Source of the DNA: Mucilaginibacter empetricola
Lineage (GTDB): Bacteria > Bacteroidota > Bacteroidia > Sphingobacteriales > Sphingobacteriaceae
DNA length: 64,000 bases
Direction of reading: 5' to 3'
NCBI RefSeq assembly: GCF_024808665.1
Contig: NZ_JANUBZ010000006.1
Coordinates: 124,001-188,000, forward strand
Within the stretch, counting starts at the first letter, position 1; every line of letters starts with the position of its first letter. The notes under the pieces were generated by a model, which was not told the DNA's origin, made no database searches, and worked only from the letters and a program-made list of their open reading frames with translations. Both the position numbers and the translations under genes were made by a program. This document shows positions 1-64,000 of this stretch, one piece after another.

Positions 1-126
1 CAGATGCAGTACGCCCCGGCCGACAAGGTAACCATAGTTTTCTCCGAAAAAGGTAAGCACTTTTTAATGTATGAAGATTTTGATTGGATGATAGCCGAGA
101 TGGATAAATTCTTAAAATCATCATAA
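1..126 (+). CDS. Alpha/beta hydrolase, C-terminal fragment
   Basis: An open frame runs from the window edge to a TAA at 124-126, giving 41 residues. The end has the look of the last strand and helix of an alpha/beta hydrolase: KHFLMYEDFDWM followed by a helix ending DKFLKSS, where the His would be the catalytic histidine. The rest of the gene, including the nucleophile elbow, lies outside the window. Family assignment is by pattern only. Confidence 0.5.
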   Translation, partial: QMQYAPADKVTIVFSEKGKHFLMYEDFDWMIAEMDKFLKSS

Positions 127-256
127 AGAGCCAGTTTTAAATTACCGGAATTGATACTTCATCAAGTAATTCCTACAGTTCATGTAAATAAATATAGGTT
201 CCGGGTGATATGGCTTTTCTTCGTAGTGTAATTCTAAATCACTAAAAAGAAAAAGC

Positions 257-1285
257 ATGAAAAATCACATCCACCATGGGCATGACCACAGCCCTGAATC
301 GAATGACACTAACAACGATGGTATTGACCGCCGGGGATTTTTAGAGTGTATGGCCTGGGCCGGCACCGGTGTATTATGGATGATGTCGGGCGGTATTTTA
401 AAATCATATGGCATGAGTCAGATGATTGATAAAACTACCGGCGGCCTTAAAAAAGGATTGCTGCTGCCTCAGTCTGACTTCAGCTTTGTGCAGATCAGCG
501 ATAGCCATATCGGTTTTAATAAAGCTGCTAATCCTGATGTTGTATCAACCCTACAAGCGGCCATCGCCAAAATAAATAATATGCCAACAGCGCCATCATT
601 TGTGCTGCATACCGGCGATCTTTCACACCTGGCACAGGCAGACGAATTTGATACCCTTGAGCAATCATTAAAAAGTATAAAAACCGACAAGATATTTTAT
701 GTACCGGGCGAGCACGACGTAACCGACAACGGCAAGCTTTACCTGGAACGTTATGGAAAAGGAACGCTGGGAGATGGCTGGTATAGCTTTGATAAAAACG
801 GCGTCCATTTTATAGGCCTGGTTAACGTTACCAACCATGTGGATGGCGGCTTAGGTTATTTAGGCCCCGATCAATTGAAATGGCTGGAAAATGACGTTAA
901 AGGTTTATCAAGCAGTACGCCTATTGTTGTTTTTGCACATATTCCGCTTTGGGCTGTATATCCGCAATGGGGCTGGGCAACGTCAGACAGTGCACAGGCA
1001 CTTTCTTTCCTTAAACGCTTCGGCTCGGTATCGGTATTAAACGGTCACATCCACCAAACCATACAAAAGGTTGAAGGTAACATTACTTTCCATACCGCTA
1101 ATTCAACAGCGTTTCCGCAGCCTGCTCCGGGATCGGCTCCATCACCAGGCCCAATGAAAGTTCCGGCAGAAAAATTGAGAACACTATTAGGTTTAACCAG
1201 TGTAAATTATGTTGAACATAACCACTCGCTGGCCATAACTGATACGCCACTAATAGATGCCGCAGCAGCCACTATTGGTCAATAA
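257..1285 (+). CDS. Tat-exported calcineurin-like metallophosphoesterase
   Basis: A 342-residue predicted metal-dependent phosphohydrolase acting outside the cytoplasm. A His-rich start (residues 4-11) is followed by twin arginines at 25-26 (RRGFLECMAW) and a hydrophobic stretch, which resembles a Tat signal. The metal-binding blocks of the family are in order: DSH at 82-84, GDLSH at 120-124, GEHD at 151-154, a histidine at 228 and GHIH at 263-266. The third block normally reads GNHD, so Glu replaces the usual Asn metal ligand. It is followed closely by YceI and a dihaem cytochrome c and probably shares their transcript. Substrate is unknown. Confidence 0.85.
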   Translation: MKNHIHHGHDHSPESNDTNNDGIDRRGFLECMAWAGTGVLWMMSGGILKSYGMSQMIDKTTGGLKKGLLLPQSDFSFVQISDSHIGFNKAANPDVVSTLQAAIAKINNMPTAPSFVLHTGDLSHLAQADEFDTLEQSLKSIKTDKIFYVPGEHDVTDNGKLYLERYGKGTLGDGWYSFDKNGVHFIGLVNVTNHVDGGLGYLGPDQLKWLENDVKGLSSSTPIVVFAHIPLWAVYPQWGWATSDSAQALSFLKRFGSVSVLNGHIHQTIQKVEGNITFHTANSTAFPQPAPGSAPSPGPMKVPAEKLRTLLGLTSVNYVEHNHSLAITDTPLIDAAAATIGQ

Positions 1286-1308
1286 AAATTTAATAAGAAT
1301 ATCATTTT

Positions 1309-1854
1309 ATGAAAAAGACAATATTGCTTTTAGCAGCATTTGTGGGTTTGTTACTGGGTTTAACATCATCTGCCTTTGCCCAATTAAAACCGGTTGACGG
1401 TGGATCATCACTGAAATTTACTGTTCAAAATCTGGGCTTTGATGTAGATGGCACCTTTAACGGTTTTCAGGGTAAACTTTTATTCGATCCGCAAAATCCA
1501 TCAGCTGCCAGCTTTGATGTAACCATTGATGCTACCACGGTTAATACAGATAACCATCTCCGCGATGAACATTTGCGCGCTGAAGGCTATTTCGACGTAA
1601 AGAATTACCCGCGCATCCGTTTGGTATCGTCAAAAGTTTCGGGCAAAAATGGAGCTTATAGCTTAACCGGGCAGCTGACCATTAAAGGTAAAACCCAACA
1701 GGTTAGTTTTCCATTTACGGCCACACCTACAGCTGACGGATATAATTTTAAAGGCAGCTTTAAAATTAAAAGAAAAGATTTTGACGTTGGCGGTACCAGC
1801 ACAATATCTAATGAATTAACTGTTGATTTAAACGTACACGCTGTAAAGGCTTAA
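1309..1854 (+). CDS. YceI family periplasmic protein
   Basis: A 181-residue secreted protein with a classic signal peptide ending near AFAQ (about residue 25). The body matches the YceI lipocalin-like fold, which binds isoprenoid-type lipids in known members: a start like LKPVDGGSSLKFTVQNLGF, then a central NTDNHLRDEHLRAEGYFDV and an ITIKGKTQ-type turn. It lies 24 nt after the metallophosphoesterase and 2 nt before the cytochrome gene, so the three are likely one operon. A second YceI paralogue sits at 24056-24607 in the ECF sigma operon. The actual ligand is not known. Confidence 0.9.
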   Translation: MKKTILLLAAFVGLLLGLTSSAFAQLKPVDGGSSLKFTVQNLGFDVDGTFNGFQGKLLFDPQNPSAASFDVTIDATTVNTDNHLRDEHLRAEGYFDVKNYPRIRLVSSKVSGKNGAYSLTGQLTIKGKTQQVSFPFTATPTADGYNFKGSFKIKRKDFDVGGTSTISNELTVDLNVHAVKA

Positions 1855-1856
1855 AT

Positions 1857-2273
1857 ATGAAGGCAAATAGAAAATTTGTAGCTATTATATCACTTGCTAC
1901 CGTTGTAATATTAAGCGTGGCCATGGCAAAGCCGGAAACAAAAGAAACACCGCAATACCAAAATTTAAAAGTGCTGCCTAAAAATATCAGCTCAAAAGAT
2001 TTGAATGGAATTATGGTTGATGACTTTCAGGATGCGCTGGGTGTTGGCTGCGATTTTTGCCATGCAGCATCAAAAGACGGGCACGGGCTCGATTTTGTTA
2101 GTGATGTCAAGCCCGAAAAAAATATTTCGCGCGCTATGATGCGGATGACCATAGGCTTAAATAAAAAGTATTTTATGGCCAAACACCCGCTTATTGGCAG
2201 CAATGCATTGGTGGTTACCTGTAATACATGCCATAAAGGTCAGGCATTTCCTGATGGCGCCGAACCGAAATAG
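1857..2273 (+). CDS. Dihaem c-type cytochrome, reaction-centre cytochrome subunit family
   Basis: A 138-residue exported protein with an N-terminal hydrophobic signal or anchor (residues 8-24). It has two haem c attachment motifs, CDFCH at 65-69 and CNTCH at 122-126. Methionines at 95, 96 and 98 could be axial ligands. The stretch around LPKNISSKDLNGIMVDDFQDALG resembles the photosynthetic reaction centre cytochrome c family as found in non-phototrophic Bacteroidota; it is not evidence of photosynthesis. It starts 2 nt after the YceI gene, suggesting an envelope redox or lipid-related module. Partner reductase not visible. Confidence 0.85.
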   Translation: MKANRKFVAIISLATVVILSVAMAKPETKETPQYQNLKVLPKNISSKDLNGIMVDDFQDALGVGCDFCHAASKDGHGLDFVSDVKPEKNISRAMMRMTIGLNKKYFMAKHPLIGSNALVVTCNTCHKGQAFPDGAEPK

Positions 2274-2329
2274 TGTTGCGAAATAGTTTTAAAAAGCCGT
2301 CGGCCATTTTAAGCGAAATGATAAAATAA

Positions 2330-3379
2330 ATGAATAGTTTTAATAGTTTAATTGACAAAGTTTTGAAGGGTAGTAAACTAACATATCATTTGGTTTTTTG
2401 GCTGGCGGCTTATTTGTTTTGGGTTTTTATTTTCCGCAACAATACGCTCGTAATTACGCATGCCATAACCATACAATTTTGCTACCTGGTTTTTATTGCT
2501 GCTAACTATTACTTCAATTCGTTGTATGCCATCCCGCAACTGCTCAACAAAAAAAAGTACGTAGTTTTCGTACTGTGTTTTTTATCAGCAATAGTTATTA
2601 CTGCTGTTTTGCGGGTACCGGTATCGGCTTTTGTTTATCGTTATGTATTTAAAATCACCAATAATCATTTCGATTATCTGATGGTTTTTTATAACTCGTT
2701 TATTAATATTCTGTTTTGGGTGGTGGCAATTTTAACAGGGAAAATGATTGCAGATAAAATAAGGTCGCAGCGTTATATCGAAAAAATTGAAAGCGAGCGG
2801 GCTTTTAATGAACTTAACTTTTTACGGGCGCAATTTAACCCTCACTTTTTGTTCAACTCTATCAATTCTATTTATGGGCATATTGATAAATCCAACAAAA
2901 TTGCCCGCGATATGCTGCTGATGTTTTCTGAAATGCTTCGATATCAGTTATACGAATGCAATGTTGATCAGATTGAAGTGGAAAGAGAGCTCAACTACAT
3001 CAAAAATTATATCGCACTGCAAAAAAGCAGAATGGACGAGCGTGTAGTAGTTAACTTTTTGGCGACCAATATGAATGGAAATATTAAGATAGCGCCTCTG
3101 TTATTGATTACTTTTATAGAGAATGCCTTTAAATATGTGGGGTTTAATGAATACAAAGAAAACCGGGTTGATATTACATTAAATTATGACAGAGGGGCGC
3201 TGTTTTTTACGATATTTAATACCAAGGATACTTTTATCAGCAGCCCCGAAAAATCATCCGGTTTGGGCATCGCTAATACCAAACGTCGCCTGGAATTAAT
3301 TTATCCGAATGAGCACCTTTTGGCAATTGATAATAATGACGAGGGCTTTGGAGTACACCTAACTTTATTAAAGGTATGA
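2330..3379 (+). CDS. LytS-type membrane sensor histidine kinase
   Basis: A 349-residue kinase of the His_kinase (LytS/YehU) family. Four likely membrane helices occupy residues about 21-35, 43-63, 78-100 and 118-140. A short coiled linker leads to the phospho-acceptor block FNPHFLFN with His 172. The C-terminal third is an HATPase domain ending in a glycine box (GLGIANTKRRL). There is no obvious extracellular sensor domain, so the membrane helices probably sense the signal. It overlaps the response regulator gene by 4 nt, indicating translational coupling. Confidence 0.93.
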   Translation: MNSFNSLIDKVLKGSKLTYHLVFWLAAYLFWVFIFRNNTLVITHAITIQFCYLVFIAANYYFNSLYAIPQLLNKKKYVVFVLCFLSAIVITAVLRVPVSAFVYRYVFKITNNHFDYLMVFYNSFINILFWVVAILTGKMIADKIRSQRYIEKIESERAFNELNFLRAQFNPHFLFNSINSIYGHIDKSNKIARDMLLMFSEMLRYQLYECNVDQIEVERELNYIKNYIALQKSRMDERVVVNFLATNMNGNIKIAPLLLITFIENAFKYVGFNEYKENRVDITLNYDRGALFFTIFNTKDTFISSPEKSSGLGIANTKRRLELIYPNEHLLAIDNNDEGFGVHLTLLKV

Positions 3380-4092
3380 TGCTGAATTGTTTGATAATTG
3401 ATGATGAGCCTATAGCCCGCAAGCTATTACAGGAATACATAGAGGAGATTGATTTTTTAACGCTGGTTGGATCGGCCGAAAATCCGCTAAGGGCCGTTGG
3501 CCTGATTAATAAATTGGATGTTGATTTAATTTTTCTGGACATCAACATGCCAAAGATCAACGGACTTGATTTTTTACGTTCGGCCGATAACCTGCCTATG
3601 GTAATTATGACTACCGCCTACGGGCAATATGCATTAGATGGTTTTGAAATGGATGTAATTGACTACCTGGTTAAACCCTTTTCGCTGGATCGGTTTTTAA
3701 AAGCAGCTCAAAAGGCGTTGGAGTTGCATAATCTGAAACAAAAAGCCATTCGGCCCGAAAAAGGCGCAGGCTATTTTTATGTGAAGTGCGATGGTAAAAT
3801 TGAAAAAGTAAACTATGATGATTTGCTTTACATTGAAGCTATGGCCAATTATGTAACGCTGTACACTATAGATGATAAACTAATTGTGTATCTCACTATA
3901 AAAGGTATTTTAGAAAAACTACCCGCGGAAAAATTTCTGCAGGTGCATAAAAGCCACGTTGTAAATCTGGATAAAATCAATACCATTGAGGGCAATATGC
4001 TGCATTTGGGAGATAAGAAAATAACCGTTGGCCTAAGCTTTTATGACGAAGTGATGGACAAAATATTAAAGGGTAGATATTTAAAAAGGTAA
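3376..4092 (+). CDS. LytTR-family response regulator
   Basis: A 238-residue regulator. The receiver domain covers residues 1-120 with acidic residues at 10-11 and the phospho-acceptor Asp 55 in LIFLDINMP. The C-terminal LytTR DNA-binding domain (about 137-236) contains the family pattern KVNYDDLLYIEAMANYV and QVHKSHVVNLDKI. It is cognate to the kinase it overlaps. Targets cannot be read from the sequence; the nearest downstream genes are a GNAT enzyme and a J-domain protein, neither obviously regulated by it. Confidence 0.94.
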   Translation: MMLNCLIIDDEPIARKLLQEYIEEIDFLTLVGSAENPLRAVGLINKLDVDLIFLDINMPKINGLDFLRSADNLPMVIMTTAYGQYALDGFEMDVIDYLVKPFSLDRFLKAAQKALELHNLKQKAIRPEKGAGYFYVKCDGKIEKVNYDDLLYIEAMANYVTLYTIDDKLIVYLTIKGILEKLPAEKFLQVHKSHVVNLDKINTIEGNMLHLGDKKITVGLSFYDEVMDKILKGRYLKR

Positions 4093-4139
4093 CAGGCGGC
4101 TGACAAAATACCTATCCGGATATTTCTATTTTTACAGGC

Positions 4140-4595
4140 ATGAATGCCATCAACCTTAAACACACCAACAGCCAGGATCCAGATTTTCGTTTATTAATTA
4201 CCGAATTAGATGCCGAGCTACGCGCCACCTATGATGAGCTGATGAATACCTACGACCAGCATAATATTATAGAAAAAATAGATACTGTAGTAATAGCCTA
4301 TGTTGAAGGGCGACCGGTCGGCTGCGGATGTTTTAAAGCTTTTGATAAAGATGCTGCAGAAGTTAAGCGCATGTATGTAAGGCCGCAATTCAGAGGCATG
4401 CGCATTAGCGCAATGGTATTGAATGAATTGGAAGTATGGGCAGCATCGCTCGGTTATACCCGTATGCTGCTGGAAACCGGCGAAAAGCAATTGGCTGCAA
4501 TTAGCTTATACCAAAAAGGCGGCTATGTAAAGAGCGATAATTATGGCCCATATGTTGGCTTAAAAACCAGTTTGTGTTATAGCAAAACATTATAA
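4140..4595 (+). CDS. GNAT-family N-acetyltransferase
   Basis: A 151-residue acetyl-CoA-dependent acyltransferase. The core shows the strand GRPVGCGCFKAF, motif A with the acetyl-CoA loop (VKRMYVRPQFRGMRISAMVL, about residues 78-97) and the later LLETGEKQLAAISLYQKGGY typical of the family. The R-G-M-R-I-S loop fits the Q/R-x-x-G-x-G/A pyrophosphate loop loosely. Small-molecule or amine substrate unknown. It follows the LytTR regulator by 47 nt and could be a separate unit. Confidence 0.88.
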   Translation: MNAINLKHTNSQDPDFRLLITELDAELRATYDELMNTYDQHNIIEKIDTVVIAYVEGRPVGCGCFKAFDKDAAEVKRMYVRPQFRGMRISAMVLNELEVWAASLGYTRMLLETGEKQLAAISLYQKGGYVKSDNYGPYVGLKTSLCYSKTL

Positions 4596-4676
4596 CCTAT
4601 TGGTACTTGTTTGTTATTTAACATTTGTTTGAAAATCCATTTTTGAATAACCCTCACTATTTCAGCTAATAAACCG

Positions 4677-4684
4677 TACCTTTG
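4677..4684 (+). promoter_or_regulatory. Possible -7 promoter element (TAnnTTTG)
   Basis: TACCTTTG fits the Bacteroidota housekeeping promoter -7 consensus TAnnTTTG and lies 83 nt before the J-domain gene. No convincing -33 TTG element is found at the usual distance, so this is a weak call. Confidence 0.3.
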
Positions 4685-4767
4685 CGCGATTATTTTCTTG
4701 AAAAAGGCAATTCACCATTAAACGGGGCATCTTCTTCAACGATAATAAGTACAAGATCAGGAATGTT

Positions 4768-5214
4768 ATGAAAAAAATAGTTGATTACAGAAAATTGTTA
4801 AATGTTAATGAAACGGCCGAATTGCAGGAGCTAAAAACGGTTTACAGATCCTTGGTGAAAACCTGGCATCCTGATAAGTTTCATGATAATGCTGATCTGA
4901 AATTAGAGGCTGAAGAAAAAAGCAAACAGATAATTGAAGCCTACCATTTTTTGGTAAGCATAGCTCCCGAAACGCGTAACCAATCGCTGCCTGAATATAA
5001 TGTAACTACGGCTTCGGCAATTACTGATTTTGATTATAAATCGCAGGTGTTAACCATGTACTTTGCTGATGGCAATTCATACGAATACTTTGATGTACCA
5101 AAAGCAGTATACATCAAAATGATTAACTCTGATTCGCCGGGACGATTTGCCCGCAGGCATATTTTCAGCAATTACGTTTACAGAAGTTTAAGCAGGCTGG
5201 TGGCCTCCGCATAA
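4768..5214 (+). CDS. J-domain protein fused to a KTSC domain
   Basis: A 148-residue cytoplasmic protein with two parts. Residues about 5-66 form a J-domain: DYRKLLNV, helix II, the HPD tripeptide at 34-36 and a helix ending KQIIEAYHFLV. This is the part of DnaJ proteins that stimulates Hsp70 ATPase. Residues about 82-145 match the KTSC domain (YFADGNSYEYFDVP, then SPGRFARRHI), first described at the C-terminus of a lysyl-tRNA synthetase. No Gly/Phe linker, zinc finger or client-binding domain is present, so it is not DnaJ. Transcribed alone, with a terminator just downstream. A KTSC-directed co-chaperone is an inference. Confidence 0.82.
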   Translation: MKKIVDYRKLLNVNETAELQELKTVYRSLVKTWHPDKFHDNADLKLEAEEKSKQIIEAYHFLVSIAPETRNQSLPEYNVTTASAITDFDYKSQVLTMYFADGNSYEYFDVPKAVYIKMINSDSPGRFARRHIFSNYVYRSLSRLVASA

Positions 5215-5261
5215 TAAGCTGTTAAAATTTATTGGCCAGCTCCGTTAAATATTGTTAAATC

Positions 5262-5285
5262 AAACGCCCGTGCAGGGCGTTTTGT
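5262..5285 (+). terminator. Rho-independent terminator of the J-domain gene
   Basis: A perfect 8-bp stem AAACGCCC (5262-5269) and GGGCGTTT (5275-5282) with a 5-nt loop, ending in a T tract, 47 nt after the J-domain stop codon. Confidence 0.75.
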
Positions 5286-5351
5286 CGTTTGCATTAATCG
5301 CCAATCCGGTAAACAGTTTACGGACTGAATAAGTATTTTGAAGAGCTTATA

Positions 5352-5377
5352 AACGACAAATGCGGCTTTCGCCGCAC
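5352..5377 (-). terminator. Probable terminator of the RND efflux operon
   Basis: A TGCGGC-TTTC-GCCGCA hairpin (5362-5377) lies 40 nt after the end of the RND pump gene. Read on the minus strand it is followed by a T-rich stretch (TTTGTCGTTT). The stem is only 6 bp and the T run is interrupted, so termination may be partial. Confidence 0.45.
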
Positions 5378-5417
5378 TGCCATTTACAAATTATATAAAG
5401 GGGTATTGTCAGGTTGA

Positions 5418-8400
5418 TTATATCCTACTCACTAATCCGCTCTCAACCCGTTTACGATATGACCAGAAAAATACAATCGGGAAAATAAATAAATTAAATA
5501 TGGTGTTGGTTATCAGTCCGCCTATCACCACAATAGCCAGCGGCTTTGAGGCCTCCGAGCCTATGCCGTTTGACATCGCCGCAGGCAACAAACCAATAGC
5601 TGCCATCATTGCCGTCATCACCACAGGGCGTAAACGATCTTCAACTCCCGCCTTTATAGCAATGGCAAATGATGCCCATGTGGTATGATGTTTTAAATGG
5701 GTAATGTTGCTTTTAAACTTGGATATCAGTATCACACCGTTTTGTACACAAATGCCAAACAAGGCTATAAAACCAATACCTGCTGATATATTAAAGTTTA
5801 CACCGGTTACAAGCAGGGCCAGTATGCCACCCATAATGGCAAAAGGAACGTTGTTTAATACCAGCAACGAATCTCGGAAGTTGCCGAATAGAATAAACAA
5901 GATGAAGAAAATTATCAACAAGCTGATAGGAACTACCTGGCTTAGCCTTTTGGTAGCGCGTTGCTGATTTTCAAAATCGCCGGCCCATTGTAAGGAATAA
6001 CCTTTGGGCAGTTTAATTTGTGCGTTAACTTTATCCTGTGCTTCTTTAATGGTGCTGCCCATATCCCTGCCGCGGATAGAGAATTTGATAGCTCCATAAC
6101 GTTGGTGATCGTCGCGGTAGATCATGCTGATACCGGTTAACTTTTTGATGCTGGCAATTTCGCGCAGGGGCACGGTATTACCACCAAGGGTGGGTACACG
6201 TAAATCGCCTATGGCTTGCTCGTTGTTCCTGAAATCTTCGGGGTAACGTATGCGCAGGTCAAACTTACGCTCGCCTTCATAAATCTGCGTTACCGCCTTG
6301 CCGCCTATGGCCATTTCAATTACAGCGTTTGCATCGGCAGCAGTGACACCATATTGAGCCATTTCCTGCTGGTTTAAATCGATATCTAATTCCGGCTGAC
6401 CAACATTATGAAGGATACCCAAATCCTCAATCCCTTTTACACCCTTTAAAATCGAGTAAATATTTACTTCGCGTTTTTCGATGTATTTATAATCATCGCC
6501 AAACATCTTAACGACAATGGAACCTTTTACGCCGGAAACTGCTTCTTCAACATTGTCGGATATGGGTTGGGAGAAGTTAATATCAACACCGGGGAAAAAC
6601 TTAAGTTTTTCCTGCATGCGTTGTATAAGTTCTTCCTTGGTTTCTTTACGTTTCCATTGGTCCTGCGGGTAAATGTCCACATGGAACTCGATGTTATAAA
6701 ACCCGGTAGCATCCGTTCCATCATTCGGTCGGCCGGTTTGCGACATTACCTGTTTTACCTCATCAAAACTCAGGAAGATATTACGCATCTCATTCGCCAT
6801 TTTTACCGATTCTTTTAATGAGATACTCAACGGGCCGGTGGCGCGCACATAAATAGCGCCTTCATTTAGTTCGGGTAAAAACTCAGTACCTAAAAGGCTA
6901 AAGCTTGCTAAACTGAGTATCAAAGCTAAAATGGCAATAGGGAAAACCAGCTTTCGACCCTTAAAGCATACGGAGTAAAACCGCATGGCATTATGGGTAA
7001 TAAAGTTGACGAAAATATTGTGCTTTTCCTTTACGTTTTTGTTTAACAGTACGCTTGCCAAGGCAGGTACAAAGGTGAAAGTAAGTATTACAGCGCCTAA
7101 TAAAGCGAAGCCAAGGGTCCAGGCCAATGGCGAGAACATTTTTCCTTCTACCTTTTCAAAACTGAAAATGGGCAATAAACCGGTGATGATAATTAGCTTG
7201 GCGAAAAATATGCCTTTGCCATTTACCAGACATGCCTTTTTAATCATACCCAGTTTGCTCATCTTATTGTAATGGTCCATGCCTACCTCTTTTGCCCGAT
7301 GGTCCAGCACAACAAATATGCCCTCAACCATCACCACGGCACCATCTATAATGATCCCAAAGTCAATAGCGCCCATGGATAACAAATTGGCCGACATGCC
7401 TTTTAATTTCAAACATATAAACGCAAACAAAAGGGCCAGCGGAATAATAAGCGAAACAATAAGCGTAGTGCGCCAATCCGCCATAAACAGAAATACAATT
7501 ACGGTTACGAAGATGATACCTTCGGCCATGTTGTGTAAAACGGTATGGGTAGCAAAATTTACCAGATCCTCACGATCGTAAAACGTTTTTAGCTTTACAT
7601 CATCGGGCAGTATTTTATTATTAAGATCGTTTATTTTTATTTTAAGATTCTTGATAACAACGCTCGGGTTTTCGCCTTTGCGCATCACTACGATGCCCTC
7701 AATTACATCCGGATCTTTATCGCGCCCAACCTGCCCTAAACGCGGTAAGGCTGATTCTGTAACCTCGGCAATGGTTTTTACATAAACGGGTGTGCCCTTT
7801 ATATTATTAATAACGATGTTTCTAATTTCATCGATATTATTGAGCAAACCAATCCCTCTAACTACATAAGCCTGGCCCGCCTGGTCAATTACATCGCCGC
7901 CAACGTTTACGTTGCTTTTAGAAACCGCATCATACAACTGCAGGGGCGTAACGTTGTACTGAACCGCTTTTTCGGGATTGATAGTGATCTGGTAAGTCTT
8001 TACCTCGCCGCCGAAGCTGTTTACATCGGCTATGCCAGGTACCGAACGTATTTCGCGCTCAACCACCCAGTCTTCAATGGTTTTTAAATCTTTAACGGTC
8101 CTTTTGTTGCTGGTTAGGGTAAAGCGATAAATCTCACCGGTGGGCCCATAAGGAGGTTCTACCGAAGGATTTACACCATCGGGTAAATCAGCATCACCCA
8201 AATGATTATTAATCTGTAAGCGCGCAAATGCGTAGTCTACATCATCATCAAAAGTTATTTTTACCACCGATAAACCAAAAAGAGAAGATGAGCGGATACT
8301 GGTCTTCCTTTCGGCAGGGTTCATGGCTATTTCAAGCGGGCGGGTAACAAATTTCTCCACTTCCTCCGCGCTTCTGCCCGGCCATTGTGATATTATAGTT

Positions 8401-8549
8401 ACTGATGTATTGGTAACATCGGGAAAAGCATCAATACTAATGGTTTTAAAGCTGATATATCCTGCAACGGCAAGTAAAGCCGTTACAAAAAATATGAAAA
8501 ACCTGTTTCTTAAAGCGAAAGCAAGAATATTTTTTATGAATTTATTCAT
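5418..8549 (-). CDS. CusA/CzcA-family heavy-metal efflux RND pump
   Basis: A 1043-residue inner-membrane proton-driven exporter, the full length expected for the heavy-metal RND subfamily. It starts with a membrane helix followed by DAFPDVTNTSVTI and two periplasmic repeats. The fourth membrane helix carries DFGIIIDGAVVMVEG near residue 400, with the Asp/Asp/Glu set typical of metal-pumping RND proteins rather than drug pumps. Five terminal helices end with SGIGSEASKPLAIVVIGG. It is the last gene of a minus-strand unit after the adaptor and TolC genes, with CusRS-like regulators upstream. The ion (copper, silver, cobalt, zinc, cadmium) cannot be decided from sequence. Confidence 0.95.
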   Translation of the reverse strand: MNKFIKNILAFALRNRFFIFFVTALLAVAGYISFKTISIDAFPDVTNTSVTIISQWPGRSAEEVEKFVTRPLEIAMNPAERKTSIRSSSLFGLSVVKITFDDDVDYAFARLQINNHLGDADLPDGVNPSVEPPYGPTGEIYRFTLTSNKRTVKDLKTIEDWVVEREIRSVPGIADVNSFGGEVKTYQITINPEKAVQYNVTPLQLYDAVSKSNVNVGGDVIDQAGQAYVVRGIGLLNNIDEIRNIVINNIKGTPVYVKTIAEVTESALPRLGQVGRDKDPDVIEGIVVMRKGENPSVVIKNLKIKINDLNNKILPDDVKLKTFYDREDLVNFATHTVLHNMAEGIIFVTVIVFLFMADWRTTLIVSLIIPLALLFAFICLKLKGMSANLLSMGAIDFGIIIDGAVVMVEGIFVVLDHRAKEVGMDHYNKMSKLGMIKKACLVNGKGIFFAKLIIITGLLPIFSFEKVEGKMFSPLAWTLGFALLGAVILTFTFVPALASVLLNKNVKEKHNIFVNFITHNAMRFYSVCFKGRKLVFPIAILALILSLASFSLLGTEFLPELNEGAIYVRATGPLSISLKESVKMANEMRNIFLSFDEVKQVMSQTGRPNDGTDATGFYNIEFHVDIYPQDQWKRKETKEELIQRMQEKLKFFPGVDINFSQPISDNVEEAVSGVKGSIVVKMFGDDYKYIEKREVNIYSILKGVKGIEDLGILHNVGQPELDIDLNQQEMAQYGVTAADANAVIEMAIGGKAVTQIYEGERKFDLRIRYPEDFRNNEQAIGDLRVPTLGGNTVPLREIASIKKLTGISMIYRDDHQRYGAIKFSIRGRDMGSTIKEAQDKVNAQIKLPKGYSLQWAGDFENQQRATKRLSQVVPISLLIIFFILFILFGNFRDSLLVLNNVPFAIMGGILALLVTGVNFNISAGIGFIALFGICVQNGVILISKFKSNITHLKHHTTWASFAIAIKAGVEDRLRPVVMTAMMAAIGLLPAAMSNGIGSEASKPLAIVVIGGLITNTIFNLFIFPIVFFWSYRKRVESGLVSRI

Positions 8550-8636
8550 CTTCTTTTATCAGATTTCGAATTGCGCCACCGCTAAAGCGGCACGCGGTCG
8601 GACTTATTTTTATCTAAGTATTTTTAAAACGTTTTG

Positions 8637-9737
8637 TTATTGATCTGAAAGCGACTCGAACAAGTAGGCTTGTCTCGATGCCACTATGCGATCACCGGCT
8701 TTTATGCCGGAGCTGATATAAGCCCTGTCTTCTACCGTTTTTGCAATGGTGATAGGCTGGATATGCACTTTAGCTTTACCATCCACTACAATTACATAGT
8801 TTTTATCATTATCAAAAACCAAAGCGTTTGAGCTGATAAAAGGTAAGTTTTCGCCCGATTTTGCTTTGATCATCACATTGGCAAACATGCCCGGTTTAAG
8901 CAAATTGCCCGGATTTTGAATAGTAATACGGGCATGCATTACCTTGCTGTCAGGGTCGAGCATGTTATCTATACGCGCAATTTTACCGTCAAATGTTTTA
9001 TCAGGATAGGAGAGGGTAGTAATTTTTACCGGATCGCCTGTTTGTATTTTGGATATATCAGATTCGTAAACATTAACCAGCACATAAACGGTTGAAAGAT
9101 CGGCCACGGTAAACAAATTCTGACTGTTATCGGCCCTAACCTGTGTGTTATCGGTCAAGTTTTTTTCGACTATATAACCTGATAATGGTGTTTTAACTTC
9201 ATAGCCATTTCCATTGCTTTTATTGATACCCACAACAGCGCTGGCACGTTTACCTTCGGCCACTGCTTTTTGGTAATCAGATTCAGCCTGTTCCAGATCT
9301 TTTTGTGATGCCAGTCCACTTTTATACAGATCCTGAGTTGATTCCAATATGCGGTGCGTATTTTTTATATCAGCTTCTGATGAAATGTAGTCTTTAGTAA
9401 AGCCGGCCATTTCGGCGCTTCTTAAAGTAGCCAACGTTTGGCCCTTTTGAACCACGTCTCCCAGTTGTACATGCACATCCTGAGCCACGCCGCTCACCAT
9501 CGGGAAAATTTTAACCATTTTATTTTCGTCGGGAGCTATGCTGCCGGTTAGCGTAATTTGTGAAAGTGCGCTGGCTTCTTTCACCGTATCAATCACCAGG
9601 CTTCTTAATAAGCTGTCGGTCACTTCAAAGCGGGTGTCTTTTTCCTGGTTCTCTTCGCCATGATGGCAACTTTGCAAGGCAAAGCCTGTAATGAGAAGAG
9701 CGGATGCGAGGGTTATTATTTTATATTTAGCGTACAT
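8637..9737 (-). CDS. RND periplasmic adaptor lipoprotein (CusB/CzcB type)
   Basis: A 366-residue membrane-fusion protein joining the pump to the outer-membrane channel. A lipoprotein signal ends in LQSC with the modified Cys at 24, followed by HHGEENQEKD, a His/acidic run that might touch metal. Then come a barrel-sandwich block (VSGVAQDVHVQLGDVVQKGQTLA), a coiled-coil hairpin, and beta-barrel segments (VYESDISKIQTGDPVKI). An 87-nt gap to the pump gene contains a small CCGC-TAAA-GCGG hairpin (8579-8590). It sits 15 nt after the TolC gene. Confidence 0.93.
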   Translation of the reverse strand: MYAKYKIITLASALLITGFALQSCHHGEENQEKDTRFEVTDSLLRSLVIDTVKEASALSQITLTGSIAPDENKMVKIFPMVSGVAQDVHVQLGDVVQKGQTLATLRSAEMAGFTKDYISSEADIKNTHRILESTQDLYKSGLASQKDLEQAESDYQKAVAEGKRASAVVGINKSNGNGYEVKTPLSGYIVEKNLTDNTQVRADNSQNLFTVADLSTVYVLVNVYESDISKIQTGDPVKITTLSYPDKTFDGKIARIDNMLDPDSKVMHARITIQNPGNLLKPGMFANVMIKAKSGENLPFISSNALVFDNDKNYVIVVDGKAKVHIQPITIAKTVEDRAYISSGIKAGDRIVASRQAYLFESLSDQ

Positions 9738-9752
9738 GTTTATACCGAATGA

Positions 9753-11033
9753 TTATTGATTGAAAAAGGCTGTGCCCGTAACATAATTAAGCTGCTCGAG
9801 CGATGTAATACGATTAAACTGCAGGGTATTTAGTTGTAAAGTATTTGTTTTAAAAGAGTCGTAAAAATCAAGAAACTCCAGCATGCTGATATTCCGTTTT
9901 TCGTAATTCTTAAACACTTCCTGTATCAGGTGATTAAAGTCAGCTTTAAACTGTGGGTCAAAACTATTGTATAGTTTTTCGAGCCTTAAGGCGCCTTTGT
10001 AATTGGTTGCTACGTCGCTTTCAACCTGGTTTTGCTGACTTTGCAGCTGAACTTTGCTTTGATCTATAGCAATCCGGGCTTGTTTAATGCCACCCTGGTT
10101 GCGGTTAAAAAACGGCAGGTTAAATTCAATTCCGGCACCCAGGAAATTGGTGCCATAGCCCCCGTATTTATCATAGTTGAGCGATAAAGAAAAGTCAGGC
10201 ACCGCGGTAGCTTTTTGAAGTTGCAGGTTAACGTTGTTATAATCGAGCGATGTTTTTGCCAGCCGTAAATCGTACCGGTTTGAATAGGCCGAATCCAGCA
10301 GTCGCTGATAAGGCACACTTTCTACTATATTCTTTCCATCCAAATCATAATTGACTATGGGCTCAATAGTAACAGCCGGCGATACTTTTATCAATAATTT
10401 TAATTCGCTTTGTACGGTATCAATGCCTGTTTGCAGGTTATTGTATTCTGCCTGTAGTGAATATAGTTGTGATTGTATGCGCAATACTTCTTTTTGGGCG
10501 ATGTTGCCCTTGGTATATTGTTCTTTAAAAACCGATAAAGTTTTTGAAAGTGAATTAATTTCCTGTGTATAAACTTTGGCAGATTGTTCCTGGAAGTAGA
10601 TAGTATAAAAATCGCTCCGTAAAGTGAATTTTAGGGTCCTCAGCAAATCAAAAAACTGGTATTTGGATTGTTCCACACCAATTTTAGCCAGCTGTATGCT
10701 TTTGTTCCGCTTGCCGGCTGTTGTAAAAAGCTGCGAAACGTTGAATGATTGATCTTTATAGGCAGGCCCCTGTGTAGCATCATTAGTATGGATACCGTTT
10801 GTAAAACTAAAATCAGGGTTAGGAAATAATCGGGCAGTAACTATAGCTGCACTGGCATTATCAATATTATACCGTTGAATAATTAATTGAAGATTGTTTT
10901 TTACAAACAGATCCTGAGCTTGCTGAATAGTGATTTTTAAAGTATCGCCGGTTACCTGCGCCCGGACCGAAAAACCGGAAGCCATGCAGACCGTTAAAAC
11001 AAAGAAAAATAAGCGTGCAAATTTTTGAAACAT
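9753..11033 (-). CDS. TolC-family outer-membrane efflux channel
   Basis: A 426-residue protein with a signal peptide (cleavage near VRAQ, about residue 26). Two repeats have the long helices of OEP domains, for example IVTARLFPNPDFSFTNGI near the start and PDFSLSLNYDKYGGYGTNFLGAG with LPFFNRNQGGIKQARI in the second half. It is the first structural gene of the RND efflux unit. A 171-nt gap separates it from the upstream sensor kinase gene, so an internal promoter may lie at 11034-11204; I could not identify one with confidence. Confidence 0.93.
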   Translation of the reverse strand: MFQKFARLFFFVLTVCMASGFSVRAQVTGDTLKITIQQAQDLFVKNNLQLIIQRYNIDNASAAIVTARLFPNPDFSFTNGIHTNDATQGPAYKDQSFNVSQLFTTAGKRNKSIQLAKIGVEQSKYQFFDLLRTLKFTLRSDFYTIYFQEQSAKVYTQEINSLSKTLSVFKEQYTKGNIAQKEVLRIQSQLYSLQAEYNNLQTGIDTVQSELKLLIKVSPAVTIEPIVNYDLDGKNIVESVPYQRLLDSAYSNRYDLRLAKTSLDYNNVNLQLQKATAVPDFSLSLNYDKYGGYGTNFLGAGIEFNLPFFNRNQGGIKQARIAIDQSKVQLQSQQNQVESDVATNYKGALRLEKLYNSFDPQFKADFNHLIQEVFKNYEKRNISMLEFLDFYDSFKTNTLQLNTLQFNRITSLEQLNYVTGTAFFNQ

Positions 11034-11204
11034 AATTTTATATGATGCGGTAAAGTTAACCCACCTTTATTAAAGGAGAATTAAAGATGGATTAGAATGA
11101 GATTAGAATTTTAATGCAAAAAGGCTGACTTGCGCCATTTTTGTACATGGAAGACGTTTTTTAACAATTGTACCATTAAGGGTAAATTAAAATGGCATTA
11201 GTTT

Positions 11205-12563
11205 TTAATTAGAAAAACTAATGCGAACGCTGGTGCTTTTGCCCGGAATTGAGCTTACCGTAATTTTGCCGTTAAAAAGGTTTATTATTTTATTGGTTAC
11301 ATATAAACCAATGCCATTACCCTGGTAGGTTTTTACATTGGTTCCGCGGTAAAATGAATCAAATATTTTATCCAGTTCCTCGGGTATAATGCCCACACCT
11401 GCGTCTGTAATGGTTATGTTGATGGATTGGTTATCGGCATAAAGATCACACCGTACAGGCTGGTTTTTGGAGAATTTAAATGCATTGCCAATAATATTAT
11501 TCAACGCAATGGTCAACATGGATTTGTTTGCCAATAACTGGAGCTTGGTATGTTCTTGTGGTAAGTTTAGCACGTTAACAACAAAATGGCCCTTACCAGC
11601 TCTATCATTCCAGTAGTCGTTAAGTTCCCATACCAGGTCATCAATGGCTATAGCCTTTAATACGGGCTGGGTATAGTTCATGTCAACATTGGCCAGTTCA
11701 AGCAAACTGCCTATGGTCTCGTTTAACCTTTCGGCATCGTTTAATATTGATGAAAGCACTTGTTCATAGTCAGTTGTGCTTCTTATTTTATTCAATGTAA
11801 TTTCAATTTCACCAATGATTGAGGTTATTGGCGTTCGCAGTTCGTGCGATGCGTTGATTACAAATGTTTGTTGCAGCTCGAACGCGTTTTCGAGATGCTC
11901 GAGTAGCTGATTAAAATTATGAGCCAGCGCACTTATTTCGTCCCTGCCATTGCCTTCATCAACCCTTAAGCTTAAGTTCGCTGCCCTTACCATACGCATT
12001 TGGCCTATCACTTTATCAATAGGTTGCAGCGCCTTTTCGGCAAACCACCTGCTAATTACAAACAAGCCAAAGGTTACACTTATGAGCAGGATCGACATAA
12101 TTTCAATCATGTCTTTCAGTCGCTTATCGCCCTGGTGATCAATAGCCGAAACAAGTATTACAAAATTCCCCTGGTTGTCATTATAATAAATGCCTACTGT
12201 TTGCCTGTTGCCCTCGGTAAATTGCAGTTGTTTGCGTTTGCGCACCGCATTAATAATAGCGTCTGGCCAAAACTGGTTTTTATCCTTTATAAACGATGCT
12301 GCATTTTTTTCATCATATAGGCGCACCACTTCATCGGGCAGGCGTTCCAGGTAACGTTCCCTTACGTGGTTCAATGAATCGGGCGATATTTCATCAGCCT
12401 CGAGGTAAAGCTGGGAGGCAACATTTGCCCTGTCCATTAAGTGATCGTAAAAGTCAGACTTGATGAACGAGCTGAACGTAACACAGATAACAACCTGTAC
12501 CAATAACAGAACAAACGCACTTATTGCAGTAAAATACAGCGAAAGCCTGTTCTTTATTTTCAT
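11205..12563 (-). CDS. CusS-like sensor histidine kinase
   Basis: A 452-residue two-helix membrane kinase. Helix 1 is at about 11-32, a periplasmic sensor at 33-150, helix 2 at about 152-172 and a HAMP linker at 173-227. The HisKA block NASHELRTPITSII carries His 240. The HATPase has IGNAFKFSKN (N box), DAGVGI and GNGIGLYVTNKI (G boxes). It follows the response regulator with a 3-nt gap and precedes the RND efflux genes, so metal stress sensing is likely by context. No Met- or His-rich metal site stands out in the sensor region. Confidence 0.94.
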   Translation of the reverse strand: MKIKNRLSLYFTAISAFVLLLVQVVICVTFSSFIKSDFYDHLMDRANVASQLYLEADEISPDSLNHVRERYLERLPDEVVRLYDEKNAASFIKDKNQFWPDAIINAVRKRKQLQFTEGNRQTVGIYYNDNQGNFVILVSAIDHQGDKRLKDMIEIMSILLISVTFGLFVISRWFAEKALQPIDKVIGQMRMVRAANLSLRVDEGNGRDEISALAHNFNQLLEHLENAFELQQTFVINASHELRTPITSIIGEIEITLNKIRSTTDYEQVLSSILNDAERLNETIGSLLELANVDMNYTQPVLKAIAIDDLVWELNDYWNDRAGKGHFVVNVLNLPQEHTKLQLLANKSMLTIALNNIIGNAFKFSKNQPVRCDLYADNQSINITITDAGVGIIPEELDKIFDSFYRGTNVKTYQGNGIGLYVTNKIINLFNGKITVSSIPGKSTSVRISFSN

Positions 12564-12566
12564 GAG

Positions 12567-13253
12567 TTATTTTTCAATTTTTAAAATATAACCCATGCCA
12601 ATAACGGTGTGTATTAGTTTGCTTTTAAAGCCTTTTTCAATTTTGTTGCGCAGGTAATTTACATACACATCAATAAAATTGGTGCCGGTATCAAAATCAA
12701 TTTTCCATACTTGCCCTGCAATATATTCGCGCGATAATACTTTATTTGGATGCCGCATAAACAGCTCAAGCAGGGTAAATTCTTTAACTGTTAAGGTAAT
12801 ATGCTGACCTGCTCTTTCGGCAACGTTGCTCCAGGTATCCAGCTTCAAGTCATCAAAAGTAAGCACATGCTCTTCGGGAACGTGAAAGACGTTTTGCCGC
12901 CTCAATAGCGCTTCAATACGTGCCAGCAGCTCGCTAAAATGAAAAGGTTTAACCAAATAATCGTCAGCACCTGCTTTAAGGCCCGATACTTTATTTTGTA
13001 CCTGGTCGAGCGCGGTTAGCATTAATATAGGTGTTTGGGTATCTGTTTGCCTGATGTCCCGGCAAAGATCAATGCCGTTAATATCAGGCAACATTACATC
13101 GAGTATAATGAGGCCAAAATTGGCCGATTTTAGCAATGTCCTTGCCGATGCACCATCATTTGCTGTTTTTACTTTATAGCCTTGCTCTTCGAGGCCTTTG
13201 CAAATAAATGCGGCTACTTTTTGTTCATCCTCAACTAAACAGATATTGGCCAT
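12567..13253 (-). CDS. OmpR-family response regulator, likely efflux activator
   Basis: A 228-residue regulator. The receiver domain has EDE at 8-10, phospho-acceptor Asp 52 in IILDVMLP and Lys in YLVKPFHF. The C-terminal winged helix (about 130-226) has LTVKEFTLLELFMRHPNKVLSREYI and the wing VNYLRNKIEKGF. It is the first gene of the minus-strand regulator-kinase-TolC-adaptor-pump series and is the probable activator of the efflux genes, as CusR is in other bacteria. Confidence 0.95.
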   Translation of the reverse strand: MANICLVEDEQKVAAFICKGLEEQGYKVKTANDGASARTLLKSANFGLIILDVMLPDINGIDLCRDIRQTDTQTPILMLTALDQVQNKVSGLKAGADDYLVKPFHFSELLARIEALLRRQNVFHVPEEHVLTFDDLKLDTWSNVAERAGQHITLTVKEFTLLELFMRHPNKVLSREYIAGQVWKIDFDTGTNFIDVYVNYLRNKIEKGFKSKLIHTVIGMGYILKIEK

Positions 13254-13331
13254 ATAAACAAATATAAAATAAGATTGATAGGATTAATGGCTAAGCCATT
13301 AAAATCTTACAATACCAGTCTATAATCTACC

Positions 13332-14039
13332 TCAAAAAATGCGCTGCTGAATAACAGCCATAAATTGATCTTTGAATTTTTCGCTGATGGGAATTTGTTT
13401 GCCGGCTACAAAAATGTGATTATCCTGTATTTTGTTTATCTGTTTGGTATTAACAATGTAGGAATTATGTACCCGCACAAAAGGCGGCGCCAGTTGCTCA
13501 TCAATATCTTTTAACCGCCGGTATATCAGTATTTGCTCGCTTGGCGTTACTAAACGGACATATTCTTTTTCGCCTTCAAAATATTGAATTTCTTCCAGAA
13601 GAATTTTGCGTAGCACCTTGCCCGATTTTACAAAGAAATAACTGGAGCCGGTATCTGTATGGCCATTTGTTTTAAGATGTGTTTCAAAATACGACTCAAT
13701 TTTTTGCATCGCCGCCAGGAAACGTTTCAGCGTAATGGGTTTTAAAAGATAGTCGATAGTTTGAAAAGTATAGCTTTCGGCAGCATATTCTGAATAAGCG
13801 GTGGTAAATACAATTTTAGTTTCGTGCGATAATAAACCGGCCAGTTCCATACCACTTAATTGCGGCATATTAATATCCAGAAAAATAAAATCGGGCTTAT
13901 TATTTTTCAAGAAGGCTATGGCTTCCAAAGCATCGTAACATTTACCCATCAGCTGCCATTTGGTATTCTGGCATATCAAAATCTCGAGCAGATTTACTGC
14001 ATTGGGTTCATCATCTATAATAATACAGCTTAGGGTCAT
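13332..14039 (-). CDS. LytTR-family response regulator
   Basis: A 235-residue regulator with receiver Asp 55 (FIFLDINMPQLSG) and a C-terminal LytTR domain containing ILLEEIQYFEGEKEYVRLV and FVRVHNSYIVNTKQINKI. Its start overlaps the end of the upstream kinase gene by 4 nt. It is a paralogue of the regulator at 3376-4092; the two pairs lie on opposite strands of the same window. Confidence 0.94.
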   Translation of the reverse strand: MTLSCIIIDDEPNAVNLLEILICQNTKWQLMGKCYDALEAIAFLKNNKPDFIFLDINMPQLSGMELAGLLSHETKIVFTTAYSEYAAESYTFQTIDYLLKPITLKRFLAAMQKIESYFETHLKTNGHTDTGSSYFFVKSGKVLRKILLEEIQYFEGEKEYVRLVTPSEQILIYRRLKDIDEQLAPPFVRVHNSYIVNTKQINKIQDNHIFVAGKQIPISEKFKDQFMAVIQQRIF

Positions 14040-15055
14040 GTTAAGGGTACTTTTAAAAATGCGGTGAAATAGTTGCCGGTGGTATCTATATTTAATTCAA
14101 ACCTGGTTCCGTACAAAAAGGCAAGTCGTTTTTTCAAATTCTTTATCCCGAAGCCAGTTGATTCTATAGTGCCTGCTTTCTCATATATCCGGTTTTTTGT
14201 TTGGAATAATAAATTGCCATCCTGCTGAACAAGTGATATCTCAATTTTATTTTCACTGCTCGATTTATCTATCCCATGTTTAAAAATGTTCTCGACAAAA
14301 GTCATTAGCAGCATAGGGGGGATGCGCAGATCGGCATTGCATTCTTTAATAAAATCAAGCTCAATTTCATGCCTGATGCGGATTTTTTCAAGTGCGATGT
14401 AATTCTCCAAAAAGAGAATTTCCGTGGCTAATGAAACTTCATCTTTGGGGCTTTCGTCAACAAAATACCGCATAATGTCCGATAGTCTTTCAATCAGTTT
14501 GGCGGTACGAGGCGCTTCGCGATAGGCCTCGTAATAAATATTATTCAACGTATTAAACAGAAAATGCGGCTGTACTTGTGATTTTAGCAAGTTTAATTCC
14601 GCCTGGCTTTTTTGAACCAGTATTTTTTCTGATTGCTGTTTCAATGCAAAATAAGCAATAGCAATACGGAATATAAAGCTGAGCATATAGGTTAAAAAGC
14701 CTGCAAAAATAAAGTTGAGCATTGTTCCCAACGTGAACTCTTCCATGGCTTTACCAAAGAATTTGTTATAAATGGTAATGATGAGGTAGCCGCGCGCCAG
14801 GCCGCCTGCAACCAGCATAATAATTACATAAATAACATATTGTACTTTATGCCCTTTCTCGTAATACCGCGGATACAGAAATTTGATATTACCGTAAATA
14901 ACTAAAGTATAAAAGGCAACGCTGATGATGGTGAAATCCAGTGCATGATAAAAGCCATCTTCGGGGAGTATCGAAAAAAAGATAATAAGAAAAACCGCTA
15001 TCCAAATCAACCATTGCAGCTGGGTAGTGGTTGCCTGTCCTTTTATAAGTTTCAT
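14036..15055 (-). CDS. LytS-type membrane sensor histidine kinase
   Basis: A 339-residue kinase with four predicted membrane helices (about 13-30, 40-58, 72-95 and 112-135). The acceptor block is VQPHFLFNTLNN with His 164. An HATPase follows, with PPMLLMTFVENIFKHG as N box and GFGIKNLKKRL as G box. It is translationally coupled to the LytTR regulator downstream. The 216-nt gap to the divergent DUF2911 gene should hold promoters for both; a small palindrome TTTATTCAATAAA lies there. Confidence 0.93.
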   Translation of the reverse strand: MKLIKGQATTTQLQWLIWIAVFLIIFFSILPEDGFYHALDFTIISVAFYTLVIYGNIKFLYPRYYEKGHKVQYVIYVIIMLVAGGLARGYLIITIYNKFFGKAMEEFTLGTMLNFIFAGFLTYMLSFIFRIAIAYFALKQQSEKILVQKSQAELNLLKSQVQPHFLFNTLNNIYYEAYREAPRTAKLIERLSDIMRYFVDESPKDEVSLATEILFLENYIALEKIRIRHEIELDFIKECNADLRIPPMLLMTFVENIFKHGIDKSSSENKIEISLVQQDGNLLFQTKNRIYEKAGTIESTGFGIKNLKKRLAFLYGTRFELNIDTTGNYFTAFLKVPLT

Positions 15056-15271
15056 GTTTAAAATTACAAAGCTTTTTGGTTTTGCTTTCCTGTTTTCAAT
15101 AAATCGGTTGGTTTATTCAATAAATGCTGCTATAAAACGAATATAAGTTATTGATTTTATGTGGTAAACCATTAAAAATAAAGCCCCATAGGTTTAAATG
15201 ATTTGCCCAAATAAGCGATAAAAACCAGCTTTAATAAAAATTAATTAAACCTTGTTATTAAAAACATTATC

Positions 15272-16390
15272 ATGAAAAAGCTTTTAAATGCCGGTATAGT
15301 GGCCGTATTATTTCTGTGTTGTTTTGCCAGCCAAACTAATGCCCAGTTAACTTCCGCACCAAGCGGCGGTAACAAAAGGGCATCAGTTAGCGAACAGATT
15401 GCGCTTACCGATGTGACCATTCATTATAACCGGCCCCATGTAAACAAAAGGGAGGGCCATATTTGGGGCGAATTGATTCCCGTTGGATATGTAAACCTTG
15501 GCTTTGGCAGCGCTAAGTCTTCGCCATGGCGGGCTGGGGCAAATGAAAATACCACCATCGAATTTTCGACCGATGTAACCATTGAAGGGCAGCCTTTGGC
15601 TGCGGGGAAATATGGTTTTTCTATTGCCTATGATCCTAATGAATGCACTTTAATCTTTTCAAAAAACACCACGTCATGGGGCGCCTTTTACTATAACCCG
15701 GCCGAAGATGTTTTGCGTGTAAAAGTAAAACCTGTACCTACCGATAAAAGCGTTGAATGGTTAAAATATGAATTTGCCGATCAGACCTCCAACAGCGCTG
15801 TAATACAACTGCAATGGGAAAAGTTAATTATTCCATTTAAGGTGACTGTTGATGAGGTAGGTAATCAGATTGCTTCGTTTAGAAGAGAACTGCGCGGCGA
15901 GAAAGGTTTTGCCTGGGAGGGATGGGATCAGGCGGCGGCTTATTGTGCACAGCACAAAACCAATTTGGATGAAGCTTTATTGTGGACCGATACCGCAACA
16001 AGCGTAAATTTTGGTGGTAGTCAGAGTTTTACAGCCTGGAGCACGCGGGCCGAAGTATTGGATAGCCTTGGCCGCGCAACAGATGCCGATGCTGCTATGA
16101 AAAAAGCTTTACCCTATGCGTCTTTAAACGAGCTGTATTTTTATGGCAAGAGCCTGGCCCATCATAAAAAGAGTAAAGAAGCCTTTGATGTGTTTAAATT
16201 GGACTATGACAAATATCCCGACCAATTTTTAACCAACGCTGGTATGGCACGCGGCTATTCTGCCCTGGGCGATTATAAAAAGGCTTTAACTTATGCCCAA
16301 AAGGCCCGCGCACAAGCCCCTGATAAACCTAACCAGGATATACTTGACTCCATAATCGCTAAGCTACAGGCCGGTAAAGATATCAATTAG
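15272..16390 (+). CDS. DUF2911 secreted protein with TPR-like C-terminus
   Basis: A 372-residue exported protein. The signal peptide ends near TNAQ (residue 25). Residues about 30-185 match DUF2911 (SEQIALTDVTIHYNRPHVNKREG, then WRAGANENTTIEFS and LAAGKYGFSIA), a beta domain of unknown role common in Bacteroidota. Residues about 240-365 are helical repeats of TPR type, for example the segments starting AWSTRAEVLDSLGR and NAGMARGYSALGDY. Divergent from the LytS/LytTR pair, so it is a possible target of that system by position only. Confidence 0.88.
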   Translation: MKKLLNAGIVAVLFLCCFASQTNAQLTSAPSGGNKRASVSEQIALTDVTIHYNRPHVNKREGHIWGELIPVGYVNLGFGSAKSSPWRAGANENTTIEFSTDVTIEGQPLAAGKYGFSIAYDPNECTLIFSKNTTSWGAFYYNPAEDVLRVKVKPVPTDKSVEWLKYEFADQTSNSAVIQLQWEKLIIPFKVTVDEVGNQIASFRRELRGEKGFAWEGWDQAAAYCAQHKTNLDEALLWTDTATSVNFGGSQSFTAWSTRAEVLDSLGRATDADAAMKKALPYASLNELYFYGKSLAHHKKSKEAFDVFKLDYDKYPDQFLTNAGMARGYSALGDYKKALTYAQKARAQAPDKPNQDILDSIIAKLQAGKDIN

Positions 16391-16485
16391 TAGTTTTAAG
16401 GCGTAAAGGTTAGGGGTTAGCTTCCTGATTGCAGATCTCTAATTCTTTACTGCCTTTTGCAATAAAACATAAACCTGTTAAACCA

Positions 16486-17481
16486 ATGAATTATTTAAAC
16501 ATGCATTTTTTATCCTGGCTATCAAAAGAAATAGTTTTTGGAATTATTATAACCTGGGCCACTATTTTTTCATCGTTTGGGCAAAGTCAGCAGCCTATTA
16601 TTTCGAACGTTGTTGATAGCACCTCAAAGCCGGAAGTGTTTGCGCCGGGCGTGATCTCTTTACCTTTTGATGAATCGGCAGCAACCTTTATGCCCGATGG
16701 CAATACCGTATATTTCTGCCAGTCGACAGTTGCCCCTACGGTATGTTTCGCCAAAAAGATAAACGGCCAATGGCAAACCCCGCAGGTTGTTTCCTTCTCA
16801 GGAAGATGGAATGACTGGGATCCGTTTTTAAGTCCGGATGGTAAACAGTTATTTTTTGTGTCGAGCCGCCCGTTAGATAGTACAACCGCTTATAAACCTT
16901 CGCGGGCAACACATATCTGGGTTGCCGATCGTATTGGCGACAATAAATGGACTGCGCCCCATTACATCAACGCTCCTTTTAATTTGGATGGCATTAACAA
17001 CTATGCACCCACAGTAAGCGGTTTGGGCACGCTTTGCTTTTTTTCGCCTGCCAGAGATAAGGATAAGAAGAGAAGAAGCTATTATGTGAAATGGCAAGGC
17101 GATCACTATAGCGAGCCAAAAGAATTAATATTAAAAGGGGATGACGATGTGCAGGACCCATGCATGGCCGCCGATGAAAGCTATGTAATATTTGTGAGCG
17201 GGAATGATCTTTATATTAGTTTGAGGCAGGGCAATGGCTGGTCAGTAGCGCAAAAACTGTGTGCACAGGTAAATAATGGCGATGGTAATTACGATCCAAC
17301 ATTATCGCCGGATGGTAAAATATTGTACTATTCGTCGGGCCGGGTTGAAGGCTTTTACAAACGCGACCGGAAAGGTAAGCCGCTCGACTATGACGGATTG
17401 ACAAAGGAAATGAAAAGCATTTTTAACGGATCATCAAACATATTGATGGTACCGCTGAACGTCCCAAAATCATCAAACTAA
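16486..17481 (+). CDS. Secreted PD40 (TolB-like) beta-propeller protein
   Basis: About 331 residues from the ATG at 16486 (an upstream in-frame ATG at 16429 would add 19 residues before the signal; a downstream one at 16501 is also possible). A signal-type hydrophobic segment ends near SFGQ. The body has WD40-like PD40 repeats with the recurring phrases FMPDGNTVYF, LSPDGKQLFFVSSR, DESYVIFVS and LSPDGKILYYSSGR. Such propellers bind other proteins or peptidoglycan-associated partners. It lies between the DUF2911 gene and another exported protein on the same strand. Specific role unknown. Confidence 0.83.
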   Translation: MNYLNMHFLSWLSKEIVFGIIITWATIFSSFGQSQQPIISNVVDSTSKPEVFAPGVISLPFDESAATFMPDGNTVYFCQSTVAPTVCFAKKINGQWQTPQVVSFSGRWNDWDPFLSPDGKQLFFVSSRPLDSTTAYKPSRATHIWVADRIGDNKWTAPHYINAPFNLDGINNYAPTVSGLGTLCFFSPARDKDKKRRSYYVKWQGDHYSEPKELILKGDDDVQDPCMAADESYVIFVSGNDLYISLRQGNGWSVAQKLCAQVNNGDGNYDPTLSPDGKILYYSSGRVEGFYKRDRKGKPLDYDGLTKEMKSIFNGSSNILMVPLNVPKSSN

Positions 17482-17512
17482 ATCATCAAAAAAACTTAAA
17501 TCTCGCGCAAAT

Positions 17513-18301
17513 ATGAAATACCGTTTAATAGCCTGTGTATTTGTTTTTTGTTTAATCAGCACTTTAACACAGGCCCAGGTAGATACCATCCGTTTAAAGG
17601 ATAAACGTTTACTTACCTCTGTTTTAAAGCCGGGGCTAAAACAATATTTGATATATTTTCAATACACAAAAGACCCGAAAAATCTTCGTTTCTGGTATTG
17701 GCTAAGGAACATCAGGATTGAAGACAGAAACGGCGAAAAGGTTTTTACAACAACGCAGCACTGGTACGGCAGCGACACCGTTAGTTACCGCATTTGTTAT
17801 TCAGTTAATAGAAAAGATGATTATGCACCTTTATTTCATTCGGAAACGATAAAGGGAATAACCAAAGCTTATAACTGGGGACCCGATAAAATGACAGGGG
17901 CCGATACTGTTGCCAAAAATGCGCAGAAGACTTTTAAGTTAGATTTTAAAGCACCTAATTTTAACTGGAACCTGGATATAGAAACTTTTGAAATGCTACC
18001 ATTGGCCGCAAACAAAGCTTTCGCCATTAACTTTTACGATGCCGGTTTAACCCCGCCAGAATATATTGTTTACAAAGTAATTGGGAGCGAAGTGTTAACT
18101 ACGCTCAACAATGAACAAGTTGATTGCTGGAAATTATTTACCGAAGGCGACAGCAACGGCGATCATTACTCAGAAACTTATTGGATAAGTAAAAAGGAGC
18201 ACGAATTTTTAAAAGAAGAAGATGCTTTTAAAGGCGGATACCGCTATAAAGTTAAGATGCTTGGCGCAGCAACGGATCTTTTACCAAGATTTGACCACTA
18301 G
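17513..18301 (+). CDS. Secreted protein of unknown function (DUF3108-like)
   Basis: A 262-residue exported protein; the signal peptide ends near TQAQ (residue 22). The rest is beta-rich with no catalytic motif that I recognise. The layout, with KAYNWGPDKMTGADTVAKN and later VIGSEVLTTLNNEQVDCWKL, resembles DUF3108/lipoprotein-localisation-like folds, but this is a weak match. It starts 31 nt after the PD40 gene. Its last 50 nt overlap the tail of the convergent PAP2-like gene on the other strand. Confidence 0.7.
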   Translation: MKYRLIACVFVFCLISTLTQAQVDTIRLKDKRLLTSVLKPGLKQYLIYFQYTKDPKNLRFWYWLRNIRIEDRNGEKVFTTTQHWYGSDTVSYRICYSVNRKDDYAPLFHSETIKGITKAYNWGPDKMTGADTVAKNAQKTFKLDFKAPNFNWNLDIETFEMLPLAANKAFAINFYDAGLTPPEYIVYKVIGSEVLTTLNNEQVDCWKLFTEGDSNGDHYSETYWISKKEHEFLKEEDAFKGGYRYKVKMLGAATDLLPRFDH

Positions 18302-18941
18302 CCTTCTTTGTGCCCGTTATTTTTAAAAAGTAGCGGGTACATGCATAACAGCTATAAGTAACTACCGGTGCTGCAAGAATATCAATGCTATAGTGAATAT
18401 GCTGAACCACCAATAAAAAGGCAACTATTACGGTAGCAATGGTTGCTATAATTTTATCATTTTTTCGTTCAAGGCATAAAACTATCAGCGTAAGCGTGGC
18501 AGTATGGCCCGAGAAAAATAGATCTTTTGTAATAAGCGACTCGCCATAAAAAACACCGGTAAGCGGATCTGTAAGTGGTATTAAACCGGCCGGAGGATTA
18601 AGCGGCACCATGCTGATGCAGGCCAACCTGGCCAAACAAACAAACATTAACGACCAGCAGTAATTAATATAAATAACAGGTTTATAGATAGCCCTCACCA
18701 ATATCAGCAAAATCATGCTCCATATGATAGCAAATATCAATACAGACACATTATAGGCTGGAACATGAGCCAAAACCCAATCGTTTAATACTACTCCATC
18801 CCTTTTCTCAATATGATTAAAGAAAAAGGGAAGTGTATAAACAATCGCCAACATTAATACCGTTCCCAGTATTATTTGGCTGCGACTTTTGGATGTGGCC
18901 CAGGTTTTTTTCCATCTAAAACCCGCTAAAGTTGTTGACAT
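18252..18941 (-). CDS. PAP2-superfamily integral membrane protein (sphingomyelin-synthase-like)
   Basis: A 229-residue protein with about six membrane helices. It has SGHT at 144-147 and HYSID at 183-187, the two conserved histidine blocks of the PAP2_C branch that includes sphingomyelin synthases and lipid phosphatases. The first PAP2 block (KxxxxxxRP) is not clear, as is usual in this branch. A role in transferring or removing a phospho-headgroup from a membrane lipid is likely; Sphingobacteriaceae make sphingolipids, which makes this of interest. Convergent with the preceding gene, overlapping it by 50 nt. Confidence 0.8.
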   Translation of the reverse strand: MSTTLAGFRWKKTWATSKSRSQIILGTVLMLAIVYTLPFFFNHIEKRDGVVLNDWVLAHVPAYNVSVLIFAIIWSMILLILVRAIYKPVIYINYCWSLMFVCLARLACISMVPLNPPAGLIPLTDPLTGVFYGESLITKDLFFSGHTATLTLIVLCLERKNDKIIATIATVIVAFLLVVQHIHYSIDILAAPVVTYSCYACTRYFLKITGTKKASGQILVKDPLLRQAS

Positions 18942-19040
18942 TAATTAGTATTGTTTTTTGCAACGACAAAAATAAGAATTGAATTATCATTAAGAAATCT
19001 TTAATTAAATATTAAATAACGTGAATGTCAAATTATTGTA

Positions 19041-19065
19041 TTAAACGCAACTAAATTGCGTTTAA
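19041..19065. promoter_or_regulatory. Perfect 25-bp palindrome, predicted Fur-family operator
   Basis: TTAAACGCAA (19041-19050) and TTGCGTTTAA (19056-19065) are exact inverted repeats separated by CTAAA. It lies immediately upstream of the TATATTTG promoter element of the MerC gene, between the -7 and -33 regions, so a bound repressor would block transcription. The next gene but one encodes a Fur-family metal regulator with zinc-ligand clusters. Size and symmetry fit Fur/Zur/Nur-type boxes; the identity of the regulator is inferred. Confidence 0.7.
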
Positions 19066-19068
19066 TTG

Positions 19069-19076
19069 TATATTTG
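19069..19076 (+). promoter_or_regulatory. -7 promoter element of the MerC gene
   Basis: TATATTTG matches TAnnTTTG exactly. The ATG at 19081 lies only 4 nt further on, so the transcript is either leaderless or translation starts at the downstream in-frame ATG (19123). Confidence 0.55.
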
Positions 19077-19080
19077 TGGC

Positions 19081-19500
19081 ATGAAACCTCCCAAACACGC
19101 CCCAAAGCTTGATAACGTTGGCATGACGGCATCTATACTTTGCGCCATTCATTGTGCCATTGTACCTTTTTTAATTACCAGTTTGCCCTTGTTGGGTTTG
19201 GGTTTTCTGGCTAACCCCTGGGTAGAGTGGAGCATGATAATTTTTGCGTTGTTTATTGGTTCGTACGCAATTGGCTCTTCCTATTTTCGGGTACACCGCA
19301 AAATATTGCCTCTGTATCTGTTAGCAGGCGGCTTTTTAGTGATTATTGCAGGGCATTTATGGGTAACCAGCTGGCGCGAGGCTATAGTTGTGCCGATAGG
19401 AGGGCTGCTGATAGCAACAGCGCATTTTTTTAATGTGAAATATACCGGGGCGTGTCATAAAAATGGCGCACATTTTCATTTAACCCATACACACCATTAA
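19081..19500 (+). CDS. MerC-domain membrane protein
   Basis: About 139 residues from the ATG at 19081; a TTG five codons upstream is also in frame but overlaps the promoter. It has four membrane helices. Helix 1 carries the MerC cysteine-histidine pattern ASILCAIHCAIVPFL, and the C-terminus has KYTGACHKNGAHFHLTHTHH, a His/Cys-rich tail suited to metal binding. MerC proteins move mercuric or other soft metal ions across the inner membrane; in Bacteroidota they often sit beside Fur-type regulators, as here, and zinc is equally plausible. Probably controlled by the palindrome just upstream. Confidence 0.88.
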   Translation: MKPPKHAPKLDNVGMTASILCAIHCAIVPFLITSLPLLGLGFLANPWVEWSMIIFALFIGSYAIGSSYFRVHRKILPLYLLAGGFLVIIAGHLWVTSWREAIVVPIGGLLIATAHFFNVKYTGACHKNGAHFHLTHTHH

Positions 19501-19525
19501 GCTCATTGTAAATCAGATCAATCCT

Positions 19526-19559
19526 TTTGCCGATGTATGTTTTATTCTTTTTAAATTTG
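19526..19559 (+). promoter_or_regulatory. Promoter of the Fur-family regulator gene
   Basis: TTTG (19526-19529) and TAAATTTG (19552-19559), separated by 22 nt, match the Bacteroidota -33/-7 pattern. The start codon follows 18 nt later. It indicates that the regulator can be transcribed separately from MerC. Confidence 0.5.
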
Positions 19560-19577
19560 CGGTAAACTTTTGTTTTA

Positions 19578-20024
19578 ATGACACATACTCATCAGCATAA
19601 CAATTTTGAGGCGTTGCTGGAAAGGCATCACCTAAAAAAAACAGGCCCCCGTTTAAAGGTTCTGTCTATGTTATCGGCAAAAAAGGTTGCCACATCTCAG
19701 CCCGATCTGGAGAGTGTGATGGATGATATTGACCGTGTTACACTTTACCGTATACTAAGCGCCTTTGAAGAAAAGGGAATAATACATAAAGTGTTTGATC
19801 TGAATGGCACGGCTAATTATGCAATGTGTTCGTCCAATTGCGAAGAAAATCATCACCATGATGAACACCTGCATTTTAACTGCACCGTGTGTAAAAATGT
19901 TTACTGCCTTGATGACCTGGAGCTGCCGCCCTTGAAGCTTCCCAACGGTTTTAAGCCCGAAGGTTTTACTTTATACGCCACCGGACTATGCCCAAAGTGT
20001 GGTAAAGCCGCCGAAAAAAAATAG
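19578..20024 (+). CDS. Fur-family metal-dependent repressor (Zur-like)
   Basis: A 148-residue regulator. The N-terminal winged helix has LKKTGPRLKVLSMLSAKKVATSQPDLESVMDDIDRVTLYRILSAFEEKGI. The metal-sensing half has a His-rich run (ENHHHDEHLHF), then CTVCKNVYC and finally CPKC, the two CxxC zinc-structural pairs. The pattern fits Zur or a general Fur better than PerR. It lies 77 nt after MerC and next to the 25-bp palindrome, suggesting it represses MerC when metal is plentiful. Confidence 0.9.
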   Translation: MTHTHQHNNFEALLERHHLKKTGPRLKVLSMLSAKKVATSQPDLESVMDDIDRVTLYRILSAFEEKGIIHKVFDLNGTANYAMCSSNCEENHHHDEHLHFNCTVCKNVYCLDDLELPPLKLPNGFKPEGFTLYATGLCPKCGKAAEKK

Positions 20025-20063
20025 TTCCAAACAATTTTATCACTTACTACCTTATGTATTTTA

Positions 20064-20888
20064 ATGAATAAACGCATCTGTATTTTAAAATCATTCATTA
20101 ATTATATTCTGTTATCGTTCTTCCTGGTAGTTTCATTTACTGCAAAGGCTCGGCCGCCTTATGAGTCGTTCAAATTCCGTACGGTTGTTATTGATGCCGG
20201 GCATGGCGGCAAAGACCCCGGCGCACATGGCAGCTACTCGCGCGAAAAAAATGTGGCCCTGGCCATTGCCAAGAAAGTTGATGCCCTTATCAAATCTGAA
20301 ATGCCGGATATCAATGTAATAATGACCCGTACTACCGACAGGTTTGTTGAGCTGAATAAACGGGCCGAAATTGCCAACGAGAAAAAAGCTAATCTGTTTA
20401 TATCCATCCATTGCAATTCATCGCCCGAGGGTACCGCCAGCGTTGCGCATAAGGAAAAGGGCGTGATGATTTTAGTTTATGGCTATCATCGCAAAGAAGA
20501 GCAGCTGGAAGCCCTGCGCGAGAATGCTTCTATTTATATCGAAAAAGATTACAAAAAAAATTATGACGGATACGATGAAAATGATCCAACATCATTTATT
20601 GTACTAAATACTTACATGCAAAAATATCGCACCCAAAGCATCCTGTTCGGCAGTATTTTAAATAAACAATTTATAAATACAGATGGGCGCAGAAGTTTGG
20701 GCGTTAAAGAGCAAGGCGTGCTGGTTTTGGCACACAGCGGCATGCCTGCCGTGTTGGTAGAAACAGGCTACATCAACAATCCATCCGAAGAAAAATACCT
20801 CAACTCGCAAAGCGGGCAAAACGCTATAGCCGCCTCCATAGTGCGGGCCATAAAGCTTTACCGCAAAGAAATCAGCACTGCTGAGTAA
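20064..20888 (+). CDS. N-acetylmuramoyl-L-alanine amidase (Amidase_3)
   Basis: A 274-residue exported zinc hydrolase that cuts the amide bond between MurNAc and the peptide of peptidoglycan. An N-terminal signal occupies residues 8-30. The zinc set is His 47 in VVIDAGHGGKDPGA, Glu 61 in SREKNVALA and His 116 in LFISIHCNSS, and the catalytic Glu is in VLVETGYINN near the C-terminus. There is an insertion between about 130 and 200 relative to the shortest members, where regulatory helices often sit in division amidases. Stands alone, convergent with the glycosidase gene. Confidence 0.94.
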   Translation: MNKRICILKSFINYILLSFFLVVSFTAKARPPYESFKFRTVVIDAGHGGKDPGAHGSYSREKNVALAIAKKVDALIKSEMPDINVIMTRTTDRFVELNKRAEIANEKKANLFISIHCNSSPEGTASVAHKEKGVMILVYGYHRKEEQLEALRENASIYIEKDYKKNYDGYDENDPTSFIVLNTYMQKYRTQSILFGSILNKQFINTDGRRSLGVKEQGVLVLAHSGMPAVLVETGYINNPSEEKYLNSQSGQNAIAASIVRAIKLYRKEISTAE

Positions 20889-20899
20889 CACCGCGGCGC

Positions 20900-22564
20900 T
20901 TAACTCCAGTCAAAATTAACTACCCGGTTATTTAATTTCCACTTTGAGGGTAATGAATTAGTGAGCCAATCAAGCGGCTCTGCTATAGGCTGCGGTTTGG
21001 CAGCTTTTGCAAAGCAATCTTTAATAAAAGCTTTTTGTTCTGCTCCCAAAGCATCAGGCTGGGCCGAAATAAATAGTGGCGCGCTGCTTTCTGCCAGTAA
21101 CTGCATCCATTGTTTGTTTTTATCCCAGGGCACCTGGTTGGTTAGGCCCACGCAATCGCCATCGGCAGCATAAAATGTGTTGTGCTGCGGCATTCTGAAG
21201 CCAAGGGTATTTACGCCCATTTTGCGGGTGCGGGCCCACTCTTTACCGCTGGTGTCATCGCCAATGCGGTTGAGCTCAAATACGCCCGCGGCCAGGTGAC
21301 TCATGGTATTGCAACCAATAATGTACATATTGCCCGCTGCCTGGCGAATGGAGTGGTAAAGATGATTGATGATTTCGGCGTTGGTTTTGCTTTTATCGTA
21401 AAAATGCCAGCCGGGCTGTGTTATTTCAGTGCGCATATCAAAGCCCCAGCGCCCGGTGATGTCATAAGTGCTAAAATCGTGCTTAACCATTTCAAAGCCC
21501 CATTGGTTGTAGATACTGATATTTTTTTTAATGCGCTCAATGTTTTCGGGAATGGTTGGGTCAAGAACCGGGTTTTTGGGGTCGTTACGATCTTTTATAG
21601 GCGGCGCAAGCAAATTGGGGCTATCATCGTGCTTGGCACATAAAGGGCGCATCCAAAGGCCGGGGCGCATGCCCAATTTTAAAATATCCTCGGCCATCAA
21701 GTGCATATCCTTAAACTTTTCGTTGGGTCTTGAAAAATCCCCCTGCCAGCAGCAGTCGTTTGGCAGTAATGGAGAATAGGCTGCCCAGCCCGCATCAATT
21801 ACCGAAAACGGGCGATTATTAGTATCGGTAACCAACTCGGCCATTAATGAGGTTTGTTCTTTGATTAGTTTGGGCGAGTTATTGCCATAGGCATAATACC
21901 AATCGTTTATACCATAAACCGGTTGTTTGGGCAAGCGCGATTGTGGGCACATCAGTTTACAAAATCGCTGAGCCGTTAAAAAAGGAGTTTCATTTGCCGT
22001 GCCCGATGTGGTAACAATATCGGCAGCATACAGTGTTCTGCCCCCCAACTCAACCGCAACACCGCCCGATTGGGTATCCATTGTTAGTTCAATGTTTTGC
22101 GGACCTATATTCCACCAGCAAATAGCATTGCAGCCTGTTTTTATACCAAAGCAAACGGTATGCACATTATCATACAATAAAACATACCACGGATTTTTAA
22201 CTTGCTGATCAACAGTTTTCCAGCCAGCATCGCCATAGGTGCGCTCCCAGCTATCGCCTAAAACCTTTGAGTTGGCAGGTGTTGCATGCTTCCATTTAAA
22301 GCGGATTGCGCTTAATGCCGTTTTAGCGGCGTGCACGTAAACTCCTGTTGAGCTATTATTTGCCTTTAAACTCACTTCAACATCATTAAACTGATAAGCG
22401 GCGTTGCCCGATGGACTGAGCTTAAACCAGCCGGCGACAGTTTGAGCCCAAACTTCGTCGGGAGCATTTATTAAGCTTTGCCCATTTGTTGCATAGGTAA
22501 ATTTGCCAAATAAAGTTGCAGCCGCTGCGGTAGCGGAAAGTTTTACAAAATGACGTCTGAACAT
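20900..22564 (-). CDS. Secreted alpha-galactosidase-like glycoside hydrolase (GH-D clan type)
   Basis: About 554 residues from the ATG at 22564 (nine codons inside the longest frame), chosen because it places MFRRHFVKLSATAAAATLFG, a Tat-like signal, at the very start. An N-terminal beta domain (about 30-190) precedes a TIM barrel with GINDWYYAYGN, VIDAGWAAY, GMRPGLWMRP and EMVKHDFSTYD, reminiscent of melibiases of GH27/GH36. The usual nucleophile block KxD appears as KHDF. Later, RIGDDTSGKEW may hold the acid/base. The specific family and sugar are uncertain. Transcribed alone, convergent with the amidase. Confidence 0.72.
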   Translation of the reverse strand: MFRRHFVKLSATAAAATLFGKFTYATNGQSLINAPDEVWAQTVAGWFKLSPSGNAAYQFNDVEVSLKANNSSTGVYVHAAKTALSAIRFKWKHATPANSKVLGDSWERTYGDAGWKTVDQQVKNPWYVLLYDNVHTVCFGIKTGCNAICWWNIGPQNIELTMDTQSGGVAVELGGRTLYAADIVTTSGTANETPFLTAQRFCKLMCPQSRLPKQPVYGINDWYYAYGNNSPKLIKEQTSLMAELVTDTNNRPFSVIDAGWAAYSPLLPNDCCWQGDFSRPNEKFKDMHLMAEDILKLGMRPGLWMRPLCAKHDDSPNLLAPPIKDRNDPKNPVLDPTIPENIERIKKNISIYNQWGFEMVKHDFSTYDITGRWGFDMRTEITQPGWHFYDKSKTNAEIINHLYHSIRQAAGNMYIIGCNTMSHLAAGVFELNRIGDDTSGKEWARTRKMGVNTLGFRMPQHNTFYAADGDCVGLTNQVPWDKNKQWMQLLAESSAPLFISAQPDALGAEQKAFIKDCFAKAAKPQPIAEPLDWLTNSLPSKWKLNNRVVNFDWS

Positions 22565-22640
22565 AAATTGGTATATGATTAATAATGCCAAATGAAATCA
22601 GGCCAAATTAGCTGATTAAGAGGCAATATTAAAGATAAAC

Positions 22641-22673
22641 TTTTTTGCTTTTTAATATAATAAAAGCAAAAAA
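22641..22673. promoter_or_regulatory. Perfect 12-bp AT-rich inverted repeat upstream of the glycosidase
   Basis: TTTTTTGCTTTT (22641-22652) and AAAAGCAAAAAA (22662-22673) are exact inverted repeats around a 9-nt centre, 77 nt before the glycosidase start on the minus strand. It could be an operator or a terminator-like hairpin in the leader. No regulator gene is adjacent. Confidence 0.4.
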
Positions 22674-22996
22674 TTAACCAATTGTTAGCACCAATCTTTT
22701 TCGCAGGCATTTGTAGCATTTGTACCTTTTTAAGGGTAACCAAAAAAGGAATGTTTTTACAAACTTACCTCTTGATACTCGCGAGACATTGGATCGGCTC
22801 GTTCTGCCACACGGGCATAGCGGCTCTTTAACAGGAATGTTGGATAAAATGTTTAGGTGGACCATAACCGTTGATTTAATGGAAGGGTGAAATTTAAATC
22901 GACTTTGGGTGGCCGTGGATGCTTAAACCAAATATAATAAAAAAAGTTTTCGAAATGTAACGTTTTGAGCAATTTTTATAAAAATGCCAAAGTGGT
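22674..22996. other. Gene-free stretch
   Basis: No supported coding sequence. A short frame at 22674-22865 on the minus strand has no family resemblance and atypical composition. A CCTTTTT/AAAAAGG pairing around 22728-22752 is the only structure seen. Nothing else recognised. Confidence 0.5.
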
Positions 22997-23052
22997 AAAA
23001 AAAATAGCCAATAAAGCCCTATTGTGTTCAACAACAGGCACTTTATTGGCTA
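22997..23052 (-). terminator. Strong terminator of the ECF sigma operon
   Basis: On the minus strand a perfect 12-bp stem (TAGCCAATAAAG and its complement, 23005-23016 and 23041-23052), with further partial pairing in the 24-nt loop, is followed directly by eight T residues (22997-23004). It lies 49 nt after the stop of the DUF5777 gene and closes the sigma operon. Confidence 0.85.
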
Positions 23053-23101
23053 GATAATTGAAAATTTCGCAATCTATTTATGCAAAAAATGCATAAAAAT
23101 A

Positions 23102-24040
23102 CTACTCTTGTTTATCCTTGCTTCTTGAGTTGAAGTCAAATATCCGGGAGATAGTGAACCCAATCCGATATTCCCCCTTGGAATATTTTGATTCTGTATC
23201 GTTTAAGTAATTGATTTCATCAACCGCCCTTGCATTGGTAATATTAATAGTAAATACGTGTCCACCGGTTTCCATCTGGATACCGAAGCCCAGCGGATCG
23301 GTAAAATTGGAGTTGTTTTGCCTGTAAGATGAAAATGGATGTGCATAATCAACCACTATACCCATGTGTTTGGAGATTTTTAACACAGCAGTAGCCGATA
23401 ACGAAAAGAATTGCTTGTCATTTCCCGGCACGTCGGGCATTGGCTCGTTGTTATAAATGTACGATGGCGCAACTTGTAACGAAAATGCAGACGAGAATTT
23501 ACGTGCAAAAATAGCCTGTCCGAAGTACGATAATCTATCGCCAAAAGTGGTATAAGTAACAAAGCCATATGGCCTCACCGCACCCTGGCCAATCAATGTT
23601 ATGGCGATAGGGGAGCTATTATCGGTTTTTTGATGTAATACGGCATACTTCAATTCAAGGTCGGCCAAACCACCTATAGTAGTTCTGCCAATATCAATAT
23701 TCAGGTTATCTGAAATACCGTATTCGAAACCGATATAAACATCAGCAATATCATCGAGCCCGTAATAAAGCTGACCACCACCATTTTTACCTGCGAAATC
23801 GCCAAAACGGTGAATAATTAAAAAGTTTAAGTTTTTCTTTTTGGTAAGCTCAGTGCTTTGCGATAATATTAACCTTGTAGCTTTAAAAATTACTACATTT
23901 TGCGGCTTATTGTCGGTACTTATGGCGTTCAATAATGAATCGGCCGGGTCGCTTTTTTTGAGTTTGGAGGTATCTCCCTTTTGTGCCATCAGCGCACTGC
24001 TCAATAGCAGTAGGCTGAATAAAGTAATATACTTTTTCAT
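23102..24040 (-). CDS. DUF5777 beta-barrel protein
   Basis: A 312-residue exported protein with signal peptide (cleavage near LMAQ, residue 20). The body is beta-rich with alternating aromatic strands typical of outer-membrane barrels, including LNFLIIHRFGDFAGKNGGG, DDIADVYIGFEYGIS and a last strand YRIGFTISRIFDF ending in aromatics. It matches DUF5777, a Bacteroidota family often found beside YceI proteins, as here. It is the last gene of the ECF sigma operon and likely an outer-membrane component of that response. Function unknown. Confidence 0.85.
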   Translation of the reverse strand: MKKYITLFSLLLLSSALMAQKGDTSKLKKSDPADSLLNAISTDNKPQNVVIFKATRLILSQSTELTKKKNLNFLIIHRFGDFAGKNGGGQLYYGLDDIADVYIGFEYGISDNLNIDIGRTTIGGLADLELKYAVLHQKTDNSSPIAITLIGQGAVRPYGFVTYTTFGDRLSYFGQAIFARKFSSAFSLQVAPSYIYNNEPMPDVPGNDKQFFSLSATAVLKISKHMGIVVDYAHPFSSYRQNNSNFTDPLGFGIQMETGGHVFTINITNARAVDEINYLNDTESKYSKGEYRIGFTISRIFDFNSRSKDKQE

Positions 24041-24055
24041 GGTGATCTGGATTAA

Positions 24056-24607
24056 TTAATTGCTTTTATAAGGACTATAGGTTGCCGAAACATTCATTTT
24101 TATATTTTCGGCGATGTTGTGAAATACAATTTGAGGAATGGAAATGTGATGATCGGCACATTTTACCATAAACTCTGAAGTGAGGGTTATTACACCATTT
24201 TTGACGGTTAACGTACCCGGAATGGTGCGCTTTTGCGTTACACCATGAACGGTGAGATCACCGGTAGCGGTAACCGGGAAGCTGCCGTCTTTGGTAAGAT
24301 CAGGGTGTTCCTGAACCTTTCCTTTAAAAGTGGCGCGCGGAAACTTGTCGCTCTCCATATAATCGGAGTTGAAATGCTCCTGCATCAGTTCCTTTTCAAA
24401 GTGGAAGGAATTGATAGCTATGTTAAAAGCCAGATCGCCGGTTGATGCATTAAAAACCGATGTTGCGGTATTGGTAGCGGCCTTAATATCTTCAATAGGG
24501 GCGCTTGAATACAGACTGATATGCGCATTTTTACAGACATAGAGACCCTGGCTTGTCTGGTTAGTGATGCTTAACCAGGCAAGTAAAATAATAGTAATAT
24601 GTTTCAT
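24056..24607 (-). CDS. YceI family periplasmic protein
   Basis: A 183-residue exported protein; the signal peptide ends near residue 20. YceI features are present: the central HFEKELMQEHFNSDYMESDKFP (the HxxxxDFFD-like block), ATFKGKV, and GDLTVHGVTQKRTIPGTL. This version is distinct from the one at 1309-1854 and closer to the YceI type that lacks the terminal strand. It lies 15 nt before the DUF5777 gene and 4 nt after the anti-sigma gene, so its expression should follow the ECF sigma factor. A lipid or quinone-like ligand is typical of the family. Confidence 0.87.
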   Translation of the reverse strand: MKHITIILLAWLSITNQTSQGLYVCKNAHISLYSSAPIEDIKAATNTATSVFNASTGDLAFNIAINSFHFEKELMQEHFNSDYMESDKFPRATFKGKVQEHPDLTKDGSFPVTATGDLTVHGVTQKRTIPGTLTVKNGVITLTSEFMVKCADHHISIPQIVFHNIAENIKMNVSATYSPYKSN

Positions 24608-24611
24608 CTTT

Positions 24612-25877
24612 CTAAGGTTTTGACAATGAAGTTAAGTTCCAGCTGAGGCCTAAGGCGACACCGGTGGTTTGCAGCCTAACCTGGCTGTATCCAATATTTG
24701 TTAGCGGAAGTTTGAGATATGGTTGCAGCATAATGCTAACCTTTGAATTAATCCGGTGCTCATAAGTAGCATTAAAATTGGCTACCCCAAGGAAGTAACT
24801 ATTGCTGTTTGGCACTGTATAGTGACCAGGGGTAAGCGCGGGATCGGCATAATTAAAGGTATAGCTTTCATGAAGCATGATATATGTTGACAGGCCTGTG
24901 CCCAGTGATATTTTATTTTGGTGCTTGTTATAAATCTGATACCCTACGTTTAGCGGAATGTCGAACATCCGGCAGTCGGCAACAACGTTTGATAGCTGTT
25001 GCGCAGGCTGGTAAGCCAGGTGGTACTCGCCATACTCAGCCGAATAAGGTTTTACCGAATAAATAGCGCCAGTGCTTATCGTTAGCTTTTTAGTAATATT
25101 GGCCGAAAATGCTACACCTACGTTGGTGCCCAGCTTACTTTGCTGAAACGATCCTACACCGTTTGCATCAGGCGCCGCCAAAATGGTTAATGCATACTGC
25201 GGCCTGAAAGCTGGCTTTTGTTTTGAAATAGTTTTGCCATCACGCACTACCGGCGTTATAACATTTTTATTAGGATATTTTACAGCGCTTACATTTTGAT
25301 CAGCAAGCCCCTCCTGATTAAAGGCATAAGCCGGGCTTACAGCGGTTAGTGTTTTTTTGTTGTACGATGTTGCCGATATAGTTAGATCATTTGATTTAGT
25401 TGCAGCCAAATCATTTGATATTGATGCTGATGAGCCTGTTCCGGTGTTATGGCGGGAACCGGTGGCAGATAAGGTAAAGAACGATTTGCTTTCATTACTG
25501 CTTTTGCCTGGCTGGGAATTATCGGCATAGCTTTTAGGAAGCGGTTTGTTTTGTTTGACACCTTCTGGTTGCCGCGCGGCCCCGCCGTTAATACCGGTGT
25601 TTGCGTTTGGATGTTTGCTTACAGCTTGCATATTATTCTGGCTGTTTTTAACATTAGTTTCCGGTCTGAAAGCCCACCAACCCAAAAATAACAGCAGCAA
25701 TGCAGCAACGCTGCCTAAAACGGGTAGCCAAAAAATAATACCGCGCCGTTTTTTTTGCCCATCGAGCATGTCCTCGAGAGAATCCCAATCCTCCTCCCTG
25801 AACCCGGCCTCGTTAGCCGGATCCTGAAGTTTCTTACTGAAAAGATCGTCCAGATTTTTATCCTTCTCGTTGTTCAT
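24612..25877 (-). CDS. Anti-sigma-factor-like membrane protein with C-terminal barrel-like domain
   Basis: A 421-residue protein in three parts. Residues 1-43 are charged and cytosolic with DLFSKKLQDPANEAGFREEDWDSLE-type helices, the position where anti-sigma domains bind sigma. Residues about 45-67 (IIFWLPVLGSVAALLLLFLGWW) form one membrane helix. A low-complexity Ser/Asn/Thr linker runs to about residue 205. The C-terminal 210 residues look like an outer-membrane PorT/OmpW-type barrel (KLTISTGAIYSVKPY, NVGYQIYNKHQNKISLGTGLS). Its start overlaps the sigma gene by 4 nt. Role as cognate anti-sigma is inferred from position and topology. Confidence 0.75.
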   Translation of the reverse strand: MNNEKDKNLDDLFSKKLQDPANEAGFREEDWDSLEDMLDGQKKRRGIIFWLPVLGSVAALLLLFLGWWAFRPETNVKNSQNNMQAVSKHPNANTGINGGAARQPEGVKQNKPLPKSYADNSQPGKSSNESKSFFTLSATGSRHNTGTGSSASISNDLAATKSNDLTISATSYNKKTLTAVSPAYAFNQEGLADQNVSAVKYPNKNVITPVVRDGKTISKQKPAFRPQYALTILAAPDANGVGSFQQSKLGTNVGVAFSANITKKLTISTGAIYSVKPYSAEYGEYHLAYQPAQQLSNVVADCRMFDIPLNVGYQIYNKHQNKISLGTGLSTYIMLHESYTFNYADPALTPGHYTVPNSNSYFLGVANFNATYEHRINSKVSIMLQPYLKLPLTNIGYSQVRLQTTGVALGLSWNLTSLSKP

Positions 25878-26515
25878 TCTCTAATACCTTTATTTAAAAA
25901 TACACCTTGCATGCTTATAGCTTTTAACGCAACTATAGAAGTATGATCGGTGCCGCTGTTGTAATTAATGTTTTTTGCAGGTACATCAGCATTTAATATC
26001 ATTTGTTTTAGTTTCTGCCTGGCCTTATGCAAGTTTGATTTTGATGTGCCGGCATTAATATTTAACATTTCGCCAATTTCTTCGTGCGAATATCCCTCTA
26101 TCGCAAAAAGGTTAAAAACTGTTCGGTAAGCCTGCGGCAATTGTTGAACCATTGCCAGCAGATCATTATAGCTCAAATTCCTGTCGGCCATTTCGCCATC
26201 ACTTATATGCTCGGCGGCCTCTAAATCTTCGTTGTAAGCCATTTTAAGGTTGGCCCGGTAAAAATCGATAGAAACATTCATCATAATTTTACCCAGCCAG
26301 GCTTTAAAGGGCCTTGTGGTATCAAAGCTTCCAATATGGGTAAAAACTTTAAAAAACCCCTGATTCATCACCTCCGCAGCCTCATCCCTATCATTTGCAT
26401 AACGCAGACATATCCCCATAGCAAAGCCATAAAAAGCCTTATACAGCATTTTCTGGCATTTTCTGTCCTGTTTTATACAGCCCCTGATCAGTTGATGTAA
26501 CTCTTCTTCTCCCAT
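25874..26515 (-). CDS. ECF RNA polymerase sigma factor
   Basis: A 213-residue sigma-70 family protein with only regions 2 and 4. Region 2 spans about residues 20-95 (YKAFYGFAMGICLRYANDRDEAAEVMNQGFFKVF, then FKAWLGKIMMNVSIDFYR). Region 4 spans about 125-180 (LPQAYRTVFNLFAIEGYSHEEIGEMLNI with the HTH, then SKSNLHKARQKLKQMI). About 30 extra residues follow. It heads a minus-strand operon with the anti-sigma-like, YceI and DUF5777 genes. A GGCAACC-N16-CGTG signature lies 52 nt before its start and recurs before the neighbouring polysaccharide-type genes, implying autoregulation and control of that locus. Confidence 0.92.
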   Translation of the reverse strand: MGEEELHQLIRGCIKQDRKCQKMLYKAFYGFAMGICLRYANDRDEAAEVMNQGFFKVFTHIGSFDTTRPFKAWLGKIMMNVSIDFYRANLKMAYNEDLEAAEHISDGEMADRNLSYNDLLAMVQQLPQAYRTVFNLFAIEGYSHEEIGEMLNINAGTSKSNLHKARQKLKQMILNADVPAKNINYNSGTDHTSIVALKAISMQGVFLNKGIRE

Positions 26516-26567
26516 ATGGGTGATATCCCGTTAGCTTTTATAAAAATGTTACCTTATCTGACTACAT

Positions 26568-26594
26568 CACGAAAATAAATAAATAAAGGTTGCC
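26568..26594 (-). promoter_or_regulatory. ECF-type promoter P1 of the sigma operon
   Basis: On the minus strand GGCAACC (26594-26588), 16 nt, then CGTG (26571-26568). The -35 block is preceded by GCA as in three of the other six sites. The -10 lies 52 nt before the sigma gene start. GCAAC-type -35 and CGT-type -10 elements are characteristic of ECF promoters. Confidence 0.8.
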
Positions 26595-26661
26595 TGCCCC
26601 TAAATAAAAATATTCAAATATACATAAGTTGCTGGTATCTAATTTATTAAAATGGGTGGTA

Positions 26662-26887
26662 GTTCATGGATCATAGTTGATAGATCATAGATAATATTTC
26701 ATGGTTTTTTGAATGCAGGAGAAGTTGTACTTAGTTCATAGTTGATAGATCATGGCAAAAGAAACTGCAATGATAAATTTGATATTATCATCAATTAAAA
26801 GCTATCAACAGTGGATTATGATCCATGACCATCACCGCTAATGGCTATGAACTATGATCCATTCGCCATGAACTATCATCCATGAAC
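26662..26887. repeat. 226-bp imperfect inverted repeat of TAGTTGATAGATCATAG-like words
   Basis: The ends GTTCATGGATCATAGTT (26662-26678) and AACTATCATCCATGAAC (26871-26887) are inverted repeats with one mismatch in 17. Further degenerate copies of GATAGATCATAG and, inverted, CTATGAACTATGATCCAT (26845-26862) lie inside. The tract fills the space between the divergent ECF-type promoters P1 and P2. No coding potential. It is one of several short-period intergenic tracts in this window. Confidence 0.75.
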
Positions 26888-26910
26888 AAGAAACTAAAAA
26901 ACACAACGCA

Positions 26911-26937
26911 GGCAACCATTTTAAATAAGCTTACGGT
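26911..26937 (+). promoter_or_regulatory. ECF-type promoter P2
   Basis: GGCAACC (26911-26917) preceded by GCA, 16 nt, then CGGT (26934-26937). The -10 deviates at its third base from the CGT of the other six sites. It lies 43 nt before the first glycosyltransferase gene of the locus. Confidence 0.65.
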
Positions 26938-26980
26938 ATTATAAGCAAACACGGCTGTTAAGGCCCCAAAAGATTAATAG

Positions 26981-27772
26981 ATGGTTCCGGTTTCGATAGT
27001 TATAATTGCCAGAAACAAGGCTGATATATTAGCCCGCAACATTGCCAACGCCAGGTTAATAACAGATGATATTGTTGTAATTGATAGTGACGGCAGCGCA
27101 GTAAATGAGGGTGATACCCCTGGCTTGCGGATACTGAAAAAAGAGTGGGATGGCTATGGCGCAAATAAAAACAAAGGGGTTGAAGCAGCTAAATATGATT
27201 GGATATTAAGCATTGATGCTGATGAGCTGGCCGATGATGAATTAGTTGCTTCACTTCATCAGCTTAAATATGACGATGCGGGTATTGTTTATGATATCAA
27301 ATTCCGCTCCTATTTTGGGGGCAAGCAAATACGTTTTGGTAGCTGGGGAAGAGATCACCATATTCGATTGTTCAATCGCAAACAGGTGCGCTGGTCAGAA
27401 ACTATAGTGCATGAAACATTAATTTTACGACCGGGTATAACCGTAAAGAAAATTGATGGCCACATGAATCATTTTTCGGTGAATAATGCCGCCGAATATG
27501 AGCGCAAAGGAAGTTATTACGCCCGGCTGAGTGCCAGGAAATATTTTGATAACGGCAGGAAATCGACCATAACTAAATTGTACCTGTCGCCAATTTTTGG
27601 CTTTATTAAAAACTATATTTTCTTTTTGGGTTTTCTGGATGGGCGCGAAGGTTGGGATATTGCTAAAATTACGGTTAAAAATACCTGGCGCAAGTATCAT
27701 TATTTAAGCCAGTTAGAAGCTTCCCCTCAAAAAAAGCAAGCCTATAAGGACAGTTTTGCTATAGAATATTGA
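26981..27772 (+). CDS. Glycosyltransferase family 2, WaaE/KdtX-like
   Basis: A 263-residue cytoplasmic GT-A enzyme. The start PVSIVIIARNKADILARNI, the DIVVIDSD block (about residues 29-36) and WILSIDADELADDELVASL (DAD metal site near 76-78) fit the GT2 branch of lipopolysaccharide core beta-1,4-glucosyltransferases. The N-terminal nucleotide-binding loop is followed by WDGYGANKNKGVEAA. First gene of the plus-strand unit driven by promoter P2. It probably adds a sugar to a lipid-linked or core acceptor. Confidence 0.9.
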   Translation: MVPVSIVIIARNKADILARNIANARLITDDIVVIDSDGSAVNEGDTPGLRILKKEWDGYGANKNKGVEAAKYDWILSIDADELADDELVASLHQLKYDDAGIVYDIKFRSYFGGKQIRFGSWGRDHHIRLFNRKQVRWSETIVHETLILRPGITVKKIDGHMNHFSVNNAAEYERKGSYYARLSARKYFDNGRKSTITKLYLSPIFGFIKNYIFFLGFLDGREGWDIAKITVKNTWRKYHYLSQLEASPQKKQAYKDSFAIEY

Positions 27773-27828
27773 TAATTTTAAATCATTAAAAATTAAACCG
27801 CACCTTACATGATGTTTAACAACAGGCG

Positions 27829-29241
27829 ATGAAAAAATTAATTATCCGGAATTTTTCGGTAAATGTAATTCAGCTTATTGTTAACCAGGTTTTAGGATTG
27901 GGCATATTTTATGTGCTGTCAACAGGGCTTGATAAAAACACCTTTGGGCAAATTAACCTCGTACTGGCTATACTGCTTGCTTCATTTAACATTTTATCTT
28001 TTGGGATAGACCAACTGGTTGTAAAAAAAATAGCCGCCGGTGCCAATGCATCTACCATAACCGCCATTTACATTTTTCATGTGCTCGTCTCCGGGTTTGT
28101 TTTTTATGGCTTATTGTTGGCGGCGCATCTTTTTATTCCGAATGTTAACCAGGTTTATAGTTTATTATTACTGATAGGGATAGGGAAGCTGATGATATTT
28201 TTATCGAGCCCGTTTAAGCAGGCAGCAAACGGGTTAGAACGCTTTAAATTGCTGGCCTTTATGCTGGTGATATCCAATATTGTTCGCTGCTTCGGGTTGA
28301 TAATTCTTGCTTTAACGCATGTATTGAGTTTGCACAACATTGTCATAATTTTTATTGCTGGCGATGTTGCCGAATTGCTGTTTTGTCTGTTAGCATTTAA
28401 ACGGGCAACAAAAATTTCATTAAGTTTTAAATGGAACAGAAAAGACTACGGCAAATTGCTTACGGAAGCCATACCACAAACCGGTGTGGTGTTGATTACT
28501 TCGGCACTATCGCGGTTCGACTGGATTTTTATTGGCTTTATGGTTTCGGCAATAAAACTGGCCGAATACAGTTTCGCATACAAAATATTTGAAATATCAA
28601 CCTTGCCGCTAATGGCCATAGCGCCGCTGCTTATACCCCGGTTCACCAAAAAAATTCAGCAAAACGAAATCAACCCAAACGAACTGAAAACATTAGTACG
28701 GGCCGAGATGATTATCGCCGCCCTGGTCGCTTTACTGTTAAATATATGCTGGAGCCCGGTTATTGATTGGATAACCCATGGTAAATATGGGTTGATAAAC
28801 GTTAAAACCATTTTTATTTTAACCCTGTGCATGCCCTTTTTGTACCTCAATAACTTTTTGTGGACGATATATTTTGCGCAGGGGCGTTTAAAGATGATCC
28901 TTACTTCTTTTGTTATTACCCTGCTGGTAAATGTAGTGGGCGATATTGTACTGATTCCTTTTTTTAAAAACGAAGGAGCGGCATTTGCCTTTTTAGCAGC
29001 ATGCCTGGTGCAGGCGGTTTATTATTTAAAAAAGAATGAACTAACCAGCATTAACCATATTTGGCATCCGCTGGCTCTTTGTATTTTATGTGCTTTGTTA
29101 AGCGGCTTTTTAGCAAAAATGTTGTTCGCTACATTATGGGGAGTGTTGCCGGCAAGCATTGTTCTTTATTTAATATTCTTATTTATCGCCCGGCAAATAA
29201 AGCTGGCCGATGTACGGTCTATCCGTCAGTTCTTAGCCTGA
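27829..29241 (+). CDS. Wzx-type polysaccharide flippase
   Basis: A 470-residue integral membrane protein with 12-14 hydrophobic helices spread over its length and the MATE/Wzx-like start NVIQLIVNQVLGLGIFYVLSTGLDKNTFGQINLV. The mid-protein stretch LTEAIPQTGVVLITSALSRFDWIFIGFMVSAIKLAEYSFAYKI is typical of the polysaccharide biosynthesis flippase family. It would move undecaprenyl-linked oligosaccharides across the inner membrane. It follows the GT2 gene by 56 nt, with no own ECF-type promoter seen. Confidence 0.9.
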   Translation: MKKLIIRNFSVNVIQLIVNQVLGLGIFYVLSTGLDKNTFGQINLVLAILLASFNILSFGIDQLVVKKIAAGANASTITAIYIFHVLVSGFVFYGLLLAAHLFIPNVNQVYSLLLLIGIGKLMIFLSSPFKQAANGLERFKLLAFMLVISNIVRCFGLIILALTHVLSLHNIVIIFIAGDVAELLFCLLAFKRATKISLSFKWNRKDYGKLLTEAIPQTGVVLITSALSRFDWIFIGFMVSAIKLAEYSFAYKIFEISTLPLMAIAPLLIPRFTKKIQQNEINPNELKTLVRAEMIIAALVALLLNICWSPVIDWITHGKYGLINVKTIFILTLCMPFLYLNNFLWTIYFAQGRLKMILTSFVITLLVNVVGDIVLIPFFKNEGAAFAFLAACLVQAVYYLKKNELTSINHIWHPLALCILCALLSGFLAKMLFATLWGVLPASIVLYLIFLFIARQIKLADVRSIRQFLA

Positions 29242-29266
29242 ATAAAACAAATTTTAAATTGAGGCA

Positions 29267-29293
29267 GGCAACCCTTTCAATTTTTGAATCGTA
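29267..29293 (+). promoter_or_regulatory. ECF-type promoter P3
   Basis: GGCAACC (29267-29273), preceded by GCA, 16 nt, then CGTA (29290-29293). It lies 62 nt before the polymerase-like gene at 29356. Confidence 0.8.
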
Positions 29294-29355
29294 ATCTTCT
29301 ACAAAGATCAGCATATAAAAAAACTGGTTTTTGAACGATCACTAATTAACTGTGG

Positions 29356-31005
29356 ATGACCAACAGCATCGCCAAATTTGACTTTAAAAAACTGCTTAAC
29401 CAGGTAGACTGGCAGCTGCTGTTGTTTTTATTGCTCTTTTTAAATGTAAAGCTGGCCGTAAAAATTCCGGCAATTATTATCATTTACCTGTTGCAGTTTA
29501 ACTTCAGATTTGGTTTCAGTCTTAAAAATTCACGATTGCCACTTTTTTACCCGCTTATTATCATACTGGCTTTTGTAGGCCTGCTGGTTAATGGTATACA
29601 TGGGCAGCCCAGCTACATGGCTGTTTTTTTTACCGGGATAGCATTTTGGTTGCTATGCCTTTTGGCGATTCACCAGGTTAAGTTATCGGTTGAGCGGAAT
29701 AGCGCCGAAGTATTGCATAAAACTATATTGGTGTTTTTTGTATTAAATGCCATCGTTTCGTTTTACAATATCGGCATCATTATTTGGGAGATTGGCAATA
29801 TAAACCCATATCGTTATCAGGGCCAGTATCAAAAATACTTTATCGGCACAGGTGATTATATTAAAGGGCTCACATTTGATATCTGTACCACTAACTCTGT
29901 TTTAAATGCTATAGGTGTAATTTACTTTTTGAACAGAAAAAACGCGGTAATGGTATTGGTTTGCATGGCCGTGCTATTGCTCACCTGCAGCAATTTTTTA
30001 AACCTGGTACTCCTTTTAATTTTGGCTGGCATATTCCTGTTTAAAAGTACCAGGGATCAAAAAAGCCTGATTTTGATTTGTTTTATGTTTTTGGTTGTTT
30101 TTATGGTAAAAGGATCGCCACAAAACAACAACTACACCATTCAAACTTTTAAGAATATTATCCACCCGCCTAGGCCGCCTTTTGCAGAAGTTCCTGTAGC
30201 AGCCGTATCGGATAGTAATACCGGACCCGATGCCCCAAAAAGAGCAATAGCCAAAAAATACCTGGATAGTATTAAAAGACTGAATGAAGCTGCACTGAAT
30301 ATTCCGCTTCAACAAGCAAAGCAAAATATACCGCAAACCGGGCTGGGCCGACTGGTAATTGTTGGACCCGATATAAATACACCACCTTACCAAACACCTA
30401 CCGATACATCAAACGAGCAGCGTTTGTTGCTGGCATTTATTAATAATCATAAAAACAGCCTGGCCCTGTCTGGCAAAGATGTTTACCTCCCCGGTTTGCC
30501 CGGCAAGGCAATTGGGGTAGTACAAACGGTAATGTTTTTAAAGCTGCATCCTATTAAAATGCTGGTGGGCGATGGGGTTGGCAACTTCTCATCAAAGCTC
30601 GCCTTTAAAGCTACCGGTCTTGGATTTACGGGTGGTTATCCTGCTAAATATGCTTACATCAGCAATGAGTTTCTGTTAAATCACCTGGATGTATATCTCA
30701 ATTTTTTTAGCAAAAGAGCTGAGTTGCATTCTTTAACTAACAGCCCCAATTCAGTTTATGACCAGGCGCTTGCCGAATACGGTGTGGCTGGTTTACTTGT
30801 TTTGCTAATTTTTTACCTGGGCTTTTTTGTAAAGCACTATAAAAGCCTTACGTATGGGATTCCACTACTGCTGCTGTTAATGGCCGTTCTGTTTATTGAT
30901 TACTGGTTTGAGCAATTATCAGTCATCGTTTTTTTCGAACTGCTTTTAATGCTCAATATAAAAGAAACTACAACACTCACATCTGCAAATTATGTACCCC
31001 AATAA
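29356..31005 (+). CDS. O-antigen polymerase/ligase-like membrane protein
   Basis: A 549-residue protein with about ten membrane helices, large for the family because of a Pro-rich hydrophilic loop of roughly 150 residues (about 265-410, beginning near IIHPPRPPFAEVPVAA). The C-terminal segment NSPNSVYDQALAEYGVAGLLVLLIFYLGFF resembles the conserved end of Wzy/WaaL proteins, in which loop residues transfer glycan chains. Its end overlaps the next GT gene by 14 nt. Whether it polymerises or ligates cannot be told from sequence. Confidence 0.8.
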   Translation: MTNSIAKFDFKKLLNQVDWQLLLFLLLFLNVKLAVKIPAIIIIYLLQFNFRFGFSLKNSRLPLFYPLIIILAFVGLLVNGIHGQPSYMAVFFTGIAFWLLCLLAIHQVKLSVERNSAEVLHKTILVFFVLNAIVSFYNIGIIIWEIGNINPYRYQGQYQKYFIGTGDYIKGLTFDICTTNSVLNAIGVIYFLNRKNAVMVLVCMAVLLLTCSNFLNLVLLLILAGIFLFKSTRDQKSLILICFMFLVVFMVKGSPQNNNYTIQTFKNIIHPPRPPFAEVPVAAVSDSNTGPDAPKRAIAKKYLDSIKRLNEAALNIPLQQAKQNIPQTGLGRLVIVGPDINTPPYQTPTDTSNEQRLLLAFINNHKNSLALSGKDVYLPGLPGKAIGVVQTVMFLKLHPIKMLVGDGVGNFSSKLAFKATGLGFTGGYPAKYAYISNEFLLNHLDVYLNFFSKRAELHSLTNSPNSVYDQALAEYGVAGLLVLLIFYLGFFVKHYKSLTYGIPLLLLLMAVLFIDYWFEQLSVIVFFELLLMLNIKETTTLTSANYVPQ

Positions 31006-31954
31006 TCCCAAAGTAACGGTTTTAATGCCTGCCTACAATGCGGCCAGGTATATAAGCGATGCCATAAAGTCTGTGCTGGTGCAATCGTTTACTGATTTTG
31101 AATTTTTAATTGTTAATGATGGATCAACAGACGAAACGGAAAAGATTATCCGCTCGTTTCACGATCCTCGTATTGTATTGATCAGCCAGGAAAACAGAGG
31201 AGTAGCCGCGGCACTTAATTGGGGTCTGGCACATGCGCGGGCACCTTACATCGCAAGGTTTGATGCCGATGATATTTGCTATCCCGACAGGTTAAAAATA
31301 CAGTACGATTTTATTACCTCCTATCCGCAATACAGCATCATAGGCTCGGGAGCCGATTACGTTGATGCCGAGGGGCATTTTATTTTTACACTGCATCCGG
31401 CGGGCCATTTGAACGAGGAACTGCAACAGTTAAAATACTCGGTATGCCCTTTTATTCACTCTAGTGTTATGTATAAAAAGGAAGTGGTGATAAATGGCGG
31501 TGGCTATAATGAGCATGCTTATACCTACGAGGATCATTTTTTATGGGTGAACATTTTAAAAAATGAAAAAGCCTGTAACCTGTCACAACAACTGATTAAG
31601 GTGCGCCTTAACCCCGAGTCAATTACCATTGACGAAAAGTGGCGCCCGCGAAAATTCAGAGCTATAAAATATTCAACACTTAAAACACGAAGCATAACAG
31701 CCGCCGAAGGAGATGAGCTGAGCCAGATGGGCGGCAAACAATTTTCGCCGCGAATAAAAGAAGGCTCCTATTATGCATTGTGTGGCAAAAAGTTTTTGCT
31801 CAACAATTTTCAACCCCAAAAGGCCAGGTTGAATATTAGCCGGGCTATCAGCCTGCACCCATTTCGGTTAGATAACTACTTGTTTTATACTGTTAGTTAT
31901 TTCCCGTTCAGTTTTATTAACTGGCTTTATAAAATTAATCTCAAAAGATCTTAA
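30992..31954 (+). CDS. Glycosyltransferase family 2
   Basis: A 320-residue GT-A enzyme with the canonical GT2 start KVTVLMPAYNAARYISDAIKSVLVQSF, NDGSTDETEKII, and ARFDADDICYPDRL, in which DAD near residue 91 binds the sugar-nucleotide metal. A CPFIHSSVMYKKEVV block and YEDHFLWV follow, the latter likely holding the catalytic base. The C-terminal 90 residues are helical and basic, suited to membrane association. Overlaps the upstream polymerase-like gene and shares promoter P3. Confidence 0.93.
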   Translation: MYPNNPKVTVLMPAYNAARYISDAIKSVLVQSFTDFEFLIVNDGSTDETEKIIRSFHDPRIVLISQENRGVAAALNWGLAHARAPYIARFDADDICYPDRLKIQYDFITSYPQYSIIGSGADYVDAEGHFIFTLHPAGHLNEELQQLKYSVCPFIHSSVMYKKEVVINGGGYNEHAYTYEDHFLWVNILKNEKACNLSQQLIKVRLNPESITIDEKWRPRKFRAIKYSTLKTRSITAAEGDELSQMGGKQFSPRIKEGSYYALCGKKFLLNNFQPQKARLNISRAISLHPFRLDNYLFYTVSYFPFSFINWLYKINLKRS

Positions 31955-31978
31955 ATAAAATAGAAAGTAAAAAGAATC

Positions 31979-33055
31979 ATGAAGGTAGCTTTTATAACAA
32001 GATCAACATTGTATAGTGTGCCGGGGGGTGATACCGTTCAGGTAGTACAAACTGCCCGGCAATTGGTTGAAATGGGAGTTGATACAGATATTTTACTATC
32101 AAATGCAGAAATAAGGTACGACCGTTATGACCTGCTTCACTTTTTTAACCTGATACGTCCGGCTGATATTTTATACCACAGTAAAAAGGCTAAAAAACCG
32201 TTTGTGGTATCAACCATACTGTGTAATTATAGTGAGTACGACAAATACCACCGCAAAGGTATAGGCGCATTGCTTGGCTGGCTGCCCGGCGATAGTATTG
32301 AATATTTGAAAACCATTGCCCGCTGGATTTTAGGCCGCGATCATTTATCAAGCCTTGATTATACCTGGAAAGGACAACGGCAGAGCATTATTGAAATATT
32401 GAATGGTGCAGCTATGATACTGCCCAATTCAGAATCTGAATCGCGCAGGGTTAAGCAAACTTATTTTAACAAAATAAAATATATGGTGGTGCCTAATGGG
32501 ATAAATCCTGTTTTGTTTAAACCTGATCTGGAACAGAAAAAAGACGATTTGCTGGTGCTTTGTGTAGCACGGATTGAAGGCATAAAAAACCAGATAAACC
32601 TGATAAAGGCGCTCAATAATACTAAATATAAACTGCTTATTATTGGGGCACATGCGCCCAACCAGATTGATTATTACAACGAATGCAAAAGTATAGCAGC
32701 CGATAATGTGAGCTTTGTTGGCCATATCCCCCAAAACGAACTGGTGGCTTATTATGAGCAGGCCAAAGTGCATATTTTACCCAGTTGGTTTGAAACAACG
32801 GGTTTGAGCTCGGTTGAGGCGGCGGTTATGGGCTGCAATATTGTAATAACCGACAAGGGCGATACCCGCGAATATTTTGGAGACGAAGCTTTTTATTGTA
32901 ATCCGGCAGAGCCCGAAAGTATTTTTAAAGCAGTTGAAGCAGCCAGCGCAGCGCCATTTGATGAAGAATTACGCCAGCGGATATTGAAGCAATACACCTG
33001 GAAACATGCGGCAGTACAAACCTTAAAGGCATACCATTTAGCGGCTATTGCATGA
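31979..33055 (+). CDS. Glycosyltransferase family 4
   Basis: A 358-residue GT-B enzyme. The N-terminal Rossmann half begins KVAFITRSTLYSVPGGDTVQVVQTARQL. The donor half has VPNGINPVLFKPD, then LCVARIEGIKNQINLIKAL and LPSWFETTGLSSVEAAVMGCNIV, which includes the E-x7-E type nucleotide-sugar motif. It overlaps the next gene by 4 nt. Part of the P3 unit. Sugar and linkage unknown. Confidence 0.93.
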   Translation: MKVAFITRSTLYSVPGGDTVQVVQTARQLVEMGVDTDILLSNAEIRYDRYDLLHFFNLIRPADILYHSKKAKKPFVVSTILCNYSEYDKYHRKGIGALLGWLPGDSIEYLKTIARWILGRDHLSSLDYTWKGQRQSIIEILNGAAMILPNSESESRRVKQTYFNKIKYMVVPNGINPVLFKPDLEQKKDDLLVLCVARIEGIKNQINLIKALNNTKYKLLIIGAHAPNQIDYYNECKSIAADNVSFVGHIPQNELVAYYEQAKVHILPSWFETTGLSSVEAAVMGCNIVITDKGDTREYFGDEAFYCNPAEPESIFKAVEAASAAPFDEELRQRILKQYTWKHAAVQTLKAYHLAAIA

Positions 33056-34386
33056 GAGAATTGTTTCGGATAAAGGATAGTTTAGCTAACAAAATAAGCT
33101 ATTACCACCTCATGTTATTAATGGCCAGCCTGCCGTTTGACAGGTTTTACAGCCACTTAATATTGGGCAGCTTTGCCATACACACGCTTATCCAGTTAAA
33201 AAAAGATGATTTAAAACGAGTATTTAAATGGCAGACTGTTCTGCTGCAATCGGTATTTATTATAACCGTTTTAGGCACAATTTATAGTCCGGATAGGCCC
33301 GAGGCTTTTAATGAATGGAGCAGGCAGATTACCATTCTTATTTTGCCGCTGTTTGTTGGCCTTAATGGCCTCGACTTAAAAAAATACAAACCGCAATTGC
33401 TGCTTGCGTTTATGTTGGTTTGTACAGCCACCATTATTTATTTATATGCCGATGCTTTTATAACCATTAAACATTATGGCGTGCCACTAAAATCCATTTT
33501 TACGGGGGCGTTTACCAATCATAATTTTTCGCAGCCGATAGATATGCATGCTACTTTTTTTTCGATGCAGTTGGCTGTTGCATTGATTTATGCACTGTCG
33601 GCATTAGTAAAAGAACAATTGTTTTACAATAAATTGCTCCATTCAATTTGTGCACTAATATTAATAGCCGGGTTAGTTCAGCTCTGCTCAAAATCGGTAT
33701 TTGTTGTAATAATGTTGGTGGTAAATATTGCGCTGCCATGGTTCTTATTACAAACCAAAAAGCGGTTAAAATATGTGGTCATCTCTTTTGCGGTATCACT
33801 GGTTACCATAGCAGGTGTTTTATATTCGGGCACTTTCCGGGATCGTTTTGTGAACGAGTTAAAACTCGACCTGAGCAAAGCATCAAAAACCGAAGTTTTT
33901 GACGGCCGCCTGGCCCGGTGGAATGTGGTGATGGACCTGATAAAAAAGAGGCCGGTAACCGGCTACGGCTCAGGGTCTGAAATTGCCCTTTTGCAGGATG
34001 GCTTTTTCAGTCACAAGCTTTATAATTCTTATTTGAACAGATTGAATGCGCATAACCAATACCTCAGTATTTTATTGAAAACGGGAATAGGCGGCCTGCT
34101 GATTTATCTGTTAACCCTTGCTTTTGGTTTTAAAGTAGCGCTAAAAAACAGGGACTTGTTATTCTTTTCATTTATGATGCTTGTGGCAGTTGTGGGCTTG
34201 TCAGAAAATTTGCTTGATGTGGATAAGGGGATATTCTTTTATGCCTTTTTCTTTTCATTTTTCTTTTTCGCCAGTCAATCTGATTCAGGTTCTACAGAGA
34301 TATTAATGGTTAATGATAAGAAGCCGAACTCCGATAAAATTGGCGTGGTTGAAGAAGTTCATACGCTGCTTTTGTCGGTGAATTAA
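33052..34386 (+). CDS. O-antigen ligase-family membrane protein
   Basis: A 444-residue protein with about eleven membrane helices. The Wzy_C signature lies at about residues 285-350: GRLARWNVVMDLIKKRPVTGYGSGSE, then LNAHNQYLSILLKTGIGGLLIYLL. The His in NAHNQY is the position of the essential histidine in WaaL/Wzy enzymes. The last 35 residues are charged and cytosolic. It is the second polymerase/ligase-like protein of the same unit, so one may polymerise and the other ligate. Last gene of the P3 unit. Confidence 0.88.
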   Translation: MRELFRIKDSLANKISYYHLMLLMASLPFDRFYSHLILGSFAIHTLIQLKKDDLKRVFKWQTVLLQSVFIITVLGTIYSPDRPEAFNEWSRQITILILPLFVGLNGLDLKKYKPQLLLAFMLVCTATIIYLYADAFITIKHYGVPLKSIFTGAFTNHNFSQPIDMHATFFSMQLAVALIYALSALVKEQLFYNKLLHSICALILIAGLVQLCSKSVFVVIMLVVNIALPWFLLQTKKRLKYVVISFAVSLVTIAGVLYSGTFRDRFVNELKLDLSKASKTEVFDGRLARWNVVMDLIKKRPVTGYGSGSEIALLQDGFFSHKLYNSYLNRLNAHNQYLSILLKTGIGGLLIYLLTLAFGFKVALKNRDLLFFSFMMLVAVVGLSENLLDVDKGIFFYAFFFSFFFFASQSDSGSTEILMVNDKKPNSDKIGVVEEVHTLLLSVN

Positions 34387-34433
34387 AGCGCTGTTAATTA
34401 GTGATTTAATTAAATGAATTATTTAGTATAACG

Positions 34434-34460
34434 GGCAACCAAATGGCAAATTGATCCGTC
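34434..34460 (+). promoter_or_regulatory. ECF-type promoter P4
   Basis: GGCAACC (34434-34440), preceded by ACG as in P6, 16 nt, then CGTC (34457-34460). It lies 35 nt before the nucleotidyltransferase-domain gene. Confidence 0.8.
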
Positions 34461-34495
34461 ATAATTATATCAACATTCACGTAAATAAGTGTTAA

Positions 34496-35452
34496 ATGCA
34501 AAACAGATCATACCCTTTAGTACACGCTGATTTATCGGTAATAAAAGAAAATATATTAGCGACGCTGGCTTATTTCGATATGTTTAATTACCCCCTAACC
34601 AGGGCCGAAATTTACCTGTTTTTGAAAAGCAAGCACGATTATGAATTGTTTGAAGATGCACTGAAGTGTTTGTTAGATGGCGGGTCAATTCATCAGTTTG
34701 ACAAGTTTTACACCTTAAAAAACGATCAGTATTTAATTGTACGACGTAATGATGGTAACAAAAGAGCTGCTGATTTGATAAAGGTTGCCGAAAAAGTTGG
34801 TAATCTGTTAATTCGCTGCCCTTTTGTGCGGGGGATAGCTATCTCGGGCTCATTGTCTAAGAATTTTGCTGATGAGGAATCAGATGTTGATCTGTTTATA
34901 ATTACCGAAAAAAACAGGCTTTGGGTAGCCCGCACCATTATGCATTGCTTTAAAAAACTGGCCTTCCTGGTTCATAAAGAACATTTGTTCTGTATGAATT
35001 ACTATATTGATATGGAAGGGCTTGAGATACCCGAAAAAAACATTTATACCGCTATAGAAGTGGGCACACTGATCCCCTTGCAGGGTGATGTCATTTTTGA
35101 GAAGTTTTATGCAGCCAATGTGTGGACCAGAGAATTTTTGCCCAATAAAAATATGCGCATATCATCGGCAATGCCGGTTAAAGAATCATGGGTTAAACGC
35201 GTGCTGGAGAACTTGCTGAATTTGATGCCGGTTAATTATATGGATAATTTTTTGGAGAATATAACCGCTAGCAGATGGCGCAAAAAAACAACACTTAAAA
35301 AGATGAACAGCCATGGCATAGTGATGGCCATACTTACCGGAAAACATTTTGCCAAGCCCGATCCGAAGAACTTTCAGGGTATGCTGCTCACAAAATACAA
35401 CAATAAAGTTGCCCAGCTTTTAAATGATCAGGAGACTAATTTGGCGCATTGA
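34496..35452 (+). CDS. Nucleotidyltransferase-domain protein
   Basis: A 318-residue cytoplasmic protein. Residues about 10-85 look like a winged helix (ENILATLAYFDMFNYPLTRAEIYLFL). Residues about 105-190 contain the polymerase-beta-type active-site pattern GSLSKNFADEESDVDLFII: GS, then DxD after a short spacing. The helical C-terminal half ends with KPDPKNFQGMLLTKYNNK. Similar stand-alone proteins occur inside Bacteroidota polysaccharide and radical SAM clusters without a known substrate. It has its own promoter (P4) and ends before a convergent gene set. Confidence 0.8.
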   Translation: MQNRSYPLVHADLSVIKENILATLAYFDMFNYPLTRAEIYLFLKSKHDYELFEDALKCLLDGGSIHQFDKFYTLKNDQYLIVRRNDGNKRAADLIKVAEKVGNLLIRCPFVRGIAISGSLSKNFADEESDVDLFIITEKNRLWVARTIMHCFKKLAFLVHKEHLFCMNYYIDMEGLEIPEKNIYTAIEVGTLIPLQGDVIFEKFYAANVWTREFLPNKNMRISSAMPVKESWVKRVLENLLNLMPVNYMDNFLENITASRWRKKTTLKKMNSHGIVMAILTGKHFAKPDPKNFQGMLLTKYNNKVAQLLNDQETNLAH

Positions 35453-35512
35453 AGGTTGCCGATTAAATGTATTACAAATGACAGGATATTTGGATTATTA
35501 AATCGATAGAAA

Positions 35513-35665
35513 GACCCCATCGGGGTCAAATATCGGTAGAAAAAAAACAATTGCAATTATGTAGTGCCGTGGGTACGAAACCTATACGCGGACGAGGTTG
35601 CGTACCTACGGCACGCTAAAATTGGGTTAATATAATATTCTACCAATATTTTGCACCTATGGTGC
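35513..35665 (+). repeat. Structured dispersed repeat, copy 1
   Basis: The element starts with the hairpin GACCCC-ATC-GGGGTC (35513-35527), then AAATATCGGTAGAA. A 14-bp stem follows whose arms are GTGCCGTGGGTACG and CGTACCTACGGCAC, then TTCTACCAATATTTTGC and finally TGCACC-TAT-GGTGCA. A second copy lies in reverse orientation at 61392-61539. Both sit between convergent genes. The outer GGTAGAA/TTCTACC segments can also pair, giving a nested structure. Confidence 0.8.
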
Positions 35666-35760
35666 AGTTTGTCATTTAAAATCTCCAGGTTTTAAATCGA
35701 GATTAAAATCTTGTTTAAAAACGTATTCAGAATATCTACGTCCCAGTCAAGAATGAAAAT

Positions 35761-36582
35761 TTATTTCTTTTCCATTGTGATGATGTAATAATCACCGATA
35801 TATTTCCAGGGCCAGCTGGATTTTAGTTTGTTTTCTTTGTTTTTTAAAAATGAATAGGCCGTTGGATGTTTTTCAGCAAAGCCTTCGATGTACGATGGGG
35901 GAACTATGGTACACAGGCCTTCAACACTCAACAAACGGAACTGGTGCTTTAACCGGTTAATTACAAATGAAGGATTGTAATACCAGCATTTAAAATGTGT
36001 TCCTTCTACATGAGCTTTAGTTCCACTGCTGCTTAACAGCCTTCTGAAGGCGGTGCGAAATTTGCCCTTGAAAATAAGCAGGAATTCCCATAAACTAAAT
36101 TTGGGCAATATTACCAGGGTTATCTTTCCATTTGGCTTTAAAAGGCCATGAAAGGAATCCAAAACCTTTTCTAACTCGCCTGTGCAGTTAAGGCCGGCAA
36201 AGTTGGAAAATATATGATCATAAGGACCTTTGTTTACCAGGTGCTGCAGTTGCGTAAATGAACATAATTCGTTGCTCACATTTGCCTGCACGCCGTTTAA
36301 CTCCATTTTTCTTTTGAGCTGTTGTTGCATACCGGCAGATATATCGGTTGCATGAACTCTATGGCCCCATTGCGCAAAAAACAAGGCATCTTCGCCGGTG
36401 CCGCTATTGAGCTCCAGGATAAAACTGCCGGCTTTTAAATATTGTAATAGATGATTTCGAACACGATCTCTTTTGTAATGAACGATGGTATTGCCGGCAT
36501 AAATTTCATCAAAAATAACCGATTGACTGCTGAAGGCAGCTTCGGCAAGCTGTTCGTTATCTGCTAATGCAATTGACTTCAT
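35761..36582 (-). CDS. SAM-dependent methyltransferase (class I)
   Basis: A 273-residue enzyme with the Rossmann SAM site FILELNSGTGEDALFFAQWGHRVHATDIS (motif I, E/DxxxGxG-like, near residue 58), then the motif IV region YDHIFSNFAGLNC. The last 100 residues form a lid with CWYYNPSFVINRLKHQF. Last gene of the minus-strand P5 unit; its start overlaps the upstream radical SAM gene by 4 nt. Acceptor unknown: a sugar or the radical SAM product. Confidence 0.88.
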   Translation of the reverse strand: MKSIALADNEQLAEAAFSSQSVIFDEIYAGNTIVHYKRDRVRNHLLQYLKAGSFILELNSGTGEDALFFAQWGHRVHATDISAGMQQQLKRKMELNGVQANVSNELCSFTQLQHLVNKGPYDHIFSNFAGLNCTGELEKVLDSFHGLLKPNGKITLVILPKFSLWEFLLIFKGKFRTAFRRLLSSSGTKAHVEGTHFKCWYYNPSFVINRLKHQFRLLSVEGLCTIVPPSYIEGFAEKHPTAYSFLKNKENKLKSSWPWKYIGDYYIITMEKK

Positions 36583-38042
36583 TGAGCACCCTCCAGCTGT
36601 TTTAATTTCAACCGCTCAACAAAAGTTGCCGGTGTATGGTAAATAACAGACAGCGCTTTCCTGATGTTTTTGATGTTGGCGTGCAACGGGTTTTTTAATA
36701 AAGTAACCAGGCTGTTTTTAGCCAAGTGTTTATGATAGTTTTGATGTACGTAACGGTGCAGCTGTTTATAATAAGATGGGGGGAATGTATTGTGAAACAT
36801 CAGCGCCATCTCGTTCGAATCGGTCCAGTTTGTTTTTTTCTTTAGGTCAGCTCTTACCCTGTCATAAAAGACCGTACCCGGGAGCGGATAAGATACCGAT
36901 ATGCCAATTTCAAAAGGCAGCAGTTCGTTAATCATATTAATGGTTAATTGAATATCATCCTTCAATTCGCCGGGATATCCAAATTGTATAAAAAACGATG
37001 GTTTTATGCCGGCGGCCTTCATCAGTATTGTTGCTTCGCGTATCTGATCAACCTTTATGCCTTTATCCATGGCATCCAATATTTTTTGCGAGCCGCTTTC
37101 GGCACCTATCCAAACATTTTCACAACCTGATCTGGCTAATGCTTTTACGGTTTCTTCATCGGTTAAAAGATCTGCTCTCGATTGAATTTTGAACCGGATG
37201 TTGACTTTTTCTTCAGCTAAAAGCACCGCTAATTCTTTGGCCCAATCGGGCTTCAATCCAAAAATATCATCGCAAAACCAAATGTGATCTATATGATATA
37301 ATTCTTTCAGTAATTTAATTTCTGTAACAACATTTGCCGCACTACGTGAATTATAGCGATTGCCGTAGATGGGCTTGGCGCACCAATTACATTTAAAAGG
37401 GCAGCCGCGGGTGGTGCTCATATTTAAAGAAAAATAGCCTGCACTTTTTAACCAGGTTTGCCGGTATTGCTCTATATCAACCAAATCCCAGGCGGGTAGC
37501 GGTAAGCTGTCTAAATCTTTTAAAACCGGTCGGCCAGGAGTTTTGAAAACTTTGTTGTCTTTTATATAGGCCAATCCCTGGATCGTTGAATAATCTTTAT
37601 TGCCGGCGCTGATTTGATTAGTTAACTCAAGTAAAGTATGTTCGGCTTCGCCAATTATAACAAAATCGGCGCCCTCTTTCAGGTATTCCTCATAACGATC
37701 GGTAGAGTCGGAACTGGAAACAATAACGATGCTGCCTGTAGCACGTGCAATTTTACTCATGCTAAAAGCGGCCTCGCGCATATTGGTGAGGCACATTTTA
37801 GTTAGGTAATTGAAGCCATCGTCATAAATCACAAAAAAATCGGGATTATGTTGTGCTATGGCTGGGATTACCTCTTCGGGGTCGCTGCTGAACATGGTAT
37901 CGAATAAGGATACCTGGTAATTATTATCGCGTGTTAAAGCGGCGGCATATAGCGTACCCAGTGGCGGGTAAGGCTGGCCCAATTGCCATTGCTTAGGGTC
38001 GAACCGCAAAAAATAAGAATGGGTAAACAGGATACTTTTCAT
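36579..38042 (-). CDS. Cobalamin-binding-type radical SAM protein
   Basis: About 487 residues from the ATG at 38042, one base after the upstream stop; a longer frame from 38060 would overlap the preceding gene. The N-terminal 130 residues resemble a B12-binding Rossmann domain (GQPYPPLGTLYAAAL, VIPAIAQHNPDFFVIY, GADFVIIGEAEHTLLEL). The radical SAM barrel has the iron-sulfur triad in TRGCPFKCNWCAKPIYG, then WFCDDIFG and WIGAESGSQKILDAMDKG. Such enzymes methylate or rearrange unactivated carbons. The C-terminal 100 residues are family-specific. Substrate unknown. Confidence 0.88.
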   Translation of the reverse strand: MKSILFTHSYFLRFDPKQWQLGQPYPPLGTLYAAALTRDNNYQVSLFDTMFSSDPEEVIPAIAQHNPDFFVIYDDGFNYLTKMCLTNMREAAFSMSKIARATGSIVIVSSSDSTDRYEEYLKEGADFVIIGEAEHTLLELTNQISAGNKDYSTIQGLAYIKDNKVFKTPGRPVLKDLDSLPLPAWDLVDIEQYRQTWLKSAGYFSLNMSTTRGCPFKCNWCAKPIYGNRYNSRSAANVVTEIKLLKELYHIDHIWFCDDIFGLKPDWAKELAVLLAEEKVNIRFKIQSRADLLTDEETVKALARSGCENVWIGAESGSQKILDAMDKGIKVDQIREATILMKAAGIKPSFFIQFGYPGELKDDIQLTINMINELLPFEIGISVSYPLPGTVFYDRVRADLKKKTNWTDSNEMALMFHNTFPPSYYKQLHRYVHQNYHKHLAKNSLVTLLKNPLHANIKNIRKALSVIYHTPATFVERLKLKQLEGAQ

Positions 38043-38043
38043 A

Positions 38044-39078
38044 TTATGCGATTTTTGCAAGGGGCGATAAATTTAATGAGCACACACATTTTACGCATGC
38101 CGAATTTGTACTCATGTTTAATGATTTTCTGAAAGCTATAGCACCTTTGCTATTTAAAATATCAGCGAGCGATGCATCCCTGATATTGCCAATGGTATCA
38201 TGAAAAAAACATGGCCGTACACTGCCATCGGCTTCAATTACGGTTGATACCCAGGGCGCATTACACTTTTTAAACGGGAAGGCATTTAGACCATAAAATG
38301 CAGCGTAGTAATCATAAATCTGCTGTATTTTTTCGGGCGATTCTGCAATTAATCCAGAGCTGGAATGATTTTGATTAACTCTTTTTACTGTTTCCTGCAG
38401 CTCAGGAAGCTCCCTCTCCGATATTAAAATTTCATGCTGCTTGGGCTCTTCCCAGGCCATTTGGCGATTAAAGGCATGGCTGCTTACATCGGCAGGCAAA
38501 AAGCTGATCTGATCAATCCCCATTATCTGGGCTTCCATAATAATGTTTTCCCAGTTTCTGAAGTTTAAGCGATGGATTACCGTACGGGCTGTAATTTTGT
38601 AATCAGGTTTTAATGCCTTGATATGTATTACGCCTTCTCTTAATTTTTCAAATGCGCCGGATATATTTCTTATGGCATCGTGCAGGGGCTCGTCGCCATC
38701 CAAAGAAACAACCACATCGTCAACAAATTCCAATATCTGTTCAGCGTGTTTTTTTATAGATAGACCCGTGGTGAGCAATGATATTTTTATATTTTCTTTT
38801 TTTAAGATGGCACACAGCTTAAAAAAATTAACGTTCAATAAAGCTTCGCCGCCAGACATGGCTACCTGTTGCGTGCCAAATTTCTTTAATGAAATTAGCA
38901 GTTCACTTACATCTGCTTCTGTAAGCTGTTTCAGGTTTTTGTTATCTTTCCATATGTCACACATTACGCAGCGGCAGTTACAAGCGCTATGAGGCATTAA
39001 TATCACCACTGGCAAAGTTGATATTACGTGCGATTGTAATGTCCTGTATCGTTTGTATGTAGTGACTAGTGATTGCAT
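38044..39078 (-). CDS. Radical SAM/SPASM-domain protein
   Basis: A 344-residue enzyme. The iron-sulfur triad is CNCRCVMC near residues 33-40, followed by QVAMSGGEALLN and VVSLDGDEPLHDAIR, the usual radical SAM landmarks. The C-terminus has a SPASM-like cysteine set: KKCNAPWVSTVIEADGSVRPC with a later SACVKCVCSL, binding one or two auxiliary clusters. SPASM enzymes modify peptides, cofactors or sugars. No precursor peptide gene was seen nearby. In the P5 unit between a methyltransferase and a B12-type radical SAM gene. Confidence 0.88.
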   Translation of the reverse strand: MQSLVTTYKRYRTLQSHVISTLPVVILMPHSACNCRCVMCDIWKDNKNLKQLTEADVSELLISLKKFGTQQVAMSGGEALLNVNFFKLCAILKKENIKISLLTTGLSIKKHAEQILEFVDDVVVSLDGDEPLHDAIRNISGAFEKLREGVIHIKALKPDYKITARTVIHRLNFRNWENIIMEAQIMGIDQISFLPADVSSHAFNRQMAWEEPKQHEILISERELPELQETVKRVNQNHSSSGLIAESPEKIQQIYDYYAAFYGLNAFPFKKCNAPWVSTVIEADGSVRPCFFHDTIGNIRDASLADILNSKGAIAFRKSLNMSTNSACVKCVCSLNLSPLAKIA

Positions 39079-39084
39079 TTATAT

Positions 39085-39822
39085 TTAATTACTGATAGTT
39101 AGCCAGTAAAAAGGCTCTTTCTTTATTATTTTATTAAAAAAACTCCTGGGATTTACCAAAATTTCAGGATTAAATTGTTGAATATCATTCAGCGTATAAT
39201 GGTAATAACAAGCCGACATTTCGGGAAATCCCATCGCTGTATAATAATTCTCCATTCTTTCTATTGCTCCGTTAACCCCATCGGATTCATAAAAATGGGT
39301 ATCCAGAATATGAATTTCACCGTTGTCAGCCAAACTAATCAGGCTGTTATTTAAAATTTCATCGAGATTTTTAAAATAAGGCAACGATGCGGCAAACAGT
39401 ATAATATCAAAATTTTGTTTAAACAAACCCGGCTTAAACTCGCTGGCAACAAATTCAAGGTTCAGCTTTTTAAAAACTCTCTTAGCCTGATCAATCTCTG
39501 TAATGTTAATGTCCAAACCGGTAACATTGGTATTCGGAATATCAGCAAGTTTTGAACATAACCATCCATTTCCGCAACCTATCTCTAAAACATTTAATGG
39601 CCGTTTTTGCTTTTTTAAATAAGTCTTTAATCTTTCTGATGATCTTTTCCGAACCTGCCACTCGGTATAATGAATATGTGAAGTGTCAATGTCCGGTAAT
39701 TGTTGTAACTGTTCATCACTGATCCCTCTTTTTTCGTGATCACGAACCTTTAAATACAATTTTTCAAATGCCACATTCGGGTTTTGTAAACCCACCTCTG
39801 TATCCAATACATCTACATTCAT
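39085..39822 (-). CDS. SAM-dependent methyltransferase (class I)
   Basis: A 245-residue enzyme. Motif I is LNVLEIGCGNGWLCSKLADI near residue 75, then NVTGLDINITEIDQA and DIILFAASLPYFKNLDEIL. About 65 residues precede the SAM fold, with the TSHIHYTEWQVRKRSSERLKTYL helix typical of methyltransferases in glycan and small-molecule clusters. Lies between two radical SAM genes in the P5 unit (6 nt and 9 nt gaps), so the enzymes likely share a pathway. Confidence 0.9.
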   Translation of the reverse strand: MNVDVLDTEVGLQNPNVAFEKLYLKVRDHEKRGISDEQLQQLPDIDTSHIHYTEWQVRKRSSERLKTYLKKQKRPLNVLEIGCGNGWLCSKLADIPNTNVTGLDINITEIDQAKRVFKKLNLEFVASEFKPGLFKQNFDIILFAASLPYFKNLDEILNNSLISLADNGEIHILDTHFYESDGVNGAIERMENYYTAMGFPEMSACYYHYTLNDIQQFNPEILVNPRSFFNKIIKKEPFYWLTISN

Positions 39823-39831
39823 AACGCAATA

Positions 39832-41349
39832 TTAAAATCCCTGAATCTCGGGCTGGCGATAACCCCAGGCCCTTTGCAAAAATTTTATTTCATAAGGATG
39901 TTTATGAAAGTTGATCTTATAACGAATGGTTGATACCAGTTTGATCAATTCGCGCTTTAAACGGCTTAAACGTATATCTGTTACTGTTGGATATACGCCA
40001 TTAAGCACTACCTCAAAATTTCTGATTTTATCAATCATCTCTGCAGTTAGCCAGGGCGTTAACGGGTTCTTCCGCAAATCGAAGCTTTCCCATGCCGGGC
40101 TTATCCAGTCTTCCAGCGTTTGCGGGAATTTAAAGCCACTTTCCAATACTTGTTTATACATTTCTGAGCCTTCGGTTGGCACCGGACTATAGGTATAAAT
40201 AATTATTTCGGTTTTTGGGTTTACGTGCTTTACTTTTTTAATGAAATCAATTTCAAAATCAATCTGCGACTGCACTTTTTCGGGCGTAGGGGCTGGTGTT
40301 CCCAGCACAAATGAATATTCGGGTATGATGTCAAATTTCTTAAGACGCTCTGCAAATTCAATAATCTGGTCGCCGGTTTGGGTGCCACCTTTATCCATTT
40401 GAGCCAGTATTTCGTTGTTGCCGCTTTCGGCACCAAAAAATATGATCTTGCATCCAGCTTCGCGAATGGCGACTAATGATGAGTCTTTAAATTTGCTCAT
40501 CGTATCAATCCGCGCCATTCCCCACCAGGTCATATTTTCATCCTTTATCAGCCTTGAAAATTCAACCGCTCTTTTTTCAGAAACAAAAAAATTATTGTCG
40601 TGAAACTCTATGGCATCAGCTCCCCATTTGTCTTTAATGTATTTTACATCATTGTAAACGTGTTGGGCCGATTTTCCTTTCCAGCGCGCTTCATAAATGG
40701 GCACCACCGCACAAAAAGAGCAGGTAAACGGACAGCCAATACTGGAGTGATAGGCAAGGGTTTTTTCGCCAAGATAGGTCTTACCCAAAAACTTAGTAAT
40801 GGGGTAAAAATTATTTAGCTTATCATACGGCAAAGGCGGCAATGAATCCTGATCGAGCAAATCTTCCTTAGCATTTTTAAAGATTTTGTTATCGACCCCT
40901 TTATAAATCAAATTTTTAATAAACTCAAAAGGATGGCCCTTTTCCAAAGCATCAATCAAATTAGGGAAAGAATTATCGCCAGGTCCGTTAATAATAAAAT
41001 CAACATAGCCCGAATATAAAACCGCATTTGGTTGATTAGAAGGAAAATATCCACCCCATATCATGGTAGTATAAGGAAACTTTTCTTTAATAAGCTTTGC
41101 AGCGTTGATGGCTTGTCTTAACTGTGGCCCGGGCATAACGGTAAACCCCAGGTATTTAAATTCGCCGGTGTTTAAGTAGCTCTCTATCTTTTTTATGGGA
41201 TCGGCTTCGCAGTTACCATCAACAATAACCCACTCGTATTTGCCATCAACGGAAGCAGCAATATTTAATATGGAATTGGGGATCCTATACTTATTAATGG
41301 CACTTTTTGGATTAAACAGTAATATCTTATTCATTTTTTTGCTTTTCAT
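39832..41349 (-). CDS. Cobalamin-binding-type radical SAM protein
   Basis: A 505-residue enzyme, or 500 if translation starts at the ATG at 41334 (MNKILLFNPKSA), which looks equally natural. The B12-like Rossmann domain is at residues 5-150 (GEFKYLGFTVMPGPQLRQAINAAK, MIWGGYFPSNQP). The iron-sulfur triad is in SSIGCPFTCSFCAVVPIYEA near residue 208, then FHDNNFFVSEKRA and FFGAESGNNEILAQMDKGG. First gene of the minus-strand P5 unit of five genes. Related to but clearly different from the enzyme at 36579-38042. Reaction unknown. Confidence 0.88.
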   Translation of the reverse strand: MKSKKMNKILLFNPKSAINKYRIPNSILNIAASVDGKYEWVIVDGNCEADPIKKIESYLNTGEFKYLGFTVMPGPQLRQAINAAKLIKEKFPYTTMIWGGYFPSNQPNAVLYSGYVDFIINGPGDNSFPNLIDALEKGHPFEFIKNLIYKGVDNKIFKNAKEDLLDQDSLPPLPYDKLNNFYPITKFLGKTYLGEKTLAYHSSIGCPFTCSFCAVVPIYEARWKGKSAQHVYNDVKYIKDKWGADAIEFHDNNFFVSEKRAVEFSRLIKDENMTWWGMARIDTMSKFKDSSLVAIREAGCKIIFFGAESGNNEILAQMDKGGTQTGDQIIEFAERLKKFDIIPEYSFVLGTPAPTPEKVQSQIDFEIDFIKKVKHVNPKTEIIIYTYSPVPTEGSEMYKQVLESGFKFPQTLEDWISPAWESFDLRKNPLTPWLTAEMIDKIRNFEVVLNGVYPTVTDIRLSRLKRELIKLVSTIRYKINFHKHPYEIKFLQRAWGYRQPEIQGF

Positions 41350-41380
41350 AAACCAGAGAAAATTGGGTTTTATTCTCCGT

Positions 41381-41410
41381 AAAACCGGTAGTAATTAAAC
41401 TACCGGTTTT
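41381..41410 (-). other. Perfect 11-bp hairpin in the leader of the P5 transcript
   Basis: AAAACCGGTAG (41381-41391) and CTACCGGTTTT (41400-41410) pair perfectly around an 8-nt AT loop. The hairpin lies downstream of promoter P5 and 31 nt before the radical SAM gene, so it would be in the 5' leader. Read on the minus strand it ends in four T residues. It could be an attenuator, an RNA-stabilising stem or a protein-binding palindrome. Confidence 0.6.
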
Positions 41411-41484
41411 TACCCACAACACGGACAAATACACAGGTTAAACCCAAACAATAACCATGTATATAAAACAATACTCAACATAAA

Positions 41485-41511
41485 TACGCCCCCAAAAATG
41501 CATTGGTTGCC
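41485..41511 (-). promoter_or_regulatory. ECF-type promoter P5
   Basis: On the minus strand GGCAACC (41511-41505), preceded by GCA, 16 nt, then CGTA (41488-41485). It points at the five-gene radical SAM/methyltransferase unit, with a leader of about 130 nt containing the hairpin at 41381-41410. Its -35 end is 24 nt from that of divergent promoter P6. Confidence 0.8.
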
Positions 41512-41535
41512 TGCACAGGGAAATAAAATTGAACG

Positions 41536-41562
41536 GGCAACCATTAGGGCGAATGCGCCGTA
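41536..41562 (+). promoter_or_regulatory. ECF-type promoter P6
   Basis: GGCAACC (41536-41542), preceded by ACG as in P4, 16 nt, then CGTA (41559-41562). It lies 52 nt before the methyltransferase gene at 41615 and is back-to-back with P5. Confidence 0.8.
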
Positions 41563-41614
41563 GTTTATAATAGCGCAACACCTGCGGCCGATGATATTTT
41601 AAACAAAAAGTGGC

Positions 41615-42355
41615 ATGATAAATACTTTAAAGAACTATATAAAGCGACGTGTTTTTGCGCCGGGGATTCAAGATAGAGGCGTTGTTGAGGCGTATGATAT
41701 CTGGGCCGATAATTATGATGCGCAACCCGGCAACCTGATGCTGGATATGGACGAAGCTTTGTTTGCCAAACTGCTAAAAAATATTGACATAGCTGATAAG
41801 GTAGTTGCCGATATAGGTTGTGGCACGGGCAGGCATTGGAAGGCGATATTTGAAAAATCGCCGGCGGGCTTAACCGGCTTTGATGTATCTGGCGGAATGC
41901 TTCATCAGCTAAAGAAAAAATACCCCGCAGCTGAAACTTTTATCATTACTGATAATCAGTTTGCGGAAATTGGCGATGCAACTTATGATGTCATCCTTTC
42001 AACCCTTACGGTTGCTCACATAAAAAACATTGAACAGGCGCTTAGCGCATGGTGCCGGATCCTCAAATCAAAAGGCGATATCATTATTACCGATTTTCAT
42101 CCCAATGCTTTAGCCTCTGGCGGGCAACGTACATTCAGGCATAAAAACACGCATATCGCCGTGGAAAATTATGTGCACGGTGTGGATGCTATTAAAGAAG
42201 TAATGCTGCGGAATGGGTTTTATGTTTTTACCGAACAGGAAAAAAGAGTGGACGAAACAGTAAAGCATTACTACCAGGAGCAAAACGCATTGCATGTTTA
42301 TGATAAGTTTAAGGATTGCTCTATTATTTATGGAATACACTTTAGGAGGGCGTAA
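41615..42355 (+). CDS. SAM-dependent methyltransferase (class I)
   Basis: A 246-residue enzyme with VVADIGCGTGRHWKAIFEKSP (motif I, near residues 63-73), GLTGFDVSGGML and DVILSTLTVAHIKNIEQAL, then IIITDFHPNAL in the motif VI position. The N-terminal YDIWADNYDAQPGNLMLDMDE is the usual lead-in for UbiE/small-molecule methyltransferases. First gene of the plus-strand P6 unit; the stop codon abuts the amidohydrolase start directly. Acceptor unknown. Confidence 0.9.
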   Translation: MINTLKNYIKRRVFAPGIQDRGVVEAYDIWADNYDAQPGNLMLDMDEALFAKLLKNIDIADKVVADIGCGTGRHWKAIFEKSPAGLTGFDVSGGMLHQLKKKYPAAETFIITDNQFAEIGDATYDVILSTLTVAHIKNIEQALSAWCRILKSKGDIIITDFHPNALASGGQRTFRHKNTHIAVENYVHGVDAIKEVMLRNGFYVFTEQEKRVDETVKHYYQEQNALHVYDKFKDCSIIYGIHFRRA

Positions 42356-43534
42356 ATGATCCTTAATAACTTATTACCGGTAGGTAGCGATGCGATTATA
42401 AATATCCGGATAAATGATGCCAAAATAGCTGAGGTGTCAGGCTCGGTAATTAATAACCCGGCTACTTCTTTAGCGCTGACTTTTGAGAATGCCATTGTTT
42501 TCCCGGGATTAATTAATTCGCACGATCATCTGGATTTTAATTTGTTTCCGCAATTGGGTGATAAGATATATAGCAATTATACAGAGTGGGGGAAATACAT
42601 TCATCAAAATTATAAAACTGAAATAGCGCAGGTGCTAAAAATCCCCGCTGTTTTGAGGGCACAATGGGGCATTTATAAAAATCTGCTATGTGGTGTTACC
42701 ACCGTAGTTAATCATGGTGAAAAACTGGGCACAGCAAGTGATCTCATTACTGTTTTTGAACAAACACATTGCCTGCACTCGGCGCGATTTGAAAAAGACT
42801 GGCGGTTTAAACTGAATAATCCTTTGAAAAGGACTCTGCCGGTAAATATACATGCCGGCGAAGGAAGTGACAGTGCAGCGGCGGAAGAAATTGACCGGTT
42901 AATTAGCTGGAATCTTTTGCGAAAAAAGTTAATAGGTGTACACGCTGTGGCAATGTCTGCAAAGCAGGCCAGGAAGTTTGATGCAATAGTTTGGTGCCCG
43001 CAATCAAACTACTTTTTGCTTAATAAAACAGCTCCTGTTGATATGTTAAGCGAGCATACTACAACGCTTTTTGGAACCGATTCGACACTTACCAGCGATT
43101 GGAATATATGGAATCACCTGCAAACAGCCCGAGAAACTGGCTTATTGAGTGACGCAAATATTTATAGCGGCTTAACAAACCAGGCGGCTGATGTTTGGCA
43201 ATTAAACAGCGGTAAAATTGAGACAGGCAAAGATGCCGATATCGTTGTGGCCAAAAAGAGAGACGGTTTAACAAGTTACGATGCTTTTTTTGCCGTAAAA
43301 CCGGAGGATTTGCTATTGGTAACGCACAAAGGACGGATGAGATTAGCAGATGAAACAATAGCAGCGCAATTGGATAAATCCGTTTTGAAAGGATTTAGCA
43401 AAATAAATATTAATGGAGCTTGTAAATATGTAGAAGGTGATTTGCCACAATTAATCAGCGACATACAGCGCTACAATCCTGAAACAAAATTCCCGGTGAG
43501 CTTAACCCAGCAGTTTGATAAATGTATCGTTTGA
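42356..43534 (+). CDS. Amidohydrolase-superfamily protein
   Basis: A 392-residue metal-dependent hydrolase or deaminase. The first metal site is SHDHLDF (HxH near residue 57), another His is in VNIHAGEG, a later one is in GVHAVAMS and the Asp is in FGTDSTLTSDW, the order seen in the cytosine deaminase/chlorohydrolase branch. The C-terminal beta-sandwich has GKIETGKDADIVVAKK. Unusual for a glycan locus: it may remove an amino or amide group from the modified product. It overlaps the deacetylase gene by 13 nt. Confidence 0.87.
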   Translation: MILNNLLPVGSDAIINIRINDAKIAEVSGSVINNPATSLALTFENAIVFPGLINSHDHLDFNLFPQLGDKIYSNYTEWGKYIHQNYKTEIAQVLKIPAVLRAQWGIYKNLLCGVTTVVNHGEKLGTASDLITVFEQTHCLHSARFEKDWRFKLNNPLKRTLPVNIHAGEGSDSAAAEEIDRLISWNLLRKKLIGVHAVAMSAKQARKFDAIVWCPQSNYFLLNKTAPVDMLSEHTTTLFGTDSTLTSDWNIWNHLQTARETGLLSDANIYSGLTNQAADVWQLNSGKIETGKDADIVVAKKRDGLTSYDAFFAVKPEDLLLVTHKGRMRLADETIAAQLDKSVLKGFSKININGACKYVEGDLPQLISDIQRYNPETKFPVSLTQQFDKCIV

Positions 43535-44535
43535 ATCGAAAAATATTATCCAGGATAAATCGTGAAGGCAAGTATATGTTTAGGGAAATAGGACATAGGC
43601 TGGGCGGTTATGAGCAATTTTACAGGTCTGCAAGGGGAGCACGTATACTAAATTATCATGGCATTTGTTTGGATGATCATTTACGTTTTAATACTATTTT
43701 TTTAAAACTAAAAACGTTTGAGAAACAGTTAAAGTTTTATAAGAAGCATTTTAATGTTATTTCATTAGATGACCACTATCAACAGAAATTCAGTAACGAC
43801 AAGTTTAATATCTGTTTGACTTTTGATGATGGCTTTGCCAATAATTATAAATACGTTTTGCCGCTGTTAGCGCAATATCAAATTCCGGCAACGTTTTTCA
43901 TAACTGCCATAAAAGCCGAAGGCGGGGATATTTTGTGGAATGATTTTTTGGCTATAGCAAGTAAATATGGTCCATCAAAAATCACTTTAAAAAATGAAGT
44001 TTATTATAAAGGTGCTGGTCGCAAATATATTTCTACCCAAACGGGTATAAGCATAAATGACCAACTCCTTTATACCGGAATAGTAGAAAAGAATGAGATG
44101 ATGGCTGAATTATATCCGTTGGTGCCTTTTAAATTAAACGCTGAAGAAGAAGATTATTGGCTGCAAATGACTGAAGAACAAATAAAAGATTTAGCCCGGT
44201 CGCCTTGGGTAAACATAGGTGCACATGGCTTTTATCATAATGATTTATCGAAAATAAAGATAGCCGATGCAAGCGATGAAATGCGGGCTTCAAAATTATA
44301 TCTCGAAAACTTAATTGGTAAACCGGTTACAAGCCTGGCTTTTCCTTACGGGACATATACGACGTTAGTAGTTGAAAAGGCGAAAGAAATAGGATATAAG
44401 CAGTTACTGGCACTTGATTTTTATAACGAAGAGGATAAACATGATTCCGCTATGCGCGAACGATTTACTATTAATCCACTAATAACAACCAATAACCAGA
44501 TGTACGCTACAATAAAGGGCCATTATGAATACTGA
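43522..44535 (+). CDS. Polysaccharide deacetylase family protein (NodB-like)
   Basis: A 337-residue enzyme with the carbohydrate esterase 4 landmarks: CLTFDDGFANNYKYVLP (TFDDG, catalytic Asp pair near residue 101), WVNIGAHGFYHNDLSKI (the metal-binding HxxxxH) and SLAFPYGTYTTLVVEKAKE near the end. No signal peptide is evident, so it acts inside the cell, perhaps on a nucleotide- or lipid-linked N-acetylated sugar. A 70-residue insertion separates the first two motifs. It overlaps its neighbours by 13 and 11 nt. Confidence 0.9.
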   Translation: MYRLNRKILSRINREGKYMFREIGHRLGGYEQFYRSARGARILNYHGICLDDHLRFNTIFLKLKTFEKQLKFYKKHFNVISLDDHYQQKFSNDKFNICLTFDDGFANNYKYVLPLLAQYQIPATFFITAIKAEGGDILWNDFLAIASKYGPSKITLKNEVYYKGAGRKYISTQTGISINDQLLYTGIVEKNEMMAELYPLVPFKLNAEEEDYWLQMTEEQIKDLARSPWVNIGAHGFYHNDLSKIKIADASDEMRASKLYLENLIGKPVTSLAFPYGTYTTLVVEKAKEIGYKQLLALDFYNEEDKHDSAMRERFTINPLITTNNQMYATIKGHYEY

Positions 44536-45475
44536 TAACCGGGAAAATGAATATTTTATTGAAAGGCTGACGGAAAACAATCTGGCAGACATAGAGGAAT
44601 TACATGCTGCCGTTTATGGAAAAATGCCGCCGCCTGGTTTCTTTTTTAAAAAGTACAATACTGCCTTTACGGGTGTAGATTATATAGGCTATATTGCATA
44701 CAAGCCCGATGGACTGCCCATTGCTTATTACGGCGTTATTCCCTGCTTTATAAAAATTGATGATAAATTGGTGCTTTCGGCGCAGTCGGCAGATACCATG
44801 ACGCATCCCGGCTTTCGCTTTAAAGGTTTATTTGTTGAATTATCAAATCTTACCTTCCAATTATGCCGGGATAACGGTATTAACCTGCTTTTCGGTTTTC
44901 CTAATCAAAACTCAATACATGGTGCGGTAAATAAATTGCATTGGCAAGCAACAGACCAGATGGCGTGTTTTGTAATTCAGTCGGGCCGTTTTGCGTGGCA
45001 TAAGATTTTCGACAAGCTACCCTTTTTAACAGGGGTCTTTTCCGCTTATCAGAAAAAGCAAATCAGCAAATACGTATTGGCGCAACAGGGCATTGCTAAC
45101 TCGGTATTTGAAGATGGCTTTGCAGGAGTTTACCGCGATAATAATTACCTGAATTATAAAACTTATACCCCTAATTATGTAGTTAAAGCAGGCAATTCGA
45201 TATTATGGATAAAGATAGGTGCCACACTCGTAATAGGGGATATTTTAATTAAGTCGGCCGATTTTGATGATATGATGCATCATCTGTTGAAATTGGCCCG
45301 CAAACTTGGGATAGCAGAAGTGTATTTTCATACAAGTACCGGGACAGCCTTGCACAGTTTGTTTTTAAGCAGATGGGAGCCGATACCATCCTTTGCGGTT
45401 TTGTTTCAGGATTTTAAGGGCGATATAGAAATTGACAAAATAAAATTTACTTCGGCGGACATTGATACGTTTTAA
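44525..45475 (+). CDS. GNAT-superfamily acyltransferase of a glycan locus
   Basis: A 316-residue protein with a GNAT fold in its first 190 residues: FIERLTENNLADIEELHAAVYG, then AYYGVIPCFIKIDDKLVLSAQSADTMTHPGFRFKGLF with the acetyl-CoA loop at HPGFRFKG. The second half looks like a degenerate duplicate. Proteins of this layout are common in Bacteroidota polysaccharide and radical SAM clusters and may acylate an amino sugar. Translationally linked to both neighbours, following the deacetylase; together they could replace one N-acyl group by another. Confidence 0.8.
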   Translation: MNTDNRENEYFIERLTENNLADIEELHAAVYGKMPPPGFFFKKYNTAFTGVDYIGYIAYKPDGLPIAYYGVIPCFIKIDDKLVLSAQSADTMTHPGFRFKGLFVELSNLTFQLCRDNGINLLFGFPNQNSIHGAVNKLHWQATDQMACFVIQSGRFAWHKIFDKLPFLTGVFSAYQKKQISKYVLAQQGIANSVFEDGFAGVYRDNNYLNYKTYTPNYVVKAGNSILWIKIGATLVIGDILIKSADFDDMMHHLLKLARKLGIAEVYFHTSTGTALHSLFLSRWEPIPSFAVLFQDFKGDIEIDKIKFTSADIDTF

Positions 45476-45476
45476 G

Positions 45477-46394
45477 ATGAATAAGTTAATACGGAAATTA
45501 TTTTTCAGAGGAGCTAAAATAACAACCTTTTTGGTGACCAGGCTCGCCGAAAACGAGGTGAAAGAAACAGTATTTTTAAAAAAAGGGAAGCATGTTTTCG
45601 ATATAACAAAAAATCACGGTATGATTTGCCTCGATCCCTTTTGCATGGCGGCATGGCTACCCGATGATAAACTGAATTTGATTGCCCCGGATGAGGTAAC
45701 AATACAATTTAAAAAAGCGAATAAATTAAATGCAGTTATCAAGGTATCTCTTATTGAAAAAATTGCAACAGAAAAGGGGGCGCTGCTTTTGTACAAAATT
45801 GAACAGGTAAGCAACTACCAGTTAAACGTTTTGCACAGGCTGGTGTTTTTCGCCTATTTATTGCGGTCTCCTAAAAATACCTATCAAAGCCGCAAGGTAA
45901 TAAGTGCGCTTTATTCGTATCCACGAAATATTATTATAGTGTCTTATCAGGATGAAAATTATTACAATATATTCCCAATGGATATACACAGTTACCTGGA
46001 AGAAGAAGGCTTGTATATTTTAGGATTAAGGACTACCAATATAACCCTCGGAAAAATTCTGGAAGCTAAAAAAGTGCTTGTTTGTGATACCGACCAGATA
46101 GATATTAACACGGTTTATAATTTGGGTAAGCATGCAAGTAAATCGCCAACACCCAAAGACCAGCTGCCTTTTAAAACTGCAGAAAGTGAACTATTCGGGT
46201 TTCCGGTGCCTGATTTTGTGGGTTCGTATAAAGAAATTGAAATTATTCATCACAGAAAAATGGGTTTTCATATGCTGATGCTGGGTAAGGTGGTTAACTC
46301 AAAAAAAATCAGGGAAAACACAGCTTCCTTTTACCACGTTGGTTTTTTGCAGTTTCAAAAAAGCGACTACAAAAGCGTAGAGGCAGTTTATTAA
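45477..46394 (+). CDS. Unrecognised protein, possibly a flavin-reductase-like split barrel
   Basis: About 305 residues from the ATG at 45477, which follows the upstream stop by one base (a start at 45462 would overlap it). No signal peptide or membrane helix. The C-terminal half, with SYPRNIIIVSYQDENYYNIFPMD, YILGLRTTN, ESELFGFPVPDFVGSYKEIEI and FHMLMLGKVVNSKKI, resembles FMN-binding split-barrel flavin reductases: a serine/tyrosine turn after the first strand and a terminal G-K-V. The N-terminal 120 residues match nothing I know. A reductant for the radical SAM enzymes would make sense but is inference. Confidence 0.6.
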   Translation: MNKLIRKLFFRGAKITTFLVTRLAENEVKETVFLKKGKHVFDITKNHGMICLDPFCMAAWLPDDKLNLIAPDEVTIQFKKANKLNAVIKVSLIEKIATEKGALLLYKIEQVSNYQLNVLHRLVFFAYLLRSPKNTYQSRKVISALYSYPRNIIIVSYQDENYYNIFPMDIHSYLEEEGLYILGLRTTNITLGKILEAKKVLVCDTDQIDINTVYNLGKHASKSPTPKDQLPFKTAESELFGFPVPDFVGSYKEIEIIHHRKMGFHMLMLGKVVNSKKIRENTASFYHVGFLQFQKSDYKSVEAVY

Positions 46395-46404
46395 GCGTTA
46401 GGTA

Positions 46405-47499
46405 ATGATGAAATATGTTTTTGTAAACTATAATTACTCGCCCAATTTTACTTCGCCTTTAGCCTGGTTTAAACGAACTGAGGGGTATTCGGGGGTGTTG
46501 GAATCATTGAGTAAACACCATACTGTAATTAATATAAAACAACTTAATTACACAGGCAATGTGATTCACAATGGTGTTGATAATAGGTTTGTTGATTTTG
46601 GCGAAGGGAAAACCTATTTCCCATTCAGGATACATCGGTATGTTAAAAATTTACACGCCGATGTGGTTTTTGTGCACGGTTTGCATAATTCTTTACAGAT
46701 AATACAATTGCGACTAACACTAGATAAAAGAACCAGGATAATAGTTCAGCACCATGCCGAAAAGCCGTTTAAGGGTATCAAACGTATTGTTCAAAAGGTT
46801 GCGGATAATTGTGTTGACGCCTATTTATTTTCTTCGCATGCGTTGGGCGCAGAATGGGTTAAAAACGGCAATGTTGCATCAGGAAAAAAAATACATGAGG
46901 TAATGGAGGTATCGTCTCTGTTTTATCGGGATAAAAATGTATCATCAAAATTAAACCTGACGGGCGACTCAGTATTTTTATGGGTAGGGCGGCTAAATGC
47001 AAATAAAGATCCGTTGAATGTGATAAAAGCATTCTTAAAGTTTGCAAAAAGTAATCCCGATGCACGTTTGTACATGATTTACCATACAGAAGAATTGATT
47101 GATGAAATAAAAGCCATTTTGGAAATATATGCCGATAATTGCCCGGTTATACTGGTCGGAAAAGTACCACATGACGACCTGCTTTACTGGTTTAACAGCG
47201 CCCGTTTCTTTATTTCAGGCTCGTATTATGAAGGTGGCGGCACAGCTTTGTGCGAGGCCATGTCATGCGGCTGTGTGCCTATAGTGACTGATATTCCCGC
47301 TTTTAGAATGATAACGGATAATGGTGATTGTGGCTTGCTGTATGAGGCAGGCAGTGAAGTAGCACTGCTGGATGCCCTGCAGCAAACAACAGCAATGGAT
47401 AGGGCTGCAAAGCAGGAAAAGTCGCTGGCCTATTTTAAATCGAATTTATCGTTTGATGCTATTGCCAGCCGCATTCACGAGGTTTCGTTATCGCTGTGA
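46405..47499 (+). CDS. Glycosyltransferase family 4
   Basis: A 364-residue GT-B enzyme. The donor half is clear: SVFLWVGRLNANKDPLNVIKAFLKF near residue 190, VILVGKVPHDDLLYWFNSARFFISGSYYEGGGTALCEAMSCGCVPIV with the E-x7-E motif, then FRMITDNGDCGLLYE. The N-terminal half is divergent. Last gene of the P6 unit; its last 25 nt overlap the tail of the convergent GT4 gene. Confidence 0.91.
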   Translation: MMKYVFVNYNYSPNFTSPLAWFKRTEGYSGVLESLSKHHTVINIKQLNYTGNVIHNGVDNRFVDFGEGKTYFPFRIHRYVKNLHADVVFVHGLHNSLQIIQLRLTLDKRTRIIVQHHAEKPFKGIKRIVQKVADNCVDAYLFSSHALGAEWVKNGNVASGKKIHEVMEVSSLFYRDKNVSSKLNLTGDSVFLWVGRLNANKDPLNVIKAFLKFAKSNPDARLYMIYHTEELIDEIKAILEIYADNCPVILVGKVPHDDLLYWFNSARFFISGSYYEGGGTALCEAMSCGCVPIVTDIPAFRMITDNGDCGLLYEAGSEVALLDALQQTTAMDRAAKQEKSLAYFKSNLSFDAIASRIHEVSLSL

Positions 47500-48575
47500 T
47501 CAATTTCATCGGCAAACAGGCTGATTATATTTTTGGCCACCTGTTGTATCGGAAACATTAATACATGATCGTGCCCCCGGCGGGTATTTTTTAGAATGGA
47601 TAAAACTTCCTGGTTCATTTCATCCCGGTTTTTTACCACATAATGATGCCTGTAGTTTTTGTTCATCGGCTTACAAAATGAAACCACATGCGCGCCGGCG
47701 TACAAAGCTTCGGCCATAACAGATCCAAAACCTTCATAATTTGAAGTATGCAGAAATACTTTTGAACGTTGCATCAAAGCCAAAACTTCCTTTTGAGGCA
47801 ACTCGCCGGTAAATGAAATATTATTATTCAGCCGAAGCGAATTAGCCAGGCTTTTCAAAAGTTCCATTTCCGGGCCATTGCCACAAATTACTGCCTTAAT
47901 TTCGGGCATGTAAATTTTGAGCGAGGCAATAGTTTGTATAAATAAATGATATTGCTTTAATGGTATTAATGAACCTGCGCCCAAAACGTCAATATCTCTT
48001 TTCGCATGGCTATCTTTAAACATTGATGTATCAATGCCAACCGGTACAATATTGGCGGGCAATAAGCCATAATTTTTCCGCACCTCGTTAGCTACAAAAT
48101 CTGATAAGGCAATCAGCGAATCGGCATTGGGTTTTATCCAGTCAAAATATTTATTCCCCTTTTTAGCATCCTGGCCCAAAATCCAACTATAATGCTTTAG
48201 TCCATGGGTTTTAGCAAAGTAATGACCAATAAAAGCGCATTCGCCCATCCAGAAGCTGAGCAGGCCAAAAGGGTGGTATTTGTTTTTTAATTTTCGTAAA
48301 ATAAACCAAGCCTTTGTCCATGTTTTTAGCCGGGATAATTGTCCTTCATCTTTGCCACCAATGGTAATTACTTTAACGCCGTTCCATTCATATTCTGTCG
48401 ATACATGAGGGTAATGGAATGTTAATACAATAATCTCCAACCCGGGGCAGATCTCCTTAAGTGCTTTTACAAACAGTTGCTGCGGAGGAATACAGGCGGT
48501 ATCGGCTTCATTTGCCGGGAAGCCGGGGGTTAGAATAACCAGTGTTTCAAGCGTATGCTCCATCCAATAAAACAA
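47475..48575 (-). CDS. Glycosyltransferase family 4
   Basis: A 366-residue GT-B enzyme (a start at the ATG at 48563 is also plausible). N-terminal half: TLVILTPGFPANEADTACIPPQQLFVKAL. Donor half: DVLGAGSLIPLKQYHLFIQTIASLK, AVICGNGPEMELLK and FLHTSNYEGFGSVMAEALYAGAHVV with the E-x7-E motif. It follows the ABC transporter gene with a 29-nt overlap in the P7 unit, so its product is probably the substrate, or part of the substrate, of that transporter. Confidence 0.92.
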   Translation of the reverse strand: MFYWMEHTLETLVILTPGFPANEADTACIPPQQLFVKALKEICPGLEIIVLTFHYPHVSTEYEWNGVKVITIGGKDEGQLSRLKTWTKAWFILRKLKNKYHPFGLLSFWMGECAFIGHYFAKTHGLKHYSWILGQDAKKGNKYFDWIKPNADSLIALSDFVANEVRKNYGLLPANIVPVGIDTSMFKDSHAKRDIDVLGAGSLIPLKQYHLFIQTIASLKIYMPEIKAVICGNGPEMELLKSLANSLRLNNNISFTGELPQKEVLALMQRSKVFLHTSNYEGFGSVMAEALYAGAHVVSFCKPMNKNYRHHYVVKNRDEMNQEVLSILKNTRRGHDHVLMFPIQQVAKNIISLFADEIDHSDNETS

Positions 48576-50256
48576 CTTTATTACAAAACGATAAACTCTC
48601 TTTGTTGTGCGTGATCATAATGATCATTTTTCCTTTTTTTGCCAGTAGCTCCAGTTGGGCAAGCATTGCTCTTTCGGCAACATTATCAACTTCGCCAAAC
48701 GGTTCATCCAAAATCAATAAATCAAAATCATGATATAAGGCCCGGGCCAGCATTATACGCTGCCGTTGGCCACCGCTAATGTTCTTGCCATTTTCGGTAA
48801 TGATCTTATTAATACCTTCAGGATATTGGTCGGTTAAGCTATCAATGCCGCTAAACGAAAGGGCTTTGGCTAATCTATCTTTATCATATACGTCGTCAGT
48901 TAACGTTACGTTTTTTAAAATGGAATCATTTACAAAAAAAGGCTGCTGTTTAACATAGGCCATCTTTTTCCAGTAGCTTTTACGGTCGGCGCTATTGGTA
49001 ACGGTATGGTTAATGGATATGGTGCCGCTATCCGGCTCCAAAAAACCAAGCAATAAATTAATAATAGTTGTTTTTCCCATTCCCGATGGACCGGAAATGC
49101 CAAGAAAATCGCCTGGCGAAACCTCGAAAAAAAACTTGTTCAATATTGGTGCGCCCTGGTAATTAAAATCAACGTACTGAAATTTTATAAAATCGATATA
49201 GGTTGCTGCGGAGGGAGCTGTTTCAGATGTTTTTTCGTCAATTGTAAGATCATTGAGTGTAAACTCATAGGTTTTAATTTGCCCTGCGCTGTTTAATATT
49301 TTAACAATGCCAGGGATAATTTTGTAAGATGCGGCCATAAAAACACCTACATCAAGCAAGCCGATGCCATGATTATTTGAGGCCCATTTATTAATGGTAA
49401 TTAAAATCAAGAAACCCAATATGGCGAAAACTTCTATAAGGCGTGAGGGTAATCCCTGCAGCGTTTGCTGGGTGGCAATGTAGTCGTTCAGTTGTTTTTG
49501 GTAACGATAATAGCGGTTGGTAAAGAAATCGTGTTTATCGTAAACATTGCTTTCAACATATCCGGATAAAGACTCTTTTAAATATTGTAAAGTAAGCTGG
49601 CTGGTTGATCTCGAATTGCTTCGTACGTCTTTTAGCTTCCTTTTAATAAAATATCCCAGCAAAACAACAGGAGGAAGTAACAATAGAAATAAAGAAAGAA
49701 ACAGCGATGGATGATAAAAAAGGATACCGATAATAGTAAAAATAATCAACGCGCCCTGCGAAATTATTTGCTGAATATTGGTGAGGATATAGTTGCTGAA
49801 TTCGATAGGCTGCTGACTTATTTTGCGGATATAAACCGAAGAATCAACATGCACAAATTTGAAATAATCATCTTTCAGGTAATGCCAGATGTTGCGTTTT
49901 GACAAACGCGAGGCCACCGCATAGAAAAAGGTATTCTGCGATTGGGTAACAGCGTATGCCGCCAGATTTTTTACCACATACAGAACAAAAAAAAGGCTGA
50001 TAAGCCATAAAGAATTTTGATTGAGCCAGGATGGCAAGAAAGTATATTTATTAACGGCATTATTGCCAGTATAAAGATTGATTATCAAAAGCAGAGCGCC
50101 AAGAAATGCAATATCCAAAATGCCGATAAGCAGATCGAATACAATCTGGAAACAAAGCCTGCGCTTTTCCCTGCGATTGAGTATGCTTAATATGGATGTT
50201 ATTAAATGTTTCAAAATGCTATTATTCAGGCAGCTTATAGTTTTAAGCTTGTACAA
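48547..50256 (-). CDS. ABC exporter with fused membrane and ATPase domains (MsbA/PglK type)
   Basis: A 569-residue half-transporter with about six membrane helices in the first 330 residues and one ATPase domain: Walker A GPSGMGKTTIINLLLG, signature NISGGQRQRIMLARAL and Walker B LLILDEPFGEVD. Size and neighbouring GT4 genes suit a lipid-linked oligosaccharide or glycolipid flippase such as PglK. The start is uncertain: the ATG at 50256 lies only 5 nt from the -10 of promoter P7, so either the mRNA is leaderless or translation starts at an in-frame TTG at 50214 (MKHLITSIL-type start, 555 residues). Confidence 0.92.
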   Translation of the reverse strand: MYKLKTISCLNNSILKHLITSILSILNRREKRRLCFQIVFDLLIGILDIAFLGALLLIINLYTGNNAVNKYTFLPSWLNQNSLWLISLFFVLYVVKNLAAYAVTQSQNTFFYAVASRLSKRNIWHYLKDDYFKFVHVDSSVYIRKISQQPIEFSNYILTNIQQIISQGALIIFTIIGILFYHPSLFLSLFLLLLPPVVLLGYFIKRKLKDVRSNSRSTSQLTLQYLKESLSGYVESNVYDKHDFFTNRYYRYQKQLNDYIATQQTLQGLPSRLIEVFAILGFLILITINKWASNNHGIGLLDVGVFMAASYKIIPGIVKILNSAGQIKTYEFTLNDLTIDEKTSETAPSAATYIDFIKFQYVDFNYQGAPILNKFFFEVSPGDFLGISGPSGMGKTTIINLLLGFLEPDSGTISINHTVTNSADRKSYWKKMAYVKQQPFFVNDSILKNVTLTDDVYDKDRLAKALSFSGIDSLTDQYPEGINKIITENGKNISGGQRQRIMLARALYHDFDLLILDEPFGEVDNVAERAMLAQLELLAKKGKMIIMITHNKESLSFCNKVVLLDGAYA

Positions 50257-50261
50257 TAGGT

Positions 50262-50288
50262 TACGGCAGCAGCAGAAATTGAGTTGCC
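50262..50288 (-). promoter_or_regulatory. ECF-type promoter P7
   Basis: On the minus strand GGCAACT (50288-50282), preceded by ACA, 16 nt, then CGTA (50265-50262). One base differs from the GGCAACC of the other six sites. It points at the ABC exporter/GT4 unit and marks the right-hand edge of the putative regulon. Confidence 0.7.
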
Positions 50289-50370
50289 TGTGGTAGAAAT
50301 ATAATTTAAGCGGATTGGCAGGTTGATTTTCTCCGTTAAATTCTATCTGCCAATAATTTGCCTAAAACAC

Positions 50371-50378
50371 TATTTTTG
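50371..50378 (+). promoter_or_regulatory. -7 promoter element of the trmB gene
   Basis: TATTTTTG matches TAnnTTTG and lies 17 nt before the GTG start of trmB. It marks the return to housekeeping-type promoters outside the ECF-controlled locus. No clear -33 element. Confidence 0.4.
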
Positions 50379-50395
50379 CGCTTTAATTATTTGAA

Positions 50396-51043
50396 GTGGG
50401 AAAAGATAAATTAAGACGTTTTGCCGAGATAGATACATTCAGCAACGTTTTACAATTGGATGCCGGTAAGGAGTTTAAAGGCAAATGGAGCAGCGGCTTT
50501 TTTAAAAACGACAATCCTTTAGTATTAGAACTGGCTTGCGGTAAAGGCGAATATACGGTTAACCTGGCTACTATGTTTCGGGATAAAAACTTCATAGGTA
50601 TTGACTATAAAGGTAACCGCATTTGGCGCGGGGCCAAAACCGCATTAGAAGAAGAGGTAAACAACGTAGGCTTTTTGCGCATACAGATAGAAACCTTACT
50701 GGATTATTTTGCCGAAGGCGAAGTTGACGAAATCTGGATCACTTTTCCTGATCCGCAGCCGCAGATAAGTCGCGAAAGGAAACGACTTACTTCATCGCGT
50801 TTTTTGGATATGTATAAACTTGTTGTAAGGTCGGGCGGGTTCATCAACCTAAAAACAGATAACGATGATTTGCATGCCTACACCGCCGAAAAAATAGAAG
50901 AAACCGGATTGAACCTGCATGCAAAAACAGAGGACCTTTATCACTCTGAATTCGCAAATGAAGTATTGTCGATAAAAACCTATTACGAGAAGAAATATTT
51001 AAAAGACAATAAGAATATTAACTACCTTAAGTTTTCTTTTTAG
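50396..51043 (+). CDS. trmB: tRNA (guanine-N7-)-methyltransferase
   Basis: A 215-residue enzyme that methylates G46 of tRNA with SAM. Motifs: NPLVLELACGKGEYTVNLA (SAM site), NFIGIDYKGNRIWRGAK, and EIWITFPDPQPQISRERKRLTSSRFLDMY, in which FPDPQP is the Bacteroidota form of the usual FPDPWPK block. Translation starts at a GTG; no better ATG precedes the conserved N-terminus. The alkyltransferase-like gene follows 8 nt later. Confidence 0.94.
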   Translation: MGKDKLRRFAEIDTFSNVLQLDAGKEFKGKWSSGFFKNDNPLVLELACGKGEYTVNLATMFRDKNFIGIDYKGNRIWRGAKTALEEEVNNVGFLRIQIETLLDYFAEGEVDEIWITFPDPQPQISRERKRLTSSRFLDMYKLVVRSGGFINLKTDNDDLHAYTAEKIEETGLNLHAKTEDLYHSEFANEVLSIKTYYEKKYLKDNKNINYLKFSF

Positions 51044-51051
51044 CCAAGCAG

Positions 51052-51384
51052 ATGAAAGATGATAACTTTTTTGAACGGGTTTATGAGGTTGCCAGGCTTA
51101 TTCCGCCGGGCAGGGTAACTTCCTACGGCGCCATTGCCGCTTACCTGGGTACAAAAGGATCATCCCGTATGGTGGGTTATGCTATGCAGGCATGTGGTAG
51201 AGCCAATCCGCCGGTGCCGGCACATCGTGTGGTAAACAGGCAAGGCTTATTGACGGCAAAGTTTCATTTTGGCGGTAACCTGATGGAGCAATTGCTGGAA
51301 AGCGAGGGCGTAAAAGTAATAGACGACCAGGTGCAGGATTTTAAAACCTTATATTGGGATCCTTCGGTTGAATTAGCATTATAA
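51052..51384 (+). CDS. Alkyltransferase-like protein (ATL, MGMT homologue)
   Basis: A 110-residue protein with the DNA-binding half of O6-alkylguanine-DNA alkyltransferase: PPGRVTSYGAIAAYLGTKGSSRMVGYAMQA and PPVPAHRVVNRQG. The acceptor cysteine of PCHR is replaced by Ala (PAHR), so it cannot transfer an alkyl group. ATL proteins bind alkylated guanine and hand it to nucleotide excision repair. Probably co-transcribed with trmB. Ends 4 nt before a convergent gene. Confidence 0.9.
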   Translation: MKDDNFFERVYEVARLIPPGRVTSYGAIAAYLGTKGSSRMVGYAMQACGRANPPVPAHRVVNRQGLLTAKFHFGGNLMEQLLESEGVKVIDDQVQDFKTLYWDPSVELAL

Positions 51385-51388
51385 AAAA

Positions 51389-51757
51389 TCAGGCTGCTTT
51401 AACTGTTTTATAATGAAGGCCTCTGTAATCGGTAAATAGCCAGGTGAGCAGAATAACAGTTCCCAATATTACATAAAACAGCTTGCCATCGGGGCTATGA
51501 CTAAACAGGGTATAGGCAAGCACAATAAGTATCACCCCCACCATTAATTCAATACCGCTGTGTACAGACAATGGAATAAACTTTAAAACACCTAATTTGT
51601 AGTTGGTACTGATAGTTAACAACAGATGTATTGCCCCCAGTACATAAGTAAAACCAGCCAAAAAACCGGTAAACCCAAATGATGTTGGCGAGGTAAGCAG
51701 AAACACCACCAGTAGGTAATCAATTAAGCTGTGAACAGAGGGCGAGATGAATTTCAT
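51389..51757 (-). CDS. Small four-helix membrane protein
   Basis: A 122-residue protein with four hydrophobic helices (about 9-24, 30-48, 64-84 and 92-110) arranged as two similar halves, each opening with PSVHSLIDYLL or PLSVHSGIELM. This duplicated SPW/SxxHSxxD-like pattern is seen in small Bacteroidota membrane proteins of unknown function. Convergent with the ATL gene, with no room for a terminator between them. Confidence 0.75.
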   Translation of the reverse strand: MKFISPSVHSLIDYLLVVFLLTSPTSFGFTGFLAGFTYVLGAIHLLLTISTNYKLGVLKFIPLSVHSGIELMVGVILIVLAYTLFSHSPDGKLFYVILGTVILLTWLFTDYRGLHYKTVKAA

Positions 51758-51843
51758 AACAATAACATTTAGGTGTGCCGAGAAAAAGGCGCGATGTATT
51801 GCGTCTCCCCTAAATTACTAATTTTCAATTCAAAACAAAAAAA

Positions 51844-52209
51844 TCAATTTATTATCTGCAATAATTCCATCCGGTTGCCAAATGGGTCAATAAAAGCAAA
51901 CCGTGTACGGCCGGGGATAGCCGGTTCTGGTACTATTTCGATGTTGTTTTTCTGCAGGTGAGTACGCGCGGCAGCTATATCGGCAACTTCAAATGCGGTA
52001 TGTCTTATAGATCGACCTAAAAAAGGCTCTACACCAATATGCAATTGAATGTTGCCAATGTTTAGCCAATATCCGGCCGAACTAAACAAATGATTAGGTC
52101 TGTCTATCAGCTGTAAGCCTAAAACTCCGGTATAAAATGCCTTTGCTTCTTCCAGCCGTTCCTGGGGTACACAAATGTGGATATGATCTGCACGTATAAA
52201 ATCAATCAT
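51844..52209 (-). CDS. VOC (glyoxalase/bleomycin-resistance) superfamily protein
   Basis: A 121-residue single-module VOC protein: ADHIHICVPQERLEEAKAFYTGVLGLQLIDRPN, then FEVADIAAARTHLQKNNIEI and RTRFAFIDPFGNRMELLQ. The metal ligands would be the His of HIHI, a mid-strand His and the Glu in MELLQ. It overlaps the upstream VOC gene by one base. Substrate unknown. Confidence 0.88.
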   Translation of the reverse strand: MIDFIRADHIHICVPQERLEEAKAFYTGVLGLQLIDRPNHLFSSAGYWLNIGNIQLHIGVEPFLGRSIRHTAFEVADIAAARTHLQKNNIEIVPEPAIPGRTRFAFIDPFGNRMELLQIIN

Positions 52210-52586
52210 TATTCGTCTTCGGCAAAGGTTAATACGTAGTTGTTGTTATCCAGTATTGAAAACTCCGTGGCGCCATAAAAGGTAGTCTCCAAAGGTTTTA
52301 AAACAGTTACCTTTTCGCTAATCAATTCAAAAAACGCTCTGATCTTTTTTAGCTTGATGTAAAATAAAAGCGAACCGCCATTGCTGCGGTGAACGTTTGG
52401 TAATTCATCGCCCAAACTGGCAAAAGTTTGAAACATAAAGGTAACATCGCCATTTACCAGCATGGCCCACACCAGGTCGGGGCCAGTTTCAGGAACGGTC
52501 ATCACCACCTGAAAGCCTATTGATTTATAAAAATCAATGGTAGCATTCATGTCATCAACAAAAATATTGGGGGAAAGACTTTCCAT
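52209..52586 (-). CDS. VOC superfamily protein
   Basis: A 125-residue protein with VOC folding landmarks: SPNIFVDDMNATIDFYKSIGFQVVMTVPETG and YGATEFSILDNNNYVLTFAEDE. The usual first metal His is absent and the last ligand Glu is replaced by the LTFAE end, so it may bind a ligand without catalysis. Paired with the downstream VOC gene (one-base overlap). Confidence 0.84.
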   Translation of the reverse strand: MESLSPNIFVDDMNATIDFYKSIGFQVVMTVPETGPDLVWAMLVNGDVTFMFQTFASLGDELPNVHRSNGGSLLFYIKLKKIRAFFELISEKVTVLKPLETTFYGATEFSILDNNNYVLTFAEDE

Positions 52587-52704
52587 GGCGTTTTCAATTG
52601 TTGAGTAAAAGTATTTTTTTATTTCTGTATTAGAATGTTCTATTCCGGATTTTTGTAAACAAGATTTTATATTTCAATTTGTAGCACAATTCAAAAAACA
52701 AAAT

Positions 52705-53052
52705 ATGTCACTTATAGAAGAATTTGAATCCTATCGTACCAAAATGAACGACAGGATAATGGAAACCGCCAACACTAATATTAAACGCTTTTTTGCGCTG
52801 GACACCACCACCTATGCAGACGGCGCACTCGATGTAAAAACCAAAGAAATGCTGGGCCTGGTAGCCTCCATGGTTTTGCGTTGCGATGATTGCATCAAAT
52901 ATCATTTAGGCAAATGCCACGAAGCCGGCGTTAAGCACGACGAGATGAACGAAGTATTTATGATAGCTAATTTGGTTGGCGGCTCGATAGTTATTCCGCA
53001 TTACCGCCGTGCTGTTGAATACTGGGACGAGTTGAATGGAGTTGGCAGTTGA
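52705..53052 (+). CDS. Carboxymuconolactone decarboxylase-family (AhpD-like) protein
   Basis: A 115-residue helical protein with the AhpD-type redox pattern RCDDCIKYHLGKCHEAG (CxxC followed by His) and VGGSIVIPHYRRAVEYWDEL at the end. These proteins use the Cys pair as a peroxidase or thiol reductant. The C-terminal codons and stop lie inside a short GTTGGCAGTT repeat tract that continues downstream. Confidence 0.9.
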   Translation: MSLIEEFESYRTKMNDRIMETANTNIKRFFALDTTTYADGALDVKTKEMLGLVASMVLRCDDCIKYHLGKCHEAGVKHDEMNEVFMIANLVGGSIVIPHYRRAVEYWDELNGVGS

Positions 53053-53070
53053 TAGTTGGCAGTTTGCAGT
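53037..53070. repeat. Short-period tract (TTGGCAGTT words)
   Basis: Three degenerate copies of GTTGGCAGTT(TGATA) cover the last codons of the AhpD-like gene and run past its stop. Same style as the other intergenic word repeats in this window, with a different word. Confidence 0.45.
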
Positions 53071-53116
53071 ATAAAGTTTGCATTTATTTTCATAGTTTTA
53101 TTAAAAACCTAAAGCT

Positions 53117-53728
53117 ATGCATAACGGAAAACCCAGGCGAAAAATTTTATCAGTAGATATGACTGCCATGTGCGATGTGGCATTTATAATTTTGATTTTT
53201 TTTGTTGTCAGTGCCAAGGCTAAAGCCTGGTTGCCTATATCAATTGAAGAACCGGCGGCAAGAAACCGTATATACGACTCTGAAGATAACAATGCCATCA
53301 TATTAGTTTCGACAGACAAAGTGATGTTTGAGATTCCGAAGGAAATACGTAAACAGACTTTGATAACGATGGGGAGCAGGTATCATATTGAATTTACAAG
53401 TGAAGAGCTTTCAAAATTCGAAAAAATAGAAACTATTGGTGTCCCGATCAGTCAACTAAAGGAGTTTATAGATAGTGATTATAATAATTGGAACAACTTT
53501 TTCTTCAAACAGCCGGGTATCCCTGTTAATCCGGGGAATTATGAATTAGCCAATTGGATAGACATCGCCAGTAAAGCTGAGAAAGTGACGAAAGATCATG
53601 ATTTAGATTTTATGTTAGATGCTGACAAAAGAAACCTATATCCGCAAATAGAAAGAATAACCGATATTTTAACGAGCCAACGGATTTTCAAATTCTCGTT
53701 AGTTTATATTACCAAATCAAAAGTATGA
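53117..53728 (+). CDS. ExbD/TolR-family biopolymer transport protein
   Basis: A 203-residue protein with one N-terminal membrane helix containing LSVDMTAMCDVAFIILIFFVV, in which the Asp near residue 22 is the proton-responsive residue of ExbD/TolR. A periplasmic domain follows. Such proteins work with an ExbB/TolQ channel and TonB or TolA; none of these is beside it, so it is an orphan here. Its 3' end overlaps the glycosylase gene by 4 nt. Confidence 0.87.
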   Translation: MHNGKPRRKILSVDMTAMCDVAFIILIFFVVSAKAKAWLPISIEEPAARNRIYDSEDNNAIILVSTDKVMFEIPKEIRKQTLITMGSRYHIEFTSEELSKFEKIETIGVPISQLKEFIDSDYNNWNNFFFKQPGIPVNPGNYELANWIDIASKAEKVTKDHDLDFMLDADKRNLYPQIERITDILTSQRIFKFSLVYITKSKV

Positions 53729-54288
53729 ATTTAAAAGATAGTGACTTAAAACGCTGTGTATGGGCAGGAACGGACGAGCTTTATGTCAACTACCATGATA
53801 GTGAATGGGGCAAAGAGATTCATGACGACAAAATACTTTTTGAGTTTCTGATACTGGAGTCCGCACAGGCGGGCTTAAGCTGGATAACTATTTTGCGTAG
53901 GCGCGAGGGTTACCGGAAGGCTTTTGCGGACTTTGATGTGCACAAGGTGGCTGCCTTTACGGATGATGACGTTGAACGCTTAATGCAGGATGCAGGTATT
54001 ATCCGTAACCGTTTAAAAATATTGGCCGCTATTAATAATGCTAAACTGTTTATCGGTATTCAAAAAGAGTTTGGCTCGTTTGATAAATACCTGTATGGTT
54101 TTATGCCCGATGGTAAGCCTCTTAATAATTTCTCAGGCAGCACGCCGGCAAGTACACCTATATCCGATGCTATTAGCAAGGATATGAAAAAGCGCGGCTT
54201 TAAATTCTTTGGCACCACCATTTGCTATGCCCACATGCAGGCTACCGGCATGGTGAATGATCATTTGCCTGATTGTAGTTTTAAATAA
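53725..54288 (+). CDS. tag: DNA-3-methyladenine glycosylase I
   Basis: A 187-residue base-excision repair enzyme of the HhH superfamily that releases 3-methyladenine. The zinc set of the family is complete: Cys in KRCVWAG, His in NYHDSEWG, and His/Cys in NDHLPDC at the C-terminus. The core LESAQAGLSWITILRRREGYRKAFADFD includes the conserved Glu and Trp of the base pocket. Coupled to the ExbD gene by overlap, an unexpected pairing. Confidence 0.95.
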   Translation: MNLKDSDLKRCVWAGTDELYVNYHDSEWGKEIHDDKILFEFLILESAQAGLSWITILRRREGYRKAFADFDVHKVAAFTDDDVERLMQDAGIIRNRLKILAAINNAKLFIGIQKEFGSFDKYLYGFMPDGKPLNNFSGSTPASTPISDAISKDMKKRGFKFFGTTICYAHMQATGMVNDHLPDCSFK

Positions 54289-54291
54289 TAG

Positions 54292-54407
54292 ACACTAATT
54301 GTGCGAATTTTTTCGAATTACACGAATTTGCCTATATCTTGCGGCAACTATTGCATAGGGCATTTCAATTCGTGAAATTAGTGTTTTATAATTCGTGCAA
54401 TTAGTGT
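54292..54407. repeat. 116-bp inverted repeat of AATTCGTG(A/C)AATTAGTG words
   Basis: ACACTAATTGTGCGAATT (54292-54309) and AATTCGTGCAATTAGTGT (54390-54407) are inverted with two mismatches in 18. An extra copy of AATTCGTGAAATTAGTGT begins at 54367. The tract fills the gap between tag and polA and ends 7 nt before the polA start, so it belongs to the polA leader or promoter region. Confidence 0.7.
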
Positions 54408-54414
54408 AATTCTC

Positions 54415-57225
54415 ATGAAAAAACTATTTCTTCTGGATGGCATGGCCCTAATTTACCGGGCGCATTTTGCTTTGAGTAAAAATCCCCGCTTCACCTCGGG
54501 CGGTTTAAATACTTCGGCTATTATGGGGTTTACCAATACCCTGCTGGAGGTTTTGAAAAAAGAAAGGCCTACCCACATGGCCGTAGTTTTTGATACCGAA
54601 GCACCTACCGATCGCCATATAGAATTTGAAGCTTATAAAGCACATCGTGAGGCTATGCCCGAAGATCTGGCTACCGCCATACCGTATATCTTTAAAATTG
54701 TACTGGGCTTTAATATCCCCTTGATTACTTCTGATGGTTATGAGGCCGACGATATCATCGGCACCCTTGCCAAAAAAGCCGAAGCAAAAGGCTACCAGGT
54801 ATATTGTATGACGCCCGATAAGGATTTTGCACAACTGGTATCCGAAAATATTTTCATCTACAAACCTGCACGCATGGGTAATGATATGGAAATACTGGGT
54901 GTAAAAGAGGTATTGGAGAAATGGGAAATTGAACGCGTTGAGCAGGTGATTGATATTTTAGGACTTTGGGGTGATGCGGTCGACGGTATCCCCGGTATCC
55001 CGGGCATTGGCGAAAAAACAGCCAAAGCTTTGATTAAACAGTATGGATCGGTTGAGGAAATTATCAGTCATAGTCACGAGTTAAAAGGCAAGCAGCGCGA
55101 AAATGTAGAAGCTTTTGCCGAGCAGGGCTTATTGTCAAAAAGGCTGGCTACTATCAACCTGAATTCGCCTGTTGAATTAGATGAAGAGGGATTAGAAATG
55201 TGTGCGCCTAATAAAGATCTGTTGGAGCCTTTATTTGCTGAGCTGGAATTCCGCACGTTAGGTAAGCGCGTTTTTGGTGATGATTTTAGCGTTACCGAAA
55301 CCAGAGCCGTATCTATCCAAACGGATTTGTTTGGCAATCCTGTTGCCGAAGGCAGAACCACTTTGACAGTTGATATAGAGGATATTTACGAAGCACCAAT
55401 ACCTGCCGACATAAAAAATATACATACCGTTCCGCACGAATATCATTTGGCTGATACTGCTGAAAAACGAAAAGCACTAATTGATTTATTATCAAAGCAA
55501 AAAAGCATCTGTTTTGATACTGAAACCACCGGCACGGATGCTAACCTTTGCGAATTGGTGGGCTTATCATTTGCCATAAAAGCGGGCGAAGCGTGGTATG
55601 TTCCTGTTCCGGATAGCCAGCCCGAAGCGCAGGCAATTGCCAATGAATTTAAGGCTGTATTGGAAAATCCTGCCATTGGTAAAACCGGGCAGAATTTGAA
55701 GTTCGATATTTTGATGTTGAAATGGTATGGCATTGAAGTAAAAGGTGACTTGTTTGATACCATGATGGCGCATTACATTATCGACCCTGATACGCGTCAT
55801 AATATGGATATCCTGTCTGAAAATTATCTGAGCTATAAGCCGGTTTCTATAACGGAACTGATTGGCGCCAAAGGTAAAAACCAGGGCAGTATGCGCGATG
55901 TGGAGATAGAGAAGATAAAAGAATACGCTGCCGAAGATGCCGATATCACTCTACAGTTACGAACCATTTTTGAGCCTAAACTAAAAGAAGTTGAAAGCGA
56001 AAAGCTGATTAATGAAGTTGAGCATCCGCTGATTTATGTATTGGCGGATATTGAATATGAAGGTGTAAAAATTGACCATGATACGTTAAAAGAGTTTTCG
56101 AAAGAGCTAGAAACTGATGTAGCTAAGCTGGAGAAAACGGTGTACGAAAAAGCTGGTGTCCGTTTCAATATAGCATCGCCCAAACAACTGGGCGAGGTGC
56201 TTTTTGAAAAGCTGATGCTTGATCCTAAAGCCAAAAAAACCAAAACCGGCCAGTATCAAACCGGCGAAGATGTGTTGCTTTCACTTGCCGCAAAAAGCGA
56301 TATTGTGAGAGATATTCTGGATTACCGCCAGCTGCAAAAACTGAAATCAACTTATGTTGATGCGTTGCCGCAAATGGTAAACCCTAAAACGGGGCGGGTG
56401 CATACCTCCTATAACCAGGCGGTGGCTGCCACGGGGCGTTTAAGTTCAACCAACCCTAACCTGCAAAATATCCCCATCAGAACAGAACGGGGTAGGGAAG
56501 TGCGGAAAGCGTTTATCCCAAGGGATAGCGGTCATACCATTGTTTCTGCGGATTATTCGCAGATTGAACTACGCATTATTGCGGAGATTAGTAAGGATGC
56601 CAATATGATGGAGGCCTTTGTGAAAAATCTCGATATCCACACAGCAACGGCTGCCAACGTTTATGGTATTGCACTGGATGAGGTAACCAGCGAACAACGC
56701 CGCAACGCCAAGGCGGTAAACTTTGGTATTATTTATGGACAGTCGGCTTTTGGTTTATCGCAAAACCTGGGCATTCCGCGTAAGGAAGCTGCTGAAATTA
56801 TTGATAATTATTTTATACAGTTCCCCGGCATTAAAAACTACATGGCCGATACCATGAACTTTGCCCGCGAAAATGGATATGTATGTACACTGATGGGCAG
56901 ACGCAGGTACCTGCGGGATATTAATTCGGCCAATGCGACCGTGCGCGGCTTTGCAGAGCGAAATGCTATTAACGCTCCTATACAGGGGTCAGCTGCAGAC
57001 ATGATCAAAATAGCGATGATCAACATCCATCGCGAATTTAAACGACAAAATTTGGATGCCCGCATGACCATGCAGGTGCATGATGAGTTGGTGTTTGATG
57101 TGCCCCATAATGAAGTGGAAATTGTAAAACCCATCATTATGGAAAATATGAAAAACGCCATTAAAACCGAAGTGCCCATTATGGTGGAGATAGGTACAGG
57201 TTCCAATTGGCTGGAAGCGCATTGA
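54415..57225 (+). CDS. polA: DNA polymerase I
   Basis: A 936-residue enzyme for replication primer removal and repair synthesis. Residues 1-300 form the 5' nuclease (LFLLDGMALIYRAHFAL, SDGYEADDIIGTLA, GIPGIPGIGEKTAKALI). Residues about 345-540 form a 3'-5' proofreading domain with intact Exo I (CFDTETTG), Exo II (QNLKFDILML) and Exo III (YAAEDADITL). The polymerase domain has SADYSQIELRIIAEIS, RRNAKAVNFGIIYGQSAFGL and MQVHDELVFDV. All three activities should work. Preceded by an inverted-repeat tract and followed by another word-repeat tract. Confidence 0.97.
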   Translation: MKKLFLLDGMALIYRAHFALSKNPRFTSGGLNTSAIMGFTNTLLEVLKKERPTHMAVVFDTEAPTDRHIEFEAYKAHREAMPEDLATAIPYIFKIVLGFNIPLITSDGYEADDIIGTLAKKAEAKGYQVYCMTPDKDFAQLVSENIFIYKPARMGNDMEILGVKEVLEKWEIERVEQVIDILGLWGDAVDGIPGIPGIGEKTAKALIKQYGSVEEIISHSHELKGKQRENVEAFAEQGLLSKRLATINLNSPVELDEEGLEMCAPNKDLLEPLFAELEFRTLGKRVFGDDFSVTETRAVSIQTDLFGNPVAEGRTTLTVDIEDIYEAPIPADIKNIHTVPHEYHLADTAEKRKALIDLLSKQKSICFDTETTGTDANLCELVGLSFAIKAGEAWYVPVPDSQPEAQAIANEFKAVLENPAIGKTGQNLKFDILMLKWYGIEVKGDLFDTMMAHYIIDPDTRHNMDILSENYLSYKPVSITELIGAKGKNQGSMRDVEIEKIKEYAAEDADITLQLRTIFEPKLKEVESEKLINEVEHPLIYVLADIEYEGVKIDHDTLKEFSKELETDVAKLEKTVYEKAGVRFNIASPKQLGEVLFEKLMLDPKAKKTKTGQYQTGEDVLLSLAAKSDIVRDILDYRQLQKLKSTYVDALPQMVNPKTGRVHTSYNQAVAATGRLSSTNPNLQNIPIRTERGREVRKAFIPRDSGHTIVSADYSQIELRIIAEISKDANMMEAFVKNLDIHTATAANVYGIALDEVTSEQRRNAKAVNFGIIYGQSAFGLSQNLGIPRKEAAEIIDNYFIQFPGIKNYMADTMNFARENGYVCTLMGRRRYLRDINSANATVRGFAERNAINAPIQGSAADMIKIAMINIHREFKRQNLDARMTMQVHDELVFDVPHNEVEIVKPIIMENMKNAIKTEVPIMVEIGTGSNWLEAH

Positions 57226-57233
57226 TTTTTTGT

Positions 57234-57298
57234 GGATTGGTTGATTGGGTTGAGTGAGTTGATTAGGTTGGATTAGGTTGATTAAGTTGATTGAGTTA
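57234..57298. repeat. Short-period tract (TTGATTRGG words) after polA
   Basis: About nine degenerate copies of TTGATTGGG/TTGATTAGG in one orientation, starting 9 nt after the polA stop codon. Unlike the tracts at 26662, 54292 and 62667 there is no inverted arm. No coding potential on either strand beyond low-complexity frames. Confidence 0.65.
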
Positions 57299-57319
57299 TT
57301 TGGGTGATCAGAAAACCGG

Positions 57320-57352
57320 TTTGTACTTTTTGGGTTGAATAAGTTATATTTG
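57320..57352 (+). promoter_or_regulatory. Promoter of the Uma2-family gene
   Basis: TTTG (57320-57323) and TATATTTG (57345-57352) separated by 21 nt match the Bacteroidota -33/-7 pattern. The start codon is 24 nt downstream. Confidence 0.55.
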
Positions 57353-57376
57353 TAATAGACGGTTTTAGTGTTATAG

Positions 57377-57928
57377 ATGGACAATCAGCATAAATATAAA
57401 AATTTCATATCCGAGATACCTTCAACTGCGGTTGAAGTATACCGCATGCTGCCCGAAGGTACCCGTTGTGAAGTTATTTTCAACGAATTATCTATGTCGC
57501 TATCGCCTACGCCATTGCATCAATTGTTACTTTCCGATTTACATGCATTACTCTATTTCTTTTTAAAAAATGCCAATAGCGGCAAGGTTATACCTGCGCC
57601 CGTAGATGTTTATCTGGAAAACTACGAATCGGTTGTGCAGCCGGACTTGATTGTTTTGCTGAATGAAAATCTACCCCAAATAAAAAAGGACGGAATTTAT
57701 GGTGCTCCCGATTTAGTTTTCGAAATTTTATCCAGCAACAGAGCCTACGATACCCAACGCAAAAGAAGTTTATATGAAAAGGCAGGTGTAAAAGAATACT
57801 TTTTGATAGACCCTGAAAACAAAAAAGTAACCCTGCTTACGCTTAATGCCGCTGGTGTTTACGAACAAACCTACGAAGAGGTTGGTACACTCAACTCCAA
57901 ACTACTATCCTGTAAGCTTACTTTTTAG
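57377..57928 (+). CDS. Uma2-family endonuclease-fold protein
   Basis: A 183-residue protein of the Uma2 (DUF820) family with a PD-(D/E)xK nuclease-like core: VQPDLIVLLNENL, then GAPDLVFEILSSNRAYDTQRKRSLYEKAGVKEYFLIDPENKKV, in which Asp, Glu and Lys are in the expected order. Copies of this family are abundant in some Bacteroidota and Cyanobacteria; the biological role is unproven. Stands alone with its own promoter. Confidence 0.85.
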   Translation: MDNQHKYKNFISEIPSTAVEVYRMLPEGTRCEVIFNELSMSLSPTPLHQLLLSDLHALLYFFLKNANSGKVIPAPVDVYLENYESVVQPDLIVLLNENLPQIKKDGIYGAPDLVFEILSSNRAYDTQRKRSLYEKAGVKEYFLIDPENKKVTLLTLNAAGVYEQTYEEVGTLNSKLLSCKLTF

Positions 57929-58230
57929 CTGTATTTTTTATTTAAGGCCAAGCATGGTTATTGTTGATATCCCCTGCTTATTATCGCAGCCAATTTATAG
58001 CTGAACTGCATATTTGAACATTTTTCAATTGTCATTTCATTAATAAGTGAGACAAAATATTGTCTAAAAATATCAATTTTATAAAAAATGAGATTATTAT
58101 AGCTTATTTTATAAATGAAATGATACTGCGGGTATACAAATAATAAAAATGTTTTTTTAAACAGAATGGGCGCTCTCCCGTTCTATATTTTAGCAATTGT
58201 TTGCTTAAATTGAGCCAATAATAATCCCCA
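57929..58230. other. Gene-free leader region of glgA
   Basis: No coding sequence supported. The only structure seen is a hairpin AGAATGGG-CGCTCT-CCCGTTCT at 58163-58184 (8 bp with one G-T pair), 46 nt before the GlgA start, which may lie in the glgA leader. The rest is AT-rich. No clear terminator for the Uma2 gene. Confidence 0.5.
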
Positions 58231-59655
58231 ATGAGAATATTTCATTTAAGTGCCGAATGTTATCCCGTTGCCAAAGTTGGCGGGCTGGCAGATGTGGTTG
58301 GTGCGCTGCCCAAATATCAAAATTTGGCAGGCTTGCAGGCCGCCGTGGTGATGCCTTATTATAACCGTAAGTTTGTGCAGGAAAACGAATTCGATACCGT
58401 TTTCCAGGCATCAACCTTGTTGGGTAATCGCCGGCTTTATTTTGAAATATTAAAAGAGAAAACGGATAAGCTGGGTTTCGAACTTTACCTGGTTAAAATT
58501 CCTGGTTTAATTGATCGCGAAGAAGTTTATAGCTACCCCGATGAAACTGAGCAATTCATCGCTTTTCAAATAGCTTTTTTAGATTGGATAAACTACTCGC
58601 AACAATCGCCTGATATTATCCACTGCCACGATCACCACTCGGGATTGGTGCCGTTTTTATTACAACACTCTAAATTATACACCCGGCTGGCTAATACGCC
58701 TACCGTTTTTACCATTCATAACGGGCAATATCATGGCGCTTTTGGCTGGGATAAATTAGCTTACCTGCCGGAGATAGATCTTTACAAAACAGGCTTATTG
58801 GATTGGAACGGAGCTATTAACCCTTTGGCCTGTGCGGTAAAATGCTGCTGGAAATATACTACCGTGTCGCCAACTTACCTGCACGAGCTTACCATAAATT
58901 CAAATGGCCTGGAGTATTTGTTCTATTTGGAGCAAGCAAAAGGTTTTGGTATTTTAAATGGTATTGATACAGAGGTGTGGGATCCCAAAACGGACCCGAT
59001 GATCCCCAAAAAGTTTTCTGTTACGCAAATTGCAAAAGGCAAACAGGCCGACAAAGAAATATTATGCACCCGGTTTGATTTCTCGCCCGATAAGCCGCTG
59101 ATCTCTTTTATTGGCCGCCTTGTAGTTGAAAAGGGGGCTGATCTGATTGCATCAGCAATGGAAAGAAGCTTTAATGAGCATGAGGGGAAATTCAACTTTT
59201 TGATATTGGGTGCCGGCGACAAAGAAACCGAAGTTGAGCTACTTGAATTAAAAGCATTTTACCCCGAACAATGTAATGTGTTTATTGGTTATGATGAGGC
59301 TTTGGCACATTTAATTTACGCGGGTTCAGATTTCTTGCTGATGCCATCACGGGTTGAGCCTTGCGGATTAAACCAGTTATACGCCTTACGTTACGGTACT
59401 ATGCCTATGGTTAGAACCACCGGCGGATTAAAAGATACCGTAATTGATTTTGGCGAACCAGGCGGCTATGGCATCCGTTACGACCATGCCACTGTTGAAG
59501 ATATTTGCGAAGCGGTTAGCCGGGCGCTGGTGCTTTATGAAAACAGTAAGCAACTACAATCATTACGCAAAACAATGATGACGCTCGATTTTTCTTGGGA
59601 TCGGTCGGCTAATGAATATATTGACCTATACAAAAGTTTAACTTCAACAATATGA
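58231..59655 (+). CDS. glgA: Glycogen synthase (ADP-glucose type)
   Basis: A 474-residue GT5 enzyme that extends alpha-1,4-glucan from ADP-glucose. The N-terminus has SAECYPVAKVGGLADVVGALP, the Lys-x-Gly-Gly-Leu loop of the family. Acceptor-side HCHDHHSGLVPFLL and TIHNGQYHGAFGW follow. The donor site is LLMPSRVEPCGLNQLYALRYGTMPMVRTTGGLKDTV. Overlaps glgC by 4 nt, forming a two-gene glycogen unit. No branching enzyme gene is adjacent. Confidence 0.95.
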   Translation: MRIFHLSAECYPVAKVGGLADVVGALPKYQNLAGLQAAVVMPYYNRKFVQENEFDTVFQASTLLGNRRLYFEILKEKTDKLGFELYLVKIPGLIDREEVYSYPDETEQFIAFQIAFLDWINYSQQSPDIIHCHDHHSGLVPFLLQHSKLYTRLANTPTVFTIHNGQYHGAFGWDKLAYLPEIDLYKTGLLDWNGAINPLACAVKCCWKYTTVSPTYLHELTINSNGLEYLFYLEQAKGFGILNGIDTEVWDPKTDPMIPKKFSVTQIAKGKQADKEILCTRFDFSPDKPLISFIGRLVVEKGADLIASAMERSFNEHEGKFNFLILGAGDKETEVELLELKAFYPEQCNVFIGYDEALAHLIYAGSDFLLMPSRVEPCGLNQLYALRYGTMPMVRTTGGLKDTVIDFGEPGGYGIRYDHATVEDICEAVSRALVLYENSKQLQSLRKTMMTLDFSWDRSANEYIDLYKSLTSTI

Positions 59656-60914
59656 CCTCAAAAGTAATTTGCATCGTACTTGGCGGCGGCCAGGGTAGCC
59701 GGTTATCTCCGTTAACCGCAACGCGTTCAAAGCCCGCTGTACCCATTGCCGGTAAATACCGGTTGGTGGATATCCCTATTTCAAATTGCCTGCACTCGGG
59801 TATTGACAGGATATACGTGTTAACGCAATTTAATTCGGCGTCATTAAACAAGCACATAAAAAACACCTATCACTTCAGCAGCTTCAGCGAGGCTTTTGTT
59901 GATATATTGGCTGCGGAGCAAACGCCATCAAGCGTGGCCTGGTTTCAGGGTACTGCTGATGCGGTTAGGCAGAGTCTGCACCATTTGGCGGTGCATGAGT
60001 TTGATTATGTCCTGATCCTTTCAGGCGATCAATTATACCAAATGGATTTTGCCGAAATGATTGAGCAGCACATTAAAGCGAATGCTGATATTTCTATTGC
60101 AACCATCCCGGTACATGTAAATGACGTACCCGGCTTCGGTATTTTAAAAACTGACGAAACCAACCTGGTTACGTCGTTTATTGAAAAACCAAAAACCGGC
60201 TTCGAAAAATGGGTTTCAGAAGTTAGTCCGCAAATGGAGGCAGAGGGCAGGGTTTATCTGGCTTCAATGGGTATTTATCTTTTTAACCGTAGGCTTTTGT
60301 ATGATTTGCTGCAAGGTAACGAGCGTACAGATTTTGGTAAAGAAATTATTCCTCAATCTATCGAAAAACATAAGGTTATCAGTTATCAATATGAGGGTTA
60401 CTGGACAGATATCGGTACCATCCCCTCATTCTTTGATGCCAATTTGGGCTTGACAGATGATATTCCGCTGTTTAACCTTTTTGATAAGCACCCTATTTAT
60501 ACCCGTGCCCGCATGCTGCCACCGTCAAAAATGTCGGGCACACATGTAGATAAGGTTATTATTGCTGATGGATGTATTATCAATGCAAGCCGTATTACAC
60601 GGTCTATTATTGGTATACGCTCGCGTGTTGGGTTTGAAACCATTGTTGAGAATTGCTATGTGATGGGTAATGATAATTATCAAACGCTTGAGCAGATTGA
60701 AGAATCGCACCAAAGCCAATCGCCTATAATGGGTATTGGCGACAGATGCCATATCAAAAACGCTATTATCGACAAAAACTCCTTTATTGGTGATGATGTA
60801 AAAATCAATGTCGGCGAGAAACTGGAAAACGGCGATTATGGCTCATACGTTGTGCAGGATGGGATTGTGATTGTGAAAAAACGCGCCGTTATACCAAATG
60901 GAACAATAATTTAG
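59652..60914 (+). CDS. glgC: Glucose-1-phosphate adenylyltransferase
   Basis: A 420-residue enzyme making ADP-glucose from glucose-1-phosphate and ATP. It opens with CIVLGGGQGSRLSPLTATRSKPAVPIAGKYRLVDIPISNCLHSGI, the nucleotide-binding loop. LILSGDQLYQMDF (metal Asp) and SFIEKPKTGFEKW (glucose-1-phosphate site) follow. The C-terminal third is a left-handed beta-helix with an allosteric role. Feeds the overlapping glgA product. A terminator follows 28 nt after the stop. Confidence 0.95.
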   Translation: MTSKVICIVLGGGQGSRLSPLTATRSKPAVPIAGKYRLVDIPISNCLHSGIDRIYVLTQFNSASLNKHIKNTYHFSSFSEAFVDILAAEQTPSSVAWFQGTADAVRQSLHHLAVHEFDYVLILSGDQLYQMDFAEMIEQHIKANADISIATIPVHVNDVPGFGILKTDETNLVTSFIEKPKTGFEKWVSEVSPQMEAEGRVYLASMGIYLFNRRLLYDLLQGNERTDFGKEIIPQSIEKHKVISYQYEGYWTDIGTIPSFFDANLGLTDDIPLFNLFDKHPIYTRARMLPPSKMSGTHVDKVIIADGCIINASRITRSIIGIRSRVGFETIVENCYVMGNDNYQTLEQIEESHQSQSPIMGIGDRCHIKNAIIDKNSFIGDDVKINVGEKLENGDYGSYVVQDGIVIVKKRAVIPNGTII

Positions 60915-60941
60915 TAACCAACTATAAATCTTATACTTACC

Positions 60942-60983
60942 AAAGCCTGTTAACGGAAGCTTTTCCCTTAATGGGCTTTTTTT
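60942..60983 (+). terminator. Terminator of the glgA-glgC unit
   Basis: AAAGCC (60942-60947) pairs with GGCTTT (60974-60979), with inner TTAA/TTAA and GG/CC pairs, followed by a run of T residues. Positioned just after glgC. Confidence 0.7.
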
Positions 60984-61111
60984 GTGTGATTTAATCAGCA
61001 AGTGTTGATGGTTTATTTTAGATAAATAAAATAAATGTTTAAAGAAATCGTTTTGTGTTTGTATTTGTTTTTATTAATCAATAATTAAGTAATACTAAAA
61101 TCTACAAAACC

Positions 61112-61294
61112 ATGAAAAAAATCATCACTATGATTGCGCTTGCTGCAATCTCATTCGGAACTGTTTATGCACATGCGGCAACGACTAACAACAGATCGAC
61201 TTTACAAACCGACACCACTAAAAAGACTAAGAAAAAAACGAAGAGAGATTCAACAAAAAAGAAGGACTCCACAATGGTAAAACAGCAAAAATAG
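61112..61294 (+). CDS. Small secreted Lys/Thr-rich protein
   Basis: A 60-residue protein. Residues 1-22 form a signal peptide ending near AHA. The mature 38 residues are mostly Lys, Thr, Asp and Ser, with TTKKTKKKTKR and DSTKKKDST repeats, so it is highly basic and probably unstructured. Small proteins of this make-up are frequent in Sphingobacteriaceae and uncharacterised. A very strong terminator 10 nt downstream suggests a short monocistronic message. Confidence 0.75.
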   Translation: MKKIITMIALAAISFGTVYAHAATTNNRSTLQTDTTKKTKKKTKRDSTKKKDSTMVKQQK

Positions 61295-61303
61295 TGCTGA
61301 GTT

Positions 61304-61345
61304 AAAACAGAAAGGCCCCGGAATTTTCCAGGGCCTTTCTGTTTT
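61304..61345 (+). terminator. Strong, probably bidirectional terminator
   Basis: AAAACAGAAAGGCCC (61304-61318) and GGGCCTTTCTGTTTT (61331-61345) pair perfectly over 15 bp, with inner GGAA/TTCC pairing across a C-A mismatch. T residues end the plus-strand arm and, read in reverse, the minus-strand arm. Confidence 0.88.
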
Positions 61346-61391
61346 GCTGAAGTTTTAAAACCTTTGGTCTGTGAAGGTGAGATGCCAAAAA

Positions 61392-61539
61392 GCGCCGTAG
61401 GTGCAAAATATAGGTAGAATATTGTTGTAAAGCATTTTTGCGTGCTGTAGGTACGCTACATGCCCGCGTATAGGTTTCGTACCGATGGCACGAACATGGC
61501 TGTTGATTTTTTCTACCAATATTTGACTCCGATGGAGTC
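61392..61539 (-). repeat. Structured dispersed repeat, copy 2 (inverted relative to copy 1)
   Basis: Read on the minus strand it begins GACTCC-ATC-GGAGTC (61539-61525), then AAATATTGGTAGAA. A core containing GGTACGAAACCTATACGCGG, identical to copy 1, follows, then CGTACCTAC, ATATTCTACC and TGCACCTACGGCGC. Compared with copy 1 at 35513-35665 the first hairpin has changed one base on each side while keeping the pair. It lies between convergent genes and ends 6 nt before the UPF0173 stop codon. Confidence 0.8.
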
Positions 61540-61545
61540 TTTATA

Positions 61546-62223
61546 TTAAAGACTCAAACTTTCGCCAACGGCTAACAGTTTAAGATTTAAGCCGGCTTTT
61601 TCAAATTTTTGTTTTACAGCCGCCTGATCAATCTTAATAACCGGGAATGTATCATAGTGCATCCCGATAATGTTTTTACAGTTGATAAATGCTGCCGCTT
61701 TTACTGCGTCATCAGCACCCATGGTATAATTATCGCCAATTGGTAGGATTGCCCAGTCCAGATTTTCATCTGCCAGTAATTTCATATCAAGAGTAAGCGC
61801 GGTATCGCCCGCGTAATAAATTTTCTTATCTCCAATATAAAGTACAAAACCGGCAGGGGTACCACCATAAGCGCCATCGGGCATTGAGCTGGAGTGCAGT
61901 GCATAAACCATTTTAACGCGGCCAAAGTCAAAATCAAAACCACCGCCAATATTCATACCGTGCGTGTTTTCAATTCCTTTAGCGCCCAGCCATCCTGCAA
62001 TTTCGGCAATGCAAATTACTTTGGCGTTGCTGTTTTTCTGGATGGTCTCCAAATCAGCCATGTGATCACCATGCCCGTGCGATAGCAGGATATAATCAGG
62101 TTTTAAACTGTTTACATCAATGTTTTTGGCTAAAGGGTTGGGCGATATAAATGGATCAAATAATAGCTTTTTACCACCTGTTTCTAATTCAAAAGAGGCG
62201 TGTCCATAAAAGGTTGCTTTCAT
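61546..62223 (-). CDS. Metal-dependent hydrolase, UPF0173 (metallo-beta-lactamase fold)
   Basis: A 225-residue cytoplasmic protein with the MBL-fold signature YILLSHGHGDHMADL (HxHxDH), an early GHASFELETGGKKLLFDPF strand pair, YYAGDTALTLDMKLL with the metal Asp, and a final His in IGMHYDTFPVIK. This is the UPF0173 group, whose substrate is not established. Monocistronic; the dispersed repeat lies directly after its stop. Confidence 0.92.
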   Translation of the reverse strand: MKATFYGHASFELETGGKKLLFDPFISPNPLAKNIDVNSLKPDYILLSHGHGDHMADLETIQKNSNAKVICIAEIAGWLGAKGIENTHGMNIGGGFDFDFGRVKMVYALHSSSMPDGAYGGTPAGFVLYIGDKKIYYAGDTALTLDMKLLADENLDWAILPIGDNYTMGADDAVKAAAFINCKNIIGMHYDTFPVIKIDQAAVKQKFEKAGLNLKLLAVGESLSL

Positions 62224-62349
62224 AAAATAATGTTTAAAATGAGGTCAGTTTCAATTATAAAAATAAACGCAGCAAATATCGAAATAATAAATGTTTAAAC
62301 TTTTATTAATCAGCATTAGATGCCGGTGTAATCGAAATTTTACTTCCAA

Positions 62350-62655
62350 CTATTTTTGGAACAGACCGCCCAAACCGCCAAACATCTCTTTCGTCATGGC
62401 GGCCATTTCGCTTTGGCTAACATTATCAGCTTGTTCCATCGCTTTGTTTATGGCAATTACTAAAAGCTCTTCCAATTGTTCTTTATCGGTATCTTTAAGT
62501 AAGCTGTCATCAATAGTAACGCTTTGTACTACTTTATTGCCATTGGCAGTAACAGTAATTTTGCCACCCTCGGCAATGCCGGTAACAGTAACGGCATCCA
62601 GCCTGGTTTTTACTTCGCCAGCCTTTTGCTGGGCTTCCATTATTTTGTCGAACAT
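62350..62655 (-). CDS. YbaB/EbfC-family nucleoid-associated protein
   Basis: A 101-residue DNA-binding protein. MFDKIMEAQQKAGEVKTRLDAVTVTGIAEGGKITVTANGNKVVQSVTID followed by a helical end with NKAMEQADNVSQSEMAAMTKEM matches the YbaB fold, a dimer that binds DNA with little sequence preference. The gene begins just beyond an inverted-repeat tract (62667-62866). Confidence 0.9.
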   Translation of the reverse strand: MFDKIMEAQQKAGEVKTRLDAVTVTGIAEGGKITVTANGNKVVQSVTIDDSLLKDTDKEQLEELLVIAINKAMEQADNVSQSEMAAMTKEMFGGLGGLFQK

Positions 62656-62666
62656 GTTGTTTTTTA

Positions 62667-62866
62667 TGTGCAGATAAGTTATGTGCAGATGTGCAGATGT
62701 GCAAATATGCAGATGTGCAGATTATTATTTAATTAAATATAAGTTGTCGTAAATTCAGTATTTTCATTTCCAAATCCGCACATCCCCGCATCCGAATATC
62801 CCATCATTCGCACATCTGCATATCCTCACATCCCCACATTTGCACATCCCCGCATCTGCACATCCG
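62667..62866. repeat. 200-bp inverted repeat of ATGTGCAG words
   Basis: The left part (62667-62722) has about five copies of ATGTGCAG in tandem. After an AT-rich spacer the right part (62771-62866) has about ten degenerate copies of the reverse word, GCACATC/CTGCACATCC. The arms can pair into a long imperfect hairpin. The tract begins 12 nt before the YbaB start and stops exactly at the serine hydrolase stop codon. Confidence 0.75.
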
Positions 62867-64000
62867 CTAATCATCACTGGTATCCCCATTACCCTTATAT
62901 GCACTTTTACGCACAATAGGCATGCCAACGGCATTAAACAGGTCATCCAATTTTAAAAGGCTTCCGTTTGATAAGTTGGTTAAAAGCACCACAGTTATAT
63001 CATCCTGTATATCTCTTAAATAAATATGTCTGAAACCATGCCACCAGCCGGTATGGTAAATTACCTGTTTGCCCGGTGCTTCAAATATGCGCCATCCGTA
63101 ACCATAGCTAAAATGACCATGTATCATTGGGTTACGCGGCACGTAGGCCGAGTCCATTGTGGCTTGTTTTAATAACCTGCCATCGCGTAAAGCCCGGTCA
63201 AAAAGGTACAGATCACCAACGGTGCTGTATATGCCTTTATCACCAACAGGGCCGTCTAAAAAATTTTGCGCTACCGAATAGCGCCATTGGCCCCTGTCGT
63301 GCCCAACCACATCAACCGGAATTTTTTGATACACAGCTTTGGAGTAAACGGCGGTATGCTCCATTCCTGAAGGATTGAAGATATGCGTCTTCATAAAATC
63401 GGCGTATGATTGTCCGGTTATTTTTTCGATGATCGAACCCAATACCATGAAATTGGAATTATTGTACAAGAACCTTTTATTGGGTTTATTAAACGGGCGC
63501 GGTTTATACTGCGCAATTAACGCCATCTCATCCTGGTTAGATAATCCTTTGCGTTCGTCGCGATGTTCGGCACGGTACAGATCATCCGTAAAATAGACGT
63601 AGTTCATCATACCCGAGCGATGGGTGAGCAGCAGGCGGATGGTAACGCCATCGTACGGAAAATCGGGAAAGTATTTTTTTACATCGTCATCCAAGGTCAG
63701 TTTTCCTTGCTCCCAAAGCATCAATATGGCAGTGGAGGTCATGGTTTTGGTAACCGATGCCAGTTCAAACTGTGAGCCTATTTTTAAGCTATCGCGATGC
63801 AGATAATCGGCCCAGCCAATTGCTTTTTCATATATAACTTTGCCATGTTTAGCCACCAGCACGTTGCCATTAAAGCCACGTGTGCGGTGCAATTCCTGCA
63901 TAACGGCGTCGATATGCTTATCGGCATCTTTAGGATCATAAGCCAGTAAGGCTTTGGGATCAAATGGCACCGAGGGTTTAACCGGGGCCGCCTGAACACT
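62867..64000 (-). CDS. Serine hydrolase, class C beta-lactamase/DD-peptidase type (5' end missing)
   Basis: The frame is open to the window edge, so the start is outside; the residue that could be read as a GTG start at 63970 is an internal valine. The segment before it, reading SVQAAPVKPSVPFD, looks like the end of a signal peptide. Motifs: ELASVTKTMTSTAILML with the SVTK nucleophile block, YNNSNFMVLGSIIEKITG with the YNN tyrosine, and IYHTGWWHGF in the position of the KTG box (HTG). A periplasmic esterase or peptidase is as likely as a beta-lactamase. Confidence 0.88.
   Translation of the reverse strand, partial: SVQAAPVKPSVPFDPKALLAYDPKDADKHIDAVMQELHRTRGFNGNVLVAKHGKVIYEKAIGWADYLHRDSLKIGSQFELASVTKTMTSTAILMLWEQGKLTLDDDVKKYFPDFPYDGVTIRLLLTHRSGMMNYVYFTDDLYRAEHRDERKGLSNQDEMALIAQYKPRPFNKPNKRFLYNNSNFMVLGSIIEKITGQSYADFMKTHIFNPSGMEHTAVYSKAVYQKIPVDVVGHDRGQWRYSVAQNFLDGPVGDKGIYSTVGDLYLFDRALRDGRLLKQATMDSAYVPRNPMIHGHFSYGYGWRIFEAPGKQVIYHTGWWHGFRHIYLRDIQDDITVVLLTNLSNGSLLKLDDLFNAVGMPIVRKSAYKGNGDTSDD

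Follow-up and report, generated by a model that had tools for sequence, protein, structure and literature searches.

We found that a 24-kb locus of Mucilaginibacter empetricola, a member of a genus of soil bacteria, very probably forms a surface-glycan regulon driven by an autoregulated, Das-type ECF sigma factor, which would be tethered through both membranes by a Dma-type anti-sigma factor and would act at promoters of the RGCAACC-N16-CGTNAT type. The features of the locus within the window, i.e., the whole 64,000-nucleotide stretch of DNA analysed, are collected in Table 1. The conserved promoter family, the predicted layout of Dma, and the co-occurrence of the sigma gene with the motif emerge from sequence comparison; we infer recognition of the promoters by the sigma factor, its binding by Dma, the signal, and the product.

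Table 1. Promoters, genes, and a leader-RNA element of the locus (positions in the window).
Feature	Position	Strand	Details
DUF5777 beta-barrel protein, sigma operon	23102..24040	-	PF19089
YceI-like protein, sigma operon	24056..24607	-	PF04264
Probable anti-sigma factor (Dma-type), sigma operon	24612..25877	-	AlphaFold layout; barrel matches OmpA/NspA
ECF sigma factor (Das-type), 213 aa	25874..26515	-	Sigma70_r2, r4_2; TIGR02937
ECF-type promoter of sigma operon	26568..26594	-	GGCAACC-N16-CGTG
ECF-type promoter upstream of GT2 gene	26911..26937	+	GGCAACC-N16-CGGT
GT2 glycosyltransferase	26981..27772	+	PF00535
Wzx-type flippase	27829..29241	+	PF01943
ECF-type promoter upstream of 549-aa protein gene	29267..29293	+	GGCAACC-N16-CGTA
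549-aa protein, membrane-spanning, Wzy-like by inference	29356..31005	+	no Pfam match
GT2 glycosyltransferase	30992..31954	+	
GT4 glycosyltransferase	31979..33055	+	
O-antigen ligase/polymerase	33052..34386	+	PF04932
ECF-type promoter upstream of nucleotidyltransferase gene	34434..34460	+	GGCAACC-N16-CGTC
Nucleotidyltransferase-domain protein	34496..35452	+	PF01909, weak
Methyltransferase	35761..36582	-	
B12-binding radical SAM protein	36579..38060	-	PF02310, PF04055
Radical SAM/SPASM protein	38044..39078	-	
Methyltransferase	39085..39822	-	
B12-binding radical SAM protein, first gene of operon	39832..41349	-	
Leader-RNA hairpin between promoter and radical-SAM operon	41381..41410	-	covariation
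ECF-type promoter of radical-SAM/methyltransferase operon	41485..41511	-	-10 block CGTA
ECF-type promoter of methyltransferase-to-GT4 operon, divergent	41536..41562	+	-10 block CGTA
Methyltransferase	41615..42355	+	
Amidohydrolase	42356..43534	+	
Polysaccharide deacetylase	43522..44535	+	PF01522
GNAT acetyltransferase	44525..45475	+	
310-aa protein without family	45462..46394	+	
GT4 glycosyltransferase	46405..47499	+	
GT4 glycosyltransferase	47475..48575	-	
ABC exporter (MsbA/PglK-like)	48547..50256	-	PF00005; below curated MsbA and PglK cut-offs
ECF-type promoter upstream of ABC exporter	50262..50288	-	GGCAACT-N16-CGTA

The initial annotation had reported seven GGCAAC(C/T)-N16-CG(T/G) sites, and all seven were recovered at the same positions, with a spacer of 16, between genes, and facing the next gene. 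The family has the AAC-type -35 element, the CGT-type -10 element, and the fixed spacing of ECF promoters. In the order of Table 1, the four-base -10 block is separated from the listed open reading frame by 53, 44, 63, 36, 136, 53, and 6 nt. Because the last promoter lies only 6 nt away, the listed TTG start of the ABC exporter gene is probably wrong; its homologues align only from residue 8-15 onward, and the true start is probably the TTG at residue 15 (50214), ~48 nt from the promoter. An eighth GGCAACC-N16-CG match, at 41729(+), is located within a gene, reads CGAA, and was rejected as a promoter.

In the window, GGCAACC-Nk-CG with k from 8 to 27 occurred 13 times; k=16 accounts for seven of these matches, counting the one inside a gene at 41729. 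A looser pattern yielded 8 matches, against a mean of 1.5 over 100 shuffles, one of which also reached 8. On both strands of the 24.4-kb locus, 0.26 matches were expected and 7 observed (Poisson 1e-8, for a pattern chosen post hoc). Over the whole 5.83-Mb genome, GGCAACY-N16-CGK matched 68 times and its reversed version 52 times. Beyond the locus, the pattern was near background: of 61 other matches, 53 fell in genes and only 8 were intergenic, as judged from mechanically called ORFs. These eight stand upstream of unrelated kinds of genes, by our own reading of the translations, and a large scattered regulon was rejected. The stricter RGCAACC-N16-CGTNAT occurred four times in the genome (reversed control, one), three times in the locus and once upstream of an MBL-fold-like gene; among all five GGCAACC-N16-CGTV matches of the nearest relative, no counterpart of the latter site was found.

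The claim that one promoter family covers every transcription unit of the locus was well supported by comparison with relatives, where the spacer-16 motif recurs upstream of orthologues of each unit. GGCAAC-N17-CG was present upstream of 55/69 sigma, 42/50 GT2, 40/42 549-aa, and 19/19 nucleotidyltransferase genes, while other spacers from N12 to N23 gave 0-5 matches and the reversed motif none; two sequences, from Proteobacteria and Streptomyces (L128, L129), were excluded from the orthologue counts. Upstream of six operon-internal genes the total was 1/221 (dma 0/39, YceI 0/47, Wzx 0/32, GT2b 0/39, GT4a 1/28, Wzy 0/36). Of the 75 loci compared, no more than 1-3 contained the internal genes of the right half. 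Seven of 44 DUF5777 genes also had upstream matches, located within the YceI gene, which counts against the promoter-family reading. With the own genome counted, the motif preceded the radical SAM operon in 30/30 loci, the methyltransferase-to-GT4 operon in 26/30 (the remaining four read AGCAACC), and the ABC exporter in 23/30 (five AGCAACC, one with spacer 17, one without a site). AGCAACC accordingly makes up 9 of the 11 misses at these three units, and the motif as first worded, though it describes all seven sites of the window, is slightly too strict.

In its relaxed form, RGCAACC-N16-CG, the motif was found upstream of 57/69 sigma relatives, in agreement with the autoregulatory site proposed earlier; the 12 without it, a point against the proposed model, comprise three paralogues and six distant sequences as well as those of M. 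rivuli (where the spacer is 17), Dyadobacter, and Sunxiuqinia. It was also found upstream of 45/50 GT2 orthologues and was absent in five. At the GT2 promoter, CGT is often replaced by CGAT or CGGT (42 exact sites: CGAT 23, CGTG 15, CGGT 4). The 549-aa gene promoter has CGTA in 39/39 distinct sites, with the site absent in 2/42 orthologues, and the nucleotidyltransferase promoter has CGTC in 19/19 orthologues. As read from these alignments, the consensus is RGCAACC-N16-CGTNAT, with a promoter-specific base after CGT, which may set the strength of each promoter in a graded manner.

The sigma protein contains regions sigma2 and sigma4 only (PF04542 at residues 24-89 and PF08281 at 118-169 of 213; TIGR02937 above cut-off), as ECF factors do, and its Dma neighbour suggests the ECF21 group. 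We compared motif excess over control in groups of genomes assigned from match listings (weakest accepted E ~7e-74 for the ABC gene, 2e-76 for the methyltransferase, and 8e-76 for sigma). The excess was +5.6 per genome in 37 genomes with sigma and glycan genes (group A, including the 61% complete G018, which has no sigma match of accepted strength). In 19 genomes with sigma and without right-half genes, it was +1.5 and not significant (P 0.07; the P values assume independent genomes and a pre-set pattern, neither of which holds). This group B was defined by absence of the ABC and methyltransferase genes; its member G009 (58% complete) keeps left-half genes, and G038 has a nucleotidyltransferase homologue. 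In the five genomes without a sigma orthologue, the excess was -1.2 per genome (24 vs 30). By these counts, motif excess tracks the sigma gene over 61 genomes.

The sigma gene overlaps by 4 nt a gene for a probable anti-sigma factor; this gene and two further sigma-operon genes had been overlooked in the initial annotation. An AlphaFold model of its product shows helices at residues 5-18 and 28-39 (low confidence, block pLDDT 52-59), a helix at 50-69, which we would place in the inner membrane, pLDDT below 50 over most of 80-213, consistent with a disordered tether, and a C-terminal barrel of strands at 228-414 (block pLDDT 74-97) resembling OmpA (9fzd, TMt 0.68) and NspA (1p4t, TMt 0.78). PF13568 was detected in 15/36 family members; the window protein scored under its curated cut-off. 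The alignment was reduced from 45 sequences (A1) to 36 (A2) by dropping the gene that follows sigma in Dyadobacter and eight more distant sequences.

In the proposed mechanism, the sigma factor would be held at the inner membrane by the short cytoplasmic segment of Dma, which would continue through the inner-membrane helix and a long, disordered periplasmic tether to an OmpA-like barrel lodged in the outer membrane. The presumed signal, a change at that membrane, would free the sigma factor. Besides its own operon (sigma, Dma, YceI, DUF5777), the sigma factor would then transcribe six further units, whose products together would build and export a modified surface glycan or glycolipid. The earlier view of a complete glycan or glycolipid pathway was not borne out: neither an initiating sugar-phosphate transferase nor a Wza/Wzc-type exporter was present among the 29 ORFs scanned. 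The product, which may be O-antigen-like, a glycolipid, or a protein-linked glycan, may therefore depend on genes elsewhere. The 549-aa protein occurs in 7/151 genomes across the family, all of its own genus, and also in the Dyadobacter locus L109. Separately from the sigma regulon, a covarying hairpin was observed upstream of the radical-SAM operon; an Rfam search of positions 22000-52000, hairpin included, gave no matches at E 0.1.

The copy in Dyadobacter, a distant relative, retains the sigma gene together with CGAT, CGTA, and CGTC promoters; in Dyadobacter frigoris, the sigma gene is present and its site is degenerate. The Dyadobacter gene following sigma was rejected as a Dma since it is sulfatase-like.

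It is unlikely that a different ECF sigma factor, or a transcription factor, reads the sites and that the sigma gene next to them is itself just one further target. The genome does contain six further sigma genes related to that of the locus (E up to 1e-20), one paralogue (L275) has the partly similar upstream sequence TGCAACC-N16-CATC (8/11 letters), and crosstalk of Dma systems has been suggested in Bacteroides thetaiotaomicron (PMC13088901). However, no motif match was found upstream of the six paralogues, the genomes without a sigma orthologue show no excess yet keep paralogues, and the Dyadobacter sites arrived jointly with the sigma gene. The clustering of sites within 24 kb would also fit a remnant of local duplication of one promoter, with no working regulon, but this is most improbable: the spacers differ among the seven sites and vary in relatives (those of the 549-aa and nucleotidyltransferase promoters are partly conserved), while both boxes and the 16-nt spacing are fixed, and sites remain where genes have relocated far away, the motif of the ABC exporter gene being kept even where this gene and sigma are 242 kb, 469 kb, or 1.8 Mb apart.

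We also regard it as quite unlikely that the sigma factor is free or otherwise regulated and that the second gene encodes an unrelated outer-membrane protein. The low confidence of the N-terminal helices and the Dyadobacter copy without Dma would agree with such an arrangement; on the other hand, the order of two helices, transmembrane helix, tether, and barrel fits the description of Dma proteins (PMC13088901), residues D10 and W31 do not vary among 36 sequences, and the sigma and dma genes are neighbours in 20/20 loci, Dyadobacter L109 being the exception. A Dma-tethered sigma factor acting at its own promoter family remains the preferred reading.

The Dma class of proteins was described recently; B. 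thetaiotaomicron has the pairs Dma1/Das1 and Dma2/Das2, in which an ECF sigma gene is likewise followed by that of an anti-sigma factor with an N-terminal sigma-binding part, a transmembrane helix, a disordered tether, and a C-terminal barrel, and loss of Dma2 leads to upregulation of its own operon (PMC13088901). The companion genes there encode DUF4858 and DUF4943 rather than YceI and DUF5777. The outputs described for those pairs comprise nigD1 and polysaccharide-utilisation loci as well as the production of vesicles, whereas the direct output predicted here is a locus for surface-glycan biosynthesis under seven promoters; the available text of PMC13088901 does not name promoters on which the sigma factor acts directly. 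In Flavobacterium psychrophilum, a -10 CGT box is also taken as the ECF signature of SM6 promoters; unlike here, the targets include type IX secretion genes, and the -35 letters are not given in the available part of that report (PMC9723704). Control of a surface pathway by an ECF factor is likewise seen in Porphyromonas gingivalis, where SigP of the PorX/PorY/SigP system receives two-component input instead of being held by a tethered anti-sigma factor, and controls type IX secretion (PMC4800418). ECF factors also affect capsule loci of B. thetaiotaomicron, with links at the level of expression and, as far as the available text goes, without a shared promoter family over one locus (PMC12596196). 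No publication on the present regulon was found by title and abstract start within one literature collection.

More tentatively, and with rather less confidence than doubt, a one-protein switch from outer membrane to RNA polymerase might directly command the whole glycan pathway, closing a loop between surface state and surface making, with outputs pre-set by the base after CGT and with the wiring (sigma, genes, and promoter variants) moved between Bacteroidota classes as a unit. The locus is of use for its seven-promoter regulon, for a defined promoter code (RGCAACC-N16-CGTNAT), from which further locations of such regulons can be predicted, and for the natural series formed by the 61 genomes, with the regulon, with sigma but without right-half genes, or with neither. 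What a barrel-tethered anti-sigma factor senses therefore becomes directly testable in soil bacteria.

Gene direction and spacing divide the region 23102-50256 into seven units, which we infer to be operons, and a single site heads each of them. The initial annotation had proposed that one ECF promoter family covers the sigma operon and every neighbouring unit, and this is well supported: all seven site coordinates were matched, and each site is intergenic and faces a gene. The mechanically called start of the ABC exporter (50256, minus strand) lies nearly on top of its promoter, and the true start is likely the TTG at 50214.

Inferred transcription units, heading sites and other features (window positions)
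Feature	Position (strand)	Content
Unit 1	site 26568-26594 (-)	sigma-Dma-YceI-DUF5777
Unit 2	site 26911-26937 (+)	GT2-Wzx
Unit 3	site 29267-29293 (+)	549-aa protein-GT2-GT4-O-antigen ligase
Unit 4	site 34434-34460 (+)	nucleotidyltransferase
Unit 5	site 41485-41511 (-)	radical SAM-methyltransferase-radical SAM-radical SAM-methyltransferase
Unit 6	site 41536-41562 (+)	methyltransferase-amidohydrolase-deacetylase-GNAT-310 aa-GT4
Unit 7	site 50262-50288 (-)	ABC exporter-GT4
Leader hairpin	41381-41410 (-)	in the 136-nt leader of the radical-SAM operon
563-aa ORF	20900-22591 (-)	no Pfam match; looks glycoside-hydrolase-like by eye

In the 5.83-Mb genome, GGCAACY-N16-CGK occurred 68 times versus 52 for the reversed pattern. 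The 24-kb locus contained seven matches, versus 0.26 expected from the rate elsewhere, and all seven were intergenic, as opposed to eight of the 61 matches outside it (the other 53 lay within mechanically called ORFs); genome-wide the signature is near background. One extra GGCAACC-N16-CG in the window, at 41729, is intragenic and reads CGAA.

Searching for homologues of the sigma protein yielded 77 loci, mostly from Mucilaginibacter, in 75 of which (L053-L127) orthologues were placed, at least 40% identity and a complete upstream region being required. Between 320 nt upstream and 60 nt downstream of the start, GGCAAC-N17-CG was found ahead of sigma in 55/69 cases, GT2 in 42/50, the 549-aa gene in 40/42, and the nucleotidyltransferase in 19/19, versus 0-5 for alternative spacers (N12-N23) and none for the reversed motif. 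Ahead of operon-internal genes it was found once in 221 cases (dma 0/39, YceI 0/47, Wzx 0/32, GT2b 0/39, GT4a 1/28, Wzy 0/36); seven of 44 DUF5777 upstream regions had matches, located within the YceI gene. Right-half genes were examined in two additional sets of 30 loci, own genome counted: the site preceded the ABC exporter in 23/30, the methyltransferase in 26/30, and the radical SAM gene in 30/30. All four methyltransferase misses and five of seven ABC misses read AGCAACC with unchanged spacing; of the remaining two, one had a spacer of 17 and one had no site. Under RGCAACC the sigma count rose to 57/69. Of the 12 sigma misses, six are distant sequences and three are paralogues; the others are M. 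rivuli (spacer 17), Dyadobacter, and Sunxiuqinia.

As a consensus the promoters read (c)AGGCAACC(T/A)TT...CGTNAT. In sigma and GT2 sites the majority of spacer positions hold no more than 1 bit, and more of the spacer is conserved in 549-aa and nucleotidyltransferase sites. The base after CGT differs by promoter: G for sigma (54/55), A for the 549-aa gene (39/39 distinct sites), and C for the nucleotidyltransferase (19/19). The 42 GT2 sites read CGAT (23), CGTG (15), or CGGT (4). The sole extended-motif match outside the locus (G000:C10:224535-224563), 36 nt before an MBL-fold-like gene, is probably due to chance.

The motif was not found upstream of the genome's six further sigma genes related to this one (30-44% identical), the nearest approach being TGCAACC-N16-CATC ahead of one. 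Neighbours of two of the six match the Dma protein by BLAST, and that of a third has an N terminus similar by eye. Second sigma-Dma pairs in genomes RYN_308 and MAG_BO124 (loci L102 and L104; 68-70% identical) lack the GGCAACC site and coexist with the main pair; they are likely a paralogue with a different promoter code.

GGCAACC-N16-CGTV was tallied against a reversed control in 61 genomes of the genus. Orthologues of the ABC or methyltransferase gene occur in 37 genomes, which together gave 470 motifs versus 262 controls; a sigma orthologue was present in 36 of them, the remaining genome being 61% complete. The counts were 136 versus 107 (P 0.07) in 19 genomes with sigma and neither orthologue, and 24 versus 30 in five genomes without sigma. 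All 19 second-group loci keep sigma, dma, YceI, and DUF5777 together, and 17 have the exact autoregulatory site; one of the 19 (L266) also carries GT2, Wzx, and the 549-aa gene. A further locus, L267, comes from the first group; its sigma and dma genes have no adjoining YceI or DUF5777 match. At L251 (genome G038, without ABC and methyltransferase), sigma and a nucleotidyltransferase homologue (43%) point in opposite directions, and the homologue has a CGTC-type site. At L105 the ABC and GT4 genes directly follow sigma and dma. The ABC exporter is 242 kb (G027), 469 kb (G040), and 1.8 Mb (G026) from sigma, with its site retained in all three.

Mucilaginibacter belongs to a class other than that of Dyadobacter. 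In Dyadobacter frigoris (Cytophagia; L109), a 71% identical sigma gene adjoins GT2, Wzx, 549-aa, GT2b, Wzy, and nucleotidyltransferase genes, with glycan-gene sites (CGAT, CGTA, CGTC) that are variants also found in Mucilaginibacter. We read this arrangement as a regulon transferred along with its promoters. Dma is absent there, and the gene after sigma resembles a sulfatase; this sigma may therefore be unleashed or under different control.

The hairpin in the radical-SAM leader had 93.6% standard pairs among pair cells of 11 aligned loci, own genome included, and eight of ten pairs had compensatory changes on both sides. Slid registers were 23-59% paired. Four of five covariation measures were reached by none of 500 shuffles; 13 shuffles reached the remaining one, further pair types. 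Similar stems occur in many, not all, of the 30 loci. No T-run was seen by eye and no Rfam match was found; the hairpin is perhaps an antitermination or leader-regulation element.

Our search of titles and abstract beginnings on ECF/Dma regulation in Bacteroidota and Mucilaginibacter found no paper on this regulon. Dma/Das pairs are described in B. thetaiotaomicron, with vesicles and glycan utilisation as outputs (PMC13088901), in Flavobacterium a CGT box is regarded as an ECF signature (PMC9723704), and Mucilaginibacter pedocola is described as an exopolysaccharide producer (PMC6260751). The second product of the sigma operon, modelled from 36 homologues, comprised two short low-confidence N-terminal helices, a hydrophobic helix (50-69), ~130 low-confidence residues, and a barrel with strands across 228-414 that resembles OmpA and NspA. 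The same order of helices, hydrophobic helix, tether, and barrel is given for Dma proteins (PMC13088901). Gene position and this modelled layout suggest that Dma binds sigma. Judged from this anatomy, Dma would tether sigma until the barrel or the outer membrane received a signal that released sigma to transcribe the seven units; the autoregulatory loop would raise Dma as well, resetting the switch.

The pathway had also been described as complete, which the scan did not support: the 29 scanned ORFs yielded neither an initiating transferase nor Wza/Wzc, and therefore genes elsewhere must contribute to the glycan. The B12-type radical SAM proteins, methyltransferases, deacetylase, and acetyltransferase suggest extensive modification of the product.
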